Positions 1 to 64,000 of a DNA stretch of 64,000 nucleotides are shown here, piece after piece. Positions within the stretch are counted from its first letter, which is position 1, and each line of letters starts with the position of its first letter. This stretch comes from Tribonema minus (lineage: Eukaryota; Sar; Xanthophyceae; Tribonematales; Tribonemataceae): contig JAFCMP010000146.1 of NCBI GenBank assembly GCA_017506865.1, positions 806,001 through 870,000 on the forward strand, read 5' to 3'. The notes beneath the pieces are model-generated. The model did not search any database. It had not been told where the DNA came from and was given only the letters and a program-made list of their open reading frames with translations. The translations under genes were made by a program, and so were the position numbers.

Positions 1-2
1 CC

Positions 3-1966
3 GCTGCGCCAGGGGAACAACTCCATGAGCTATCCGGCATGGTTGATCAGCTTGTGGCGAAAGCAGCCGACATGCCAGCAGAACTCAGCCTGCTGCAGGG
101 GGAGGGAATTGAGCCAGAGACGGTTGCCAAGCTCATCCAGCGAGCAAGCCCTTACAGTGGAGCAGGCCCATCGGGGCTGCGCTACAGCCACCTGCAGGAT
201 GCGCTACGCACAAGCTGGGGACGGCATGAGTTTGCTGCTGTCCTCACACGGTGGCTTCAGACCGTTATGCGGGAGGCTGCGCGGCTGCCGGATGCCTTCT
301 GGCAGTTGCATGGCGCGGGGCGCCTGACGCCACTTGCAGAACAACAGGAAGATGGTACAGCTAAGCAGCGGCCATCGTTTGCGGCGAGGTGCTGCAGCGA
401 CTATGCACTTCGGTGTACGTGGCAGACCGCAAAGACTTCCTGGCGGAGCTCCTTGAGCCAGACGGGCAGTATGGGGTAGCCGTCTCAGCAGGAGTGGAGA
501 AAGCGGCCATGGCCGGCAAACTCGCGTATGAGCTCGGTCACTGGCAGTTCATGCTGGACCTCAAGAATGCCTTCAACATGGTGTTCGTCCTGGCGGCAGC
601 GGAATGGGTAGCAGCACAGCTGCCGGACTTCCTAAACTACTTCATCGGCACATACGTTCGCACTCGGCCACGCCTGCTGTTCCAGCACGTCGACGGCTCC
701 ACGCGCATCATCATGTCTCAGCGCGGGTTTAATCAGGGGGACCCCGCGGCACCGATGGTCTTCTGCGGCGCCATTGCTCAGTGCTTGAAACGGTTCAATG
801 AGGCGGCGGCCGCGCAGCGCGCGCGGAGGCGGATGGGCGCCTACATGGACGATGCCAACGTCCGAACAGGCGCTTGCACGCTGACTCAGGATGACATACA
901 GGCGGTGGCGCAGCTCAAACAACACTTTGCGGAGGTGGGGCTGGAGCTAAACCTCACCAAGTCACGCGCGCTGCCTGGCAGGGGGCATGTGGTGACAGAC
1001 CACGAGCGGCAACTGCTGCAGCAGCTGGGCGTTCAGCTAGTGGGGGATACGGATGAAAATCAGAACCGTGGAGCTGTGTTGCTGGGGGTGCCGGTGGGCC
1101 ACAGCAGCGTTGTGGACGCGTGGCTGCGCAGGGAAGCGGGTGCAGGCGGGGCAGGGGCTCGATTTGCAGAGCGATGCGCGCGCCTGACATCTCCGAGGGC
1201 TATGTTCAGGTTACTGCGCTACTGCGTGGTGCCTCGCATGACGTACTGCCTGCGCACCATTCCCACTACGCAGACAGCGCCAGCCGCCAAGGAGTGGGAT
1301 CGGGTCACGCAGTGGGTGCTTGAGCACTCAATGGGCCTGCAGCCACCAGGCCAGACCTGGCGCCAGTTTGAGCAAAGTGGGGCCCACTTCCATCTGGCAG
1401 CGCACGGCCCAGCCTTACAGCAAGCGCAACTCCCAACACGGCATGGCGGCCTTAGCATTACCAGCGCCTGCGACATCGCTGATGCTGCGTATGTGGCGGG
1501 CACGTTGCAAGCGCTGCAACCAGCACTCTCTGGATGGGCGGGGGTGCTGCAGCAGGCGGCTCCTCAAGCGGCTGCAGACAACGCTGCTGAGGATGCGGCA
1601 ACACAAGCGGCACCGGCAGCAGCGGCAGCAGCACCCGCACCAGCAGCATCAGCAGCGGCAACTGTTACAGCGGCAGCGGCGGTTGCCAGTGGAGGCGCGA
1701 CCGCTCCGGCAGCGGCAACTGCATCAGCGGCTGGCCGCGCTTATGGCGCAGCCATTCCGGCAACACACGACGCAGCTGCCGCTGGATCAGGGGCCGCGGC
1801 GGCAGCACAGGCGACACCAGCGGCAGCAGCAGCAGCGGCGGCGCACGGCGCAACTACTCCGGCGGCAGCAGCAGCGGCGGCAGCAGCAGCTGCTCCAGCA
1901 TCAGAGGCTGCTGCAGCAGCGGCAGCACATATGTTGCACCTCAAGTGGCCTCGGCGGCATCACTAA
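3..1966 (+). CDS. LINE reverse transcriptase region (partial, one frame break)
   Basis: This codes for the RNA-dependent DNA polymerase of the LINE. The first part (frame of position 3) has the 'GPSGLRYSHL' segment typical of the N-terminal RT region. From 389 the frame holds the palm motifs: 'LDLKNAFN' (motif A with its Asp), 'GFNQGDPAAPMVF' (motif B) and 'AYMDDANV' (the catalytic Y-x-DD box, motif C), then 'LNLTKS' (motif D/E region). The thumb is followed by a shift into Ala-rich sequence from about 1550. The segments before and after about 377 belong to one protein by family order, so a single-base change separates them. The protein acts in target-primed reverse transcription together with the downstream endonuclease. 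The start lies before the window. Confidence 0.8.
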
Positions 1967-2300
1967 CTGCAGCATCAACAGCAGCGGCTGCGGGCGTAGG
2001 CAACACAGCTGCTACAGGCCCTACTAGCCTAAGGGCTGCTGCAGCACCTGCAACAGGAGCAGCGTCGGCAGGCGGCGCCGCAACCGTGCCGGCTGCGACA
2101 GCGGCAATGGCGGTGGCGGCGGCCAATGCGGCAGGTGCTGCACCAACACCTGCGGCAGCAGCAACACCACTGGCAGCAGCAGCAACGGCAGGCGGCGCAG
2201 CTGCAGCACCAGCGCACGCAGCAGCGGCAGCCGTCAATGCAGGCGCTGCGCGTTCCACACCAGCAATGGTACAAGGCGCAGCAGCAGCAGAGGTGGCGCG
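1550..2300 (+). repeat. GCA/GCG trinucleotide-rich tract inside the LINE
   Basis: About 750 bp are built of imperfect GCA, GCG and CAG triplets. As a result several frames on both strands are open (poly-Ala, poly-Gln/Arg, poly-Cys/Leu). Only the Ala frame is continuous with the RT and endonuclease parts. The tract acts as a low-complexity linker and is the likeliest place for frame slippage in this element. Confidence 0.8.
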
Positions 2301-3438
2301 TGTGCCCCTCATGCGGACGATCGCCACAGCTGCCACATCTCTACGTGCAGCAACAGGTGACAAGCTGGAACATATACTGCCACCAGCGCTAACGCCACTG
2401 CAGCAGCAACCACCTACGCAGCAGCCGCCGCTGCGGCCGACAGCAGGTGGTGGCACTGGTGCGGATGCTGCTTGCGTACTTGACGCCAGTGCTCTGCAGT
2501 TGCAGTGTAGCCTGAAGCGCCCCAATCAGAGTGCGCTTGCAGATGCCGTCGCTACCGAGCTTGCAAATAAGGTGGAGGCGGACCTGCAACAGCTGCCGCA
2601 GGGCACGCAACGCACGCAAGCACTTGCTCGATTCCGGTCGCAGCGCCACATGCACTCGATCGGCATGGCATTCCTCAACGAGCCCATGTACTCCACAACG
2701 GCTTCGTTCGATGGCCTATCCTGGCAGCTGGCCGTCAAACGCGCCATCGGAGTAGAGGAGCAGACGGCAGGCTGCAAGCTGTGCGGGAAGTCGCCGGGCG
2801 GCACCCTGCATGCACGGCTGTGTCACGCGCCACGCGTCAAGGCGCACGACACCATCGTCCACAATAGCGTCAAGAGGGCCACGCAGCGCATCCTGCGGCA
2901 ATACCTCAAAACGGGACTGGTGGACGAGGACTACACGCCGTTTCTGGGGTCCGCCGGGCCGCCGGGGAGTCGCAGGATGGACATCGTGCTGCCTGCCGAC
3001 GCCTTCCCGGTGACCGGCTACGACGACCCGACACGCCACCTACCGCTCATGGTGGACGTTACCTGCTTCGAGGCACAGGTGGCGTCGCGGGCGGCGAAGA
3101 CTGCAGAAGACCCTGAGCGATGCTGCCGCGACCAGGAGGCCGCCAAGACTACCCACTATTCTGGTCATTATGATCAGAATTGCTACAAACTTGCCACTTT
3201 GGCAATAGGGTCATTTGGCAGCATCGGGGAGCAGGGGCGGAAGCTGCTGGAGGCTGTGGCGACGGAGTATGCCAGCAGGATGTCAGTGCCCGGAGGAGCG
3301 CGCCCTAAAGCTCTCAAGGGCAGCGCCCTGGCGCGCTTACGCTCGGCACTGTCGGCAGCGCTCCACATGGCGTACTCTGGCCGTGTCATGACACACATGG
3401 CAGAATCCAGGGGGGGGGGCACATGGAGGAGGACGTAG
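1945..3438 (+). CDS. LINE C-terminal region: Ala-rich linker, Cys/His motif and restriction-like endonuclease
   Basis: The first ~170 residues are almost only Ala with Thr, Pro and Gly, coded by GCA/GCG/GCT runs. The globular part begins near 2500. It has a C-x2-C ('CKLC') followed by 'HARLCH', matching the CCHC knuckle that precedes RLE domains. 'RRMDIVLP' and 'LMVDVTCFE' then match the core Asp...(D/E)-x-(K/Q) strands of PD-(D/E)xK nucleases. Residues 'GSALARLRSALSAALHMAYS' (about 3310-3375) recur in the fragment at 34380-34565. The endonuclease nicks the target site for reverse transcription. Whether this reading frame joins the RT frame directly or by a frame change in the repeat linker cannot be settled by eye. 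It could be a separate ORF, but no start context argues for that. Confidence 0.7.
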   Translation: MASAASLTAASTAAAAGVGNTAATGPTSLRAAAAPATGAASAGGAATVPAATAAMAVAAANAAGAAPTPAAAATPLAAAATAGGAAAAPAHAAAAAVNAGAARSTPAMVQGAAAAEVARVPLMRTIATAATSLRAATGDKLEHILPPALTPLQQQPPTQQPPLRPTAGGGTGADAACVLDASALQLQCSLKRPNQSALADAVATELANKVEADLQQLPQGTQRTQALARFRSQRHMHSIGMAFLNEPMYSTTASFDGLSWQLAVKRAIGVEEQTAGCKLCGKSPGGTLHARLCHAPRVKAHDTIVHNSVKRATQRILRQYLKTGLVDEDYTPFLGSAGPPGSRRMDIVLPADAFPVTGYDDPTRHLPLMVDVTCFEAQVASRAAKTAEDPERCCRDQEAAKTTHYSGHYDQNCYKLATLAIGSFGSIGEQGRKLLEAVATEYASRMSVPGGARPKALKGSALARLRSALSAALHMAYSGRVMTHMAESRGGGTWRRT

Positions 3439-3439
3439 G

Positions 3440-3720
3440 GGAGGACCCCGCGATGCCATTTGGCGGCGGTGGCGTTTGAGTGGTTGTCGTTGCGACACTT
3501 TCAGACTGTCATACGGCATGTAGATTCCTTACAGCTAGATGCCAATCATCTGGGCTTTTTCGCGCCCTGAGCGAGAATTAATAAAAAGTACACAGGATGT
3601 TACACAACACATGTACATGTACGGCTGGTAGCACGCCTGACAACAATAATCTGGGCTTTTTTGCGCTGTAAGCGAGACTCTCGGAATTGATGGAAAAATT
3701 CAATGTGCATACCGATGAAA
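3440..3720 (+). repeat. LINE 3' untranslated tail with a second partial copy of its terminus
   Basis: The tail reads through 'gtttgagtggttgtcgttgc', 'acactttcagactgtcat' and 'tctgggctttttcgcgcc' to a run 'taataaaaag' near 3590. A second, poorer version of the terminal part ('tctgggcttttttgcgct' followed by 'aagcgaga') lies at about 3650-3675. The end of the element is therefore partly duplicated, or it inserted next to an older copy. The same string of motifs in reverse complement forms the orphan copy at 10384-10515. Confidence 0.65.
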
Positions 3721-5570
3721 ACATGGGTCTTTGCATCTGCTGGCTGGCTCTGCTGACATGGAAGTAGCCCTGGCGTACGTTGCGCCGCTCTACAGCTGAC
3801 ATGCTGGCCTTGTGAGTTCGATTAAATTGGCGCTTTTGAGACAAGTCCATGGGCTTCACATCTTGTTCAAAGCTGCTTGACACTCTACTCTGCAAGCGAC
3901 GATGTGTAGATTCCTAACTGGCAGGAATGGATGCAGATGCTGTGAATACAGAGTGGTCGTACGATGGCATTATATGCCTGGAGAGCGGCTGATACCACAA
4001 ACCTAACATGACAGCCCTGTGCAGCTCAGGCACATGACCTAATTAATACTGATAACAAACCGCCTCAGAAAGCTCGAGACTCTCTTTGCATCTGTGTCAA
4101 GGACATGAGTAGCAAAAATTGAATGGCATGCCACACAATCACTGATGTCAATCAGTCATCTTCACAGCAGGCACAAGCACGAGCAGAAAATTTGAACACG
4201 ACTCAATAGTATGAGCAGCTGCTACATAGGAATGTGCGCTCATTACGGTACAGAGAGCAGCTCTGTGTCTGAGCCATGCAACGACCACACACACAAAGCT
4301 GCTCTCACTGCCTACTGCTGCTGCTGATGCCGCCGCTCCTGCGCATTCGACTGTTAGCAGCAGTGCCGCCGGTGCCACTGCCACAGCCATCACCGTCGAA
4401 CTCGCCACTGTCGTGATGGTGCTCCCTTGACGTTGGCGCTTGTGCGCTTTTCCGTAGGACCAGCACTTCACCTCTGCGCCATCCTGGGCAGCGGCGCCAG
4501 TGCTGCAGACGTCACTGCATTCACCATCTGCTTCCACGCTCCTTCTATTGATGACGTATCATGCGCGCCGGCGCTTTCTTGCTGTGCGCGTGCTGCGCAA
4601 TCACTGTTGCAAACAGCGGCAGCGCTGCCGCTGCTGCTGCCGCCGCTGCTGCCACAAAGGTTGCCGCCGCCGCCGCTGCGCGGCTTGAAGCCATTTAACC
4701 TGCGATGATCGCTGTAAGCTGTCGTGGTGCAGCTCAGACAGGTGCTGCTGCAGCTCCGAGCGCCGCAGCCACAGCTTTTGTGCATCTCGGAGACCAGCGG
4801 CTTGGGCCACACGAAGTGTGCGAAGCTCGTCCTCTCGCTCCGTCGCATCAGAAGCAGGTGGGCCGCTGGCTGAAGATGGTGGGGCCGCACCTGATGTGAC
4901 CAAGGCATTTGCGGACAATGACATGACAGGAGTACGTCCTGGTTAGCGGGTTTATCACGGCGGCCCTGGCATGCAGTGCATTTCGAGGGAAGTGCAATGT
5001 ATGCGGTCGCACCTTCATGAGCTCGTGTGGTGAGTCATGAGCCCGCGTGATGTGAGCGCGTTGCTAAACATCAACCTGAGGTAGAACATGAAGTTTACGG
5101 GCATCACCTCTCCGCATGTCGCAGGCGCGTCGTATGAGTGGGGAAAGCGTGGAGGAATGAATGCAGGCAGGAGTGCAGGAGCTTCTGCAGTGGGGTTGTG
5201 GCAGCAGGTGTCATGGTTTCAGAGCCCGCGCAGCGTTCTCCGACAGAGTGAGAGACACTCGCACACTCGTCTCTGCAAAGGCGCGAGAAAGTGCGCATCG
5301 CAGCCGAAGTGAGACGCACGTACACACTGTGCGTGGAACGGAAGGCGGGTCTAGGCCTGGCACAGGGCGCCCACAGCACGACTCACGACTTGCGACTTGT
5401 CATCAGGCACAGCCGCGCGCAGATTGGACTTGCCAAGCTGCAGCAGCTGGGCGTAGCAGCATCACAACACGACACGAACGGTATGCAAGTAGCTTTTCAA
5501 GAACGATGTGTGTGCATCAGACCAATCAGTCAACCTAAGTCAGACCTACACGGCTGGGTCTGATGCAATG
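3720..5570. other. Gene-poor stretch with one weak minus-strand coding candidate
   Basis: No recognisable gene or RNA is seen, apart from the candidate exon at 4708-4924 described separately. A CTG/GCC-rich microsatellite lies at about 4610-4680 and makes several frames open. Between 5100 and 5500 there are open frames on both strands without family similarity. Confidence 0.4.
4708..4924 (-). CDS. Possible first exon of an unrecognised minus-strand protein
   Basis: On the minus strand an ATG at 4924 opens a 72-codon frame that is acidic and helical in look: 'ATEREDELRTLRVAQ', then 'LWLRRSELQQHLSELHHD', suggesting a short coiled coil. The frame ends at 'SSQ' followed at once by a GT that could be a donor at about 4707. 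After that point the frame runs into a CTG-repeat and the continuing exon could not be fixed; a frame ending near 4468 ('GAWKQMVNAVTS') may be part of it. No family is recognised. It may also be a chance ORF or the relic of a gene. Confidence 0.25.
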
Positions 5571-6130
5571 AGTCAGAGTCACCCTTTCGCATTTATTGAA
5601 GTTGGCGTCAAACTTCATGAACAGGGCGTTGGGTGTCCTCCGTGTACACAGCTTGACTCGTGAATCTGCATCAAAGTATGAGTCAAAGTCGGACTTATGA
5701 GTTTCATGAGGCTGGCGTCATGACCAGGGCGTGGGTGTCCTCCGGGCGTGCGCCGCACAATGCAAACATGCAAATCTGAGTCAAAGTGTGATTCAAAGTC
5801 GGACTTATGAGTTTGATGAGGTTGGCGTCGAACTTCATGACCAGCCTATGGATGGGTACACCAGACCGTCTAGCCCTGTGAACCTGAGTCAAAGGATGAG
5901 TCAAAGTCGGACTTTCGAGTTTGATAAAGTTGGCGTTCAACTTCATGAATCACGACAGGGGTATCCTCCGGGTACATACACGCATATTGAACTTGTGAAT
6001 CTGAGTCAAAGTATGACTCAAAGTTGAACTTACAAATCTGAGTCAAAGTATGAGTCAAAGTTGAACTTACAAGTTTGATGAAGTTTACGTCGAACTTCAT
6101 GACCAGCCTGTGGCTGTCCTCCTGATGCAC
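5571..6130 (+). repeat. Degenerate minisatellite, about 110-bp unit, roughly five copies
   Basis: Each unit starts with a variant of 'gagtcaaagtcggactta', continues 'gagtttgatgaagttggcgt' and 'aacttcatgacc', then a variable spacer 'gggtgtcctccgg', and ends 'aatctgagtcaaagtat'. Unit starts are near 5571, 5683, 5791, 5899 and 6052, with a short extra half unit at about 6015. Units are clearly diverged from each other. The inner part 'gatgaagttggcgtcaaacttcat' style sequence is a near palindrome. The repeat keeps long frames open on the minus strand, but these change register between units, so I do not call a gene. Confidence 0.8.
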
Positions 6131-7790
6131 CTCCAGGTGGTGCGCGCATCCCTCCACAAGCACCGTGTAGTGGCTGTGCATCTGGTGGATCACGTCAGAG
6201 GTGATCCTGCGACGTAGGACGTAAACGGCGGCGGTGGCACGCGGTCAGGGACATGGTGAGCACCAAGCTGCAGCCGTCCATGACTGGTTCAAAGTTTATT
6301 GCTCGAGAGTGTGCGTCTCAAAGCGTGTCATGAAGACGTATTTAGCATTGCAGCGCTGTAATTATCGCCTCAAATGCGTCTTCCTGAGAGCTGCTGAAAT
6401 GTGTACTGCTATAATCATAGTGCGCCCTGTAATGCCCACGCACATCAGCGGTCAATCAAATACTTCAGGGGGCCAGACAAGGCTCCTGACACGCTCTCCG
6501 CTGCTGCGCTACTGCTCGTAGGTGAGGAAAGGAGAACGCTACGGATAGCTCGCGCTAAACAACCTGGAGCCTCCATGTCGCCGCATGGATTGGTTCAAAA
6601 CCCGCGTCATCACCTTCTACACTACGCGCATTCAAGGGCGCTGTCACCAGCTGCTGAACCTTTGTGTTGGGCTGCCGGCTGGAGCTGGCCTACCGAACAC
6701 GTGAGACCTTTCCAACACTGAACACCCATGCCTCGAACACTAGAAGCTTGCACACAGAAGTTTTTTTGACTGGTGAATACGTTGGTCTTGCTTGACTCGT
6801 GGCCAATTGCTGCAACAGCGGCGACCACGGTTATTGGTGGAAGGCACTTGCGGCTAACCATCCCTTGTCACCTAGAGCTCTACGATCTTGTGATTCATTT
6901 TCACTTTAGTAAACATGTGTGAAACAAAAACTGAGCGCTGCTGCGGCGCCGCGCGCGAGGCGGATGCGGCTGCTGCGTATGCCCCTCAATCCTCAAGCCC
7001 CGGCTGAATCTGCTCGTTGCGGATGAGCTCGAAGCGTGCGCTGTATCACGTGTGCATGTGTATATATGTATGTGTGGATGTATATAGTGTATGTATGTAG
7101 GTGTATGCATGTAGAAATTTGAGCATGGAGGGGGTGAGGGGGGGAGGGGGGGGGGGGCAGGGTGGAGCATATGTCCACCTGGATGACATCAAGTGCCATG
7201 GCTGCAAGATGCAAATGTGTGTCAGGCGCAGTGGGGAATTCCTGATGCACACAAATAAAAGTGCACCACGCATGGGCACTTTTGCAATGACGAGCGTGCG
7301 CTGGCGCTAGTCTCTTCTTGATGCCATGTGCCAAAAGACAACAGGGGGGCGGCACTCCGTGTGGCTTGACTCTTGAACTGCGTAGTGTGAGGCAAGGGTG
7401 TACTCCTTCATGATTGATGTCGGAACGCGATGTAAACTGACTCAGTCAAACACGCCTCAGATGCTGGCGGCACAGTGAAATACTCTCTTTTGTGGCGCGC
7501 ACATTAGGGCCCCGAAGAGGTTTAATTCCTAAAGGGGTAGGGGTAGGCGATTGGAGCAGCACTCCGCCCTCACCGCGGCACGCAGCCTACATGGAACAAA
7601 CTACCTGTGGTGTGTGGCGTGAATTTATCTTGCCTAGCGTGGTGTGAGGCAGAAAGCCCATCATGATGGCTGCTCAGACGAGATGCAAACTGACGCGTCT
7701 GACGAGCATTGCTGGCGACACTGCAAATGACTCTCGTTTGTAGCCGCACATCACGGCCCTGTGGGGATTCTTGCATTGGTGCCATAGACT
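6131..7790. other. Non-coding stretch with simple repeats
   Basis: No gene is supported. It holds a dispersed-repeat copy (6809-6910), a TG/TA-rich microsatellite at about 7040-7110 and a G-rich run at about 7129-7165. Two loosely similar segments at about 7375-7525 and 7620-7765 ('tgtgaggca...tcatgat', 'tcggaacgcgatgtaaactgactc' against 'cagacgagatgcaaactgac') suggest an old ~240-bp tandem duplication. Confidence 0.45.
6809..6910 (+). repeat. Dispersed repeat family R1, copy 1
   Basis: The core 'ggtggaaggcacttgcggct' followed by 'cttgtcacctagagctc' and 'tacgatcttgtgattc' recurs almost unchanged at 16566-16650 inside an ABC1K intron, and in part at 43531-43570 inside a dynein intron. Three copies in 64 kb without coding sense suggest a short non-autonomous element or the tail of a larger one. 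No terminal inverted repeats or target duplications were found. Confidence 0.7.
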
Positions 7791-7794
7791 GTGT

Positions 7795-7850
7795 CATAGG
7801 GTTAGGGTTAGGGTTAGGTTAGGGATAGGCTAACCCTAACCCTGTAACCA
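7795..7850. repeat. Interstitial telomere-like block, TTAGGG then CCCTAA
   Basis: The plus strand has 'agggttagggttagggttag' followed by 'gttagggatagg' and then, turning over, 'ctaaccctaaccctg'. It is a short head-to-head arrangement of (TTAGGG)n and (CCCTAA)n, as after fusion of telomeric ends or filled-in break repair. It also indicates that the organism's telomere repeat is probably TTAGGG rather than the plant-type TTTAGGG. Confidence 0.85.
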
Positions 7851-10383
7851 CCGCCTCCACGCCCTTGTGCCTCACAGCCGCTGGCCAGCAAAAAGGTTTA
7901 TCAAGACTTTACATGTAGCAGGTGTTTGATGGGAAGAAAACTGCCACTGACATGCAGCGGAGTGGCGTTATATGCTTGGTTGACATTGAAAGGTAGGGGT
8001 TGCACAGAACCAAACTTGTGGGAGCAAATACGCCGTACTTAAGTGCGCCGTACTTAAGGGAATTTAAAATATTTGACGTATTTGGATACGCAACTGGCAG
8101 CACCATTGCTCAGCAGCAACAGCAGCACGTCACCACCACCACCAGCAGCAAAGCAGCAGCTGCTCACGACGTTGACTCCACTTACACAAAATGCACATAC
8201 CTCATGGCTATGCCTTTTTAAGAAGGCGCTCAGGGTGAGGTGTAGGGTCAGGGTTAGCGTCAACCTTATGTGCGCCCAGGTGTTGTCGCTACAACACATC
8301 TCGGTACCTAATACTTTCGAAGTATGCGGTGCATCGGCAACACATGGAGGATTAAAAGTAGATTAGAAGTAGCCACGGTGCAAAGCCTGCGGTGGCGATG
8401 GCAGACACCTCTGATGACGGCAAGGCGGTGCTGGCGAGCCTGCTGCAGCTGTAACAACTCCTGTCGATGTGGCATCTATCGGCATTGAAATGCACACAAA
8501 AAAAGAAATTGTCCAGGTTCAAGCATGGCTTAATTGAACATTTTCTGCGAGGGGCAGCGTGGCAATCAGCGAATGATGATATGGCTGCTAGAGGGTGTTC
8601 GAATGAAGCGACGTTGCCCAGTCTGCCCTGCCAAGCACCCCGTAGGCATTTGCAAAGGGCACAGGCGCTTCAAGGCAACGAGTGACATGCGAAAGCTTCG
8701 GCAAGGTGTGTCTGCTGCTGCTGCTGTCGCTGCTGCTGTCAGCGCCAGCAGAGGAGTGCCCCTGGCAGCTTAACGGCAACACCGTATTTGCGGCGTATTT
8801 GCTGCCACAAATGCGTATTTGAAAACGTACATACACCCTCGTACTTAAGTGCGGATATGGATCTGTGTAGTTAAAAAAATACTGGGACGTTATCATTACT
8901 GTCAATTTCAATGATTCCGTCACTTTCTCTAAAATGCTTTCATGTTTTGTTTTCAGACGGAGAAGAAAATAACTGCTGTTGGGTCTGCTATCATAGCTGT
9001 TGAAAGTTGCACCAAGGTATCAGCTCCAACAGAGCACAAGGGACCCCTGTACCAGTTCCCTCACGCCCTGATGGGCAAATTAAAATTGATGATCGGCAGC
9101 GGTGCAACGGAACCACATCAGCAGCTAACACGCGTTCAGCGTACACGATATCAGAGCACTGTGTTATATGCCTGAGCGTGCAAAAATGTTACGGTTGAAG
9201 AATGCTGAACTCCCAACACACAGTCGCCTGTTGAGCGCTGCTCTATTCGAATGATCAAAACAGCTTGCTGCGACAGTTTAATGCACTACAGGAGGCCTTC
9301 CGAGAAACCCGTTACACTCTGTGACCACTTGCAGTAATTGATTGGATTGGAAGGTTAAGGTAAATGACTGTTGGCTTTCTCGTGTTGTTGCAGTGCTTCA
9401 GTTTGACGCATACTGGCTTTGATGCATGTATAAGTGGGGCGACAGTTGTGTGGGCAAGCCCAAGGCAAATTACCTAAAGTTGGCAGAATACATCATGGTT
9501 TGCAGCTGCACCCCGCTGAGATTGTAGACAGGTGCTCCAAGAGCGTCTGCTTTCGACCTATACGTGCGGCACAAAAGCTTCTTGAGGCACGCAGCCAATA
9601 CCTAGCTGCGCCTACAGAGAAAGCTGTTGAAAACTCTCACCTGCATTCTCGACTTAATACTTCCAGCAGCACCGATATCGAAGCTCCCGCACTTCCGACT
9701 GTTGTTGCCTTCGTTGAGAATGTTGCTGTGCCAGCAGAGATGGTAGTATCCGGCATCGCCAGCCTCCTTTCTGTTCATCTTCGTAGCGTCTCACATGGCG
9801 GAAGGGCAGTACACCAAACGCAGAGAACCGTGGACAGAGAGCAGCCGGCACACACTCACACTACTTTTAAAAAGACAATCTTTTTCACGGAGACAGGCGC
9901 AGGGTCGCAGGTGAAGTTTTTTGTTGCCCACAGGTCGCGCTGGTGTCGTCGCCCTCAAGCCCTGCTGCAGTGCCTGGGGTCCAGGTCCTTCTGCAGCTGA
10001 AGATTTTGGCGGCTTCCCTTCTGTCAACACTAGTCAAAGCATATGAGCAGTCGTGGCCAAGATCGCCTGCATCATCCGCCAATGTCAGAATGGCGCGTGA
10101 GCCTGTTAGGGAGCCGCAGCAGCACTCAGACGGCGAGTCGGCAAGAGCTTGGACAATTGGCGAGAAACGCCTACTTTATCGTCAAGTTCAAGTCGTCATC
10201 CAATGTGAGCCATCGGTCAATTATGCATCCACGTATTCTGCACATACATGTGTACATTACGCGCATCGGAATGTAATCATACTTCAAAGTCCACAAGTCC
10301 TACACAGTGCACCGCCGCCTCCGCTTGACTTCCGGGTGCAGTACTGAAAGCTAAGCAATGGGCCAGACTACAGGAAGCAGTAG
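7851..10383. other. Gene-poor stretch, no supported gene
   Basis: Open frames exist (for instance 8534-8773 and 9434-10000 on plus), but none has family similarity, consistent codon use or believable splice context. A telomere-like scrap ('gggtcagggttagcgtc') lies near 8245. A small Cys/His cluster is coded near 8610-8660 and is treated under rejected items. Confidence 0.4.
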
Positions 10384-10515
10384 TAATTTTCATGAATTCT
10401 CGCTTAGGGCGCAAAAAAGCCCTGATGAATGCATCTAAGCTTGCTGTACGGAATCTACATGTCATGTGACAGTCTGAAAGTGTCAATGACAACCACTCAA
10501 ACGACGCCGCCAACT
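10384..10515 (-). mobile_element. Orphan copy of the LINE 3' tail
   Basis: Read on the minus strand this segment repeats the LINE tail at 3455-3595 in order: 'gtttgagtggttgtcattg', 'acactttcagactgtcac', 'tgtagattccgtacagc', 'cagggcttttttgcgccc', 'taagcgagaattcatga'. It has no coding part. It is either an extremely 5'-truncated LINE insertion or a short element that borrows the LINE tail for mobilisation. Divergence of roughly 10-15 percent by eye suggests it is older than the 1-3.6 kb copy. Confidence 0.85.
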
Positions 10516-11899
10516 GGCAGCTCGAGATCCCCCAGTAGAATACCATGACACCTCAGTAAGCTGATCCCATACTAGACAACATGTTGCGTCACTGCGGCAT
10601 TCGCAGTCTACCGCAAAAACACATTGCGCATGTTGAAGTTGGCCTGGCAATCATAAACAGAAGCTGCAGTGTGCTTCAAACCAATCACATAGTTGCGTGC
10701 TGCACTGCCAGCGCAAAACACATCAGACTGAGTGCTTAAGAGATTAGAACCAATACAGACATCCTTGCCGACATTGCTGCATACGCACCAGAGGATTTTG
10801 TCATATATCTACACCACCCTAGGTTTGGTGCACGCCAATTGACGACACAAATGTGTGCATGAATAGCTCTGTCAACTTGCACTCAATTCAAACTGCCAGT
10901 GAGCATGGGAGAGTGCTCCGCACCCTTGTGTCAGTCATGCCAATTTGCTGCAGACATGTCCAAGGCGGCACTCATCATGCTATCATTCACTAGTGTGGCT
11001 TGAGGTTGCCAAATGCTCAAGCCACGGCCAGGTCTACAAGAAGTCGTTTCATCACATTGACATTTTCTATTTAAAGAAGTAGAAAGAAATGTGCGTGGAG
11101 CAGTTACAACAGGCAACAAGATGGGCACTCATTTTCATAGGTCAACTGGCAGCCGTTGGGCATTATGTAGCACTAATAACCAAAGTAGAGTCAAGCTTGT
11201 GTGGTGACGTCCTCTTGACTGCTCACTCTCCAGGGGAGTCTGGATGAAGGGAGTCCTGCTTCACAAGCATATGAGTTGGGCCGCTGCTGATAACCACCAC
11301 TGACATAAAAGCCAAATCGAGACGACCTTTTCAGGGTAGCAATGGGTACCGTGTCCTGCAAAATTGAGCTACTAGTAAATTGCTGTCCAATCTCTATCTC
11401 CCACAGCCTGCAGCCACGAGATGCCCAGGTTCTTCAGGGTAAGCTGTGACGCTGCTGCTGGTGAGCGTTGTGCAATCTGAGACAACCCATCTTTGTTACA
11501 GAACGCGCGGCGCCCATCATGCCATGCCGTTCCACTTGGCAACAATGCCGACGGTTTGGTGCACTGTACAGATGCTCAGGTGCATACTGCACTGCAGCAC
11601 GCTGTTGATAATGGCTTGCAGCCTCAAAATTGGCGAGGCGTGACCAGATTTGATGCCTTTCATACTTCTTCAACATCAACGTCTACCGCACTTCACATCA
11701 ATGGCTCTGTAATGCCAGCAGCAGCGCGCACTTGACTGCCTAGACACCCTGCGCAATCACCAATGCGTGAGGACACCTGTCTTCATGACCCACACCATTA
11801 CCGCAGTCGGTCAGCAATCAGTGCCCTGATGGGATCAGCCCCCCTTCCCCCAAGGCTGCTTCCCCTGCCCCTTACTTGGTCAGCCACCAGTGCCGCTGA
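10516..11899. other. No gene seen
   Basis: AT-richer sequence without convincing open frames, repeats or RNA genes. The first 1 kb has several stops in all frames. Confidence 0.4.
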
Positions 11900-12799
11900 T
11901 CAACCCCGGCCCCCCCCCTCCCCCTCACTGCCACTGTATTCCTCCACGTCATACTCGGACATCACAGAGGAGTCCGCCAGCAGAGCTGCAATGCCGCGTG
12001 CCAGCAGCGGAGCATTTCTTATCACCTTGCCAGCGCCGTCTTCAAGCCACTGTACGAGGGCGCCCTGCTGCAGGCTGCTGGCGGGCAGCGCAGGGTCGGA
12101 GATCCACAGGAGGTCCAGCGCGTTGTGCGTGCTCGTGTTGGCCACAAAGTACGCGTCTCCGGGGGGGTAGACGATCTGAAGAAACAGCGCAGGATGTGTG
12201 CAAGTTGATTGAGATTGTGAAACCAGACAGGAGACACAAAGCTTGTACACATAATGCACTATCAGACTATTAGACAATGCGCTTACCCCCCGTTCCTACT
12301 TGGGGTGCCCATTAGGCTTCTCAAGGGCCTAGGCAGTATATGAGAGCGGGGGTATGTGCTGCGTTGAAAATCATTGAAATACTTGTGCTGTCGTCTGCTC
12401 AGTGCAAGTGTGGCTTGCGATGTAACGGTAATGCAACACACCGACAGCGCACAGTCATGCACGCACCTCGCTAAGAGGCCTGCATGCTGACAATGGAGAC
12501 ATCAAAGCAGCACAATCACGTGGTGAAGGCGGGTGCAGTCACGCAGTTGTCACCTCAAACTGGAGTTGCCTTGCCATGGCAGCTGCCTCATGCCAACTCA
12601 CCGTGTCATTGCGCACAACTTGCACCGCAAGACCGTCCAGGAGCGCGGTGCCGCAGCCATCGAGCACCACAACCACGTGCGTGGCCTCGGGGTGCGCCTG
12701 CCGCTGCAGCTGCGTCATGGGGGGCAGCCTGACGTGCAGGGTGCTGCTGGCAGCGATCGGCAGGTCCCTCGGATGGTGAATGATGCGGACCTCGCTGTG
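11900..12799 (-). CDS. 3' two exons of an unrecognised minus-strand protein
   Basis: Two phase-matched exons are visible. Exon 12799-12554 codes 82 residues ('SEVRIIHHPRDLPIAASST', then 'THVVVVLDGCGTALLDGLAV', ending 'RQLQFE') and is followed by a GTGACA donor. Exon 12175-11900 continues 'IVYPPGDAYFVANTSTHNAL', 'LWISDPALPASSLQQGAL', 'VQWLEDGAGKVIRN' and ends in an acidic tail 'YDVEEYSGSEGEGGG' with a TGA at 11900. Codon use is GC-rich and protein-like, and both acceptors are pyrimidine-rich CAG. I do not recognise the family. A hydrophobic strand before 'DGCG' suggests an alpha/beta fold. Upstream exons should lie between 12.8 and 14.3 kb; a candidate start at about 14196 ('MAPQWLILRAIAGALAGG') would add a membrane anchor but could not be linked. 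Confidence 0.5.
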
Positions 12800-14392
12800 C
12801 TGACAAAGGGGGCGCAACGGGGGCGTCGTTGGCAGGTTTGCACATGTGATCGTGGCAGTGAGAGGGTAGTGCACAACCTGATCGCGGTCGATGGCAATGC
12901 ATCCATCTCCCTCCCCTGTCTACATCTAGTTCCAAGCATTTGTTTTCATTTGCACCAATGACGCCCTGGCGCACAGCAGCATGCTGGTCACGCCCGCAAC
13001 GTTGACAAGTTTGCTGCCATTGTCTGCTCTACAGCGCAAGCACTGTTCTCGCCGTAACGATGCACTTGCCCTGACACTGCTGATGACATTGCGTTGTTGG
13101 ATTGACGCCAGCGAAATTTGTGCAAGCGCTGCTGCCATACGGATCATGTGCTGATGTAGAGAGCCCACTGAATCATCAGATCTCGCGAGAGCACTGCTCA
13201 TGTTAAAACCGAGCCTGGGGCACTGGCAAGGCAGCCATTCCCTGGTGTGTTTGACAGGCTGAGTCTCAAATCTTGTTCCTTTACCATGATCTGACTTACC
13301 AGCGACCGACTGGCACCAGCCCAGCAAGCAGAAGTGCGCTTTCAAGTGCTGCAGAAATTTGATGTGGCCGGATGTAATATCGCACAAAGCAGCGCATGGA
13401 CATGCAACAGGGAGCGTCAATCGCATCCGTGGTGCATTCATAGCAGCACAAGAATGCAACTAGTCTCAAAACAATTTGAAGTTGCAGGCCAAACACAGCG
13501 ATGCGCAGAAGAGCAGCCCACCGTTGCCGCAATGGAAACATGCGCCGCGCATGCAGCATGCACTTCATGCATGCAAGTGACATCAGGCTGAGAAGACCTG
13601 AACATTAACACTGACCAGTATCGACTCAGTGCCAGTGTACTCGAAACAGTGCTGCAAGGACAAACTTCATTTAGAGGTAGGTCAAATGAGCCTTCTGCGT
13701 AACCTTGGCTATGAGTGTTTTTGTTCTGCTGACCTGCGCGATTCCATCGGGCAGCTACTGATTGAGCAGACTGGCAGGGCGCATTGTAGCTATGTACCTC
13801 AAGCTCATGAGGTGGGCGTGATTTGCTGGCAACAGCACACAGCAAAGGATCTACTGCATGTCCTCAAGAAGTCAGGTGCTGCGCTTCTGCACGAATTCAT
13901 TGACCGGACAGGCGCACGACCACCAGCACGTGAGCGCAGATATAGCACTTACTTGTGTCGGTCCTCGAGTTAGCATCCTGCTGGCATCTCAGCAGCAGTC
14001 ACACTTACCACGCCACCGTCATGGGATGATATGGAATCTAGTGCCCGTTTCTCGCCAGCTGCCTTAGCAGGCCTTGCTCGCTCCTGTCGACTCAATTGCG
14101 TTGCAGTGTTGCATCTTTCTCAACAGGTACACTGAAGTCAACCCTCCCGCCAGAGCTCCTGCTATGGCCCTCAGGATCAGCCATTGTGGTGCCATGTGAA
14201 GGGGTCGAAAGATCTCCTTAAGCTGGCTTGCGCTCCTCGCTGTGATTCGTTGAGGGGACTTTTCAAGCAAGAGCCTTGGTGTCTCAACCAGGGACCCGGG
14301 TTTGGTTTAGGCGAGTCGCCTCCCCGCCGTTTCGTTTGGTGGGTTTTCGGTGCTGACTAAGACATACACACAGAAGCCCAGAAAGCACAGCG
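12800..14392. other. Probable intron/5' region of the minus-strand gene and promoter region of ABC1K
   Basis: No exon could be fixed. A minus-strand ATG at about 14196 opens a frame starting 'MAPQWLILRAIAGALAGG' with a hydrophobic segment; it may be the first exon of the gene ending at 11900. If so, that gene and ABC1K would be divergently transcribed from about 14.2-14.39 kb. Confidence 0.3.
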
Positions 14393-17300
14393 ATGGTGCC
14401 ACGAGGGCAGGAGAGGAGTGCAAGCTCAAGCGCTATGCGGCGCTTTGTGTCTCTTGCATCAATGCTAGCAGTTTCGCTGGCACTCATCTGGCCTTGTGAT
14501 GCCTTCATCGTACGCATCGGCGTTCCGAATGGCGGTCGCGGCGGCGGCGTTGTCGCGAGGCTGGCGGAAACGGAGAGCTTCACATCGACAACAGAGGTTG
14601 TCGTCAGGGGGCAGCAACGAGGCCCGAGAGAGTTTGTCAGGGATGGCAGGGAGTTCCTTAAAGAGAGTGTTCAAATAGCTCAGCAGACGGGACTGAGGCA
14701 GGGCTTCAGGCGGTCGACTCAGGCTGTTGCAGCAGGTGAGAAGATGACAACGTCTATACTGCTTTGCGCCACCAGGCAACTGCGAAGGACGGGATTGGTT
14801 GCATGCAATTGCGGACTCATTGCATTCAGTAGCATGGCAAGCAAACGATTGCAGAAAGTGATGTGCTTTCTGATATTGGACTTTATTCTGCTAATCTCTA
14901 CGTGCCAGTAAGTAGCAAAGATCATACTTGCGAGGGACTATCGCAATCTCTTGTGATAATCATGCTATCAGCGTTACTTGTTGTGACAACCATTACAGCT
15001 GGGTGTCCTATCGGAAGGCAATCCACGTTCAAGCTAAATGTCGATCATGTTGATCAAGGCGTCTTAAACACCGTAGACCACAATATCAGCTGGGCATTAC
15101 AGTGTATTGCGATGGCGGTCTGATATTCTCTCCATACAAGAATCATCACAATTTCAGCGGTGCAGTACTTGGCTGCAGCTCCTGCGTCCATGGCAAGGTC
15201 TTCTGTTGCAGCAAAGCACCCAGTCGTATGGCAACAGCTTTTGCATCTGCTGCAGCTGATGGCGGTGACAGGCGCGTGTGCATCTTGAGGCTGTAGCACT
15301 GTTGCATTTGCCTGCTTGCAGAATGCATCGGCTGGTGCTGATGCATTGCACACGGGGTCATTCGATCAACTTCTTGAGTTCGTTGACAAAGTGGTTGGCA
15401 CGAGGAAGCCTGGAAGCATAAGCAGCGCCTCAAACATATATGGATTGCAGTTTTGCTGAAGGACTGTCACTGAATCACATCCGGCGCCTGGGCAGTCGAT
15501 ACGGCATAACACCCAACTCTCGTGCACTGGTGCGCACATGCTGCATGATGGCAGCCTTGCATGCCGTTGCATTACTGTAAAGGCTGGCTGTTGAGGTGCA
15601 GGGACGGCCAGCTCTCTCGCAAATCGTGCAGCTCAACCTTTCATCAGTGCTGACAGTGCACCTGCATGATGTACAACATACCTTTGCTGTCAGCCGCTGC
15701 AGCAGCAGCGACTACAGTAGCAGACAAATCACACGGCACGAGGCACATCCCTACTTCAACTTCAATTGGAAGCAGCTGCATGCAAACGCGCTCCCGAAGC
15801 TGAGTCCATGACAGCAGGACCTCACCTGGCGCACTTCGAATGTCTCCTGTGCGCGTGCGCAGGCGTTGGCGCGGCGCTGGAGGTGGCAAAGGACATTGCG
15901 CAGGGGCAGAGGCAGGGGCTGCCACCAGCGGAGGCGCTGGCGTCGCTGTCACCGTTGGCTCTCAGGCGGTTGTTTGAGAGGCTGGGCGCTACGTACATCA
16001 AGATAGGCCAGGTGAACACGACATATTGGCTTGTATGCGGCAGCACAAATGGGCTTGAATTCAGAAGCATGAAAAATAGAATTGGCATTCCTGAAGGATT
16101 CAGAACAGGAGCGTGCACGCATGGTACTGTATGGGGGTGCGCATGTGTTTTGTTCCTTCAGCTCGCTGCGCACTTCCAATATGCTACTGGCGTGCGCTAG
16201 ACACAGCCAGTCACTGGCTTTCAGTAGGTGCTGTGCTATCCTCCATTGTGCACATGCATGTCTCCACATCAAAGATGCCCTTCAAATTCTTACACGCACA
16301 TACTTGTCTGAAGGAGCACTCCTTGCACCCAGTTCAGCTTCCTCTGGCCAACCTTACCAGTCTCCCCCCCCCCCCCCCCCCCCTACGTCGCCTGCAGTTC
16401 ATCGCTTCAAGCCCCTACGCTCTTTCAGCGCCGTATGTGCTTAGTTCCAGACGCCAGGCACCGGCTCAGCCCTGAGCTCTGACCGCTCATTGAGTCGCTG
16501 TGCTGTCCTTCGTCATGCACGTACATTGCATGACTCCACCTGAAGGACGCTTTACGAACATGTATCTGCAACAGTAGTGGTGGAAGGCACTTGCGGCTAA
16601 CCACTCCTTGTCACCTAGAGCTCCACGATCTTTTGATTCGTTTCCACTTCAAGGGCGCCGTGTATATTCATGATGAGCTTTACTTATTCTGCCGTCCCTT
16701 TCCTGCCGCACGCGCAGTTCATCGCTTCGAGCCCTACGCTCTTCCCGGCGCCGTACGTGCTGGAGTTCCAGAAGTGCCTGGACAACACGGAGCCGGTGCC
16801 ATGGGCGCAGGCGCGAGAGATTATCGAGACTGATCTAGGCATGCCTCTGACGAGCATGTATGCGTACGTCAACACGCGGCCGCTGGCCAGCGCCAGCATT
16901 GCTCAGGTATGTATGTAGGCCAGCAAAAAAACAACAGGCTCGGGCACCTTTCTGCATAACAATCTTTGGAGAGATGCTACGATGCTGCTATGAATGTGAT
17001 GCGGCACGTGCAGTTGCATCAACACTGGTGGCGCGCGGCAGCAAATGCGCATGCCAGCAGATACAATGTACAGCGCGCAGGCGGTTGAGTGAAGGTGCTC
17101 GTGGCCTGCAAATGGCTACAAGCCAGATACGCAATGTTGACATGTGTTCAACTAGCATGTAGACAAAGTACACTGTTGTATAGTACAACTACGTATGCCT
17201 CGGCCTTTGATTGCTCACTGTCGCCAATTGTTATGTTGGTGGATGCATAAGATAACTTCAAGTTTCAAGTGGGGCGTCAGCTCATGCTTAGGGATATACA

Positions 17301-20300
17301 ATCAACTGATCATGCGGAATTACCAATGCCAGCATGCAACGTCTAAGCAGAGGGCCCAAATCCGAGAATGACATCAACATGCCTTCACCTGCTGCAAGCA
17401 TGGTTGACTGTGTTGTCTGGAGGACAATTGTGTCTCAATTTGACACCTCAAACTTGTCAACACTGAGTGGTACTACACTAGCAGCAGGCATTTCTGCAGC
17501 CAGGCGGGATGCTCACACTGACGCGCTTGAGTACTGTATTGCAAGCTCCTGCCCATGCCAGCTGCTGCTCACCATCAGTATCAGGAGCTCATCACTTGAT
17601 GTTGCATCTTGTGTCTTGAAGTTGCATTGCGCATGCTGAGCACAGGACACCGGCGAGACATGGCAGCACTGAAGGTCACACCTGAATGCGCTGGTGTTCA
17701 CCCAATGATTCCGCTTGATCGCCACCGCCACGAACCTCAAGTGCAACCGGTGACACTCCACGTCCCCTGCGGCAGGTCTACGAGGCCAAGCTGAAGACAG
17801 GGGAAGACGTGGTGATCAAGGTGCAGAAGCCGGGGGTTGCGGATACGCTGCGCACCGACCTTGGCTTTCTGCTGGTGCTCTCGCGCCTTGTGGAGCTGGC
17901 CAATCCCCAGTTTGCCACACGGCTCAGCCTGAGCGCGATCGTCGGCGACATCCGCAAGTGAGTCAACGAGTGAGTCAAGAGTCGCGCATGCAGGTGTGGG
18001 GTGATTGAGTGAATCACGAGTGCGGCATGCAGTTGCTACGTTTGCTGCGCGGCGGCGTGTGGGTGTTAGTTACACGTGCTGTCAGCAGGAGCGAGTGAGT
18101 GAGTGAGTGATTGAGTCATTGGTGACGTGACGTTGCTGCAGCGCTCAGCGTGAGCATCACCGTGTTGTTTTGTGCATGAGCGAGATTGAGTGCATCGGCA
18201 GTGACTGGGAGCAAATGCTTGAATGAGCCAAGACCTGTTCAATGGTGATATTTCTCCTGCGCATTTGGCCTGTCTGATTCGGCTCTTTGCCGCCAAAGAT
18301 TAAGATGGCATCATTTTTTTGCACAGTGCATGTTCACGATCATGCATCAGTGGTCGTTCAGTTCATGATTGCAACGCACATAACTGTGCAAACGATGGTG
18401 TGAACGATGTACGCAAGCCATGGTGTGCGCCTCTGGCACACACACACATAGCCTGGATGAGCTCATGTCAGTGCAGGTGCAAGAGCGAGGGTCAGTGCCT
18501 GTGGCTGGCTATAGAGACGTTCCAGAGACTGTACAACCTGAAGTTCAGTCTTGCAGTTGAAGACATCAGATGCAACATCACGAGCGAGATGCATGCTGCA
18601 GGCATTAGTTGCAACTGCTGATCTGACTGAGTGCAGCTCACCCCAACGCTTATATACAGTAATTGGTGAGTGTGTGAGTCTGATTTAGCAACTTCCTTTA
18701 TCAACTTCAAGTAGTGCAGCAGATGAAGTTGTCGACGCTGACCGTGGCACCGCTCAACCTGCAGGAGCATGATGGAAGAGGTGGACTTCACGCTGGAGGC
18801 CGACAACCTCGAGGCCTTTGCAGACTTTCTGAAGCTTGAGCAGCTGGAGGATGAAGCCACCTGCCCCAAGGTCTACAGGCAGGGCACGACCAAGAGGGTA
18901 AGGGAACTATGAAACCTTGCACAGAGTCATACTCTGATGTGCGCAGAGTCATACTCTGATGTGTTTCAGAACTCATTGCGCATTTCGCCGCTCCGTACAC
19001 ATTGAAGGATGTTACTTACAAGGAGAGATGGCGAAGTCTTGCTTGTACGCATCTTCAACTGCGAAGTGCATAATCAGCAAGGGCAGGTGCCTTGCAAGGG
19101 TCGGCTGACCAATTACCAACCCACCACGGGTTCTATGCCACATCAACTGTGCGTTGCGTGAGCGTAGCATGCGCAGGTGGTCGCATGGCGCGCCTTCATG
19201 GTGACCCACCTTCTTGTGACGCATGCACGTAGTAGCGGCGGCGCCAAAGTCTGCCACCAATCACACTGCTGCCGCCTGACCTCGCCTGTCCCACTACTGC
19301 AGTAGATTACCCTACTGTGCCCTATCTCTGAGCAGTAGCCTCTATGCTGTGCTCGGTGCTCTCACATACACCAGCGCTGTACTGTTGCATGTGTGCTGCA
19401 CCCATGCTGTGTCGCATGCGCAGGCGCTCACCACGGAGCGCCTCTGGGGCGTTCTGCTGACTCTTGAACCGTCCTGCACACATGCTTTGCTGCACGGGTC
19501 CTGTCTCGTGCTCAGGTGATCACCATGAAACGCCTCAGTCGCGTCCTTCTGACACTTGAATTGTGCTGCTGCCCCCATATGTATGTACATACATATTGTT
19601 TGCAGGTTCTCACGATGGAGCGCCTGCGCGGCGTGCCCCTGACGGACCTCGACGCGATCCGTGAGGTCACCGACGACCCCGAGGGCGCACTCGTGGCAGC
19701 GCTCAACACGTGGACGCGCAGCGTCATGGCGGCGCCCTTCTTCCACGCCGACGTGCACAGCGGCAACCTGCTGGTGCTCAGGTACGTTGCACGCCTCAAC
19801 TTGTAAATGCAACGTGCTGGTCCTCAGGTATGTTGTATACCTCAACTGGTAACTGCAACGGTGCGTGTCTGGCCTGCTGCTGCGCCCTTCTTCCGCGCCG
19901 ACGTGCACAGCGGCAACCTGCTGGTGCTCAGGTAGCGTCACAGCATAGTTACTTCAACTTGTGACTTCAACTGGGCGTGTCGTGGCCTGCTGGTGCTGTG
20001 CGCAGGGGAGTAGTTGGAGCCCGATTGAGAGGCATACCGTCCGGGTTGTGAGTGCATGGTGTTCATCTCATACAGGAGTGTGTAGCGGCACAAAGTCACA
20101 GGTCAAGCCCTTGCTGTCAACTGATTTCCTCGTGTCTTGTGTTGACGCTCTTACAGGTGAACTCAGTGTCAGGCAGAGCATGGGAAAAGAGTCAATTGTT
20201 TTCTGTACTTTGTCCTCGTCTGAGTTCATGGAACTGACGTAACGTGCCTGGAATTTTTGTGCCTCGTCTGTTGCCACAGGGACGGTCGCGTGGGCTTTAT

Positions 20301-23300
20301 CGACTTTGGCATCGTGGGCCGCTTCAGGTGAGTTGCGACTTGAGGAGTCGTGAGTCGAGTCGCGTGACATGCTATCTGTTGCACATGCATTTGTGTGTGT
20401 ATAAATACTTCTACCTTTGAAGTATGTCAGCCTAGTATCGCTTCAATAGGCCCGAAGGCATGCGACAGGAGGACCACTAAGCGGAACCTGTACCACACTC
20501 AAAGGGCGCGTCTCATGTGGCTATTTGTGAAGGTTTAGAGCACATGACAAATTCTTGTGGATCAGGAAACGTGTGTGTACATATTGTAGCACGCATCAGC
20601 TGAAAGCACTTGTTAGCTCAGCTCTCCTGCCAACATTCTGAAAACCATCACTGCCTACTTGCGCACACATGGCTGGCCATGATGCCATTATTGTAGCTTC
20701 AGCCTTACATTCTCTTACTGAAGCAGCTGGATGATGTTGAGCTGTACCGGCAACGCGCAGCAACCAACTGTGACAACTCAGACAGTGCTGTTGACACCAA
20801 CATTTGCCTTGAACTCGATGAGGATGCGACATGCCTCCTATGAACTGACCCATGCCCCTGCTCCTGCTCTGCAGCCCAAGTACCTGGGCGGGAGTCAGTG
20901 GTCTGGCAGACTCGCTCGTCAAGGAGGATTTTGAGGTATGTGCAGGACACTCTGCTGTCTCTGGCGCGCATGCGCTGCTGGTATGCTCATCATTACAGCA
21001 GAGATAGATGTGACTGCATGAACCTGAAGAGCCCAACATGCAAGATTATTGTCGCATGTTATGCATGCCACTGGCGGAGTTTGTGATCAAAGAGGACTGC
21101 AATTTTTGCTCAGCGTGACTTAAAGCTAGCGTCATTGGCTGTGGTGATGTCAGGTGAACTAGCACTTCTCGACAGAAGCGCGAAAATGTGCACCGCTGAC
21201 ACCCTTTACCCTGTACATGCCTCAAATGAGATGCCAGGGCAACGCAGTCTGGTCTACTCCACCTCCAGCAACTATCTGTTTGGCGATTTTGGTACTTGTG
21301 TCAACTTGCGACCATCAGTGATGCTGCTGAGCACATGCCATTACGCCTTTGCAATGCAACGCCACACAGTGCGCACAGTTGTCTAGTGCCCACAAATGGC
21401 AACTAGTGGCCCAAGTGAGGCATCTTAACAACTGAGTCGCATGTCATTGTCTGTTGTCTGTGGTTTCAATCAGGTCTGACATCTCCCCCCCTCTCCCTCC
21501 CCCCCGGCCATTGTCTGCTTTGCAGGGTGTCGCCCGTTCCTTGGTGCAAATGGGCGCCACATTTGGCCCTGTAGATATCCCGCGCTTCGCCGACGGTCTC
21601 AGACAGCTGTGGGACAAGTTCAACAGCATAGACCCCGCGACAGTTGCGGCCATGGCAGCAGACGGCGGCGCCGCCGTCGCGCGAGGCAACGGCACCGCAG
21701 GCAAGTCTTCACAGACCTGTGCTCCCCTAGCATACCTGTATTGCTGCTCGATCGCAATGTCCATTCCACATCACAATGAACAGCTGACTTCATTCCTGCC
21801 ACCTTACTGTGCCGAGGAAGGCGAGGTCACCAGCCTGCTACATCATCAGGCTCTTTCTCCTGGTGTTGGTCGCACGCACTGTTCGGTTGACTCACCTGGA
21901 GACTGTGCTCGTAAAAGCAAACGTGAAATTCATCACCTCATGTGATATTTGCCCTGTGCGCCGTGACCACTGCCCAGAGGAGCGCGAGGTCGCCAGCCTG
22001 CTGCTCATCAGGTTGTTTCTCCCTGTTCGGCAGTCGCGCACTGATAAAATGTGCCTCACACAGTGTTTTTGAACGCAAACTCAAATTTATCGCCTCATGT
22101 GATGTTGACCCCTGCGCACTTGCCAACGCTGCGCAGTGGAGCGCGAGGTGGCCAGCCTTCTGCATTGTCACATTGTTTCTCTGTTGTTGATTGCACCTAT
22201 CAATCAGATGCACCCCGAGATTATCTTTCAAGCGCAGACTTGGACGTTGTCACCTCATCTAATGTTTGCCCTGTGCGCCGTGATTGCTGCGCAGAGGAGC
22301 GCGAGGTCACCAGCCTTCTTCTGGACCTCGTCTCCGTCGCGGAGTCCAACAACCTACGCCTGCAGCGCGAGTTTGGCCTGCTCATCAAGCAGCAGCTCTA
22401 CTTTGACCGCTACACGCGCATTCTGGCGCCGACGCTCGACCCGCTGCGCGACAGCCGCATCGGATTGCAGAAGAAGGCCGCGAAGGAGTCTGGTGTGCTG
22501 GTGAGATGTTCTTGCTGCAGTGGTTTTGAAATCAAACAGTAGGTAACTGGACCAATATTGAGCCTGAGTCAACCCGTCGCGCGACAGCCGCATCGGGCTG
22601 CAGAAGTAGGCTGCGCAGGAGTCGGGCGTTCTGGTGAGACGCTGATGTTGGTTTTGAACTTTGGAGTGTAGGTGCCGTTGGAGGTCTTGGCAATGCTCGA
22701 CCCGCGGCGCGAGAGGCGCATCGGGCTGCAGAAGAAGGCTGCACAGGACTCAGGCGTTCTGATGAGGTGTTCTGCTGCAGTGGTATTGAAGTTCAATAGT
22801 AGGTAACTGGACCAATGCTGAGCCTGCGTCCACGCGTGACTCACTGCGCGATAGCGGCACCGGGCTGCACAAGAAGCTGCGCAGGAGTCAGGCGTTCTGG
22901 TGAGACGCTCATGTTGGTGTTGAGCTTTAAAGTTCAGGTGCCGTTTGGTATGTTGGGGGTCGTGGCAATGCTCGACCCGCTACGCGACAGGCACATCGGG
23001 CTGTAAATGAAGGCTGCGCAGGAGTCAGGCGTGCTGGTGAGACGCGTTTCAATTTAGGGGCACTGTAGCTACGTGGACCAACGTTGAGGATGTGTTGGCA
23101 TTTGATGCACTGCACGACAGCCGCATCCGGCTGCAGAAGAAGACTGCGTGGCATTCAGGCATCCTTGTGAGATGTCATGCCTCACGCCATTATTGAAGTT
23201 TTGGAGTCGATGCATCTAGTTTTGAGCTTGAGCTGTCATTCGGCCCGCTGTGCAACAGCGGCAGCGGCTTGCAGGAGAAGTCCACGCAAGAGTCGGGTGT

Positions 23301-24843
23301 ACCAGCAAGACAAGCTCTGCATAGATGTTAAAGCTGAAAGTAGGGCGGAGTGCGACATGGCATTGCACAGGTACTGTCGTTCAGCCCAATTGTGCTTGTT
23401 GGTCCGGTATCAAGCTGCCAGACACGAGGTCGTGCTGGTCAGACAGTGTGATTGCAGTGGGTCCAATGGCTCTCGTAGCAGCACCTCGACTAGCTTGGCC
23501 GTGCCCTTGCGGGCTGTCTGTAGCTGCACTTCAACTAGCCTGGCCGCGCTTGCAAGTGCGCTGAACCCATGCGCATGCTGCCAGAACTCACCTTCTCACA
23601 TTCTAGGTTCAGTGGCGCACACACAAAATCATGCTGTGGATGCTGCCACGCAAACTCATGCTAGGTGTGTCATGATGTATACAAATGAATCGTGGTCTGT
23701 ACCCATGTTGTACACACGTGCACCACTGGTGTACTACACCTCATATGCAGCGGGTTTGGTTGTGTGCCATGCTGACATTTAGCTGCTGATGTGACTGGCT
23801 TGGCTGCCGCTGATTGCACAGGTTGAGGATGCAGACTCTATGGCAGACAACGACTCGCTGGAGGCCACCCTCCAGGACCTTAAAGACATCAACGCAGCCA
23901 TGCAGGTTTGTCAGATGTTTACCCATCTTTTCTGAAGCTCATGCATTCTAATTTGTGTGCAGCGTAGAGGTTTGCCTGTGTGTTGGCAGTGCAGCTCAGG
24001 CTGTCGCGTGCGTTCCGCTCAGATGTGTACCAGTCGACTGGAGTTGATGCACTTAAGTTAGTCGCGCAGCCGTACGAAACCCACTTGATCAGCAAAAATG
24101 CTACGTTCGGGTTTTGATTATTGAGTCCCGTTAAGCCCGTGTGATCTCAACTACTTTGATATTTGCAACTGACTGTGCATGGTGATGTCTGAACGAGCAT
24201 GATGACGACGGCAGAAATGTTGTTGAGAGCAGCTGCCCTAGTTCCACACTTGGAAATCATAGGCGAGATGGGAGAGAGATGTGTCGGACAAGTGGCAGCA
24301 CCCACCACTCTTTTGTAACCAAAATTATTGTGTTAACGCGGCGTGGCTCTTGGGCTTGCGCGACGGTGGTCTCCCAGGCTCTGTTGTGCCTGTTGCACCT
24401 TGTGCTGCAATGAGTCTCGCCGGGTCTTTTCACGCAAAGCGTAAGTGTATTTCACATCAGCTCGTGGTGTGCGCAAAACTCGCTTGACACAGTCACGCCT
24501 CAACATCAGTCGACACGCCTCACTCATGCACTACCGTGTCCACATGTGCACGTACGTGCGCTTGGCAATCTGCGCAGGAAGCTGTCGCTGCGGCAACTGA
24601 GACGGGCGTCCCACTGAGCCTCACCCCCCTGAAGGATGGGAGGGGGAGTGGCCTCCCCCAGAGTGGAAGGGGCCCCGCCCCCCCAAGGGCTTCAAGATGA
24701 CGCCCGAAAATGTAGCCATGCTGCGGCGCATGGGGGTCAAGATACCCGAAACGGCAGCTGAGGCAGAGGCAGTGGCAGTGGCGGTGGAGACCAGTGACGG
24801 CGGGGAGGGGGACGAGACGCCTGTTGTTGAAGTTGGGGCATAG
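14393..24843 (+). CDS. ABC1/ADCK (UbiB-like) atypical protein kinase, probably plastid-targeted
   Basis: Twelve exons: 14393-14735, 15863-16011, 16718-16906, 17776-17957, 18765-18897, 19606-19781, 20280-20327, 20875-20935, 21526-21700, 22295-22500, 23822-23905, 24578-24843; reading phase agrees at every junction. ABC1K marks in order: 'TYIKIGQ' (KxGQ, residues ~158-164), 'PLASASIAQV' (Ala-rich loop), 'VVIKVQKPGV' (VAIK lysine ~242), 'EEVDFTLEADN' (ExD), 'HADVHSGN' (catalytic loop ~379) and 'GFIDFG' (DFG ~399). Family members regulate prenyl-lipid/quinone metabolism in plastids and mitochondria. The N-terminus (ATG at 14393, or better 14435) is a signal peptide ending 'WPCDAF', an A-F type plastid site. 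Exon 9 ends at a GC donor (AG|GCAAGT). In the last exon the frame entering from exon 11 stops near 24699. One frame over, reading continues cleanly from 'KGFKMTPENVAMLRRMG' to the TAG at 24841. A base is therefore missing, probably in the C7 run at about 24678-24684. Confidence 0.9.
16383..16455 (+). pseudogene. Echo of ABC1K exon 3 start inside intron 2
   Basis: 'cagttcatcgcttcaagccc' followed by 'tacgctctttcagcgccgta' repeats the real acceptor and first ~60 nt of exon 3 (from 16718) with scattered differences. The frame is lost after about 20 codons. The preceding intron sequence ('gtgctgtgctatcctcc...gtgcacatgcatg' at ~16225) is also repeated before the real exon (~16497), so the duplicated unit spanned intron plus exon edge. 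Confidence 0.85.
16566..16650 (+). repeat. Dispersed repeat family R1, copy 2
   Basis: Nearly the same as 6809-6910: 'ggtggaaggcacttgcggct' then 'ccttgtcacctagagctcc' and 'acgatcttttgattcgtttc'. It sits in ABC1K intron 2, just before the real exon 3. Confidence 0.7.
19424..19560 (+). pseudogene. Two echoes of ABC1K exon 6 start
   Basis: At 19424 ('gcgctcaccacggagcgcct') and 19516 ('gtgatcaccatgaaacgcct') the acceptor and first ~45 nt of exon 6 (coding VLTMERLRGVPLT from 19606) are repeated, each followed by a 'gacacttgaa'-like stretch. Both have lost the frame or key residues. Their spacing to the real exon is about 90 nt. Confidence 0.8.
19803..19932 (+). pseudogene. Two echoes of ABC1K exon 6 end
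   Basis: After the real donor (19782) a short copy 'gcaacgtgctggtcctcag' + GTA (to 19827) and a longer copy 'gcccttcttccgcgccgacg'...'ctggtgctcag' + GTA (19882-19932) repeat the catalytic-loop end of exon 6 together with its 5' splice site. Confidence 0.85.
21811..22172 (+). pseudogene. Three echoes of ABC1K exon 10 start
   Basis: The acceptor region plus 'gaggagcgcgaggtcaccag' of exon 10 (real acceptor at 22294) is repeated at about 21811-21870, 21950-22012 and 22120-22172. The shared upstream phrase 'tttgccctgtgcgccgtga' occurs before the second copy and before the real exon. Unit spacing is 140-170 nt. Confidence 0.85.
22565..23305 (+). pseudogene. Six tandem echoes of ABC1K exon 10 end
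   Basis: The last ~65 nt of exon 10 ('cgcgacagccgcatcggatt'...'gtgctg' + GTGAGA) recur with copy ends at about 22633, 22763, 22899, 23036, 23166 and 23302. The spacing is 130-137 nt. The first copies are close to the exon; the last are barely recognisable. Several contain stops or a destroyed donor. The segment after each donor ('ttgtttttgaa(a/c)ttt..agt' type) is also repeated, so intron sequence is part of the unit. Confidence 0.9.
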
Positions 24844-25370
24844 TGTTCACCTCGAAGCGTGCGCATGGCATTTTTGTATGTTTGCCCCCCCTGTACATTT
24901 GTTCATGGGACCCTGCATAATTCATTGTTTACTCTGTGTTCCTTGCGCGCGCGTGTGTGTTGTGTTTTGCTGCCGCCCGCTCCATTCTGGTTTGTGTGCT
25001 CCACTTTAGGTGAGTAGCCTCGTTTGATGTAGACTACTCTTCCCGCAGTTAGTCGCACACACTCGCCACGCACGTCCGGTAGCAGCGGGTTTGACAGACC
25101 GGTCGGTTCTGCGTCGTGTTTATGATGTATACATGCAACCTTGAGACCCAAAAATAGCCACCTTAAATTTCACAATCAACTTGATGTTCGGCTTCATTGG
25201 TGTGCTCGCGTCGGGTGTGTGCCTGTGATTCGCAGAAGTGTCAACCCTACAAACCCTAGATTAGCCCCTAATTCAAACTTAGGCGCGGAGAACTTGAACT
25301 CGAGAGTGTGTGTGTCCCACTTGAGTGAGGAGCTGAACTAACCGGAGGTGAACACTTGAAGAGCAAAGCC
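24844..25370. other. Intergenic region between ABC1K and the BAF-like gene
   Basis: Holds the ABC1K 3' untranslated region and the upstream region of the next gene. No clear polyadenylation signal of the green-algal TGTAA type is seen. An AAACCCTA-like scrap lies near 25250. Confidence 0.4.
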
Positions 25371-27637
25371 ATGGCTGAGGTGAGCAGCGGAATCTCTTCT
25401 TTCTGTGTGTCCTGCTCTTACTGTGCTCGTGTACCAGCGCTTTCACCTGTACTTGTGTTTTTCGTGTCGTTCTACAAAATCAAGTCGAAGGTTGCGATTG
25501 CAGTGCTGGTAATGGGGGCTACGATGGATGAAACAGCCACATGGAGTAATTTTACAGCTGGTTTGACCCTACCACTGATCGATTTGATGCCGCTGTGGTG
25601 GGGCTTGTCGACGTGTCAAAGTTGGTAGCCTCCTCAAAAGTGCCCCAACTGCCTCCTAAACGTGTCCACCAGCATCAGCTTCACAACAGCTATCGCACTC
25701 CAGGTTCGGAATATGTTGAGCTGCTGCGAGACATCAGCTGCGCTGAGGTCGCTTGGCACCTACAGCTGGCTATTGAACTTTTTTTGCCAACCACACCTCC
25801 AGCTTCGGTGTGATGATCAGTTGAAGGCATGAGTGGCAGATGGTTGGTGCTTTTACCATTAGTTGTTATTAATGACAACTGGCTACCGAGCCACATCGTA
25901 ACCTGTTGTTGGCCATCAGCTACTGAGCATGCCAGGCCGAATTGGTCCAACTTCAACTCATCCTGAACTCGCCCACCCGCACCGCACCGCGCGCTGGAAG
26001 CGTGGAAACTGCCTGACCAGTGTAAGGTGGCACAAGGCCGTGTATGCGAAATAGCTATTGCATGGCATTTGCAGTTGACCGACATTACAAACCGACAAGA
26101 CAGGCGTCGTATTTTCAGTCGCTGTTGTCAGGTGTGATCCTCCCCACACGCTCTGAACGCTTGTCTGTTTGCTCGTGGGGTTGCAGGAAGCAGGATATGA
26201 CCCCAAGAGGTCCAAGGTCACGGACGAGAAGCTGGCGGAATTCATTCGGCAGCCTATAACGGGGGAGCTGACGGAGGTGCCAGGCATCGGGCCTGCTGCT
26301 GTGAAAAAGCTAGCGGCGGGGGAGGGTAGTAACAAGGTATTTTCGTACAGCATTGTTTTAACCTCTGCAAACCTTGCACTTATGGCATTGAAATCCCGAT
26401 ACCGTGATGGCATATGGCTGACGGTATGCATGTACAGCATCCCTGACTCTGAAAGCTTGGCCATTTAAGGGAATAAAATCTAGATGTCCTGATGACATGT
26501 GGCTGATGCGTCGTTCTGACTGATAAACCCACGGGCGCTGCGACGAGGGTGACCTTGCAGCCAAGGACGGCAGCAGCCAGGCGCCCGCGGTGGTTTTTGC
26601 TGAGCACACCAACCTGCACCAGGCTGTGCAGTGGTCTGTGTTGAAGTACTGCTGTTTTTTGCAGCTCCCTGTATTAGCCAGGGTGTCGCGACAGTAGCCC
26701 GCTGGCACAACAGGAGTTGAGTATGACAGCGGGGTTGCAGCTGCAGCTAGAATGCTTTTGTGACGGAGCTGCTACGCGACTGCAGCAAGCGTGCGCGGGA
26801 CTCTATGCATGTCAGTTCAGAGTGTCAGCCTTGCAGTGCAAGTGTCGCTTCCAAAACAGGGTTCACGTGCTGTCTTGGTACCCTCTTTTCATGAGTCAGC
26901 ATCCATGAACTATTCATGGTTGAACCTGCATCAGGTTTAAGCCAATCGATGCATACATCAATCAACAATGTGCTCCACACGTTTCAATGCACAATATGCT
27001 ATGGGTTTAACGGCACCAGATATCACAGTCTCATGTTGTCACGTGCGAATCTAGGCCAGCGCTCTTGCAGGTGGTCCATACGTACCAGCTTATAGGCAGA
27101 TTCCTCTCCTGCAAGAGTGGTGGCGCATTGCAACTGCCGCTTCCGACGATCTGCTTCTCACATAACTGTACAAAAGCTTCTCTGAAGCTGCACTCACGAA
27201 CGCTTAGGCAAGGTAATCTGAGCTTACCAGGCAGTACAATCACTCAATCACATGCAATACTGGTTCCATGCCCTTGCAGGTTGTGAACACGTACCAGCTC
27301 ATCGGCAAGTTCCTGTCGCGCAAGGGTGGCAATGCATCACAAGCACCGCTTCCAATGAGCTGCTTCTACCATCAATGCACAAAAGCTATTCTGAGGTATC
27401 GCCTCCGTGCGCTTGCAGGTCGCGAACACGTACCAGCTCATCGGCAAGTTCCTGTCGCTCAAGGGCGGCGACGACTCCGGCAAGACCATCCAGACGATTG
27501 AGCACTGCGACCGCTTCTGGTACTGGCTCAAGGAGATGGGCATCTCCAGCTACCGCAGCGGCATCGTCAACGCCATCGCCGAGAAGTGCAACACGTGGAT
27601 CCCGGGCATCTACGACGAGGACCAGTACGACGCATAG
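25371..27637 (+). CDS. Barrier-to-autointegration-factor-like helix-hairpin-helix protein
   Basis: Three exons in matching phase: 25371-25379 (Met-Ala-Glu), 26187-26336 and 27419-27637, giving 125 residues. The middle exon has 'LAEFIRQPITGELTEVPGIG', whose 'VPGIGPAAVKKLA' is a helix-hairpin-helix. The last exon has 'TYQLIGKFLSLKGG' and 'CDRFWYWLKEMGIS', then a helical end and 'IPGIYDEDQYDA'. The string of features (F-I/V-x-x-P at the start, L/V-x-GIG, K-K-L, Q/L-I/L-G-K/Q-FL-x-LK, F-x-x-WLK) lines up with metazoan BAF/BANF1, an 89-residue dimeric DNA-bridging chromatin protein; here there are extra residues between strand 'LSLKGG' and 'CDRF' and at both ends. I infer a DNA-binding role; the function is not shown. 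The tiny first exon is supported only by phase and ATG context. Two echoes of exon 3 lie just upstream of it. Confidence 0.7.
27071..27412 (+). pseudogene. Two echoes of the BAF-like gene's exon 3 start
   Basis: Acceptor plus exon start is repeated at 27071 ('gtggtccatacgtaccagct') and 27280 ('gttgtgaacacgtaccagct') before the real acceptor at 27418 (coding VANTYQLIGKFLSLKGG). Both copies run about 60 nt into the exon and then into a shared non-exon sequence ('cttccgacgatctgcttct' against 'cttccaatgagctgcttct', then 'gtacaaaagctt/gcacaaaagcta'). The duplicated unit was thus exon edge plus intron. The second copy keeps an open frame and could be spliced in by mistake. Confidence 0.9.
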
Positions 27638-29641
27638 CCGCGCGCGCACGCACGTCATTGCTGCATTTGTATAGTATCGGTACCGGCTGCCTGAAGAAGG
27701 GGCGGTAGCGGGGGGGGGGGGCAAATGGGGGCGAAGCTGAGAAACCGCCACCTATCGGCAGCACCGGCCAAATTGCATGTTTGCCGGGCGGCGATGCGAC
27801 CTGTTGCGCTGCGCGCTCGATGGCGCCGGTGGCGAACGTGATTCGAACGTGTGTTGCGGCAGCAGCTGCTGCGCCGGGGTGCAGCTGCCGGGCAGCACGG
27901 CTCAGCATGTGGCAGCGCTCATGCGCTCACCCTCACCACTTGCTGCCTGCGGTCAGGGCTTGAATGTGCTTGTAGCAGCGGCTGCCGTGCGTGCGCGCAT
28001 TCGCTGCGCCGATCAACAATCGGCAGCGACTGTGCGCGCGGCGCGTGAGTGGAGCAGGGATGCACAGGCGGACCGGGGAACTGCCTCCTGCTCATGGATT
28101 GGTGGGTGAGGGGGAGGGGAGGGGGGTGTGAGTTTGGTAATCACGCTCAGCACACAAGTCTTGTGGCGTAATGTCCATATTGTGAATGCCATGTGGTTCA
28201 TGCCTGTCTTTGTACTTGTCGTCGTATGCTACATACAGACTGTACCTAGCTGTGTGGCGCCATTCAGGGTGGCACACTGAAAGGAGAGCTCATGTGCATC
28301 TGCAGCATACTCAGCACGCAGCAAGCATGCCATCACCTACAAATAAGGTAGTGCGCCAGCAATGTGCATGCTGATGCACGCAGCTGATGATTACTACCAT
28401 CAGTACAAGCAGCAGACCACAGGCTGCAACTGTGGTGAGCCCTGGCTACATTGCTCGTGTCGTGCCGCGGGCCCAATGGCTGTTGTCGCTGCAGAGCAAG
28501 CATTCGCATTCTTGCTGAGCATGCATCGGACACTGTGATGATTCAAATTAGAAGCATTGTACCAGGAACGACGCAATGCAGATGGTAGCCTGCAACGCTA
28601 TACTGGAGATCACGTGTGGGATGTAACAATGGGGTGCCATGACACGCTGCTGGTAGGTGGCTGAGTCAATTCAGGCGCTTCATGGCGACTTTAAATTTAG
28701 CACCATTGTCACCCTTGTCACCGCCGGTGTGTTCAATATAGTGTAGCCTCCAGCTTGCTGGACATTTCTCCACACCTTCCTGCTTAGTCACATGCTACTC
28801 ATTTTCGCAGCAACAACAGTTCTTTGTTGCCAGATGGCAATTTCTGACTGGATGAGATCATCAACCTTGATGTCAGCAAGTATTGTTCACAAGTCGCATG
28901 GACACTATACACAACGTGCAACGCGATGAGTGCAGTCTTAAAACACAAGCAGAAACAACGCATGTGCCTCATGCCACAGCCAAACCAGCGTGAGCCAGAG
29001 TGAAACAACATATGCGTGAAGCAGTCACATGGTCAGCACGAACAAACATCAGAACTTGTGCGAAAGCATGTGTCACACCCCTGGCAAATGAACACAGACA
29101 TGAAATATTGGGCACATGGGATGCAAGCGTACGAATCAGGACTCATCCCAGTACTAGGTGGAGTGATGCGAATTATCATTTAGAAAGGTTGCACTCAGGG
29201 TCTGCCAGGCAGACCAAGGCATGCTGTGCGCTGGTGGCTCCATCACCTAAAGCTGAGAGCAGAATCCTGCTGTGTTGCATGTGCATTGTGCGTGCTTGCA
29301 TCACAGAACCGCAGCTTCTACTTTTCTGCCACCCATCCTTGTGGATCGAAAGGTTGTGTGCCACACATTACTAATCCCGGTGCCATCACCTGCGCGCCAT
29401 GAAACAGGAACGAAGCAGAAGCAGATGACACATTAATGCTGATGATGCCAGATTGCCATGCATGTTCATTAGGTCCTTGATCAAGCAGGCATGGGTCCTT
29501 GATCAAGCTGACATGGTGAATCAATGATGAAACGCTCGGGAGAGAATGAATCATGCCATGAGTTCATTGAAGTAATGGGGCTGTGGCACCAACTGGGTCT
29601 CTGTTGGTACAGCAGCCAACTTGCCCAAGGTTTGCCACTAA

Positions 29642-29680
29642 GCCCCCGCACCTCATCAAGGTCGAGAACCGGAGCGGGGG
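29642..29680. other. GC-rich hairpin
   Basis: 'gcccccgc' and 'gagcgggggac' face each other across about 22 nt, giving a stem of seven GC pairs. There is no T-run after it and no gene nearby. Its role is unknown. Confidence 0.4.
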
Positions 29681-29806
29681 ACCTACCCAACTACGCAGCA
29701 TGTCTGTACAACCCTAGCCTGACCCTATCTCTATAACCTTACCTAGCCCTAATCCTAAACTTGACTCTACGCTACCATAAACGCTACAGCTAGGTCTAGA
29801 CTACGG

Positions 29807-30065
29807 CTTGCATCGGACGTAGGGACGGCCCGGGAAGCATGGAGGCGGCAGAACCGACCCCATGCCCCCAGAGAAGGGGGGTCTAGCCCCTCCCGCGATT
29901 CAGTATTGCATGCACATCGCCAACCGCCGTCAGTGGCAGAGAACTATCTAGAGGCAAATACGCATTCACCACAGACCCCTCTGCGAGCAGCTGATTGAAG
30001 TTTTACCCCATCAAAGCTGCAGGGATTTCAAGCAGGCTTTCGCCTAGCCTACATCCGATGCAAGC
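29807..30065. mobile_element. Possible MITE-like element bounded by 18-bp inverted repeats
   Basis: The left end 'gcttgcatcggacgtagg' and the right end 'cctacatccgatgcaagc' are inverted repeats with one mismatch, about 220 bp apart. The inside has no coding potential. Flanking bases do not show a convincing target-site duplication, and I see no second copy in the window. A chance or regulatory inverted repeat is possible, although 17 of 18 matching bases is unlikely by chance. Confidence 0.4.
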
Positions 30066-31389
30066 TATCGCGTTCACGTTAGTGTCCTGACAAGCCCAGG
30101 CCAAGGTGCCCGTACAAGTTAGCGAATGCAGCTGCGTCTATTCGTCTCCCATGCTCATGTCCCCTGCACACAAGCTTTATCGTTGAGGCCACCATGGTAC
30201 CTCTGGGCTCTAGTTCCGCCTGTTTGCCTGAACGATGTAGAGCACACAAAGCACAACAATCCGACAGCAGAGGGCGCCCTGAGACAGCAGCGATTGCTGC
30301 CCCAAAGGGATGACACAAGTGCCTCCCCGCAGTCAGGCTACTTCTGGTGCCAACGCCCCAGTGTCATGCTGATAGCAGCGCATCAGGGTTTCCTGATGCT
30401 TGCAGCACTGTAGGCATACACAGACCTCAGGCTCGCAGTGCGTAAGATCATCGACCACAGCCACCTCTAGTCACCTAAAGGTCAACCGTGGCCTTCTGCT
30501 CATCTTCTCGCAGTACTTTGTGTGCTCCACCTGATCGTTACTAGCAGTGTACGCTGCTACTCTGCCATCTGCATAATTGTAGGCGATCCGTTACTGATTC
30601 GTGCTTATCTGCTTATGGCTTCGCTCTCTGTGGTGCTCTCTGCCGAAGTGATGTTGTTGAGTGCTCGCTGCGCACGCACGTTCCGCGGCTGCAATCCGCT
30701 CAGTCCTTTGTGCTGATCGCTGCTCCCCCTCGCCTTCTTTTGCAGATGGGTGGTAGGGTGGCGCGAGTCGTTGATGTGCAAACCGAGACCCTGTCCTGTT
30801 CGTAGTGCTGACCTAAAGAGCGCCTCAGCTGATGATACGGTGACAAGTTCGGCAATGACTCAACCCGCCCCGCCCCGCGCTGCCGTGCTTTTGATGAAAA
30901 GCTGTGGCATTGTTCCTAAGTATGAGTTCCCATTTCGGCCCTCAGCGCTGCTGTGCCAGCTTCCGAATAAATCAAAGTTCAAGAGATTCAAGTTCCGAGT
31001 TGGTTTTTGGCTCGACACCCACACCTACAGGCCTACACAGCTATTGTCAGAGTTTTGCCCGCAGCGTGTCATTGCAAAGGTTGCAAGGTAAGCTACAGCC
31101 GAGAACGTTCTTCTCTCCGCACCCACGCCTGTTGAGCTTCGCAGTTACCATGTGTGTATGCCAGCATCGCTATGTCTCCTCCCACTACGTCTCCTACTGC
31201 AGACCATTCGCCGACATATACGCTTCACAAATTTCACATCAAATTTAAGCCAATCCATCAAGTGGACATTGTGCTGCTCCAGTACAGCCACGTATGTTCG
31301 TGTGGTGTGCTTGCCCTCACTGCCCTCACGTGTAATGCACCTCTTGGCACTGCCCTCGCAGTGCAAGCAGCAGCACCCGCAGCAGCGCG

Positions 31390-33524
31390 ATGCTCCTGAA
31401 TCAGCCCGACCCGTGGGGCGCGCACGCATCCATGTACGACAAGGGTTTCGCGCCCATCACCAGCATGTACGCCTTCGACATGCTACAGTTTGCGCAACTC
31501 CCTTCCGGTTCCACCTGCGTCGACGTGGGCTGTGGGCCCGGTGTGGCAGCAGCGATTGCCGCGCAGCGAGGAGTGCATGTCATTGCTACAGACTTCAGCC
31601 AGGTCAGCTGCTGGTGGTGCCCATTACTGCCTGTAAACGATTTGTAGGTAAGGCGCCCGCGCTCGGTGGCAGTCGTTGCGACCACAACGCCATGCATATC
31701 GTGTGTGTCTGCCTCACTACAGTACCTCCGCAATGCGGATAGGCATTTGAAAATATGGTGTCTGCACATTGCAGGGGGCCCTGCCACTTGCCTGTATGCG
31801 CTGCATGCAACCAAGCCATGCTGTCAATGTCATGCACATACAGAGCTTGCTGTTGCCGTGGCATCGATTCACAGGGCATGGTGGACATGGCAACGGCGAA
31901 GCTCAAGGCTCTCGGCCTTCCTTTTGAGGCCAAAGTTTGTGACGGGCAAACCCTCGAGCCCATAGGTGACAGCGCCGTTGATGCAGTCATTTCAACTTTT
32001 GCGCAGTTCGTCTTCCCAGACCGCCCCAAGGGCTGGGCGGCTGCACTCAGGCAAGCATCTACTAAGAGCCTGCGTCTGCTGTAGCTCTCTCTGCTGGCAT
32101 CTTCTGGTTGTTGTGACCATGGCAGCTCACCAGGCAGTGGCTGAACTAGCAGCCAGTTCGTGAGTGCTCACTCTGTAGTTTCAGTGGCCGAGCAATTGAC
32201 ATCTCAACATTGTTCTAGGATCACCTATTCGTGGGTCCGATTGGCCCATCCAGCAGATCATCAGCAGTGCGGTTTGCTACGCGTATCCTTGTAGTGCTGC
32301 ATCACTCGCTGCTCTGACCTCCCACACCACTAGCACACGCCACCCTCATCATCAAGGCACACCAGCATGCGTGATACCGTCTTAATGTCTCAGATCTGTG
32401 AACAACACATCACACAATGAATGCCATCTCTCTGCATTGATCAGGGTTCTCAAGCCTGGCGGTACGCTTGCCACCACCTCCTGGGACCACAGTTTCCCAG
32501 TTGGCAGGGCACTGCGGCAGGTGAGTGGCCTTGAAGTTCGCAAGTGGCCATCAACCAATCATTTGATTCAACATGATCAAGAATTTTCCATACAGTTGGG
32601 TGTGTTGACACCTGTTACAGCGAGCATCTGCATGAGTCTCTGCAGCATGCGCAGTGACTTGTGCTCGTCGCTTTGCTGATGCAGACAAGGGGTTTGGTAT
32701 GGTCTATGAGGGCACAGCCGCACTCGGCACATGTGGCTGCGCTGAGTCTGCAGTGTGCAAGTTTGAGTCAATGTTTGACTGCGAGCAATGCGCAATCAAA
32801 TGCGTGTTGTTGAATCCCGATATGGCATTGCCCTGTGCACCCCTCATTAACTGATCCGGTGCCTGCTCGCTCATTGCTGCTATGATGTGCGCCAACTGCA
32901 ATGGCGCTGGACGAGCAGGTGATGGTGATGATGGCAGCGGAACTGCCAGGGTTTGTTGTGCCCGAGCAGTTTCCCACAGGCGTCCCCGCTCTGTTCAAAG
33001 CAGAGGTGGAAGCAGCCGGGTTTCAGGACGTCACTGTTCGCTCAGTCTCGCACGACGTTGTGTTCGAGTCCGGTGAGTGACGTTGATCAGTAGAAATGCA
33101 GCCGCACGTTTGCATCGCACTTTCCTTGGTGTCACTCTGTTCTGGCATTGGTGCACCGCACTGCTGGTGCGCCGTGCACTTCTGCAGTTTCTGAGTTTAT
33201 GTATGTCTCTCGCATCGCCTCTGACATACGTGCTCAAGTTGCTCATTTTTATTGAATGCACGCTTCCCTCCTGCCACTTGCTTTCACCGCCGTTCTGCAG
33301 GCAAGGACATGATAGACGCCTTTGCCGATCACCCCTTCATGAAGGCGGTGCCCGCCGCCATGGTTCCCCGTGCCAAGCGTGTCATCTATGAAACTGTCAC
33401 CGGCACCTCCATCGCAGACGAAGACGGTGCCATCGAGACACTGCCGCAGCTCAGGGAGCCAGTCCATGTGCGCAACTGCATTGGTCACATCTGCATAGGC
33501 ACCAAGCCCACGGCTGGTGGATAG
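31390..33524 (+). CDS. Class I SAM-dependent methyltransferase (UbiE/Methyltransf_11-like)
   Basis: Five exons: 31390-31602, 31875-32050, 32445-32520, 32919-33072 and 33301-33524, in phase, giving about 280 residues. Motif I 'CVDVGCGPGVAAAIA' binds S-adenosylmethionine; 'VIATDFSQ' ends strand 2 with the ribose-binding acid; 'LPFEAKVCDGQTLEPIGDSA' and 'VDAVISTF' are motifs II/post-II; 'RVLKPGGTLATTSW' is motif III. The C-terminal lid ('LFKAEVEAAGFQDVTVRSV') is typical of ubiquinone/menaquinone-type and small-molecule methyltransferases. The substrate cannot be told. Exon 2 ends in a GC donor (CAG|GCAAGC). The start is the first ATG of the open frame; an upstream targeting exon is possible but was not phase-compatible in my reading. 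Unlike its neighbours this gene shows no exon-edge echoes. Confidence 0.85.
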
Positions 33525-33647
33525 AAATGTCTGCACCACCAGCGCATCCAAGCAGCGGCCACAGCTCGAGTCGAAGCCACATAATGTATGTATACGTACC
33601 CCACTATCACAAGAATGTCAAGGCAGTAGCTCTATATGCACAGCTAT

Positions 33648-34050
33648 GCGTGTGTGAGCCCGACTGTGGGCGGTCCGGCTGTGGTCTTCTCGGCGACTCA
33701 ATTATCAATGTATCCTGTTGACTCACATGTCGCACTCTGCGACTCACAGTATATCTCGTCTGCGACTCAGTACAGCTCTGAATTTGCTCAATTTACTTTG
33801 AAGATTGGGTAAAGGCTTTTTTTCTTTTTTCCATTTGCTTCTTTCATCTTGTGATTGACTCTGTGTGAGCTTCGACTTTGGGCCGTCCAGCGGACTCAGA
33901 GGTCAAGTCAGCGACTCGCTTGTATATCCCGTCGACTCACAGTAGCGCTCTGCGACTTAGAACATGGCCCCATCCGATTGAGGTCGACTCACATTCACTG
34001 ACAGTATGCGATTCACATGAATACCAGGTCGACTCAGCACTCTTGAGAGT
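33648..34050 (+). repeat. Degenerate direct repeats rich in GACTCAC/GCGACTC
   Basis: A segment at 33648-33750 ('gtgtgagcccgactgtgggc'...'ctctgcgactcacag') recurs at 33863-33960 ('gtgtgagcttcgactttggg'...'ctctgcgacttag'), about 215 bp apart. Further 'gtcgactcac' and 'gtcgactcag' scraps follow to 34050. It lies just after the methyltransferase and looks non-coding. Confidence 0.65.
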
Positions 34051-34379
34051 GATTGTGGAGAGGGGGGCCAAACCCTAAGTGGCAAGTTCAAGCCCTGAAA
34101 GGAGCATCACCTTCTCAGTCCAATCTAGTAGCTGTGCGCAGTTCTCGGTTCCATAGCAAGCACTGCTATTGTGGCCCCCATCACCACCAATCAACAGAGC
34201 CGGCCTTCCTGCTGCTCAGAGTCTGCTGTTCACCTGCGACCCCCATCCACGTCAGAGCTTGAGATCTGCAACGGTGTACCTACACAGCATCTGTCGCCCT
34301 TGTGGGAACATAATCACGGTGCTGGCACTCGTAGCACAAGCATGCGTAGTGCTGCATTGTTACCATACTGGTGCAAAGT

Positions 34380-34565
34380 GCTGCAAGACTGGGTATGTGC
34401 CACAGTGTCATCACATGCACGGAGTATGCCATGTGGAGCGCTGCTGAGAGAATTGAGCGTATGCGCGCCAGTGCTATGCCTTTCAATGCTAGAGTACTGG
34501 CTACTCCGGGGACGAGCTCCTGCTTGCATACTTGGTAGCGACAGCCTCCCAGCATATTCCGCCCC
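34380..34565 (-). mobile_element. LINE fragment (C-terminal coding end only)
   Basis: On the minus strand the translated frame 'LALKGIALARIRSILSAALH' followed by 'MAYSVHVMT' matches the end of the LINE endonuclease ORF at about 3300-3400 ('LKGSALARLRSALSAALHMA'). DNA similarity runs over about 180 bp, with small gaps. Neither the RT nor the typical 3' tail follows, so this is a broken internal remnant. Confidence 0.85.
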
Positions 34566-34599
34566 TTCGTAAGACTGAGACTCTGAGAGCATGCCTCCC

Positions 34600-35194
34600 G
34601 CTCATGCTGGATGCCGACATAGGCTTGCTGGGGTCATCAACAGCAGGTGTTATATGCAGAGTGTAAGCCTGTTTTGAATGCGTTCTTTCGTGCCTTGCCT
34701 CTCTCAGACTTCCCCAAGCCGCTCATCTCAGTCTCACTGTACTCAGTGTGCTCACTACCAAAACCATGTAGCTTGCAAAATACATGCAGGCTTGCCCCCT
34801 AGTCTAAGCCTGCGCCTAACAAGAAGAATCTAGAATCTAAATATCTTCTCACGTATTCTCAGCCTGAGAACAACGTTGCCTGCAAACGATCATATGACTG
34901 CACCGCAATCTGACATGGCTACTGCACAGATTGCCTAGAGCGTCAGCATGACCGGCAACAACAGCAGAAGCACCAGCAGAACACTCTGACTGAATCCACC
35001 TCGAACCAGCCGCATCATGCACGTTCATTGACAGAAAGCAAGCCGTGTGCACGCCCTAGTCGACGAAACAGGCGAGCACGCACTGTAACCCTCAGGCTAA
35101 AACTAACCTCAGGCTGATGCGCTCACATACCTGACATACCCACAACAGCACCTGCCCTTGCAGTGGATACCCGCCAGAGTTCCCCCCGCTTTCC
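34600..35194. other. Intergenic, nothing recognised
   Basis: Contains the 3' flank of the minus-strand ankyrin gene. No other coding or RNA signal is seen. Confidence 0.4.
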
Positions 35195-36529
35195 TCATCC
35201 GTCCCCCCCGCTGTCCTCATCGGAGCTATAGAATCGCTCACCGTCCATGTCCTCATCGCTGAAACCCTGACTACCGTCATCATAGGCGTGACTGGCGTCG
35301 TCGAATGCAACGTCGCCCCCAGGCTCTGGTCACCCGTTGGCTCGCGCCCATGCCGTCACATGCTGCTGTCCGGTCTCCTCAGCGTGCAATATAGTATCAC
35401 TGTCCCAGGGACAGCCGTTGGCGCGGGCCCACTGCAGCACCTCCAGGTGCCCGCTCTCAGCAGCAAAGGTGCACGTCTCCTTGTCCCAAGGGCATCCATT
35501 GGCGCGCAGCCACTGCAGCACCTGAAGCTGCCCTCTGACTGCAGCAAAGCTGCACGTCCTCTCGTTCCACGGGGCCCCGTGAGCACGCGCCCACTGCAGC
35601 AGACTCAGGTGCCCATTGTGACCAGCGTGTGAGCACGTCCACTCGTCCCAGGGACACCCGTTGGCGCGTGCCCACTGGAGCTGCTCCAAGTGCCCTTTGG
35701 TTGCGCATGCGCAGCACGTCCGCGCATCCCACGCGCACCCGTTTGCGCGCGCCCAGTGCAGCACCTGAAAATGGTCTCCCCCCGCGCCATAGCTGCACGT
35801 CCGTGCATCCCATGGGCACCCGTGGTCTCGTGCCCACTGAAGCACTGCAAGGCGACCGTAACTCGCGGCATGCATGCATGTCTCCTCCTCCCAGGGGCAG
35901 CCGTTGGCGCGCGCCCACTGCAGCACGTCGAGACGCCCGCTCTTCGCAGCGTCTGAGCAGGTCTGCTTGTCCCAGGGACACCCGTTGGCGCGTGCCCACT
36001 GCAGGACATGTAGGTGCCCGCCCATCGCAGCTTTGCTGCAGTTCTCCTTGTTCCAACGGCAGCTGTTGGCGCGGGCCCACTGCAGCACTGCGAGGTGTCC
36101 GCCGCCTGCCGCAGATGAGCACGTGCGTTCATCCCAGGGGCAGCCATTGGCATGCGCCCACTGCAGTGTTGCGAGATGCCCGCCTGCCGCGGCTGCCATG
36201 GTTATGTCCGCGTCCAAGGCGATGCCGACCCGGCGCAGCCACTGCAGCACCTCGAGCCGCCCGCCTGTCGCAGCGGATCTGCACAACCTTTTATCGTCAG
36301 CGCGAGAGCAGCAGTGCTGCCGCAGCCACTGCGTCAGCTGCAGATGCCCGTGCTCGGCAGCCATGCAAGCGTGCCGTGCTAGCAGCTGTGGCGCGTGGGT
36401 GCGGCGGAGCTGCAGCAATAAACTCATATTGCCGCTGCGGATGCATGCTGTCTGCGCCATGGCGGCGTCCATGCCGTTGTGCACCGCCCACAGCACGAGG
36501 CTGATGCTTCCGACAGCATCCGCCGCCAT
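35195..36529 (-). CDS. Ankyrin-repeat protein ('WARANGCPWD' type) with in-frame TGA and acidic tail
   Basis: From the ATG at 36529 a single exon codes 399 residues to a TGA at 35332-35330. After 'MAADAVGSISLVLWAVHNG' there are about eleven ankyrin units of 26-28 residues with the pattern G-H-L-x-V-L-Q-W-A-R-A-N-G-C-P-W-D-x-x-T-C-x-x-A. Such repeats form protein-binding solenoids and are abundant in ochrophytes and large viruses. The frame is open further upstream to an ATG at 37006, but that part is not ankyrin-like. The last unit reads 'WARANG', then TGA, then 'PEPGGDVAFDDASHAYDDG' in the same frame, with 44 more acidic residues ending 'SSDEDSGGDG' and TGA at 35195. Elsewhere the codon after 'ANG' is TGC or TGT for Cys. 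TGA here is thus either a Cys-to-stop change, a recoded residue, or a sequence error. An ochrophyte host gene is the simplest reading. Confidence 0.85.
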
Positions 36530-38462
36530 GGTCTGATGCTTCCGTGGTGCCGGACCATGCTCCAGCACATCGTGGCAGGCGTGGCAGGCGCTCCTGATCA
36601 TTATCGTGGGATGCAGGAAACCCAGGACGTGGAGCGCGACGGTCAGGAATCGGGTTGGCTGCCATGGTGATCGCCTGATTGATCCAAGCACTGCGACAGC
36701 GGTGAGCTTGAGCTGGATGGCAGATGCATTCAGTGTGATAGGATCTCGGCTTAACAAGGCGCATCTGGAAGCTACACTCTGAACACAAGAGATCAAAAAA
36801 TCCCCACAACGAAGGCAAGATACTGTGCATTGCAGCTTTAGGGGCGGCAGGAAAGGCGGTGGCAGCGTCCTGGACCGGGCACAGATCCCAAGCTCTGGCT
36901 CTTTGTCGGCGCCACGCAAGTGGAAAACGGACGCGCAGACGCCTTGAAAGAGACAAGAAAGCTTGGCAGCTGCTTGAGGAGGGTAAGCGTGAGCGACACG
37001 AGGCATGTATCAGCTTTGATCGCGCATGATGCGTGCCGTTTTGGGTGCATTCGCCACTGAGGCCAGCCGCAGCCAGATGTTCAGCAACGCTGGCTTGATG
37101 CCTCGACGACGAGTTGGAGCAGGTCAACATTGCAAGGCCTGCGTGCCGTCGAAGGTCATCTGCTGTAATGCTGAGTACCAGCATTCAAAGCAGCCCGACA
37201 TCATAACGTCTCCTGGTCAGCGCTTTGACTCATGAGCTGGACGAAGTATTTGATTTTGTGAGTCCACCTGTAGCCGTCGTCTGTGCCATGTGTACTCGGC
37301 ATGACGACTGCAACACCAGCCCTCAGCACAGGTCCTATAGCCTTTTTGTGCCACGACATTCGTGTTGTGAAAGCGCCTGTATCTGTCTACTTAGTTTTCA
37401 TAATTTCTGCTGCTTAGGATCCAATGTGCTGAAGGAAGCTACACTCAAAACTGCCAAATCTGTGTGGGCAGCTGAAAGAAGAAGTGGCGATGCTTATTCC
37501 TATGTTAAAGCACATCATCATCATACAGTCGTATACAATGACATAACAAGGGTAGCAGATGGTACTGAGGGCCAGAAACTTAACTCCTGACGCTTGGGGA
37601 TCTCGAAATGCCATGCCAGTCAGTCTTGTGTGCAGTGTGGTTTTCGTCATGGGCGCCTTGCGCCATAAGCATCATACGCCAAGTGCTTCATCAGCACAGC
37701 ACAGCCCATGGCAGCAGCGTCATGACAGTACTGTGCTGGCATCAGTGCTGCCACCGTTTGCGCACTAGACGCAGACAGGGTTGAGACTCAACTAAACTGA
37801 TGAAGGGGTGGGAAAGGCAATGGTGCAGTCGCAGCGGAGGAGCAATGAGGTGTCGATTCGCTGCGCTGGTGTGCAACAGTCAGCCGAGACCAAGTCAATG
37901 AGTGCCTGGCACACAACAACACAGGTTGTTGCAGTGCTCAACCCACAAAAGCTTACCACCCACACCGAAAAGCGCCACAGGCACGGCAAGCGCTGCAAAT
38001 CGCGTTGCCTGTTCACAATGTCCTGGTGCACATTGTCTGCCTAACGACATCACATTTACTTGAACCGCACTACCACTCATTGGTGGCTTCTTGACTGCCT
38101 CCTGAGCCGAAGAGTTGCACTCCGCGGGGATTGCCCAGCCCAGACTGTGTTAGTTGCAGCAGCAGCATAGTTCATGTGCACGCTGCTCATGCAGCAGCCA
38201 TATCTGCATTCAGATCGTTCCCGCTGGCAAGTTCTCAACTGACATAAACCCTCCTCACTCAGCCACTTCATCTGCTGCCCGCGCCTCCTCTTGACCAGCG
38301 CGCAAGAAGGCGACAGCAGCGGCGCGGCGGCCCGCCGCCGCCACCACCGCCAACCCCAAAGCGTTTGCAGTTACCAGACCAACAGCGGCAGCAGCAGCGG
38401 CGGCAGCACCGCCACCCTCGCCAGCGCAACCCAGGCCCTGGGCAGCGCTGCGCCGCCGCAGC
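36530..38462. other. Intergenic, nothing recognised
   Basis: Upstream region of the minus-strand ankyrin gene, followed by sequence without supported genes. The last 200 bases before 38463 are very GC-rich with GCG/GCC triplets and may be the 5' untranslated region of the next gene. Confidence 0.4.
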
Positions 38463-38801
38463 ATGGCGGACGTGCAGGCGCTGCCGGCAGCAGCAGCAGC
38501 AGCAGCAGCAGCGGACGGCACGGACGCTGCCGCAGGCGCGCCATTCGTGAACCAGGGGCTGCGGCGCTGGGAGGCGGAGCGCCAAAGATGGGTGCAGAAG
38601 GGGGGGGGCGGAGGCAGTGCTCAGCAGCAGTGGGGGCGCGCGCCGCCGCCGCCGCGCAAGGCGCAGACGGTCGACACGGACGCCATTATTGACACGATCT
38701 TCGTGGGCAAGGGCAACGGCGTGCTGCCGCGGCCCGTCATGCTGCCGCAGATGATCAACCTGCTCGTGGACCTGTGGGAGACGGAGGGGCTGTACGACTG
38801 A
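38463..38801 (+). CDS. Small DUF4050/Gag1-clamp domain protein
   Basis: The frame codes 112 residues. An Ala-rich start is followed by 'FVNQGLRRWEAERQRWVQ', a Gly/Gln/Pro-rich linker, and 'TVDTDAIIDTIFVGKGNG', 'VLPRPVMLPQMINLLVDLWE' and 'TEGLYD' at the end. The pairing of an N-terminal 'GLxxWExxRxxW' with a C-terminal 'P-L-P-Q-M-(I/V)-x-x-L-V-D-L-W-E-x-(E/D)-G' is what I know from plant and fungal DUF4050/Gag1-like clamp proteins. The molecular role in algae is unknown. No intron is needed. The start is the first ATG after GC-rich leader sequence. An extra upstream exon cannot be ruled out. Confidence 0.6.
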   Translation: MADVQALPAAAAAAAAADGTDAAAGAPFVNQGLRRWEAERQRWVQKGGGGGSAQQQWGRAPPPPRKAQTVDTDAIIDTIFVGKGNGVLPRPVMLPQMINLLVDLWETEGLYD

Positions 38802-39902
38802 GCGGAGCGCTGACGCAGGCGGGGTGTACATGCCTACACACCCCCCGTGGTTGCCTCTGCTGATCGCTGCCTCGCCCCGTTTGTGTGACGGCGCTGCCCC
38901 CAGTGAGTCGTGGCAGTGACGTCCCCCGAGGGAAACGCTTGCTCAACGCTGACGCACCCCACGTCTCAGATGTGAAGCGGCGTTGTTCAGCGAGGCGATG
39001 CCGCACCGGTGGACCCCGTGCGTGGCTTACAGTTGAGCTGTGTCTTGCTGATGTAAAGGGCGCGTGAGGTGGAGCGGCGAAGATGCTGTTTTGGGGTCTC
39101 GTGCTCCGACTTGCGGACCCTCTCGCACCTGCTCATAGATCAGGCATGTCATCAACATGAGACGCTGCATCTGTTGAGGTGACAATTGCATCTTCTCAGC
39201 GCTGCAGGATGGTTGATTCGAGGCGGGGCAGAGGAGGCTGGTACAACTTGCTGTGCAAGGGTTCAGGTCACATTGTGCAAGGGTTCAGGTCACAAATTAA
39301 ACGCAGGCGCAACTGCGTGTGTATAGAGTATCATTGAATGATTGGGGGGGAGGGGGAGGGGGGCAACTATCTTGGCACTCAAAGGGGACCAAGTACATCA
39401 TCATTCACAGCGCCAGGTTTTCACGTATATACACGTGCTGATGTTGCTTGCGGTAGCAGCAGCGCACAGTATGTCGGGATGCATCCAGTATTTGCATACC
39501 ATATTGCTTCTGGGACGCTCAAGCACTTGCAGTGTTGGAATGCCTTGCGCTAATTGAACATTTCGATACAATAACATGTGCGTCATGTTTATTGCATTGC
39601 ATCGACACTGCCTGCAATCACCTTGCTGCAGTGAGCTTTTTGACATGCATACAGTAGGGACCTACACAATGCTGTCTGGCGGTTTCTGGCCCTTGTTGTG
39701 CCCACTCTGCTGAACATAGTGTGTGTGCGTTGTCATGTTTGCCTTGCTTGCTTGTCTGCTGCTGTGTTTGCCAAAATGACGAACTTTGTCCACAGCAACT
39801 CCCATCACACTTCAAAGTTGAAGTTCATCGTTCGGTAACGGACGAATCCGTTGGTGATTGAAACAAGCACCGCTGCTGCTGCTGCAGCGGCAGTCATATA
39901 TC
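38802..39902. other. Intergenic region before the dynein gene
   Basis: No gene is seen. A perfect 21-22 bp tandem pair 'tgtgcaagggttcaggtcaca' lies at 39254-39296, and a G-rich run at about 39340-39362. The probable dynein promoter and 5' untranslated region would be the last few hundred bases. Confidence 0.4.
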
Positions 39903-42900
39903 ATGACGACAGAGGGAGACCGGAACGCCGACTCGTTGCTGAGCAGGCTCAAGGAGCATAAGAGAGCTACCAAGGGCGCAGCAGGCAGAGGAGGCAGGGG
40001 ATATGATACATCCATCGATGTGGGTGCTCTGGTCCCTGAGAGGGAAATGCCGGATTGGATACTGCAAAGGTTAGTCAGCTACGCACCGTTACGATACTCG
40101 CAAGTGATTGCTGTTACTTCAGCAGACTTCGTCTGAATTCACGCCGGAACCGACATTGCAGCAATCTTGCTGTGGGTTGTTGCGTAAGTACTACATTGCG
40201 TTGATACTGACTGCTGGTGATTATCTGACGCAGCTTGCTCCGTTGCTGAGGTTGATTGCCTGCGCCATATGCAAATTACCGTACAGTCACGCTAAGGCAC
40301 CTGGCCCAGGAGCTGCGCACAAGTCACCAAGGGTCTTCACCTTGTAATACTACGATTGTACCACTGCATGTTGTCATCGTGTACAACTCAGCAAACACTT
40401 GTTTTATTGTGCACGAGTGAGATTAGACTTTCTGGCATCATTTGCACGTGAAAAGTATTCATTATTGCTCCTGCATTGAGTCAACGGGAACTTCACATGC
40501 ACACTGCTGCACCCACCTACCTAGAATCAATGCCAACTGACGCAATGCCAACAGCCAGAACAGTGTGTGTGTACCCACTCTACCAGAGCGAATGTTGATG
40601 GTGACCCTGTGGGTATGCCAAGCTTTCAAGAGACACGCATATAGTATGCATGCTCCAACAGGAGTGCATGGACTACACAGTCTGCGCAATGCTGCACCCT
40701 TACTGGCGCGGAAGTACAACACGTAGTGAATGAGGATGTAGTGGGGGAGGGGAATGCCATTTGGCGATGACCTCTAAAAATGATGATCAAGCACTGAGAC
40801 ACTTTGAAAATGAACGACAATGTTTCATGTCCCAGCATCCCCTGTGCATCAAGGCATGTCAGCACCAAAGAAATTTGACATTTGACATCAATGGCGTTTG
40901 AGCAGAACAGCAGCACTTTGTAGGATGCCAGACCGGCAAGTGGCGCCGCTGCCCGCAGCCATTTGCCCCTCCAACACCTCAAGCTCCTCTAAGGCACTCT
41001 ACTCGGCTCACGAGCCGTCATGAGCGACCGACCGCTCCTCACGTCAGCGCACAACGAAGCCGTGCAGTATGCCCACGCGTCAGCATCGCTGCGCTTCACA
41101 GAAAAAGGAAGGGCGGAGCTGCGACACCTCCCGCGCCGGCGCCTGCCAGCGGCACGCGCGTGCCAGCCGCGATAGCCGCCGCTGCGGCAAAACCGGGGGG
41201 CGGCGCAGCGGTGAACTCGCATCAGCTGGACCACAGGAACCAGCGCAAGGACCTCACGTCGCAGGTGAGCGCTGCTGTTGCTCCTGGGCTTGAAGTTGAT
41301 GTTGAAGTAGTACGTGAGTGTTCTTGAAGTTGATGTTACCGTATGGTACGTGAGTGTTGTAGTGTGGTGACTCTGCGGGTGCATCGGCGGCAGCTACCGC
41401 CAGTGCGCGGCGCAAGCCAAGTGCGGCAGGAGCGGGGAGCGGTAAGAGCAACTGCCTTTGCGGTGGTTGCTAGCTGGATGGTACAAGTTCAAATGTGTCG
41501 CAACGCCGCCATTGGCGCCGCGGCGCTTGTCCCTTCTGCTCCAGAGCCCTGCAGCGTGGCCACCTCTGCCCACTCTGCTCTTGTCAGTTCACCGGAGTGG
41601 CTCACGTACTGCGCAGGCAGCCTAGCCTGCTCGGCGCACGCGAGAGCGAAGCCAGACAGCCCCGCTCTCGCTCGCGCGCCGCTTCATATGGTTGAGCGCT
41701 GCTGCGTCCACCTCAGCGCTCAACACTAAGCATGCATGCTGCACTGTTATGTTGAAGTATTGACGCACCCCCAACACTCAACACTACATTTCCCCCCCCC
41801 CCTTCCCCAACATGCACGCCGTGTGTGACAGGCGGCACTGGCGGCGGAGGCGGCGCGACTTGCACTCTCCGGCCATACTTGAGCGCTGACATGAATCCAT
41901 CCCAGTGTGCTCACATTAATGAAACAGACATTCGGCAGTGTTTACAAGCAGCTCATCTGCCACGCCCATGCCCCTCATGCCCCGCTGTGACACTCATGGC
42001 ATGTGAAAGGCGATACTGGCGGCGGAAGCGGCGCGACTCGCGCGCGCCCGCGCGGACAGGCTGCCCGAGCCGCTTCGGCAGTTCCCGAAGGCGTCGAGCG
42101 TCGATGCGTGCTTCGCGGACGGCGGCGGCGGCAGCAGCAGCAGCAGCGGCGGCGCCACCGCCGGCAAGCGGCCGCGCAGCGAGGGCCGCAGCAGCAGCGG
42201 CAGCAGCGGCGGCGGCGGCGGCAGCGGCGGCGGCAGCGGCAGCAGCGCGCAGCACGCGAGCGCGCGGCCCAGGGACGGCGACCTATTCGAAGCGGCGGCG
42301 GGGGAGGGGGAGGGGGGGGGGACAGGGGGGCGTGAGGGGGAAGAGGAGGACCCCGACCGGCTGCACCTGGATGTCGCGCAGCTGCCGCTGGAGATTTTTG
42401 ACGCGCCGCAGTTCGAGGAGGGCGACAGGACCCCGGAGGAGTGGGTTGCGGACGCGCGGCGCGGCGGCGGTGGCGCCATCGCGCCATTCTACGAGGGCGG
42501 CGTGTGGCGGTGGGCGCGCTGCACCGTCACGGGGTGAGTCAAAGAAATCAGGCGTTGCTGGTGTTGGTGTGCCGTCTTCTGCATGGTGCCACTGACGGGT
42601 CTGTTTTCCAGCATCAGCTGATGCGAGTGGGCGGGGGCGGCGGTGCCATCGCGCCAAGCTACGAGGGCGGCGTGTGGCGCTGGGCGCGCTGCACCGTCAC
42701 GGGGTAATCTGAGGCAGTCAGGCGTTGTTGGCGTTTGTGTTGACATTGTGTTATGTGTGCAGCTTCACTGATGGGGTTGTGCCCTGGAATCGGGTGTCAT
42801 GGGTTGTGCGGCGGTGGCTGCGCCATCGCGCCGTGCTTTACAGGCGCAGTGCAGCCGTGAGATTGGTGCACTGTCATGGGGTGAGCCGAGATGAATGACC

Positions 42901-45900
42901 GTTGTCTATGTTGGCGCAACAAGGCATCTGCTGTGTCGCTGTGAGCCACGACAAGCATGTTGCAGCGCCTATCGGCAGCTGCGCAGCGGTGGCGGCACCA
43001 TTGCGTCGTACTACCAAGGGGGCAGTTGGCGGCAAGCGCACTGTGTCCGTCGCGCAACGTGAGTTGAAGTTGAAGTAGCTCTGAGTGTTGTGCTGCGGCT
43101 TCGCGGGCTGCAATCAGCACTGACTGAGTTGACGCACAACCGCTGTTACCGGTGAGGCAGGAATGGATCCGGCGCTGCGCTGTTAGCGTTAGGGTTACGG
43201 TGAGGGTTAGGGTTAGTGAAGTGAAGGGAGGGGTGTGGCAGCAGTCCAGCACTGTTGTGGGTGAAGTTGGGCTTCTTGACGTTGCGACGCTCCATTCGGT
43301 GCCTGGCGGTGCGACTGCACTAACTTCGCGGCCAGTACGCGAAACGTGCGCGTGTATATTACGACTGTTCTCAACTGTGGTTGCATGACCACAGTCCTGG
43401 CTGCACCTCTCGCTGCACCATTTTGTTACAGCAAACACCCTCGATGAGTGCGGGTCGCGATTTGTAGAAGTACCAAATGTGCGTCAGCGCCCCCACCACA
43501 CACACGCTGGCATTGACATCTCGCATACATGTCACCTAGAGCCCTACGGTTTTTTTATTCGTATTCATACATACTGTAGCTGCTCTATCAGGCCAAAGCG
43601 ACAACTCAGATTCACCCTTTCCTGAGACTCACTATGCGTGTGCGTGGATTGTACGCAGTAGAGAATAGAGCTCCATTTGGCGGGTTTCCGCAGCCATGCA
43701 GGTAGGTACAGGTGACGCAGCAGCAGCTCACAGTGCCAGTCTCGTGATGTACTGGTTGAAGTTCACAAATGTGAGCTTTGCTCATGATGCCCACACCTAT
43801 GATGCGGCCAGTTCACTGTAACTCTCTTGATTATGCACTACCGGACCTGAACTGCATCTGAACTGCGCTGAGCACTGCCGTGCTTTCACCACGCGCCGCG
43901 CAGGTACGACGCCGCCACCGCGCGCTTCGCGGTGCGCCTGCACGCGGACGGCCGCGCCAAGCACGTGCGGCGCCTCAACCTGCTGTTTGACGCGGAGCAG
44001 CGCGCGCGCTGGGAGGAGCGCCGCGCTGCTGCAGAAAGCGCGCGCCGCGCTGCAATGGCGCGGCTCCGCTTCGATCACTATTTGTCGCGGCGGCCGATGG
44101 ACAACCTTCGTGCGGTGCAGGTGCGTCAGCTCTGTGGTTGAAGTTGCAGTAGTTGTGGGCTCGCTGCGATGGCACGCCTCCGCGTTGATCACTACCTGCC
44201 GCGACAGCCGATGGACAACCCGCGCGCGGTTCAGGTGCGTCAGCTCTGTAGTTGAAATTTCAGTAACCATTAATTGTGAGCGCGCTGCGATGGCGCGCCT
44301 CCGCTTTGATGACTACTTGTCGCGGCGGCCCATGGACAACCTGCGTGCGGTGCAGGTGCGTTAGCTCTGAAGAAAAGAAAGCGTCGGCTCTGAGTTCAAG
44401 CTCCAGTAATTGTTGTGGCGTGCTGCAATGGCGCGGCTCCGTTTCGATCATTATGTTGTCGCGGCGGCCGATGGACAATCTGCGCGCGGTGCAGGTGCGT
44501 CAGCTCTGAAGCTGAGTTGAAGTTGAAGTTACAGCGATTGTATGTTGATGGCACGCTGCATGTATCTTGTCAGCATGCCGCCATGGGCGCGGCTCCGCTG
44601 CGATCACTATTTGTTGCGGCGGCCAATAGATAACCTGCGCGCAGTTCAGGTTTGAAGTTTACAGAGTAAAGTGAATTTGCAGCAGCACTGCGTGTTCAGT
44701 AATGCGCTCCGTGGCGCGGCTCCGCTTCGATTACTATTTGTCACGACGGCCTATGGCCAATGGACAACCTGCGCGCGGTGCAGGTGGGTGGTAGCGTTTG
44801 ATGCTTACACGGTGAGTAAACGTTGTGGCAACGCATGTTGGTCGGGGCACTGCCATAGCATGTCTTCGGTATAATCACTACCTGTCGCGGCGGTCTATGG
44901 ACGACCTGCGCGCAGTGCAGGTGGGTGCTACCTAATTGAAAATCCGGCAAGGCCGGTTCCGTGCGCGGGGCATGCTGTGGTGCATTACTCCTCCCCTGAC
45001 TGCATACATCGGTGCTGCTCCATCGTCATTCATGCAGTGTGTGAGCGCTGATGCACTTGTTGACGCCTCGGCCTCATTGCTCAACAGGGGTCAGTGCTCC
45101 GCGCCATCGACGAGCCGTTAGAACATGCCGCAAGCGCACTCGCAGTCATTCACAGCACTTGCGCCATCTGCACCGCCAGCACTCAAGGTTGAGATTAGGG
45201 TTGAAAGGCACATATCGGTACGCCAAAAATGCCTGGCACAGTTTCCTCACGCCCCCGCTGCTGCCCGACTCCCCCTCGTCATCATCGCTCAACACAGGGC
45301 TCCGTCGGCACCTCTTGCAGTGGGTGAGCTGATGTAGATGCTTGCTTTGTGTACCCCTCATCCTCATCGCTCAACACACAGGGGTCAGTGCTCCGCGCCA
45401 TCCACGAGCGCGTCGCGGACGGCCTGCCGCGGACCGTTCCGTTCCCCAGCGCCGCCCCTGCCGGGAACGCACCCTCGTCGTCGAGCGCTGCCGCCGCGCC
45501 GCTGCTGCGCGAGCTCACGCGCGAGGCGATCCAGCTGCACGCGCGCGCCATGAAGAAGGCCGCGCTGTTTCACGCGCTACGCCGCGGCGGCAGCGGCGGC
45601 GCGGAGCGCGCGCGGTACGAGCAGCTGGGGCTGCCGCGGCCGCCGCCGCTGCCGCGAAGGCGCTGGTACGGCAAGGTGAGCGCACGGACACGGGTCGTGA
45701 TGGGAACGCATCTGAGGCGGGTCTCGGCGAGAGTCCATTGCGCAGGGCTGCCTAAGGGGGTCGTTGAGGCAGCTGGTTTGGCCAGTCACGCAGTGAATCT
45801 GCTGCCGCGGCCGCCGGCGCCGTTGCGGCGCCGCTGGTTCGGCCAGGTACGATGTGCGGACAGAGGAGTCGCTGAAGTGTCTTTCGTGCAGCGCCGCCTG

Positions 45901-48900
45901 TAAGTTGTTGTCGCTGCAGCTGGACCGGCAATCGTGAAGTGTTGACTTGCACCACCTGTGGGCTAGCGTGGGGCTTGCACCTTTCACGATGTCTGTTGCG
46001 CGCAAATTCTCTCGTACAACTGTGTTATATCGTGCGTGTTGCCAGATGTCACGTGGCTGCCTGCGGCCACCTACGCTGTTCATGGCAGATTCTGATCTCG
46101 CCCCCTATGCAGGCGCAATGTGAGCCGCTTGCATGTAAGCGTCCTGTGCATCTGGACAGTGCCGTCAGCATTGCGTTTGCTGCCAGGGTCACGCTTAGAC
46201 AGGGTCCTACCCGAAGGCACCTTAAGATTACTAATTGATGCTGCGCATTGCGGATTTGCCATGTCTAAACTTGCATTTGAAATGCTCGTCCTCCCCTCCC
46301 CTTCCCACTCTGAACAAAACAGGTGTCAATCCCGCCGCACCCGTTCCGCGACCGGCGCAAGGCGATGCGGCACGTTCACTACAGCGCCGTTCCTCAGGTC
46401 CTGAGCGCGTTCCTCTGGCTGCACGCCGCGTGGGCTGCGGGCTTCACCAGCAGCCTCTTTGTGGACCCCCAGATGGCAGCGCTCGCACGCCCCTGCCAGC
46501 TGGCGGCATTCCAGGTACTTAAGTGTGACGTACCGGGTGGTGTGTTGATGAGTGAAGCTGGTGCGATGGCGCACCCTTGCCAGCTGGCGGCATTTCAGGT
46601 ACTTCAAGTGTGACGCACCGGGGGGGTGTCGATGACTAGGGTTGGTGGTGTGGCGCACCCCTTGCCAGCTGGCGGTATTTGCACATACTTCAAGTGTGAC
46701 GCACAGGATGTCGCGTCAACAAGTGCTGTCGAGGGAGAATCGTGCCGATTTGGCTGATGGCATGCATAGGTACTTCAAGTGTGATGTTTTGCCTGACACA
46801 AGGGCAGATACTGTGGCATGCCCTTGCCAGTCGGAGCCTAATCAGGTACTTCAAGGGTAGGGGGGCGGCGTCACCAGAAGTGCAAGTAGTGTGGCAGCTT
46901 CCTTTGGGGGGAGGGAGGGGGGCATTGAGGTTGGGATCAGGTTGGGGTGCCCATGTGCGGCAGGTTGCATCGTACCGAAAGCCACATTATTGTGCTGCAC
47001 GTAACCTTTGCCTTGATGTTGATGTTGCCGCGGCAGTGCGGCTGGCCGATGTTGGCGATAGCGCGCTTGTTGCCACAGCGCAACCAACGACGCTGAGCAT
47101 TGGCCCCGGCTGTGAGGGTGCTAGCATCAGCGCCTCGTGCGCTGCATGCGACAGCTTTGCCTGTTTTGACAAATTGAACTGACAGCGATGAAAGTGACAC
47201 ACACACACGAGCATGCTAGAAAGTGAGGCTGCATGGTTTCCCTGTGGCGGTATGATATTGTGCATCACAGTTGTCAATTGGCCAGTGTGGATTGCGTAAC
47301 AAAAGAAACCGGGTGATAGAAGTAGTGAGAACACAGAGCACGGTGTAGATTACGACAAACACGCTGAAAAGGCGGACTAAGACATGACTGACAACACACA
47401 AAACATTGCCTATCCGCATCCGCGTATTCCCTTTGCAGGAGGCGCAGTCAAAGTGCTGCACCCATCTGGCAGCGCGGCTTCAGCAGGAGTGGCGCAGAGC
47501 CTTTCTCGAGCAGGTACGCTCCGGTGTCGGCAGTAGGCCTGCGTGTGTGCAGACGAAAAAAGAACAGCACTGCCGGGCATCACGGGAGCTGATGTTTTGT
47601 AGTGTGCATCCGAGCATCTGAGTGGCGTTTGCGCCTACACGCCGGCGCTGATGGCCACACTTCCGGCTGTCATCGGTGTCTATTTATTTGCACGTTTGTG
47701 CATACATGTATATTAGCATACATGGTCGCCCTGCACTGGGCAGCACGTGTTCAGCATCCGCCAGCAAGACTAGAAGGTTCAGTGGCACTGTATGATTGAT
47801 CAAGCCCATGATTGTACGTCGCACTACAGTGCACGCTCGGTCGTGTAAAATGCACTCGCATAGGCGCTCTATCTGCCCCTCTCTATCGCTCTGCGCACCT
47901 GGAGCATGTGCAGTTTTGCTTCTGCGCCGTGTCATGCACCGCACGACTCTTTGAGAAATCATCAGAGTGCTCATACTGAAAATACTCACACGCTGGTGTA
48001 CGTACGTGTTTCGCAGCTGATGGACTCTGTTCAAGAGGTCTACGACTTCTTCCAGAGCGACGCGCGCCTCTACCGGACATCAGGTCAGCATACCTACATG
48101 CCCCATGCCTGTATCGGACATCAGGTCACATCTGCGTACTTGTGTGGGTGCCGACACAAAAGTCGCAGCAGCGAGCAGTATTGAGAACCGAGCACATGCA
48201 TGATTTTTTTGTAAGCAATGGCCGTGTGCGAGTGCAGCCTCAACAACGATATAGGCCATTGCGAGCTGGTTTGCGTTGCTGCACCCTTAACTTTTTTTAT
48301 TCGATGTCAAGAGACTCACTACACCGCCTTCATTTGCTGGTGAGCAGTGCCGCAGCGGCTGTATGTGCAAGCACAACTTTGGCAGTGGACTCCTGCACCC
48401 CCCCCCCCCTTCCTATTGGCGTGCATTGCGACTACGCAACGCTGCTGCAGTTGCTGCGCCACGTGGAGCTCCGCATGTCCTTCCAGCTGCGTGGCCTCTT
48501 CACGTCGTTCCTGGCCGCGTGGCGCGCATTCAACTATGAATACAACTTGAACACCACAATCACCCTCAAAAATAGCAGAGGTCATCACGACTCCTCGATA
48601 TCTCTACGACTCCGACTCCGCTCCGGGGAGCTGGCACCCATTGCTGTACGACTCCGACTCCGAGGAGCAAAGCGATGGCCCGAACGACTCCGACTCCGCT
48701 CCAGCCGGAGCGGAGTCGGAGCCCAGCCGGAGCGGAGTCGGAGCGGAGTCAGCGACGACTCCGGTGCGACTCCGACCCTGCCTTTTACCCGCCATCTCCT
48801 CCTCAAACTAGGTATTGCCTATATCTGGGCCACTTGGAGCCAAAGCGCAGCACTGCGTTGTACAGCATGCACCGAAATATGCTGCGTGCGTGCTCAACGC

Positions 48901-51900
48901 GTACTCAACTAAAGGAGTCAGGGCCCTTCGCTCCGGAGCAACTGTACGACTCCGCTCTGACTCGGGCCGGAGCAACTTGCTTGGCGAACGACTCCGACTC
49001 CGAGTCCGCGGAGCAATGAGATGTGCCGAACGACTCCGACTCCGCTCCGGCCGGAGCGGAGTCGTTGGCCGACTCCGGGGCTGGAGTCGCGGTGACCCCT
49101 GAAAAATAGTCATACTTTAACATCATACCAACTCATGGCGAGCTGTCCGCCTCCGCTGCAACTGAGCAGCGCTGCAGCGGCTGCTGCGCCACCTGGAGCT
49201 CCGCATGTCCTTCCAACTGCGCGGCCTCTTCACGTCCTCGCTGGCCGCGTGGCGTGCCTTCATCGCCTCCCACACGCCCCCCGAAACCCCCTCGGCGGAC
49301 CCCTTTTGGAGCGTCCCCGCCGCCCCTGCGGTGCGTCCCCTCTTCCAGGTGAAGATGAGGGTGACGCTGGGGGGCGGTGCGGGGGTGGAGTTCGAGCCGC
49401 GCGAGGGCAAGATTGCGGCGGCGTGCCTCGCCGCCGTGGATGAGATGGTCGCCGCAGCCAAGGTGGGTTTCGGTTCAATGGTGGATATGTTCAACAGCCT
49501 CAAGTGTGTGTTCAGCATTGGTGATCGTGTTCAACAACGTCAAGTGCGTTGTGAGCGCAGCATCTCACTGCTGTGATGTTCTGGAACCTCAGATGAGAAT
49601 GTAGTTGCTCTTTCAACCTGAAGAGAGTATCATGGGATCATGCCCAGTAATGTCGGCCTTCCCTGCCAGGTACAGCCATCGTCGACGCCGACAAATGAGG
49701 CAGATTGACGTACGCGGTGATGCTCATCACATGCGCACAACAGCTGTGGAGGGGGGCTCCTAAAATGATTGATGACGCACAGCCCGGACAGTGTTGTGGC
49801 CAGTGATGGTCAGTGGGGAGGGGGTAATGGGTTTCTCTGGTACTTTCAACATGAAGAAGGTTCTGCATTGTTGGCGTGTCTGCCGCTATGCTTATTGCAA
49901 CGCACGTGCTGAGGATTACAGTCCCTGTAAAAGGGCTCGCTGATGCTGATAGCGTGGTTGCATTAGCCTCTGATCGTATGCACGCCTTGACTCCCCACAA
50001 TACCATAATCATGTACGCTGCCCTGTGTGGCATGAAGCACGCCTGCATTATGCGCAGTACTTGAGCATCAACATTGTGCCCATTGCTCAGCGCGCCATTG
50101 TCTGTTGCTGTCCGCCATGCCTCCAAACACTTATGGGCCAGGGCTTCACAACGCTCGACGCCGATCTCATGAGCCTGCTGCACCTGCCGCCACGCCTCAT
50201 CTTTGAGCTGGGCCAGGGCAACGACATGTGAGTTCCTCAACTTCACTTTTGAGTGAAGTTCACATGTCGTGAGTCTTGTGCACCTCGCCCGCGCCTCATC
50301 TTGAAGTGAGAGTCACTCAAGTTGACTTCAACTTTAACTTCAGCTTTCATGCATGCGGTGCAGTGACCAATCTACCGCATTAAACGAGCTGTCGCACTCA
50401 TGTACAAGCCCCTGATAAAACGTATTCAGCATGAGTGTGCAAGATGATAGGCGTCAAAACATGAGCTCCCATGTGTCACTGAAGATGAACTGAGCAATGA
50501 AGTCTGTTGATGAGCAACTGCTGTTCATCACTGAGCTTTGCAATGTACTGAATTCTAGAGAAGAGTGCAACAATCCAGTTTTCCTGCTGGCGGACGAGCC
50601 TTTTTGTATTGTTCTGGTACTGTTCTGACAATTCTGCGAGCTTCGTGCGTTAAACTCTAGCTCTAACCCTAAGTACCAGCATGTGGTGGTATATAGTGCT
50701 TGGAACGCCGCCACCTGTGCTGTAGTGTCCGTCTTCACAAGTTGTTGTTCTCCATACTTTGAAAGGGTTGCACTTTGAGAGAATTGCTGTGCTTCTGACA
50801 CCAGATCATGACGACTCGGTGATGCAATTCCCTTGATGGTCTGTGCAGGTACACAGATGTAGAAAAGGACCTCGCTGACACCAGGGACTATGTAGCTGAA
50901 CAAGGTGAGACGCGCTCTCAACATCATTTGATTTCCAGATGTACTTGAACGTGTACAATGTAGCGCCTGATCTACACACTCTGCTTGTTGGTGGTATGTA
51001 TGCACGCCGAATGGTACCAGGCAGCCGACTAGTGTACGTGTCCCAGTTGACAGATGCATAAATATACTATACTTCTGAAGTATATAGTGTGCATAGGCTG
51101 TGCGCTCGCCATCTTGAATTTGTGGAGGTTGGCTATTTGGCGCATGCAGTGACAATGCCTGCGGCGATTTGAGCCTTGCTGTATCCCAACAGCTTGAGCG
51201 CCAGCGCCGCTACTGGTTTGCGCTTGAACATGCATGCACAAAATGCCTTGGCGCTGATTGCTCCAGAAGCAGTAACCTTCCGCAGTTTTCTGCATGTACT
51301 TCTTTCAAACCTTCATCTACATACCATAGTGATCTCAACACACACTTCACACTCCATGCAGCACTGTGAGTGCCTGACAGTCGACTTGCTAGTACCCACC
51401 ATGAGGGTCTTACGGTTGAACTGTGCGCTCGCGCTGCGCAGTATCGCGCGCGATGGAGGGCCCGCGCCGCCTCGCGCAGCAGTACGGCTTCTACTGCGCC
51501 ATGCTGAGCGCTGATGACCTGGACGACATTGCCGGCGACGCCACTGCGGCAGATGCCACGTGGTTCGCGCGCGTGCGGGAGCTACACGACGCCGCTGCAG
51601 CGATCGCCTCCCTCTCTGCCGACTGCGAAGAGGTGCGTCTGAGCGCGCGCTTTGGTGCACGTTTGCCGCACGATGCCCCGTTGTTGTCCACTTTCAATGG
51701 TCATTAGCACGAGTAGTGGATAGTCGATGCCGACAATTGAAGAAGCAAGCGGCCATCGCCTCACTCTCCGCCGATTGCGAGGAAGTGCGTTCAACTCTCT
51801 CTCTCTGGCTGCATGCTCTTGCATGACGAACATCAATTTGAATGCCCCTCGTTATCGACTGCGTTGTCGAGTGCGCGAGTTACACAGCTGGCATGTTCTG

Positions 51901-54900
51901 AACCACAGAAGCAGACCTTGGTCGCTAACAGTCACAGAAGGAAGCGGCCATCGCCGCTCTCTGCTGACTACAAAGACGTGCACCTGAGCGCTCCCTTTGG
52001 TGCGTTGCGTCACCGCACGCTGAATGCTCATGCATCTCGGTGTCAACTATGTGAGCTAGCGTATGGGCTTTGTCATACGCTAAGGCAATGCAGGAACCCT
52101 TTGCGCCGACTGCTACAGAAGCAAACGTCATGGCAGCACTCGACACCCCACTATTGCGGCATGCGTTATGTGTGCGTGCCAGCTCCGCTGGGGTCCGCAG
52201 CAGACTTGAGTTGGTGATCACGACTTCTTGTTTCAGCAATTTTGTGTCTTGCACGTCTGCATCAAATCTGTGGAACCCTCTCATTACTTGGCTGCTGAGC
52301 ATCGTCACGACAGCATCACAGGATCATGAACGGGTGCCCTGCCGACACAGACAGCACCGCTTGAGGTCCGCGGTGCATCACGCAAACCTTACCGCACCTC
52401 CTGTACCATGTGTTAGAAATTGCAAAACCTACACCATCTACTTGTCAACAGCCGCTTGTGGGAATACTCAAGCAATGAGTGCCTCCTCTTGCTATTTTGC
52501 ATGCCCCCGGCACGACAGTTCGAGCTGGTGAGCGTTGACACAACGGCGGCCAAGGCGGCGCTGCTGCAGCGCGCCCTGGCGGCGCGCGACGCGCTGCTTG
52601 AAGCCCTCGTCACGCGCGCACGGGAGCGCAACAACGGCATCATCGCTCAGTACGAGACGGTCCTGGCGCGCATGTCGGAGAAGCCCAAGAACGAGGCCGA
52701 GCTGGCAGCGCTCAAGGCAAGTTGCTGCGACATGTTTATCGTGAGGTCTGCACTTGCTTTTGGTGATGCGTGGAAGCCTCTCGATGGCATGTTTGTCAGC
52801 ACGAGAGTGCTTGTGGCGCCTAAGCCAGCGATTGTCGTCACAGTCAGGCCTGCTCGCTGGCACCAGTTTGTGATGATGACATCAGATGCCGCTCAGGGCG
52901 ATGTACGATGCCAATGCTTCTGATCAGTGCGCGCTGCATGGTATGCACACCATAACGTACACTCCACCTGGTGAGTTGCTGCACGGCATGATGGTATCCT
53001 GGAGTGCAGTGCAGGCTGTCATTGTGCACTGGCGTATGTACATGCTGTGCTGCTGCTGTTCAACTCAAGTTGAGGATGCATCAAGCTCATGCGTGTTCGA
53101 GCCCGCATCCCAGTGGCAAAAGCATGAAAACAACATGTTGATAATGTGCCTCGTTGACATGCGTGCAACCAATGCGTTGCAATCGTCCGCCATCACGCTG
53201 GCAAAAGATTGACTCATAGACCTACGTCACCACAAAAAATGAATCGTAGAGCAACGTCACAACAGAGCAAGGCACCTCGAGACATGGTCAAGTACCAGCT
53301 GAGACCAATGAAGTATAGCAAGCGATACCATGCAGACGACCAAGCAACAACAATCGGCACAGCACACGAAGACTTGCAAAAAGGCCGTTGCGATACCAAG
53401 CCTGCATAGATAACATCGCATTACAACCAATCAGACCTTGATGACCGCCCGCCTCTCCGTTGACAAGAAGACAAAGATTGCAGCGCGATCTGGCAATTCC
53501 GAAAGATCTACCGAAGTGGCCATGGCATTGCGAAGACTTTCTTGTATGAGAGTGCGGGGCGACATCAGTATCAGTGCCGCTACAGCCGCTTGCACAACGC
53601 CTTCCTGACAGCTTTCCAAATCGAGGGATGTCAATGCTCTCAGCTTGTGGAATGAGCCTGGCAGCTTACTGAGCGCAGCACATTTGGGCAGCCAGAGGAC
53701 AGTCAACGCTGTCAGATTGCCAAATGACTCGGGCAATCTTGCGAGTGCCTTGCAATACGACAAGTAAGGTGTAGTCAACGCTGTCAGGTTGCCGAATGAC
53801 TCGGGCAAGCTTGTGAGTGACTTGCAAAACGACAAGTCAAGTGTAGGCAACACTGTCAGATTGCCGAATGACTCTGGCAAGCTTGCGATTGACTCGCAAT
53901 CATTTAAGTCAAGTGCAGTCAATGCTGCCAACTTGCCGAATGACTCGGGCAGGCATGCGAGTGACCTACAATGCGCCAAGTCAAGTGTAGTCAACGCTGT
54001 CAGGTTGCCGAATGAATCTGGCAATCTGGTGAGCTGCTCGCAGTGCTGCATGCTCAGCGAAGTCAATGCTTTCAGAGTGCCGAATGACTCGGGCAACCTG
54101 GAGAGCCGCTCACAGGAATCCATGATCAGCATGGTCAATGCTGTCAGGGTGACTCGGGCAACCTGGTGAGTCCCTTGCAGGAATTCACGCTCAGCATGGT
54201 CAACGCTGTCAGGTTGCCGAATGACTCGGGCAATCTGGCAAGCCGCCCGCAGTGCTGCATGCTCAGCGTGGTCAACGCTGTCAGATGACCAAAGGAAGAC
54301 GGCAAGCTGCGGACCGTAAAGTAGTCGGACAGGTTGAGCTCGTCTCTCCTATGAGAGCTAACTTCTTCAAACTCCTGAAGCATCGCTTTGTGATCTGCGC
54401 CGCTCAATCGCAAAAACTTGGAATAATCGGCCAGCCACGCTGCAAACTCTCTAGGGTCATTGGCGGCGTCTGACTTGTCGAGCATGCTCTGAATGACCTC
54501 TGGGGCATCGTCCACCAGCTGTAGTTCGGCGCGAGCTGGAATCTCTTGCCATGAAACCTTGGCCTCTACTGCTCTCGAAACGATGGCAAACACGGAGCCG
54601 GCGATATTGAACGCGCCGAATGTGGTGAGCCCGCTCATGGCCGTGTCGATGCTAGAGATGATGAGCTGCGGCACATCCTCGAGGCACATGTTGATGGTCA
54701 TTATCCAGCCGATGGGGATATGGCCATTTGAAGCGGACAGCCGTTGACACCGGCGCGAAAGGATGGCTGCGAAGACGTGAAACTCGCAAGCTACCAGGAA
54801 CCACATCACGGTGCCTATGCATGAAAACGCTATCGCTGCAGTGGCCACCTGTGATATGCCTGGGTACTGCGGCGTCGGGTTCTCTGGGTCCGTTGTGTCC

Positions 54901-57900
54901 GGGTCGTGGACGCGGGACAGCAAGTCGTAGACAAACGCCCAGTCCGTGGCGACGTCGAAGTCGGCCGCGCACGAGGCGATGATGGTGAGGGGGTCCACCT
55001 TGTTCATGATGATGGCTTTCTTCATGTCCACGACGCTTCTGCTCTGGCTCTGATTTCCAAGGTCTGCTTGTACCTCTATGTGACTGCGGAATGGAGACAA
55101 TGTCATGCCAGGAGCAGTGGTATTTCCGTGCCAGCTGTGCCGGCGTGACAAGGCTTTCTCCTCATCATTGCCTTCGCCAAGGGCGGCGGCGGCTCTCGGC
55201 GTTGTGGTGGTGGCGTCAGGCACTCCCAGGCTGGCGTGAACATCCGTGGTGCTTGCTAGCGGTGCACGGTGTGGAATGGTGATGTTTGAAGTCTGCGATG
55301 CGCCACTGACGGTGGAGGTCGCATGTGTGTCGCCGTCATCTCGCGCTTTCCACAGCTTCATCAGCGACAAGTAGATGATGTGGCTAACCATCGAGACCTG
55401 AGAAATGAGAAGCACGCGGATCGCGGACTGAGCAATTATTGCTATGTACTATTAAGAGCTGCAGCAGGTGCTTGCAAGTGTTTTCAGGGTTCGCTTATTG
55501 CAAAAGCTGGCACTGCTTGCAAGTGTCACCAAGGTTCGCCACTGCAAAAGCTGTGCCGAGGCTTTGTCGTGAGAAGTTAGCAATCTGCAACGAGATTCAG
55601 CACCACAGGGCTTGCCGGCTTTGAATAAAGATTGACCAAACTCAGAGAGGAATTTGAACCAGCGCGCTCCCGCAACTTAACGCACTACAGACCGCGATGT
55701 ACTGGTAGCTGATTGACTCGCAGTCGGTCTCCGGATATGAAGGATGGCACTGTAGAAAGTGTGTGAGGCTGGCCATCGCATCAAGTCAGGAGTGCAGTAC
55801 GGACTGAGTACATGTACCGCAGAGCTGAGGCTACATCGTTTGCGTCGCTCATGTTTTGGTTGCGAGCCATCTGCTCACCTTTTTGGACCCCGATTCACCT
55901 TCTGGCCCCGCCTCTACAGCCAGCACCAGTGCGTCTGCGTTGTGCTACTTGACCTCCGTGCCGTTTGTGTCTTTCACACCGCCTCCTGTGCTTTCTAACA
56001 GTGAGTGTTTTCGTTTCGCCGAGTTTGCGTGCCCGGAATTTTCTTTAAGGTGCGATCCAAACCTCAACTTGTGACTATATATATAAATACTTTGCGCTGC
56101 ATTGCTGAGCAAAATGTATAGCTGCCACACGCGCCTCTCCCTGCATATGCATGCAACTGCTGATTCGTCCTGGACCCCTGCTGCGCTCTTGCTGTCACAG
56201 GACTATGTGGCTGGATCAAAGGCGACCGTTGGCTCTCTCATTGCTGAGGTGAGAAAAGTCTGAATAAGGACAGGCATTGGACACGCATTTTCGGTAGACG
56301 CAGCTTGTACTCTGATATGCAAAAGCAGACCGGTAGCACCCTTGACATAAACTAGGGCTTTTTCTCGCCCTGCGCGAGAACTTTGATTAAAAGTCAAGTA
56401 CGCTGGTGATGCGCGCTCGTCACAAGTCATGACCATCGGCCATATGACACTAGCCCTCGCAGCCGTTTCAGTCCGAGCGCCGCAGTGGCTGGGTAATTTA
56501 TGTCATCTTGACAGCGGCATTCCGAAGTCACTGCGGCCTCACTCACAGGATGCAGAACGATGTGCAGTTCGTCGTAGTGCGAATCCCCTGCTGGCTGAGA
56601 TAGTTACGCTGCTTGATATGTCGTCTGTTCATTCATACTGGACTTGTTTGGCGTGGAACGTTTGAAATGAACCAGCTTCCAATTTCTGATCTCAAGCTCA
56701 ACTTCAACTCATGCGATCCTGGCGCTTCTTGCAGAACTAGCAGTGGTGGCAAAAGTGCACTACTCGACGCGACACTGTGCTTTCTTGTTAGGGTTGCAGG
56801 CTTTCTGTGTCTGCTCAGTCACCCCGGGGTATGACTGGTGGCACTGTACTTTATAGGTTCCACCGTGCTTTATGCACTTATACGATTGTGCCTTATTCGC
56901 ACATTCTCGGTGGAAGCAGCCTGGCCCTGTGCTTGCTTAATATTCACTTCGCGCTTTACAGCATATCAGACTTCTCTCCAGTCTGCACTCTGTCTCCTCT
57001 CCGGACTTGTTCCAAGCATCCTATTTTCAAACATTTCTCACAACACTTGTGCTCGCCGCATGCTTGTATTTGGTGTGCTATGCGCCACTCAAATCCACTG
57101 AGACTAGCAAGCGATCTCTAAACCATCCGCACACCAATGCAGGGCATGCTGATGTAATGCCACTTTTCCAAAGTCTCACCCCAAGCCCTAACCCTGGCCC
57201 AAACTTGAAAGTCGACTTGCTTACCGCCCCCTCAAACCTGCAAGATGTGCTGGTGTTATGCCACTACCTCTTACCCCACCCCTCCGATTCACCCTGACCC
57301 TAACCTGCAATCCCTAACCCTACCTCAAACCCTAACAGGTCGGCCGCGTGCAGTCGCTGCTGTCCGCACTGGACCCCTTCTGCCACCGCCTGAGCGAAGA
57401 GGATCTGCGCCTGGCGTGGCACACGCTAGACTACCCGGCGCTCGTGGAGCGCGCCGCTGCCAAGGTCGAGTCAGCAATTGAAGTTGACAAGGTGCGTCAG
57501 CAATTGAAGTTTTACATGTATGCAGCAAGTGAGGACTCCAAGGATGCTGATATACCTGAAATTTCAAACTTGATTATAGTAGTTGTCTGCTCGTCAGGCG
57601 TCGCAGCAATGTGCACGTATATGTGTAAGCGTATGAGCTGTATGAACTTGGTGCAAGGTTGATAATGATGGAGATCAACACGGGAACATGCCATGCGCTC
57701 AGATGCTTGTGGAGGTTGTGGAGGCAGAATGTTGAAGCCAACGCGGCTCTGGCGCCGTGTGCAGCTGCAAAAGCAGGTGGCGACAGTATGCTGGCACACA
57801 GGCACTGAGAAAGAAGCAGGACCAAACTGCTGGAGGTGTTTGAGTACATGTGATGTGCACTGACCTTTGCCACTCTCGTTACATACGAGTACAGTAGTAC

Positions 57901-60900
57901 CACGCTATTAGTAGAGGTATTGAACATGACAATGCACTACAGTTCGAGGCAAGCGGCAGGCAATGGTGCATGTGGCAGATTGACTTGATGCACAATCTGC
58001 GATGTGCCCACTCTCTGAGCTCAATCGCCACTCATGTTACATGCCGCTGCGACATGCGCAGATGATGCCCCCATGGCATCTGAAAACTGAGCACTTCAAG
58101 TGTATATTTCGACTGGCCTGCAGGCTCCGGCAGCAACGCTGTAACCCATCAACCGCATAGCACTAGCCTATACCAAAAATTGTGCCTGACCGGTGGTGTG
58201 GCACCGCTCAACCGTCGCTTTGACAGGTGCGGATGATGGACCGCCTGGCCCTGGAGAAGGAGCGGTTTGAAGAGATACTGGAGCGCTTCGAGTCTGACGT
58301 CGCGCGTGCCAAGGAGCTCGGCGACTTTGCGCAGGCAGAGGCCAACACGGACTACGTCAACAGCATCCAGGTGCGTGTGTACTTCAACTTGAAGTACCAT
58401 GTGTGCTGCAGGGTACCCGCATATGCATGCATACACGTAGGTCACGGCGACTTTGCGCAAAGCCGAGGTCATTACAGAGTACGTCAATAGCATAAAGGTG
58501 TGTATATGCTCCAAATCGTGTACGTTGTAGCGTATGTCCGTATGCACGTATGCTTGCATGAATGTAAGGCGACATCGGCAGAGGCCAACACGAGACACGA
58601 TAATGCGTCTGCTCGAACTTCAAGTGGTACGCTACGTGTTCACAGCAGCAGTCGCTGTCACGTACATGGCGCACTGCTTGTGCAGAATGCCATCACTGAT
58701 GCAGAAACTCAAACTGGTCCGCATATGTGTACACTTCAACTGATGTCAAGTGCACCATGTACTGCTTGTGTACAGGATGCCATCAACGATGCCAAGGCCA
58801 AGGCAGAGGACTTCAACGCACGTGAGCGCGTGTTCGGCTTCCCCCCCACAGAGTACCCCGTGCTCAACCTCGTGGAGCAGGAGCTGGAGCCATTCTTCAA
58901 GTAAGGGAGTGTCACCTGCTTGCATTTGCGCAAGGTCATGCGTTCAACATCGTCTGGGGCAAGGTTTTGTCACTGCAGATGAATGTACGCCAAGCATAAT
59001 ATCAGGAAGTTATCAAATTATGACTGGTACTGCAGTCTGCCCATCAGCAGCATCTGCTGTTTCCGTCAAGGCCTGTGGCGCTGCTTCTGGCATCTCACTG
59101 CACGCCGGTGCGTCTGTCAACGACAATCAACAACATGCCACAGTGTGCAGACGTCAAGGAAGAGGCGTGCTTCGCGCATGCGCGTAGCTCAGCTCCGCGA
59201 GGGCACACACTTGATCAGTAGCTGCATCGGCAGTGCTAGCAGCAACTGCGCACTTGTCAGTCTCTGCTTGGGCTGCAAGCTCCACGTGCTACTTAGACCA
59301 CGTTGGTTGCTGATTGCTGCATGTCTGCCAGCGACTGGACCGCATGCTACTACACACACCACGACCATCACCTCCGCCCTCCTCAACCCCCCTGCTGACT
59401 CCTGGTTTTCGGCTCTGTTTTGCGCCGAAATGCCAGAAACGTCGACACAAGCTCCGTGGCACTTCTATCTGTGCGTAACGGCAGTGGCCAGTATCCCTGA
59501 GCCGTGCGCACCGCTCACCCTATCTCTGGCCACATACTCACAAGCTTTCGGGGCATGTGCTGGTCGCTGCCGCAGGCTCTGGAACATGATATCCGACTTC
59601 CTGGCAAGTCGCAAGGAGTGGATGCATGGGCCGTTCCTCGAGCTCAAGGGCGGCGACATTGAGAGAGACGTCTCTGAGTGGTGGAAGACCAGGTATGTAT
59701 GTATTACGTCACGTGCTTTCTTGGGGGCTGCTTTGGGGCCTACTGTGAAGCATATGATTGACTGCAAGTGCATCAACAAGTTGGTGCGCAGTGCTCCAGA
59801 TGTCCATTGAATTGTACTGTGACACCAGCAGACCTGGTCATCGGTGGTCCCCAGGAAAATATCTTCACCTTTAGGGCTTATTGACGGTTGTCGACACTCG
59901 TGAAGCAATTTTGCATGCATGAATTCACAAGTGAACCACCATTCACTAATCTTCCTGCATCGACGGCCTGCGTTGCCGCAGTTACCGCATGAGCAAGACC
60001 CTGGAGGACTCCTTCCCTGCGGCGGCCGCTTGCGCCGCACGTCTGCGTGAGGAGACCACTGCCTTCAAAGAGCACCTGCCCCTCATACAGGTATGTCACG
60101 TGCATGCTTTGCAGCACACGATTCATTGTCCAGTGGCACAACTTTGTGCTTCAACGGTTTTGCTTTAGTTTGGGTTAGGGTCAGGGTTAGGGTTAGGTCA
60201 GGCTGCGCGCCTGCGCGAGGAGACCACCGCCTTCAAGGAACACCTGCCCCTCATACAGGTACTTCGAAGTATGTACAGTACATGCTATGCGACATGGCCA
60301 CCACTAGCAGCAACTGGTGTATCCACTGGCACACTGCTCTTGTGCTTGTCAAAGACGTACACAGGTTTCAATCTAATGAGGGGTACGGTAGGGTTAGGGT
60401 TAGGTCAGGCCGCGCGCCTTTGCGAGGAGACCACCGCATTCAAAGTGCATCTGCCTCTCATACAGGTAAGCACAGCGCATGCTTCGCAGCACAGTCACCA
60501 CTTTCAGCACTGAATTCATATTCCATTGGCTTCAGATGCTTTTCTACTTTTCAAAAATGTACACAGGTTCTGATTTAGCTAGGGTTACATCTAGGGTTAG
60601 GGTTGGGTCAGGCTGCACGCCTGCGCGAGACCACCGCATTCAAAAAGCACCTGCACCTCATACAGGTATGTAAAGTGCATGCTTCGCAGCACAGTCATCA
60701 CTATAAGCAATCTGATCATCGTCCATTAGCACACGGCTTGTTTGCTTCAAAAGTACACAGGTTCTGATTTGAGTTAGGGTTGCGGCACTGAGGCGCTGCT
60801 GAGCGAGTAGACTCGCCTGCTTCACCTGAACTACCTACACTCTTTGTGCGTCACCCAGTGGCGCGCCTGAGCGAGCAGATTCACTTATTTCACCTGAACT

Positions 60901-63900
60901 ACCTACAGCCAAAGGGAGCACATGAACTGCACTTCAACTGTAGACACGTAAATTGCAAGTGCTGACGCTGCTTGGTGACATGCCATCGCCATTGTGTGAC
61001 GTGCAGGTCCTGGCCAGGCTTGTGCTGAAGCCAAAGGGAGCACATGAGTTGCACCTCGACCGTATGTGCGTTAACCGCCAATAGTGACGCTCCATGTTGA
61101 CGCTCCATCATCGCTGTGTGACGTGCAGATCCTGGCCAGCCCGGCGCTGAAGCCGCGCAACTGGGCGCTCCTGAGCGAGCAGATTCACTTTACTTCAACC
61201 ACTTGACAATGACGCTCCATAGTGACGCTCCATCATCGCTGTGTGACGTGCAGATCCTGGCCAGCCCGGCATTGAAGCCGCGCCACTGGGCGCTGCTCAG
61301 CGAGCAGATGGGCAGCACCATCGAGCCTGATGAGGAGCTCACGCTGCGCCAGCTAGTTGATCTCAACGTGGTGCAGCACATCGAGCAAATACAGGAGGTA
61401 TGTATGGGTATGGTGCCGCTGCGGTGTATGCACATGAGCGGGTACTGGGGGCATTGTATACAATTTGCTGTGTGCAGCCTCATGACGGCATATGAGGCAC
61501 ACCAACATGTACATACTTGTATGGTGAAAACGCCAGCTTGTGGATCTCAATGTGGCAAACGTGGGAGGTATGTTTGGTATCAGTGCAGCACATGAGCAGG
61601 TACAGGGCGCATTCTATTGAATTTGCTGCGTGAAGACTCGTGTATTGTACTTCGAAGTATTGAATTTGGTGCGTGAAGACTCGTGATGGCATATGAGGCG
61701 CACAGTCATGTATATGCTGCTATGCTGACAGAGCCAGCTCGTTGATCTCAATGTGGTGCAGCACATCGAGCAAATACAGGAGGCACGCATGGTATCACTG
61801 CGCTCCAGCACCTGAGTGAATTACTGGGCGCATGGTATTGAACACGCTGCGTGCGCACTCACGATGGCATATGAAGCGCGCAGACATGAATGCAGGCGCA
61901 CAAGGGAGCAACCCCGCTGCGTCAGCCCGTGGACGTCGCCGCATGAAGCAGGCACAGGAGTTGTATCACGCGCGGAACTTGTCATGTGCAGCAGCACGCC
62001 AATGAGCAGTGCAGCATGCCGCATGCGTTTTTTTTGTGATCTCTGGGCTGCATGCATGTCTGGGTTGGCTGCATGCGCTCACGCTCACGCAGCCACCACC
62101 CACTCTGTCACGAGCGTCATATCTGAAGTTGTGCACGTGTGTACGCCCGTATGCAATGCCAGGTGGGAGTGGCGGCAGAGAAAGAGTACGGGCTCGAGCG
62201 CGCTCTGGCCAACATGAAGGCAAGCGACTGAGTGGCTGAGAGCGTTGCACGTGGCAGCCTTTGCAGATTTTAATTCAGATGCTGCTGAAGGCGCAGAGTC
62301 TGGTGCTCAGTGACCTACAACAGGTTTCATCATACTAGTGAGTTTATTATTCTTTGCACGGTAATGCTGAAGTACTGTGATAGCGAGACTGTGCGTGCGC
62401 ATACTATCTGTGGTTGAATGAAAGAGGGGTCTGGTACGGCTAAGACCACTGGTACAGCTCAAATTGTGGGTTGTGTGCTCACTCAAGTGGGCGCTAAGAG
62501 CAAGCAGAACATCAACAAACTGCAGATAAATAAGTTGAGGTCGACAGGGCTTCTCTCATTGGCATACAGGTGGACGTCAGAGTGAAGCCAACGCAGAAAA
62601 TGATTTTACGTCACGCATGTCCTTACGAGCATCAGAACAAATGGCAAGAAAACGGAATGTTGCGACAATGAGCACGATCAAAACTACTACTACTAACAGC
62701 CTTCAACTGCTACCGCTTCTACTACTCGGTCTGCAGGAGGAGTGGAGGAGCGTCGAGTTTGAAGTCAAGCCGTACAAGGAGACGGGCACGTGGGTCGTAT
62801 CGGGCGTCGATGAGATCATCGCGCTGCTTGACGATCACATCGTCAAGACGCAGACCATGCGCGGATCGCCATACATACGGCCCATCGAGGCAGAGTGTCG
62901 CGCCTGGGAGATGCGCCTCAAGTACGCGCAGGTACATGGTGGCCTCCATTTGTATTCTTACGTACTTGTTTTGTACTTGTTTTGAACTCTGATGCACTGA
63001 CCATGCGCGGCTCGCCGTACATACGGCCCATGGAAGCGGAGTGCCTCGCCTGGGAGATGCGCCTCAAGTATGCGCAGGTGCACGGATGGCCTTTGGTGTT
63101 GTGATGTACTTGATGTGTACTGTTTCGAACCCCTGATGTACTGGTCCATCGACGCAAAGTGCCGCGCGTGGGCCTCAACTACATGTAGGTACATTGATTG
63201 CCTCTAGTGTTGTGATGTCAGACTTGTTCTGTACTTTCTTTGAATTCCTGATGTACTGTACCCGGCCCATGAAGGCAAATCACGCCTTGGGAGGTGCGCC
63301 TCGAATACGCGCAGGTACCACGGCACTTGAATCCAGTGCGCACCACTGATGTACTTTTAAGGTGCCGAGATATATAGACGTCTGCGGTTGGATCGGTCGA
63401 CACCGTGCCAGCGTGCTGAGCACTGCTGACGAACTGCAACAGTCTGTGCGCAACGCCCTACCAGTCAAGTTGTAACTCTGCTGAAATGCTGAAAAACGCC
63501 GCTGGCCCTGCTCACATGCTGCTATGCACACAGGGTCTGGTGGATGAGTGGGTTGCCTGCCAGAGGACGTGGCTCTACCTGGAGCCCATCTTCTCGTCGG
63601 AGGACATCATGCGCCAGCTGCCAACCGGTGAGCGCTGCTGTTTTGTTGATGTGCTTCGACAGGAACCGCATGTGTTGCATGAGGTGCCATGGCAGTTTCA
63701 CAACTGCAATGCGTATACTTGCTCATTGGGGCACATCAAGCCATGTGTTCTGATGTGCCACCTTCATCCCTGCACATGCTCTACATTGATGGTGCGAGCT
63801 ACCATCTGTGTGCTGTACTGCTCTCACCACAAACGGCCCCGGGCCGGATTGTGAGCTGTTTATTCCCATGCACACACATGCGCATGTAATATGCATACTT

Positions 63901-64000
63901 GAAAGTGTATGTGCTTCATCACAAAATACACTGATACGGTACCGCTTCCGTGCAGAGGCCCAGCGGTTCAATGGTGTTGACGCACTCTGGCTCAAGACAC
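39903..64000 (+). CDS. Axonemal inner-arm dynein heavy chain, DNAH1 class (5' part; continues beyond window)
   Basis: Exons read, all in phase: 39903-40069, 41102-41264, 41394-41441, 42010-42533, 43904-44120, 45382-45675, 46323-46514, 47439-47513, 48017-48083, 49167-49462, 50142-50227, 50849-50904, 51442-51632, 52519-52716, 56201-56248, 57339-57491, 58227-58370, 58776-58900, 59576-59692, 59982-60090, 61254-61397, 62163-62219, 62737-62931, 63534-63627, 63956-64000 (about 1268 residues). Only the tail and linker start are here; the AAA motor lies downstream. DNAH1-like marks: 'LPLEIFDAPQFEEGDRTPEE', 'VRRLNLLFDAEQRARWEE', 'NEAELAALKDYVAGSKATVG', 'FKEHLPLIQ', 'LKPRHWALLSEQMG', 'DLNVVQHIEQIQE', 'AEKEYGLERALANM', 'LLDDHIVKTQTMRGSPYIRP' and 'CQRTWLYLEPIFSSEDIMRQ'. 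The protein drives ciliary bending. The first three exons are the least certain. Exons ending 52716 and 62219 use GC donors. The 5' part has a long Gly/Ser insert not in animals. Confidence 0.88.
41832..41870 (+). pseudogene. Echo of dynein exon 4 start
   Basis: 'gcggcactggcggcggaggc' followed by 'ggcgcgacttgc' repeats the beginning of the exon at 42010 ('gcgatactggcggcggaagc'), with a similar 'gtgtgacag/atgtgaaag' acceptor and a similar 'catg..cgtgtg' lead. It is about 178 bp upstream of the real exon. Confidence 0.8.
42640..43062 (+). pseudogene. Three echoes of dynein exon 4 end
   Basis: The coding end of exon 4 (AIAPFYEGGVWRWARCTVTG) recurs at 42640-42703 ('gccatcgcgccaagctacga', donor changed to GGTAAT), 42815-42883 (more decayed, donor GGTGAG kept) and 42985-43062 ('caccattgcgtcgtactacc', strongly decayed). 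Each copy is preceded by 'ggcggtggc'-like sequence and followed by a similar 'caggcgttg(c/t)tggtgt' or 'gttgaagttgaagt' stretch. Confidence 0.88.
43186..43217 (+). repeat. Telomere-like run in a dynein intron
   Basis: 'gcgttagggttacggtgagg' followed by 'gttagggttagtg': four or five imperfect TTAGGG units. It lies after the third exon-4 echo. Confidence 0.7.
43531..43570 (+). repeat. Dispersed repeat family R1, partial copy 3
   Basis: 'tgtcacctagagccctacgg' then 'tttttttattcgtattcata' matches the right half of the copies at 6809-6910 and 16566-16650. Confidence 0.55.
44162..44925 (+). pseudogene. Six tandem echoes of dynein exon 5 end
   Basis: The last ~72 nt of exon 5 (coding MARLRFDHYLSRRPMDNLRA) and its donor are repeated with copy ends at 44234, 44355, 44494, 44649, 44783 and 44920; the real donor is at 44120. 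Spacing is 114, 121, 139, 155, 134 and 137 nt. The first copies keep the frame and a GTGCGT donor (the second reads GTGCGTTAG). Later ones have GTTTGA or GTGGGT and more substitutions. The sequence after the donor ('cagctctg..gttgaagttgcagta') is repeated too. This is the longest and clearest array in the window. Confidence 0.92.
45088..45320 (+). pseudogene. Two echoes of dynein exon 6 start
   Basis: The intron end 'ctcattgctcaacag' plus 'gggtcagtgctccgcgccat' is repeated at 45088, and a weaker one 'catcatcgctcaacacag' plus 'ggctccgtcgg' at 45298, before the real exon at 45382 ('catcgctcaacacacag' plus 'gggtcagtgctccgcgccat'). Confidence 0.85.
45795..45850 (+). pseudogene. Echo of dynein exon 6 end
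   Basis: 'ctgctgccgcggccgccggc' followed by 'cgccgctggttcggccag' + GTACGA repeats the exon end coding LPRPPPLPRRRWYGK, still in an open frame as LPRPPAPLRRRWFGQ. It is about 172 bp downstream of the real donor. Confidence 0.85.
46565..46860 (+). pseudogene. Three echoes of dynein exon 7 end
   Basis: 'cccttgccagctggcggcat' + 'ttcag' + GTACTT (46565-46602), 'ccccttgccagctggcggta' (46650-46695, donor lost) and 'cccttgccagtcggagccta' + 'atcag' + GTACTT (46815-46855) repeat the end of exon 7 (coding CQLAAFQ). The first two share 'acttcaagtgtgacgca' after the donor with the real intron start 'gtacttaagtgtgacg'. Confidence 0.88.
48105..48125 (+). pseudogene. Short echo of dynein exon 9 end
   Basis: 'cctgtatcggacatcag' + GTCACA repeats 'cctctaccggacatcag' + GTCAGC at the end of exon 9 (48083). 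It is short but keeps the donor. Confidence 0.65.
48430..48545 (+). pseudogene. Echo of dynein exon 10 start
   Basis: A 110-bp copy of the exon 10 start, from 'ttgctgcgccacgtggagct' to 'gccgcgtggcgcgcattcaa', stays open (QLLRHVELRMSFQLRGLFTS) before turning into intron. The real exon begins at 49167. Between them lies a GACTCCG repeat field. A splice into this copy would join the wrong end. Confidence 0.9.
48590..49085. repeat. GACTCCG / CGGAGTC palindromic repeat field
   Basis: Two clusters (48595-48775 and 48925-49085) of repeats such as 'cgactccgactccgctccgg' and its complement 'ccggagcggagtcggagcg' face each other. The repeats keep Ser/Arg-rich frames open on both strands. They lie inside the dynein intron between an exon echo and the real exon, and could form long hairpins in the pre-mRNA. 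Confidence 0.85.
51740..52010 (+). pseudogene. Two echoes of dynein exon 13 end
   Basis: 'gcggccatcgcctcactctc' + 'cgccgattgcgaggaag' (51750-51790) and 'gcggccatcgccgctctctg' + 'ctgactacaaagac' + GTGCAC (51946-51978) repeat the exon end coding AIASLSADCEE. Intron bases after the second donor ('ctgagcgctccctttggtgc') repeat the real intron start ('ctgagcgcgcgctttggtgc'). Confidence 0.87.
53431..55401 (-). CDS. XKR-like membrane domain fused to leucine-rich repeats, nested antisense in a dynein intron
   Basis: Read on the minus strand from an acceptor-like site at about 55401 ('tctcatttctcag' + GTCTCGATGG), with in-frame ATGs there and at 55415. The N-terminal ~270 residues have 'CAADFDVATDWAFVYDLL', a hydrophobic span 'AAIAFSCIGTVMWFLVACEF', and 'MTINMCLEDVPQLIISSI'; the 'D..TDW' and 'EDVPQLII' motifs recall XK-related scramblase-type membrane proteins. 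Then come ten leucine-rich repeats of 24 residues with consensus LPESFGNLTALTTLDLxxCxxL, the plant-NLR/'LPESFG' type. Near 54144 one repeat lacks about 7 bp relative to its neighbours, so the frame changes between the first two repeats and the other eight, which end at a TAG at 53431. The gene is therefore a broken copy, or spliced there. It lies wholly inside the 3.5-kb dynein intron 52717-56200. A receptor-like role is inference. Confidence 0.7.
56352..56400 (+). mobile_element. Small LINE-tail relic
   Basis: 'agggctttttctcgccctgc' followed by 'gcgagaactttgattaaaag' matches the terminal part of the LINE tail at 3552-3594 ('gggctttttcgcgccctgag', 'cgagaattaataaaaag'). Only about 45 bp remain. 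It sits in the dynein intron after exon 15. Confidence 0.65.
57175..57338 (+). repeat. CCCTAA-rich 3' end of a dynein intron
   Basis: Scattered CCCTAA units ('aagccctaaccctggccc', 'ctgaccctaacctgcaatcc', 'ctaaccctacctcaaaccct') run directly into the acceptor 'ctaacag' of the exon at 57339. The telomere-like repeat thus supplies the pyrimidine-rich tract and the branch-like CTAAC of this splice site. Confidence 0.8.
58440..58605 (+). pseudogene. Two echoes of dynein exon 17 end
   Basis: 'cggcgactttgcgcaaagcc' ... 'tacgtcaatagcataaag' + GTGTGT (58446-58497) and a remnant 'gcagaggccaacacgagaca' (58579-58598) repeat the exon end coding GDFAQAEANTDYVNSIQ (real donor after 58370). Confidence 0.85.
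60160..60665 (+). pseudogene. Three echoes of dynein exon 20 end, each led by TTAGGG repeats
   Basis: Copies end at 60258, 60465 and 60665 (real donor after 60090). Each has 'gcgcctgcgcgaggagacca' or a variant, 'cacctgcccctcatacag' and a GT donor (GTACTT, GTAAGC, GTATGT). Each is preceded directly by telomere-like sequence: 'gggttagggttaggtcaggc' (60184-60203), 'gggttagggttaggtcaggc' (60392-60411) and 'gggttagggttgggtcaggc' (60594-60613). A further TTAGGG scrap without a clear copy follows at about 60772. Confidence 0.92.
60168..60203 (+). repeat. Telomere-like run at the first exon 20 echo boundary
   Basis: 'tttgggttagggtcagggtt' then 'agggttaggtcagg'. Similar runs recur at 60384-60411, 60586-60613 and, weaker, 60768-60782, with a period of about 200 bp matching the echo units. 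Confidence 0.85.
60786..61192 (+). pseudogene. Four echoes of dynein exon 21 start
   Basis: Weak copies at 60786-60815 ('gaggcgctgctgagcgag') and 60856-60890 ('cagtggcgcgcctgagcgag'), then copies at 61006-61050 ('gtcctggccaggcttgtgct') and 61129-61190 ('atcctggccagcccggcgct' ... 'ctgagcgagcagattcactt') precede the real exon at 61254 ('atcctggccagcccggcatt'). The last two share the acceptor lead 'cgctgtgtgacgtgcag'. Confidence 0.87.
61534..61790 (+). pseudogene. Two echoes of dynein exon 21 end
   Basis: 'agcttgtggatctcaatgtg' + 'gcaaacgtgggag' + GTATGT (61534-61570) and 'gctcgttgatctcaatgtgg' + 'caaatacaggag' + GCACGC (61738-61784) repeat the exon end coding LVDLNVVQHIEQIQE. The following 'atggtatcactgcgctcca' style intron bases are repeated too. 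Confidence 0.87.
62992..63316 (+). pseudogene. Three echoes of dynein exon 23 end
   Basis: A very good copy at 62998-63076 ('gaccatgcgcggctcgccgt' ... 'ctcaagtatgcgcag' + GTGCAC) still codes TMRGSPYIRPMEAECLAWEM in frame. A poor one lies at 63142-63182 and a partial one at 63262-63314 ('cggcccatgaaggcaaatca' ... 'cgaatacgcgcag' + GTACCA). The real donor is after 62931. Confidence 0.9.

Follow-up and report, generated by a model that had tools for sequence, protein, structure and literature searches.

In the genome of Tribonema minus, exon edges of the sampled genes recur as extra copies inside the adjoining introns, and these exon-edge echoes are real, being carried by about a quarter of the exon ends tested. 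The original copy stays as exon and the additional ones sit in the intron, either as repeats of the exon end with its 5′ splice site or of the 3′ splice site with the exon start that follows. We tentatively, with somewhat less than even confidence, read them as minisatellites of the mirage type, i.e., as small tandem duplications enriched at exon edges, which would arise by break fill-in and end joining, be filtered by splicing and subsequently decay.

The window, by which the whole analysed stretch of 64,000 nucleotides is meant, belongs to a genome of 158.2 Mb in 554 contigs and contains an ABC1K gene together with part of a gene for an axonemal dynein heavy chain (Table 1). The latter has 76 kept exons and ends at 109640 in window coordinates, 45.6 kb past the window (stretches L010-L014). 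Exon positions come from a self-made gene finder and, for dynein, also from alignment to two homologs, from Pylaiella littoralis (P0121) and Chrysoparadoxa australica (P0122), to which the 3806-aa query is 74 and 73% identical, respectively, over 100% of its length. For the ABC1K protein the closest homologs (with precomputed PF03109), at 56-65% identity, come from brown algae and further ochrophytes, among them Ascophyllum, Discosporangium, Ectocarpus and Vaucheria; these relatives, Pylaiella and Chrysoparadoxa belong to one clade of ochrophytes. Gaps of more than 10 residues against both dynein homologs occur in 3 of the 76 exons (42082, 45382, and 99124), and the protein of the kept exons aligns to the homologs without echoes. 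Ten ab initio exons, out of the 89 first predicted for dynein, coincide with echoes, which is a warning for annotation; they were flagged by repeated peptides, a judgement later upheld by homolog alignments closing without them, and were dropped before counting, as were two ab initio dynein exons upstream of 42082 and the ab initio exon 48579-48763 (without homolog support). Exons 67532 and 106893 were shifted 12 nt upstream to match the homologs. A self-training gene finder with low intron cost overpredicted and was discarded. The “BAF-like” gene, whose exon is a prediction of the gene finder alone, was left out of the statistics. Several features were noted alongside. The ABC1K frame is broken near 24660 in a G/C-rich homopolymer stretch, possibly by a sequencing indel, and GC-AG introns are frequent, with GC donors in 8 of the 86 ABC1K and dynein introns. 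Part of a mobile element, including a reverse transcriptase domain (RVT_1, E=1.1e-10), lies at about 398-3163 (+), an open frame of 559 aa with ankyrin repeats and a coding repeat of 81 bp at 35333-37009 (-), and leucine-rich-repeat open frames with a 72-bp coding repeat at 53434-55448 (-), nested in the longest dynein intron (52717-56200).

Table 1. Genes, exons and exon-edge echoes in window coordinates
Feature	Position	Strand	Basis or remark
ABC1K (aarF/UbiB-type kinase) gene, 12 exons	14393..24843	+	exon models and PF03109 homologs
ABC1K exons 1-4	14393-14735, 15863-16011, 16718-16906, 17776-17957	+	
ABC1K exons 5-8	18765-18897, 19606-19781, 20280-20327, 20875-20935	+	
ABC1K exons 9-12	21526-21700 (GC donor), 22295-22500, 23822-23905, 24578-24843	+	
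Echo, start of exon 16718 (3′ splice site side)	16398..16451	+	further-copy search
Echo, end of exon 19606-19781	19879..19931	+	further-copy search
Three echoes, start of exon 22295	21815-21839, 21978-22005, 22138-22161	+	further-copy search
Echoes 1-3 of six, end of exon 22295-22500 and 5′ splice site	22569-22633, 22695-22761, 22826-22899	+	
Echoes 4-6 of six, end of exon 22295-22500 and 5′ splice site	22970-23036, 23110-23148, 23240-23300	+	
“BAF-like” echoes upstream of predicted exon 27419-27624	27061-27185, 27265-27330 (span 27061..27469)	+	self-comparison pairs
Axonemal (DNAH7-like) dynein heavy chain, 21 kept exons in window	42082..64000	+	gene finder and homologs
Three echoes, end of exon 42082-42533	42631..43043	+	further-copy search
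Six echoes, end of exon 43904-44120 and 5′ splice site	44162..44920	+	further-copy search
Echo, start of exon 45382-45675	45088..45115	+	further-copy search
Echo, end of exon 45382-45675	45801..45846	+	further-copy search
Two echoes, end of exon 46323-46514	46563..46679	+	further-copy search
Echo, start of exon 49178-49462	48452..48532	+	further-copy search
Echo, end of exon 51442-51632	51749..51783	+	further-copy search
Echo, end of exon 58227-58370	58445..58493	+	further-copy search
Three echoes, end of exon 59982-60090	60202..60665	+	each preceded, at a few bases' distance, by the end of a TTAGGG tract
Two echoes, start of exon 61254-61397	60782..61184	+	further-copy search
Two echoes, end of exon 61254-61397	61531..61782	+	further-copy search
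Three echoes, end of exon 62737-62931	62999..63314	+	further-copy search
Echo, start of exon 64099-64251 (beyond window)	63956..64000, runs to 64004	+	further-copy search; outside the 37 copies of the window

Self-comparison of the window gave 63 direct repeat pairs and a single inverted one (E<1e-4, distance below 1 kb). When 40-nt exon edges of ABC1K and dynein were aligned with up to 1500 nt of the adjoining intron, matches scoring at least 34 were obtained in the downstream intron for 22 of 86 exon ends and in the upstream intron for 23 of 86 exon starts, as against none at this score in the opposite introns (starts with downstream and ends with upstream introns, 0/84 each), with mid-exon pieces (0/58 and 0/58), with reverse complements (0/86 and 0/86) or in shuffled introns (0/860 and 0/860). 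At a score of 30 the numbers were 25/86 for ends and 26/86 for starts, with one upstream match among mid-exon pieces (1/58) and none in the remaining controls. The preliminary description, made by eye, had claimed copies of exon edges in introns, on the intron side, in direct orientation and each specific to its own exon; their existence is confirmed by these counts for ABC1K and dynein, and their placement, orientation and specificity hold in the opposite-intron and reverse-complement controls and in the genome search with two units considered below. Its statement that large introns are mostly of this make goes too far, an echo being present in 38 of the 86 introns. An edge test was also run on a further sample of 17 stretches (190 kb: 14 arbitrary 10-kb pieces and three from other dynein loci), with the same outcome. 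Here, where ab initio exons had to measure 120 nt or more and the score was 36, echoes were seen at 25 of 72 exon ends and at 22 of 83 exon starts, compared with 2/83 and 1/84 in the mid-exon controls and 0/83, 0/84, 0/83, and 0/84 in the others. Repeat clusters lie there at a predicted edge in 62 cases, off the edge within 1500 nt of an exon in 24 (a class probably inflated by missed exons), far from exons in five and inside or across an exon in three; stretches L016 and L023 of the 17 contain no repeat cluster, and L020, L022 and L026 none at an edge.

Tandem arrays are hard to assemble, and echoes could in principle be assembly artefacts. We give this practically no credence: the differences between most copies amount to several and up to about 30 per cent, several contigs show echoes, and a duplicate contig (L034, G000:C385:1-10000) repeats 10 kb with the ABC1K arrays, matching window positions 20557-30557 at 99.97% identity with three gaps and no mismatch. 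The duplication of this contig is itself probably assembly redundancy.

Extending the search to 100-nt exon edges of ABC1K and dynein (the further-copy search of Table 1) yielded 95 copies at 49 borders, one copy at 24 borders and two to six at 25, and 83 of the 95 reach the splice border within 3 nt. For the window this means 37 copies in 14 of the 31 introns wholly inside it, 11 in ABC1K and 26 in dynein, where 14 and 34 had been counted by eye; of the two “BAF-like” copies reported at the same time the repeats stand, and the gene name, with no Pfam hit, is not supported. Irrespective of exon positions, 46 repeat pairs (not all independent) were found to hold at least 25 exon and at least 40 intron columns. 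The repeat unit spans the exon-intron boundary, on the 5′ and on the 3′ side alike, and the presence of exon edge, splice site and intron within it supports the suggested duplication across the border. Period quartiles at the 49 curated borders are 143, 190 and 320 bp. Donor and acceptor sides are affected equally (22 versus 23), which gives no sign of a direction; the suggested transcription- or R-loop-linked origin is conceivable. Of the 84 internal exons, 9 carry echoes at both ends where 6.9 would be expected, and echoed exons are longer (median 187.5 versus 130.5 nt, p=0.001).

Tandem order is plain in about half of the 45 best pairs, i.e., in 22, of which 17 overlap over more than one period, forming several units in a row, and five abut within 16 nt; in the other 23, non-aligning stretches of 38-624 nt separate the copies. 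These spacers could come from decay, from the loss of middle copies or from insertion in a non-tandem manner. Together with the observation that clear similarity of the intron flank past the first 8 nt (z≥4) is confined to 18 of the 87 copies found by exon seeding, they are what may be brought forward for templated insertion, during repair, of a short exon-edge copy into the intron instead of tandem duplication. Against it stand the overlapping and abutting pairs, the sharing of both exon and intron parts in the 46 pairs and the complete lack of reverse-orientation copies in the two reverse-complement controls, so that we consider it improbable.

Two units compared with the whole genome by DNA search, very common words being skipped, matched their own locus only, with the duplicate contig in addition for ABC1K. 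The two units are thus not dispersed repeats or introners with one unit at many loci, in support of the earlier opinion that echoes do not make up an ordinary repeat family. Introner transposons and duplication of an AGGT-bearing exon piece are both described as routes of intron gain in the available portions of PMC3443670 and PMC9860276, and echoed introns might have been born by one of them. The former is opposed by the locus-specific matches of the units. The latter would bring a duplicate of the preceding exon's end right up to the acceptor and leave the intron between two exonic AGGT copies, whereas here copies of exon ends carry the donor and, in many, intron sequence behind it, the intron is not so enclosed and opposite-intron tests are empty; birth of these introns by either route is very hard to credit. 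Growth of existing introns, as had been surmised, is in agreement with their length (median 830 nt with an echo versus 589 nt without, p=1.2e-4). Exon-touching clusters span 28% of intron bases in ABC1K and dynein and cover more than half of 21 of the 86 introns. The many decoy splice sites that were anticipated are likewise present: of the copies extending to the border, 40 of 46 on the donor side still have GT or GC, and 30 of 37 on the acceptor side still have AG.

Preference for splice borders, another point of the preliminary description, is supported beyond what uniform duplication would give. Local repeat clusters in ABC1K and dynein (n=57) comprise 48 that span an edge, three that touch an exon, one of them wholly within repetitive coding sequence, and six confined to introns, including one (53616-54309) that overlaps the leucine-rich-repeat-coding part of the nested minus-strand gene; clusters with a pair of at least 85% identity number 27 at edges, one inside an exon and three in introns only. 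Enrichment of this kind might be merely apparent if tandem duplications fell uniformly and the fixed exon kept the copies at edges recognisable for longer, and the data do contain the asymmetry on which that account relies. Pooled over the 46 border-spanning pairs, divergence is 0.117 in the exon-echo part, where drift is mainly one-sided, and 0.253 in the intron-intron part, where both sides drift, and the ratio of about 2 is expected if the exon is held while everything else drifts. Uniformly placed tandem duplications were therefore simulated with exons at 0.3 of the neutral rate and the rest neutral with indels, under assumed rates and a like score cut-off (6000 draws at each of two age ranges; periods taken from 42 of the 45 observed, the three longest omitted). 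They predict 0.50-0.59 edge clusters per intron-only cluster, while 48:6 was observed overall and 27:3 among the least diverged. The simulation also fails to produce a limit to the exon part of the echoes, 39-43% of exon parts being predicted to exceed 90 nt; in the 106 echoed borders (49 curated and 57 from predicted exons) the median is 49 nt, three exceed 90 and none 120, and this although the exon is 150 nt or longer at 35 of the 49 curated borders. Uniform duplication accordingly retains a decidedly small probability. We read the exon-part limit as a splicing filter, a mutational limit being equally possible. In duplicated-splice-site experiments of 1986, Reed and Maniatis are said to have found that exon context decided the choice.

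Differences between exon and echo fall unevenly on codon positions 1, 2 and 3, at 126/1566, 96/1564 and 323/1551 (8.0, 6.1, and 20.8%), giving pN/pS of 0.24. This value, the absence of a stop from 86 of 95 copies (a stop occurs in nine) and the splice-site scores, which exceed the lower quartile of real sites in 21 of the 46 copies with a donor and in 15 of the 37 with an acceptor, would suit echoes selected as alternative exon ends or as decoy splice sites. The third-position excess, though, traces largely to the exon. Third positions with A or T in the exon differ from the echo in 118 of 199 cases and those with C or G in about 15%, which points to change in the exon, and, on the assumption of balanced exon flux, echoes would change about equally at the three codon positions. 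In relation to positions 1 and 2 the excess is 2.93-fold (95% range 2.38-3.78) between exon and echo and 1.86-fold between echoes. Net frameshifts in 21 of the 95 copies also disagree with selected function, and so do splice dinucleotides, which decay like the rest, being kept about as well as adjacent exon bases and near the level predicted from overall identity. A strong coding constraint on echoes, initially deduced from pN/pS, was withdrawn once exon change had been separated from echo change. Weak constraint is possible in view of the codon-position excess and the faster divergence of introns (per lineage about 0.126 in intron parts, 0.066 and 0.047 at echo positions 1 and 2). Copies diverge, roughly, as if neutral, and we see little likelihood that echoes are maintained by selection. 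The sharp fall in identity that ungapped profiles show at the border stems in part from seeding with exons, and the exon-independent pairs were used in its place; an intron-seeded search, which may pick up the original exon in places, was not used.

Among pairs with gaps of no more than 12 nt either way, eight tidy tandem pairs (at least 84% identity) have junctions ranging from a 5 bp overlap to an 11 bp filler. The two youngest, which may or may not lie at exon edges, are a 331-bp pair of 100% identity and a 133-bp pair of 99%, sharing 0 and 1 bp, respectively. A perfect 331-bp tandem duplication with a blunt junction is located at L019:2746-3407. Telomeric tracts (at least 9 nt) number 26 in the 86 introns, and telomeric 9-mers are absent from all exons of ABC1K and dynein. 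Within 20 nt of echo junctions these 9-mers occur in 5 of 95 cases (1.1 expected), all from only two arrays, at exon end 60090 and exon start 104889, in which the tracts lie a few bases from junctions. Telomeric repeat also forms part of one donor (exon ending 100767) and of one acceptor (exon 57339), and TTAGGG in three units has 5238 forward and 6236 reverse matches in the genome, overlaps and chromosome ends included. In a 314-kb sample, 282 occurrences of the 7-mer ACTTCAA or its complement were counted (about 37 expected), in both orientations. Many a time they are lengthened into near-palindromes, ACTTCAAGT for instance, and in the two genes their density is 1.4 per kb in introns and 0.55 per kb in exons. 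As a signal of duplication ACTTCAA/TTGAAGT was rejected, the association with junctions (16 of 95 within 60 nt, 6.5 expected) being weak and not independent.

The little microhomology or short fillers of young pairs and the telomeric repeats at some junctions are the grounds on which break fill-in and end joining is proposed; the break-repair step rests on the eight tidy pairs and its telomeric support on the two arrays. The first duplication would start from a staggered break, both strands of which are filled in and closed by end joining. According to the consulted part of PMC8355091, fill-in with Ku-dependent joining does yield small tandem duplications, and the accessible text of PMC2246262 has telomeric repeats entering at breaks, with the flanks duplicated at 6 of 130 loci in rodents and at 4 of 25 in primates. 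Later copies would be added by turnover of the minisatellite type and lengthen the intron, and copies with a long exonic part would be purged, as the splicing machinery would use them, whence the exon-part limit. Chromatin, the GC step, transcription or splicing are candidate causes of the edge preference. A variant of this scheme, possible but doubtful in our judgement, is that break repair aimed at borders, perhaps employing telomere fill-in or telomerase activity, keeps adding copies, so that introns would grow from their ends with an exon part below about 90-100 nt set by spliceosome recognition; if this is true, the genome is a natural mutagenesis experiment on the exon length needed before a duplicated splice site is used.

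Classical minisatellite birth at exon edges, by replication slippage or unequal exchange without a start in break repair, would account for the 25 of 49 echoed borders with two or more copies and has a parallel in the amphioxus mirage, whose copy number differs between haplotypes in the available sections of PMC3087553. Slippage, however, needs flanking homology for the first duplication of a unique sequence, and the youngest pairs, a small sample, share 0 and 1 bp. We consider classical birth unlikely, if a reading to be reckoned with, and continue with small duplications initiated by break fill-in and end joining.

Small local duplication favouring exon edges looks like an important builder of introns in this genome, and this bears on the open question of where intron sequence comes from, given the share of intron bases that border-copy clusters occupy in the two genes. 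The edge bias is clear, and the exon-part limit is amenable to testing in cells. Internal gene duplication was reportedly presented by Gao and Lynch in 2009, a study cited in PMC3087553, as ubiquitous and as a general eukaryotic process; that work is not known to give an edge-specific measure. The preliminary description knew of no genome of this kind, and the idea that nothing like echoes had been described is not supported, given the amphioxus mirages, which share their structure (PMC3087553, BMC Evol Biol 2010). As set out in the part of that paper at hand, mirages are tandem repeats across exon-intron boundaries of Adh3, BflGb6 and BflGb9, with units of 10-160 bp (81-100% identity in BflGb6) and decoy AG/GT sites; both boundaries are hit, splicing proceeds without visible disturbance, haplotypes differ and the mechanism is called unclear. 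Echoes resemble them in units composed of exon edge, splice site and intron, in the involvement of 5′ and 3′ boundaries and in decoys, and so, judged from sequence alone, come under the definition of mirages. They differ from what these pages report, single loci of a cephalochordate with haplotype differences in copy number, in occupying about a quarter of borders in an ochrophyte, with longer periods (median 190), mostly decayed copies and some telomeric junctions. In the open-licence literature, outside which most subscription papers fall, no account was met of a genome where mirage-type echoes are general. The novelty lies in the occurrence in a distant lineage, that of an ochrophyte close to brown algae, in its pervasive scale and in two measured regularities, the bias to edges and the limit of the exon part. 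A curiosity of a few amphioxus genes is linked to a pervasive process in a distant eukaryote.

Other known systems share single traits with the echoes. The potato RdRp case, in the excerpt of PMC4974935, is also a tandem duplication across an intron-exon boundary, but a new intron arises from it, whereas with echoes the exon structure is kept and copies come to lie inside the existing intron. Fill-in by CST/Pol alpha-primase with Ku end joining gives duplications that are direct and short like the echoes; in the consulted part of PMC8355091 these are demonstrated at nickase-made breaks in cultured cells, while for echoes the same course would be read from scars. Interstitial telomeric repeats of mammals, to which the portion of PMC2246262 at hand ascribes a break-repair origin, have their likeness in the TTAGGG tracts of introns and of two array junctions, the Tribonema genome differing from the mammalian situation in its thousands of matches.
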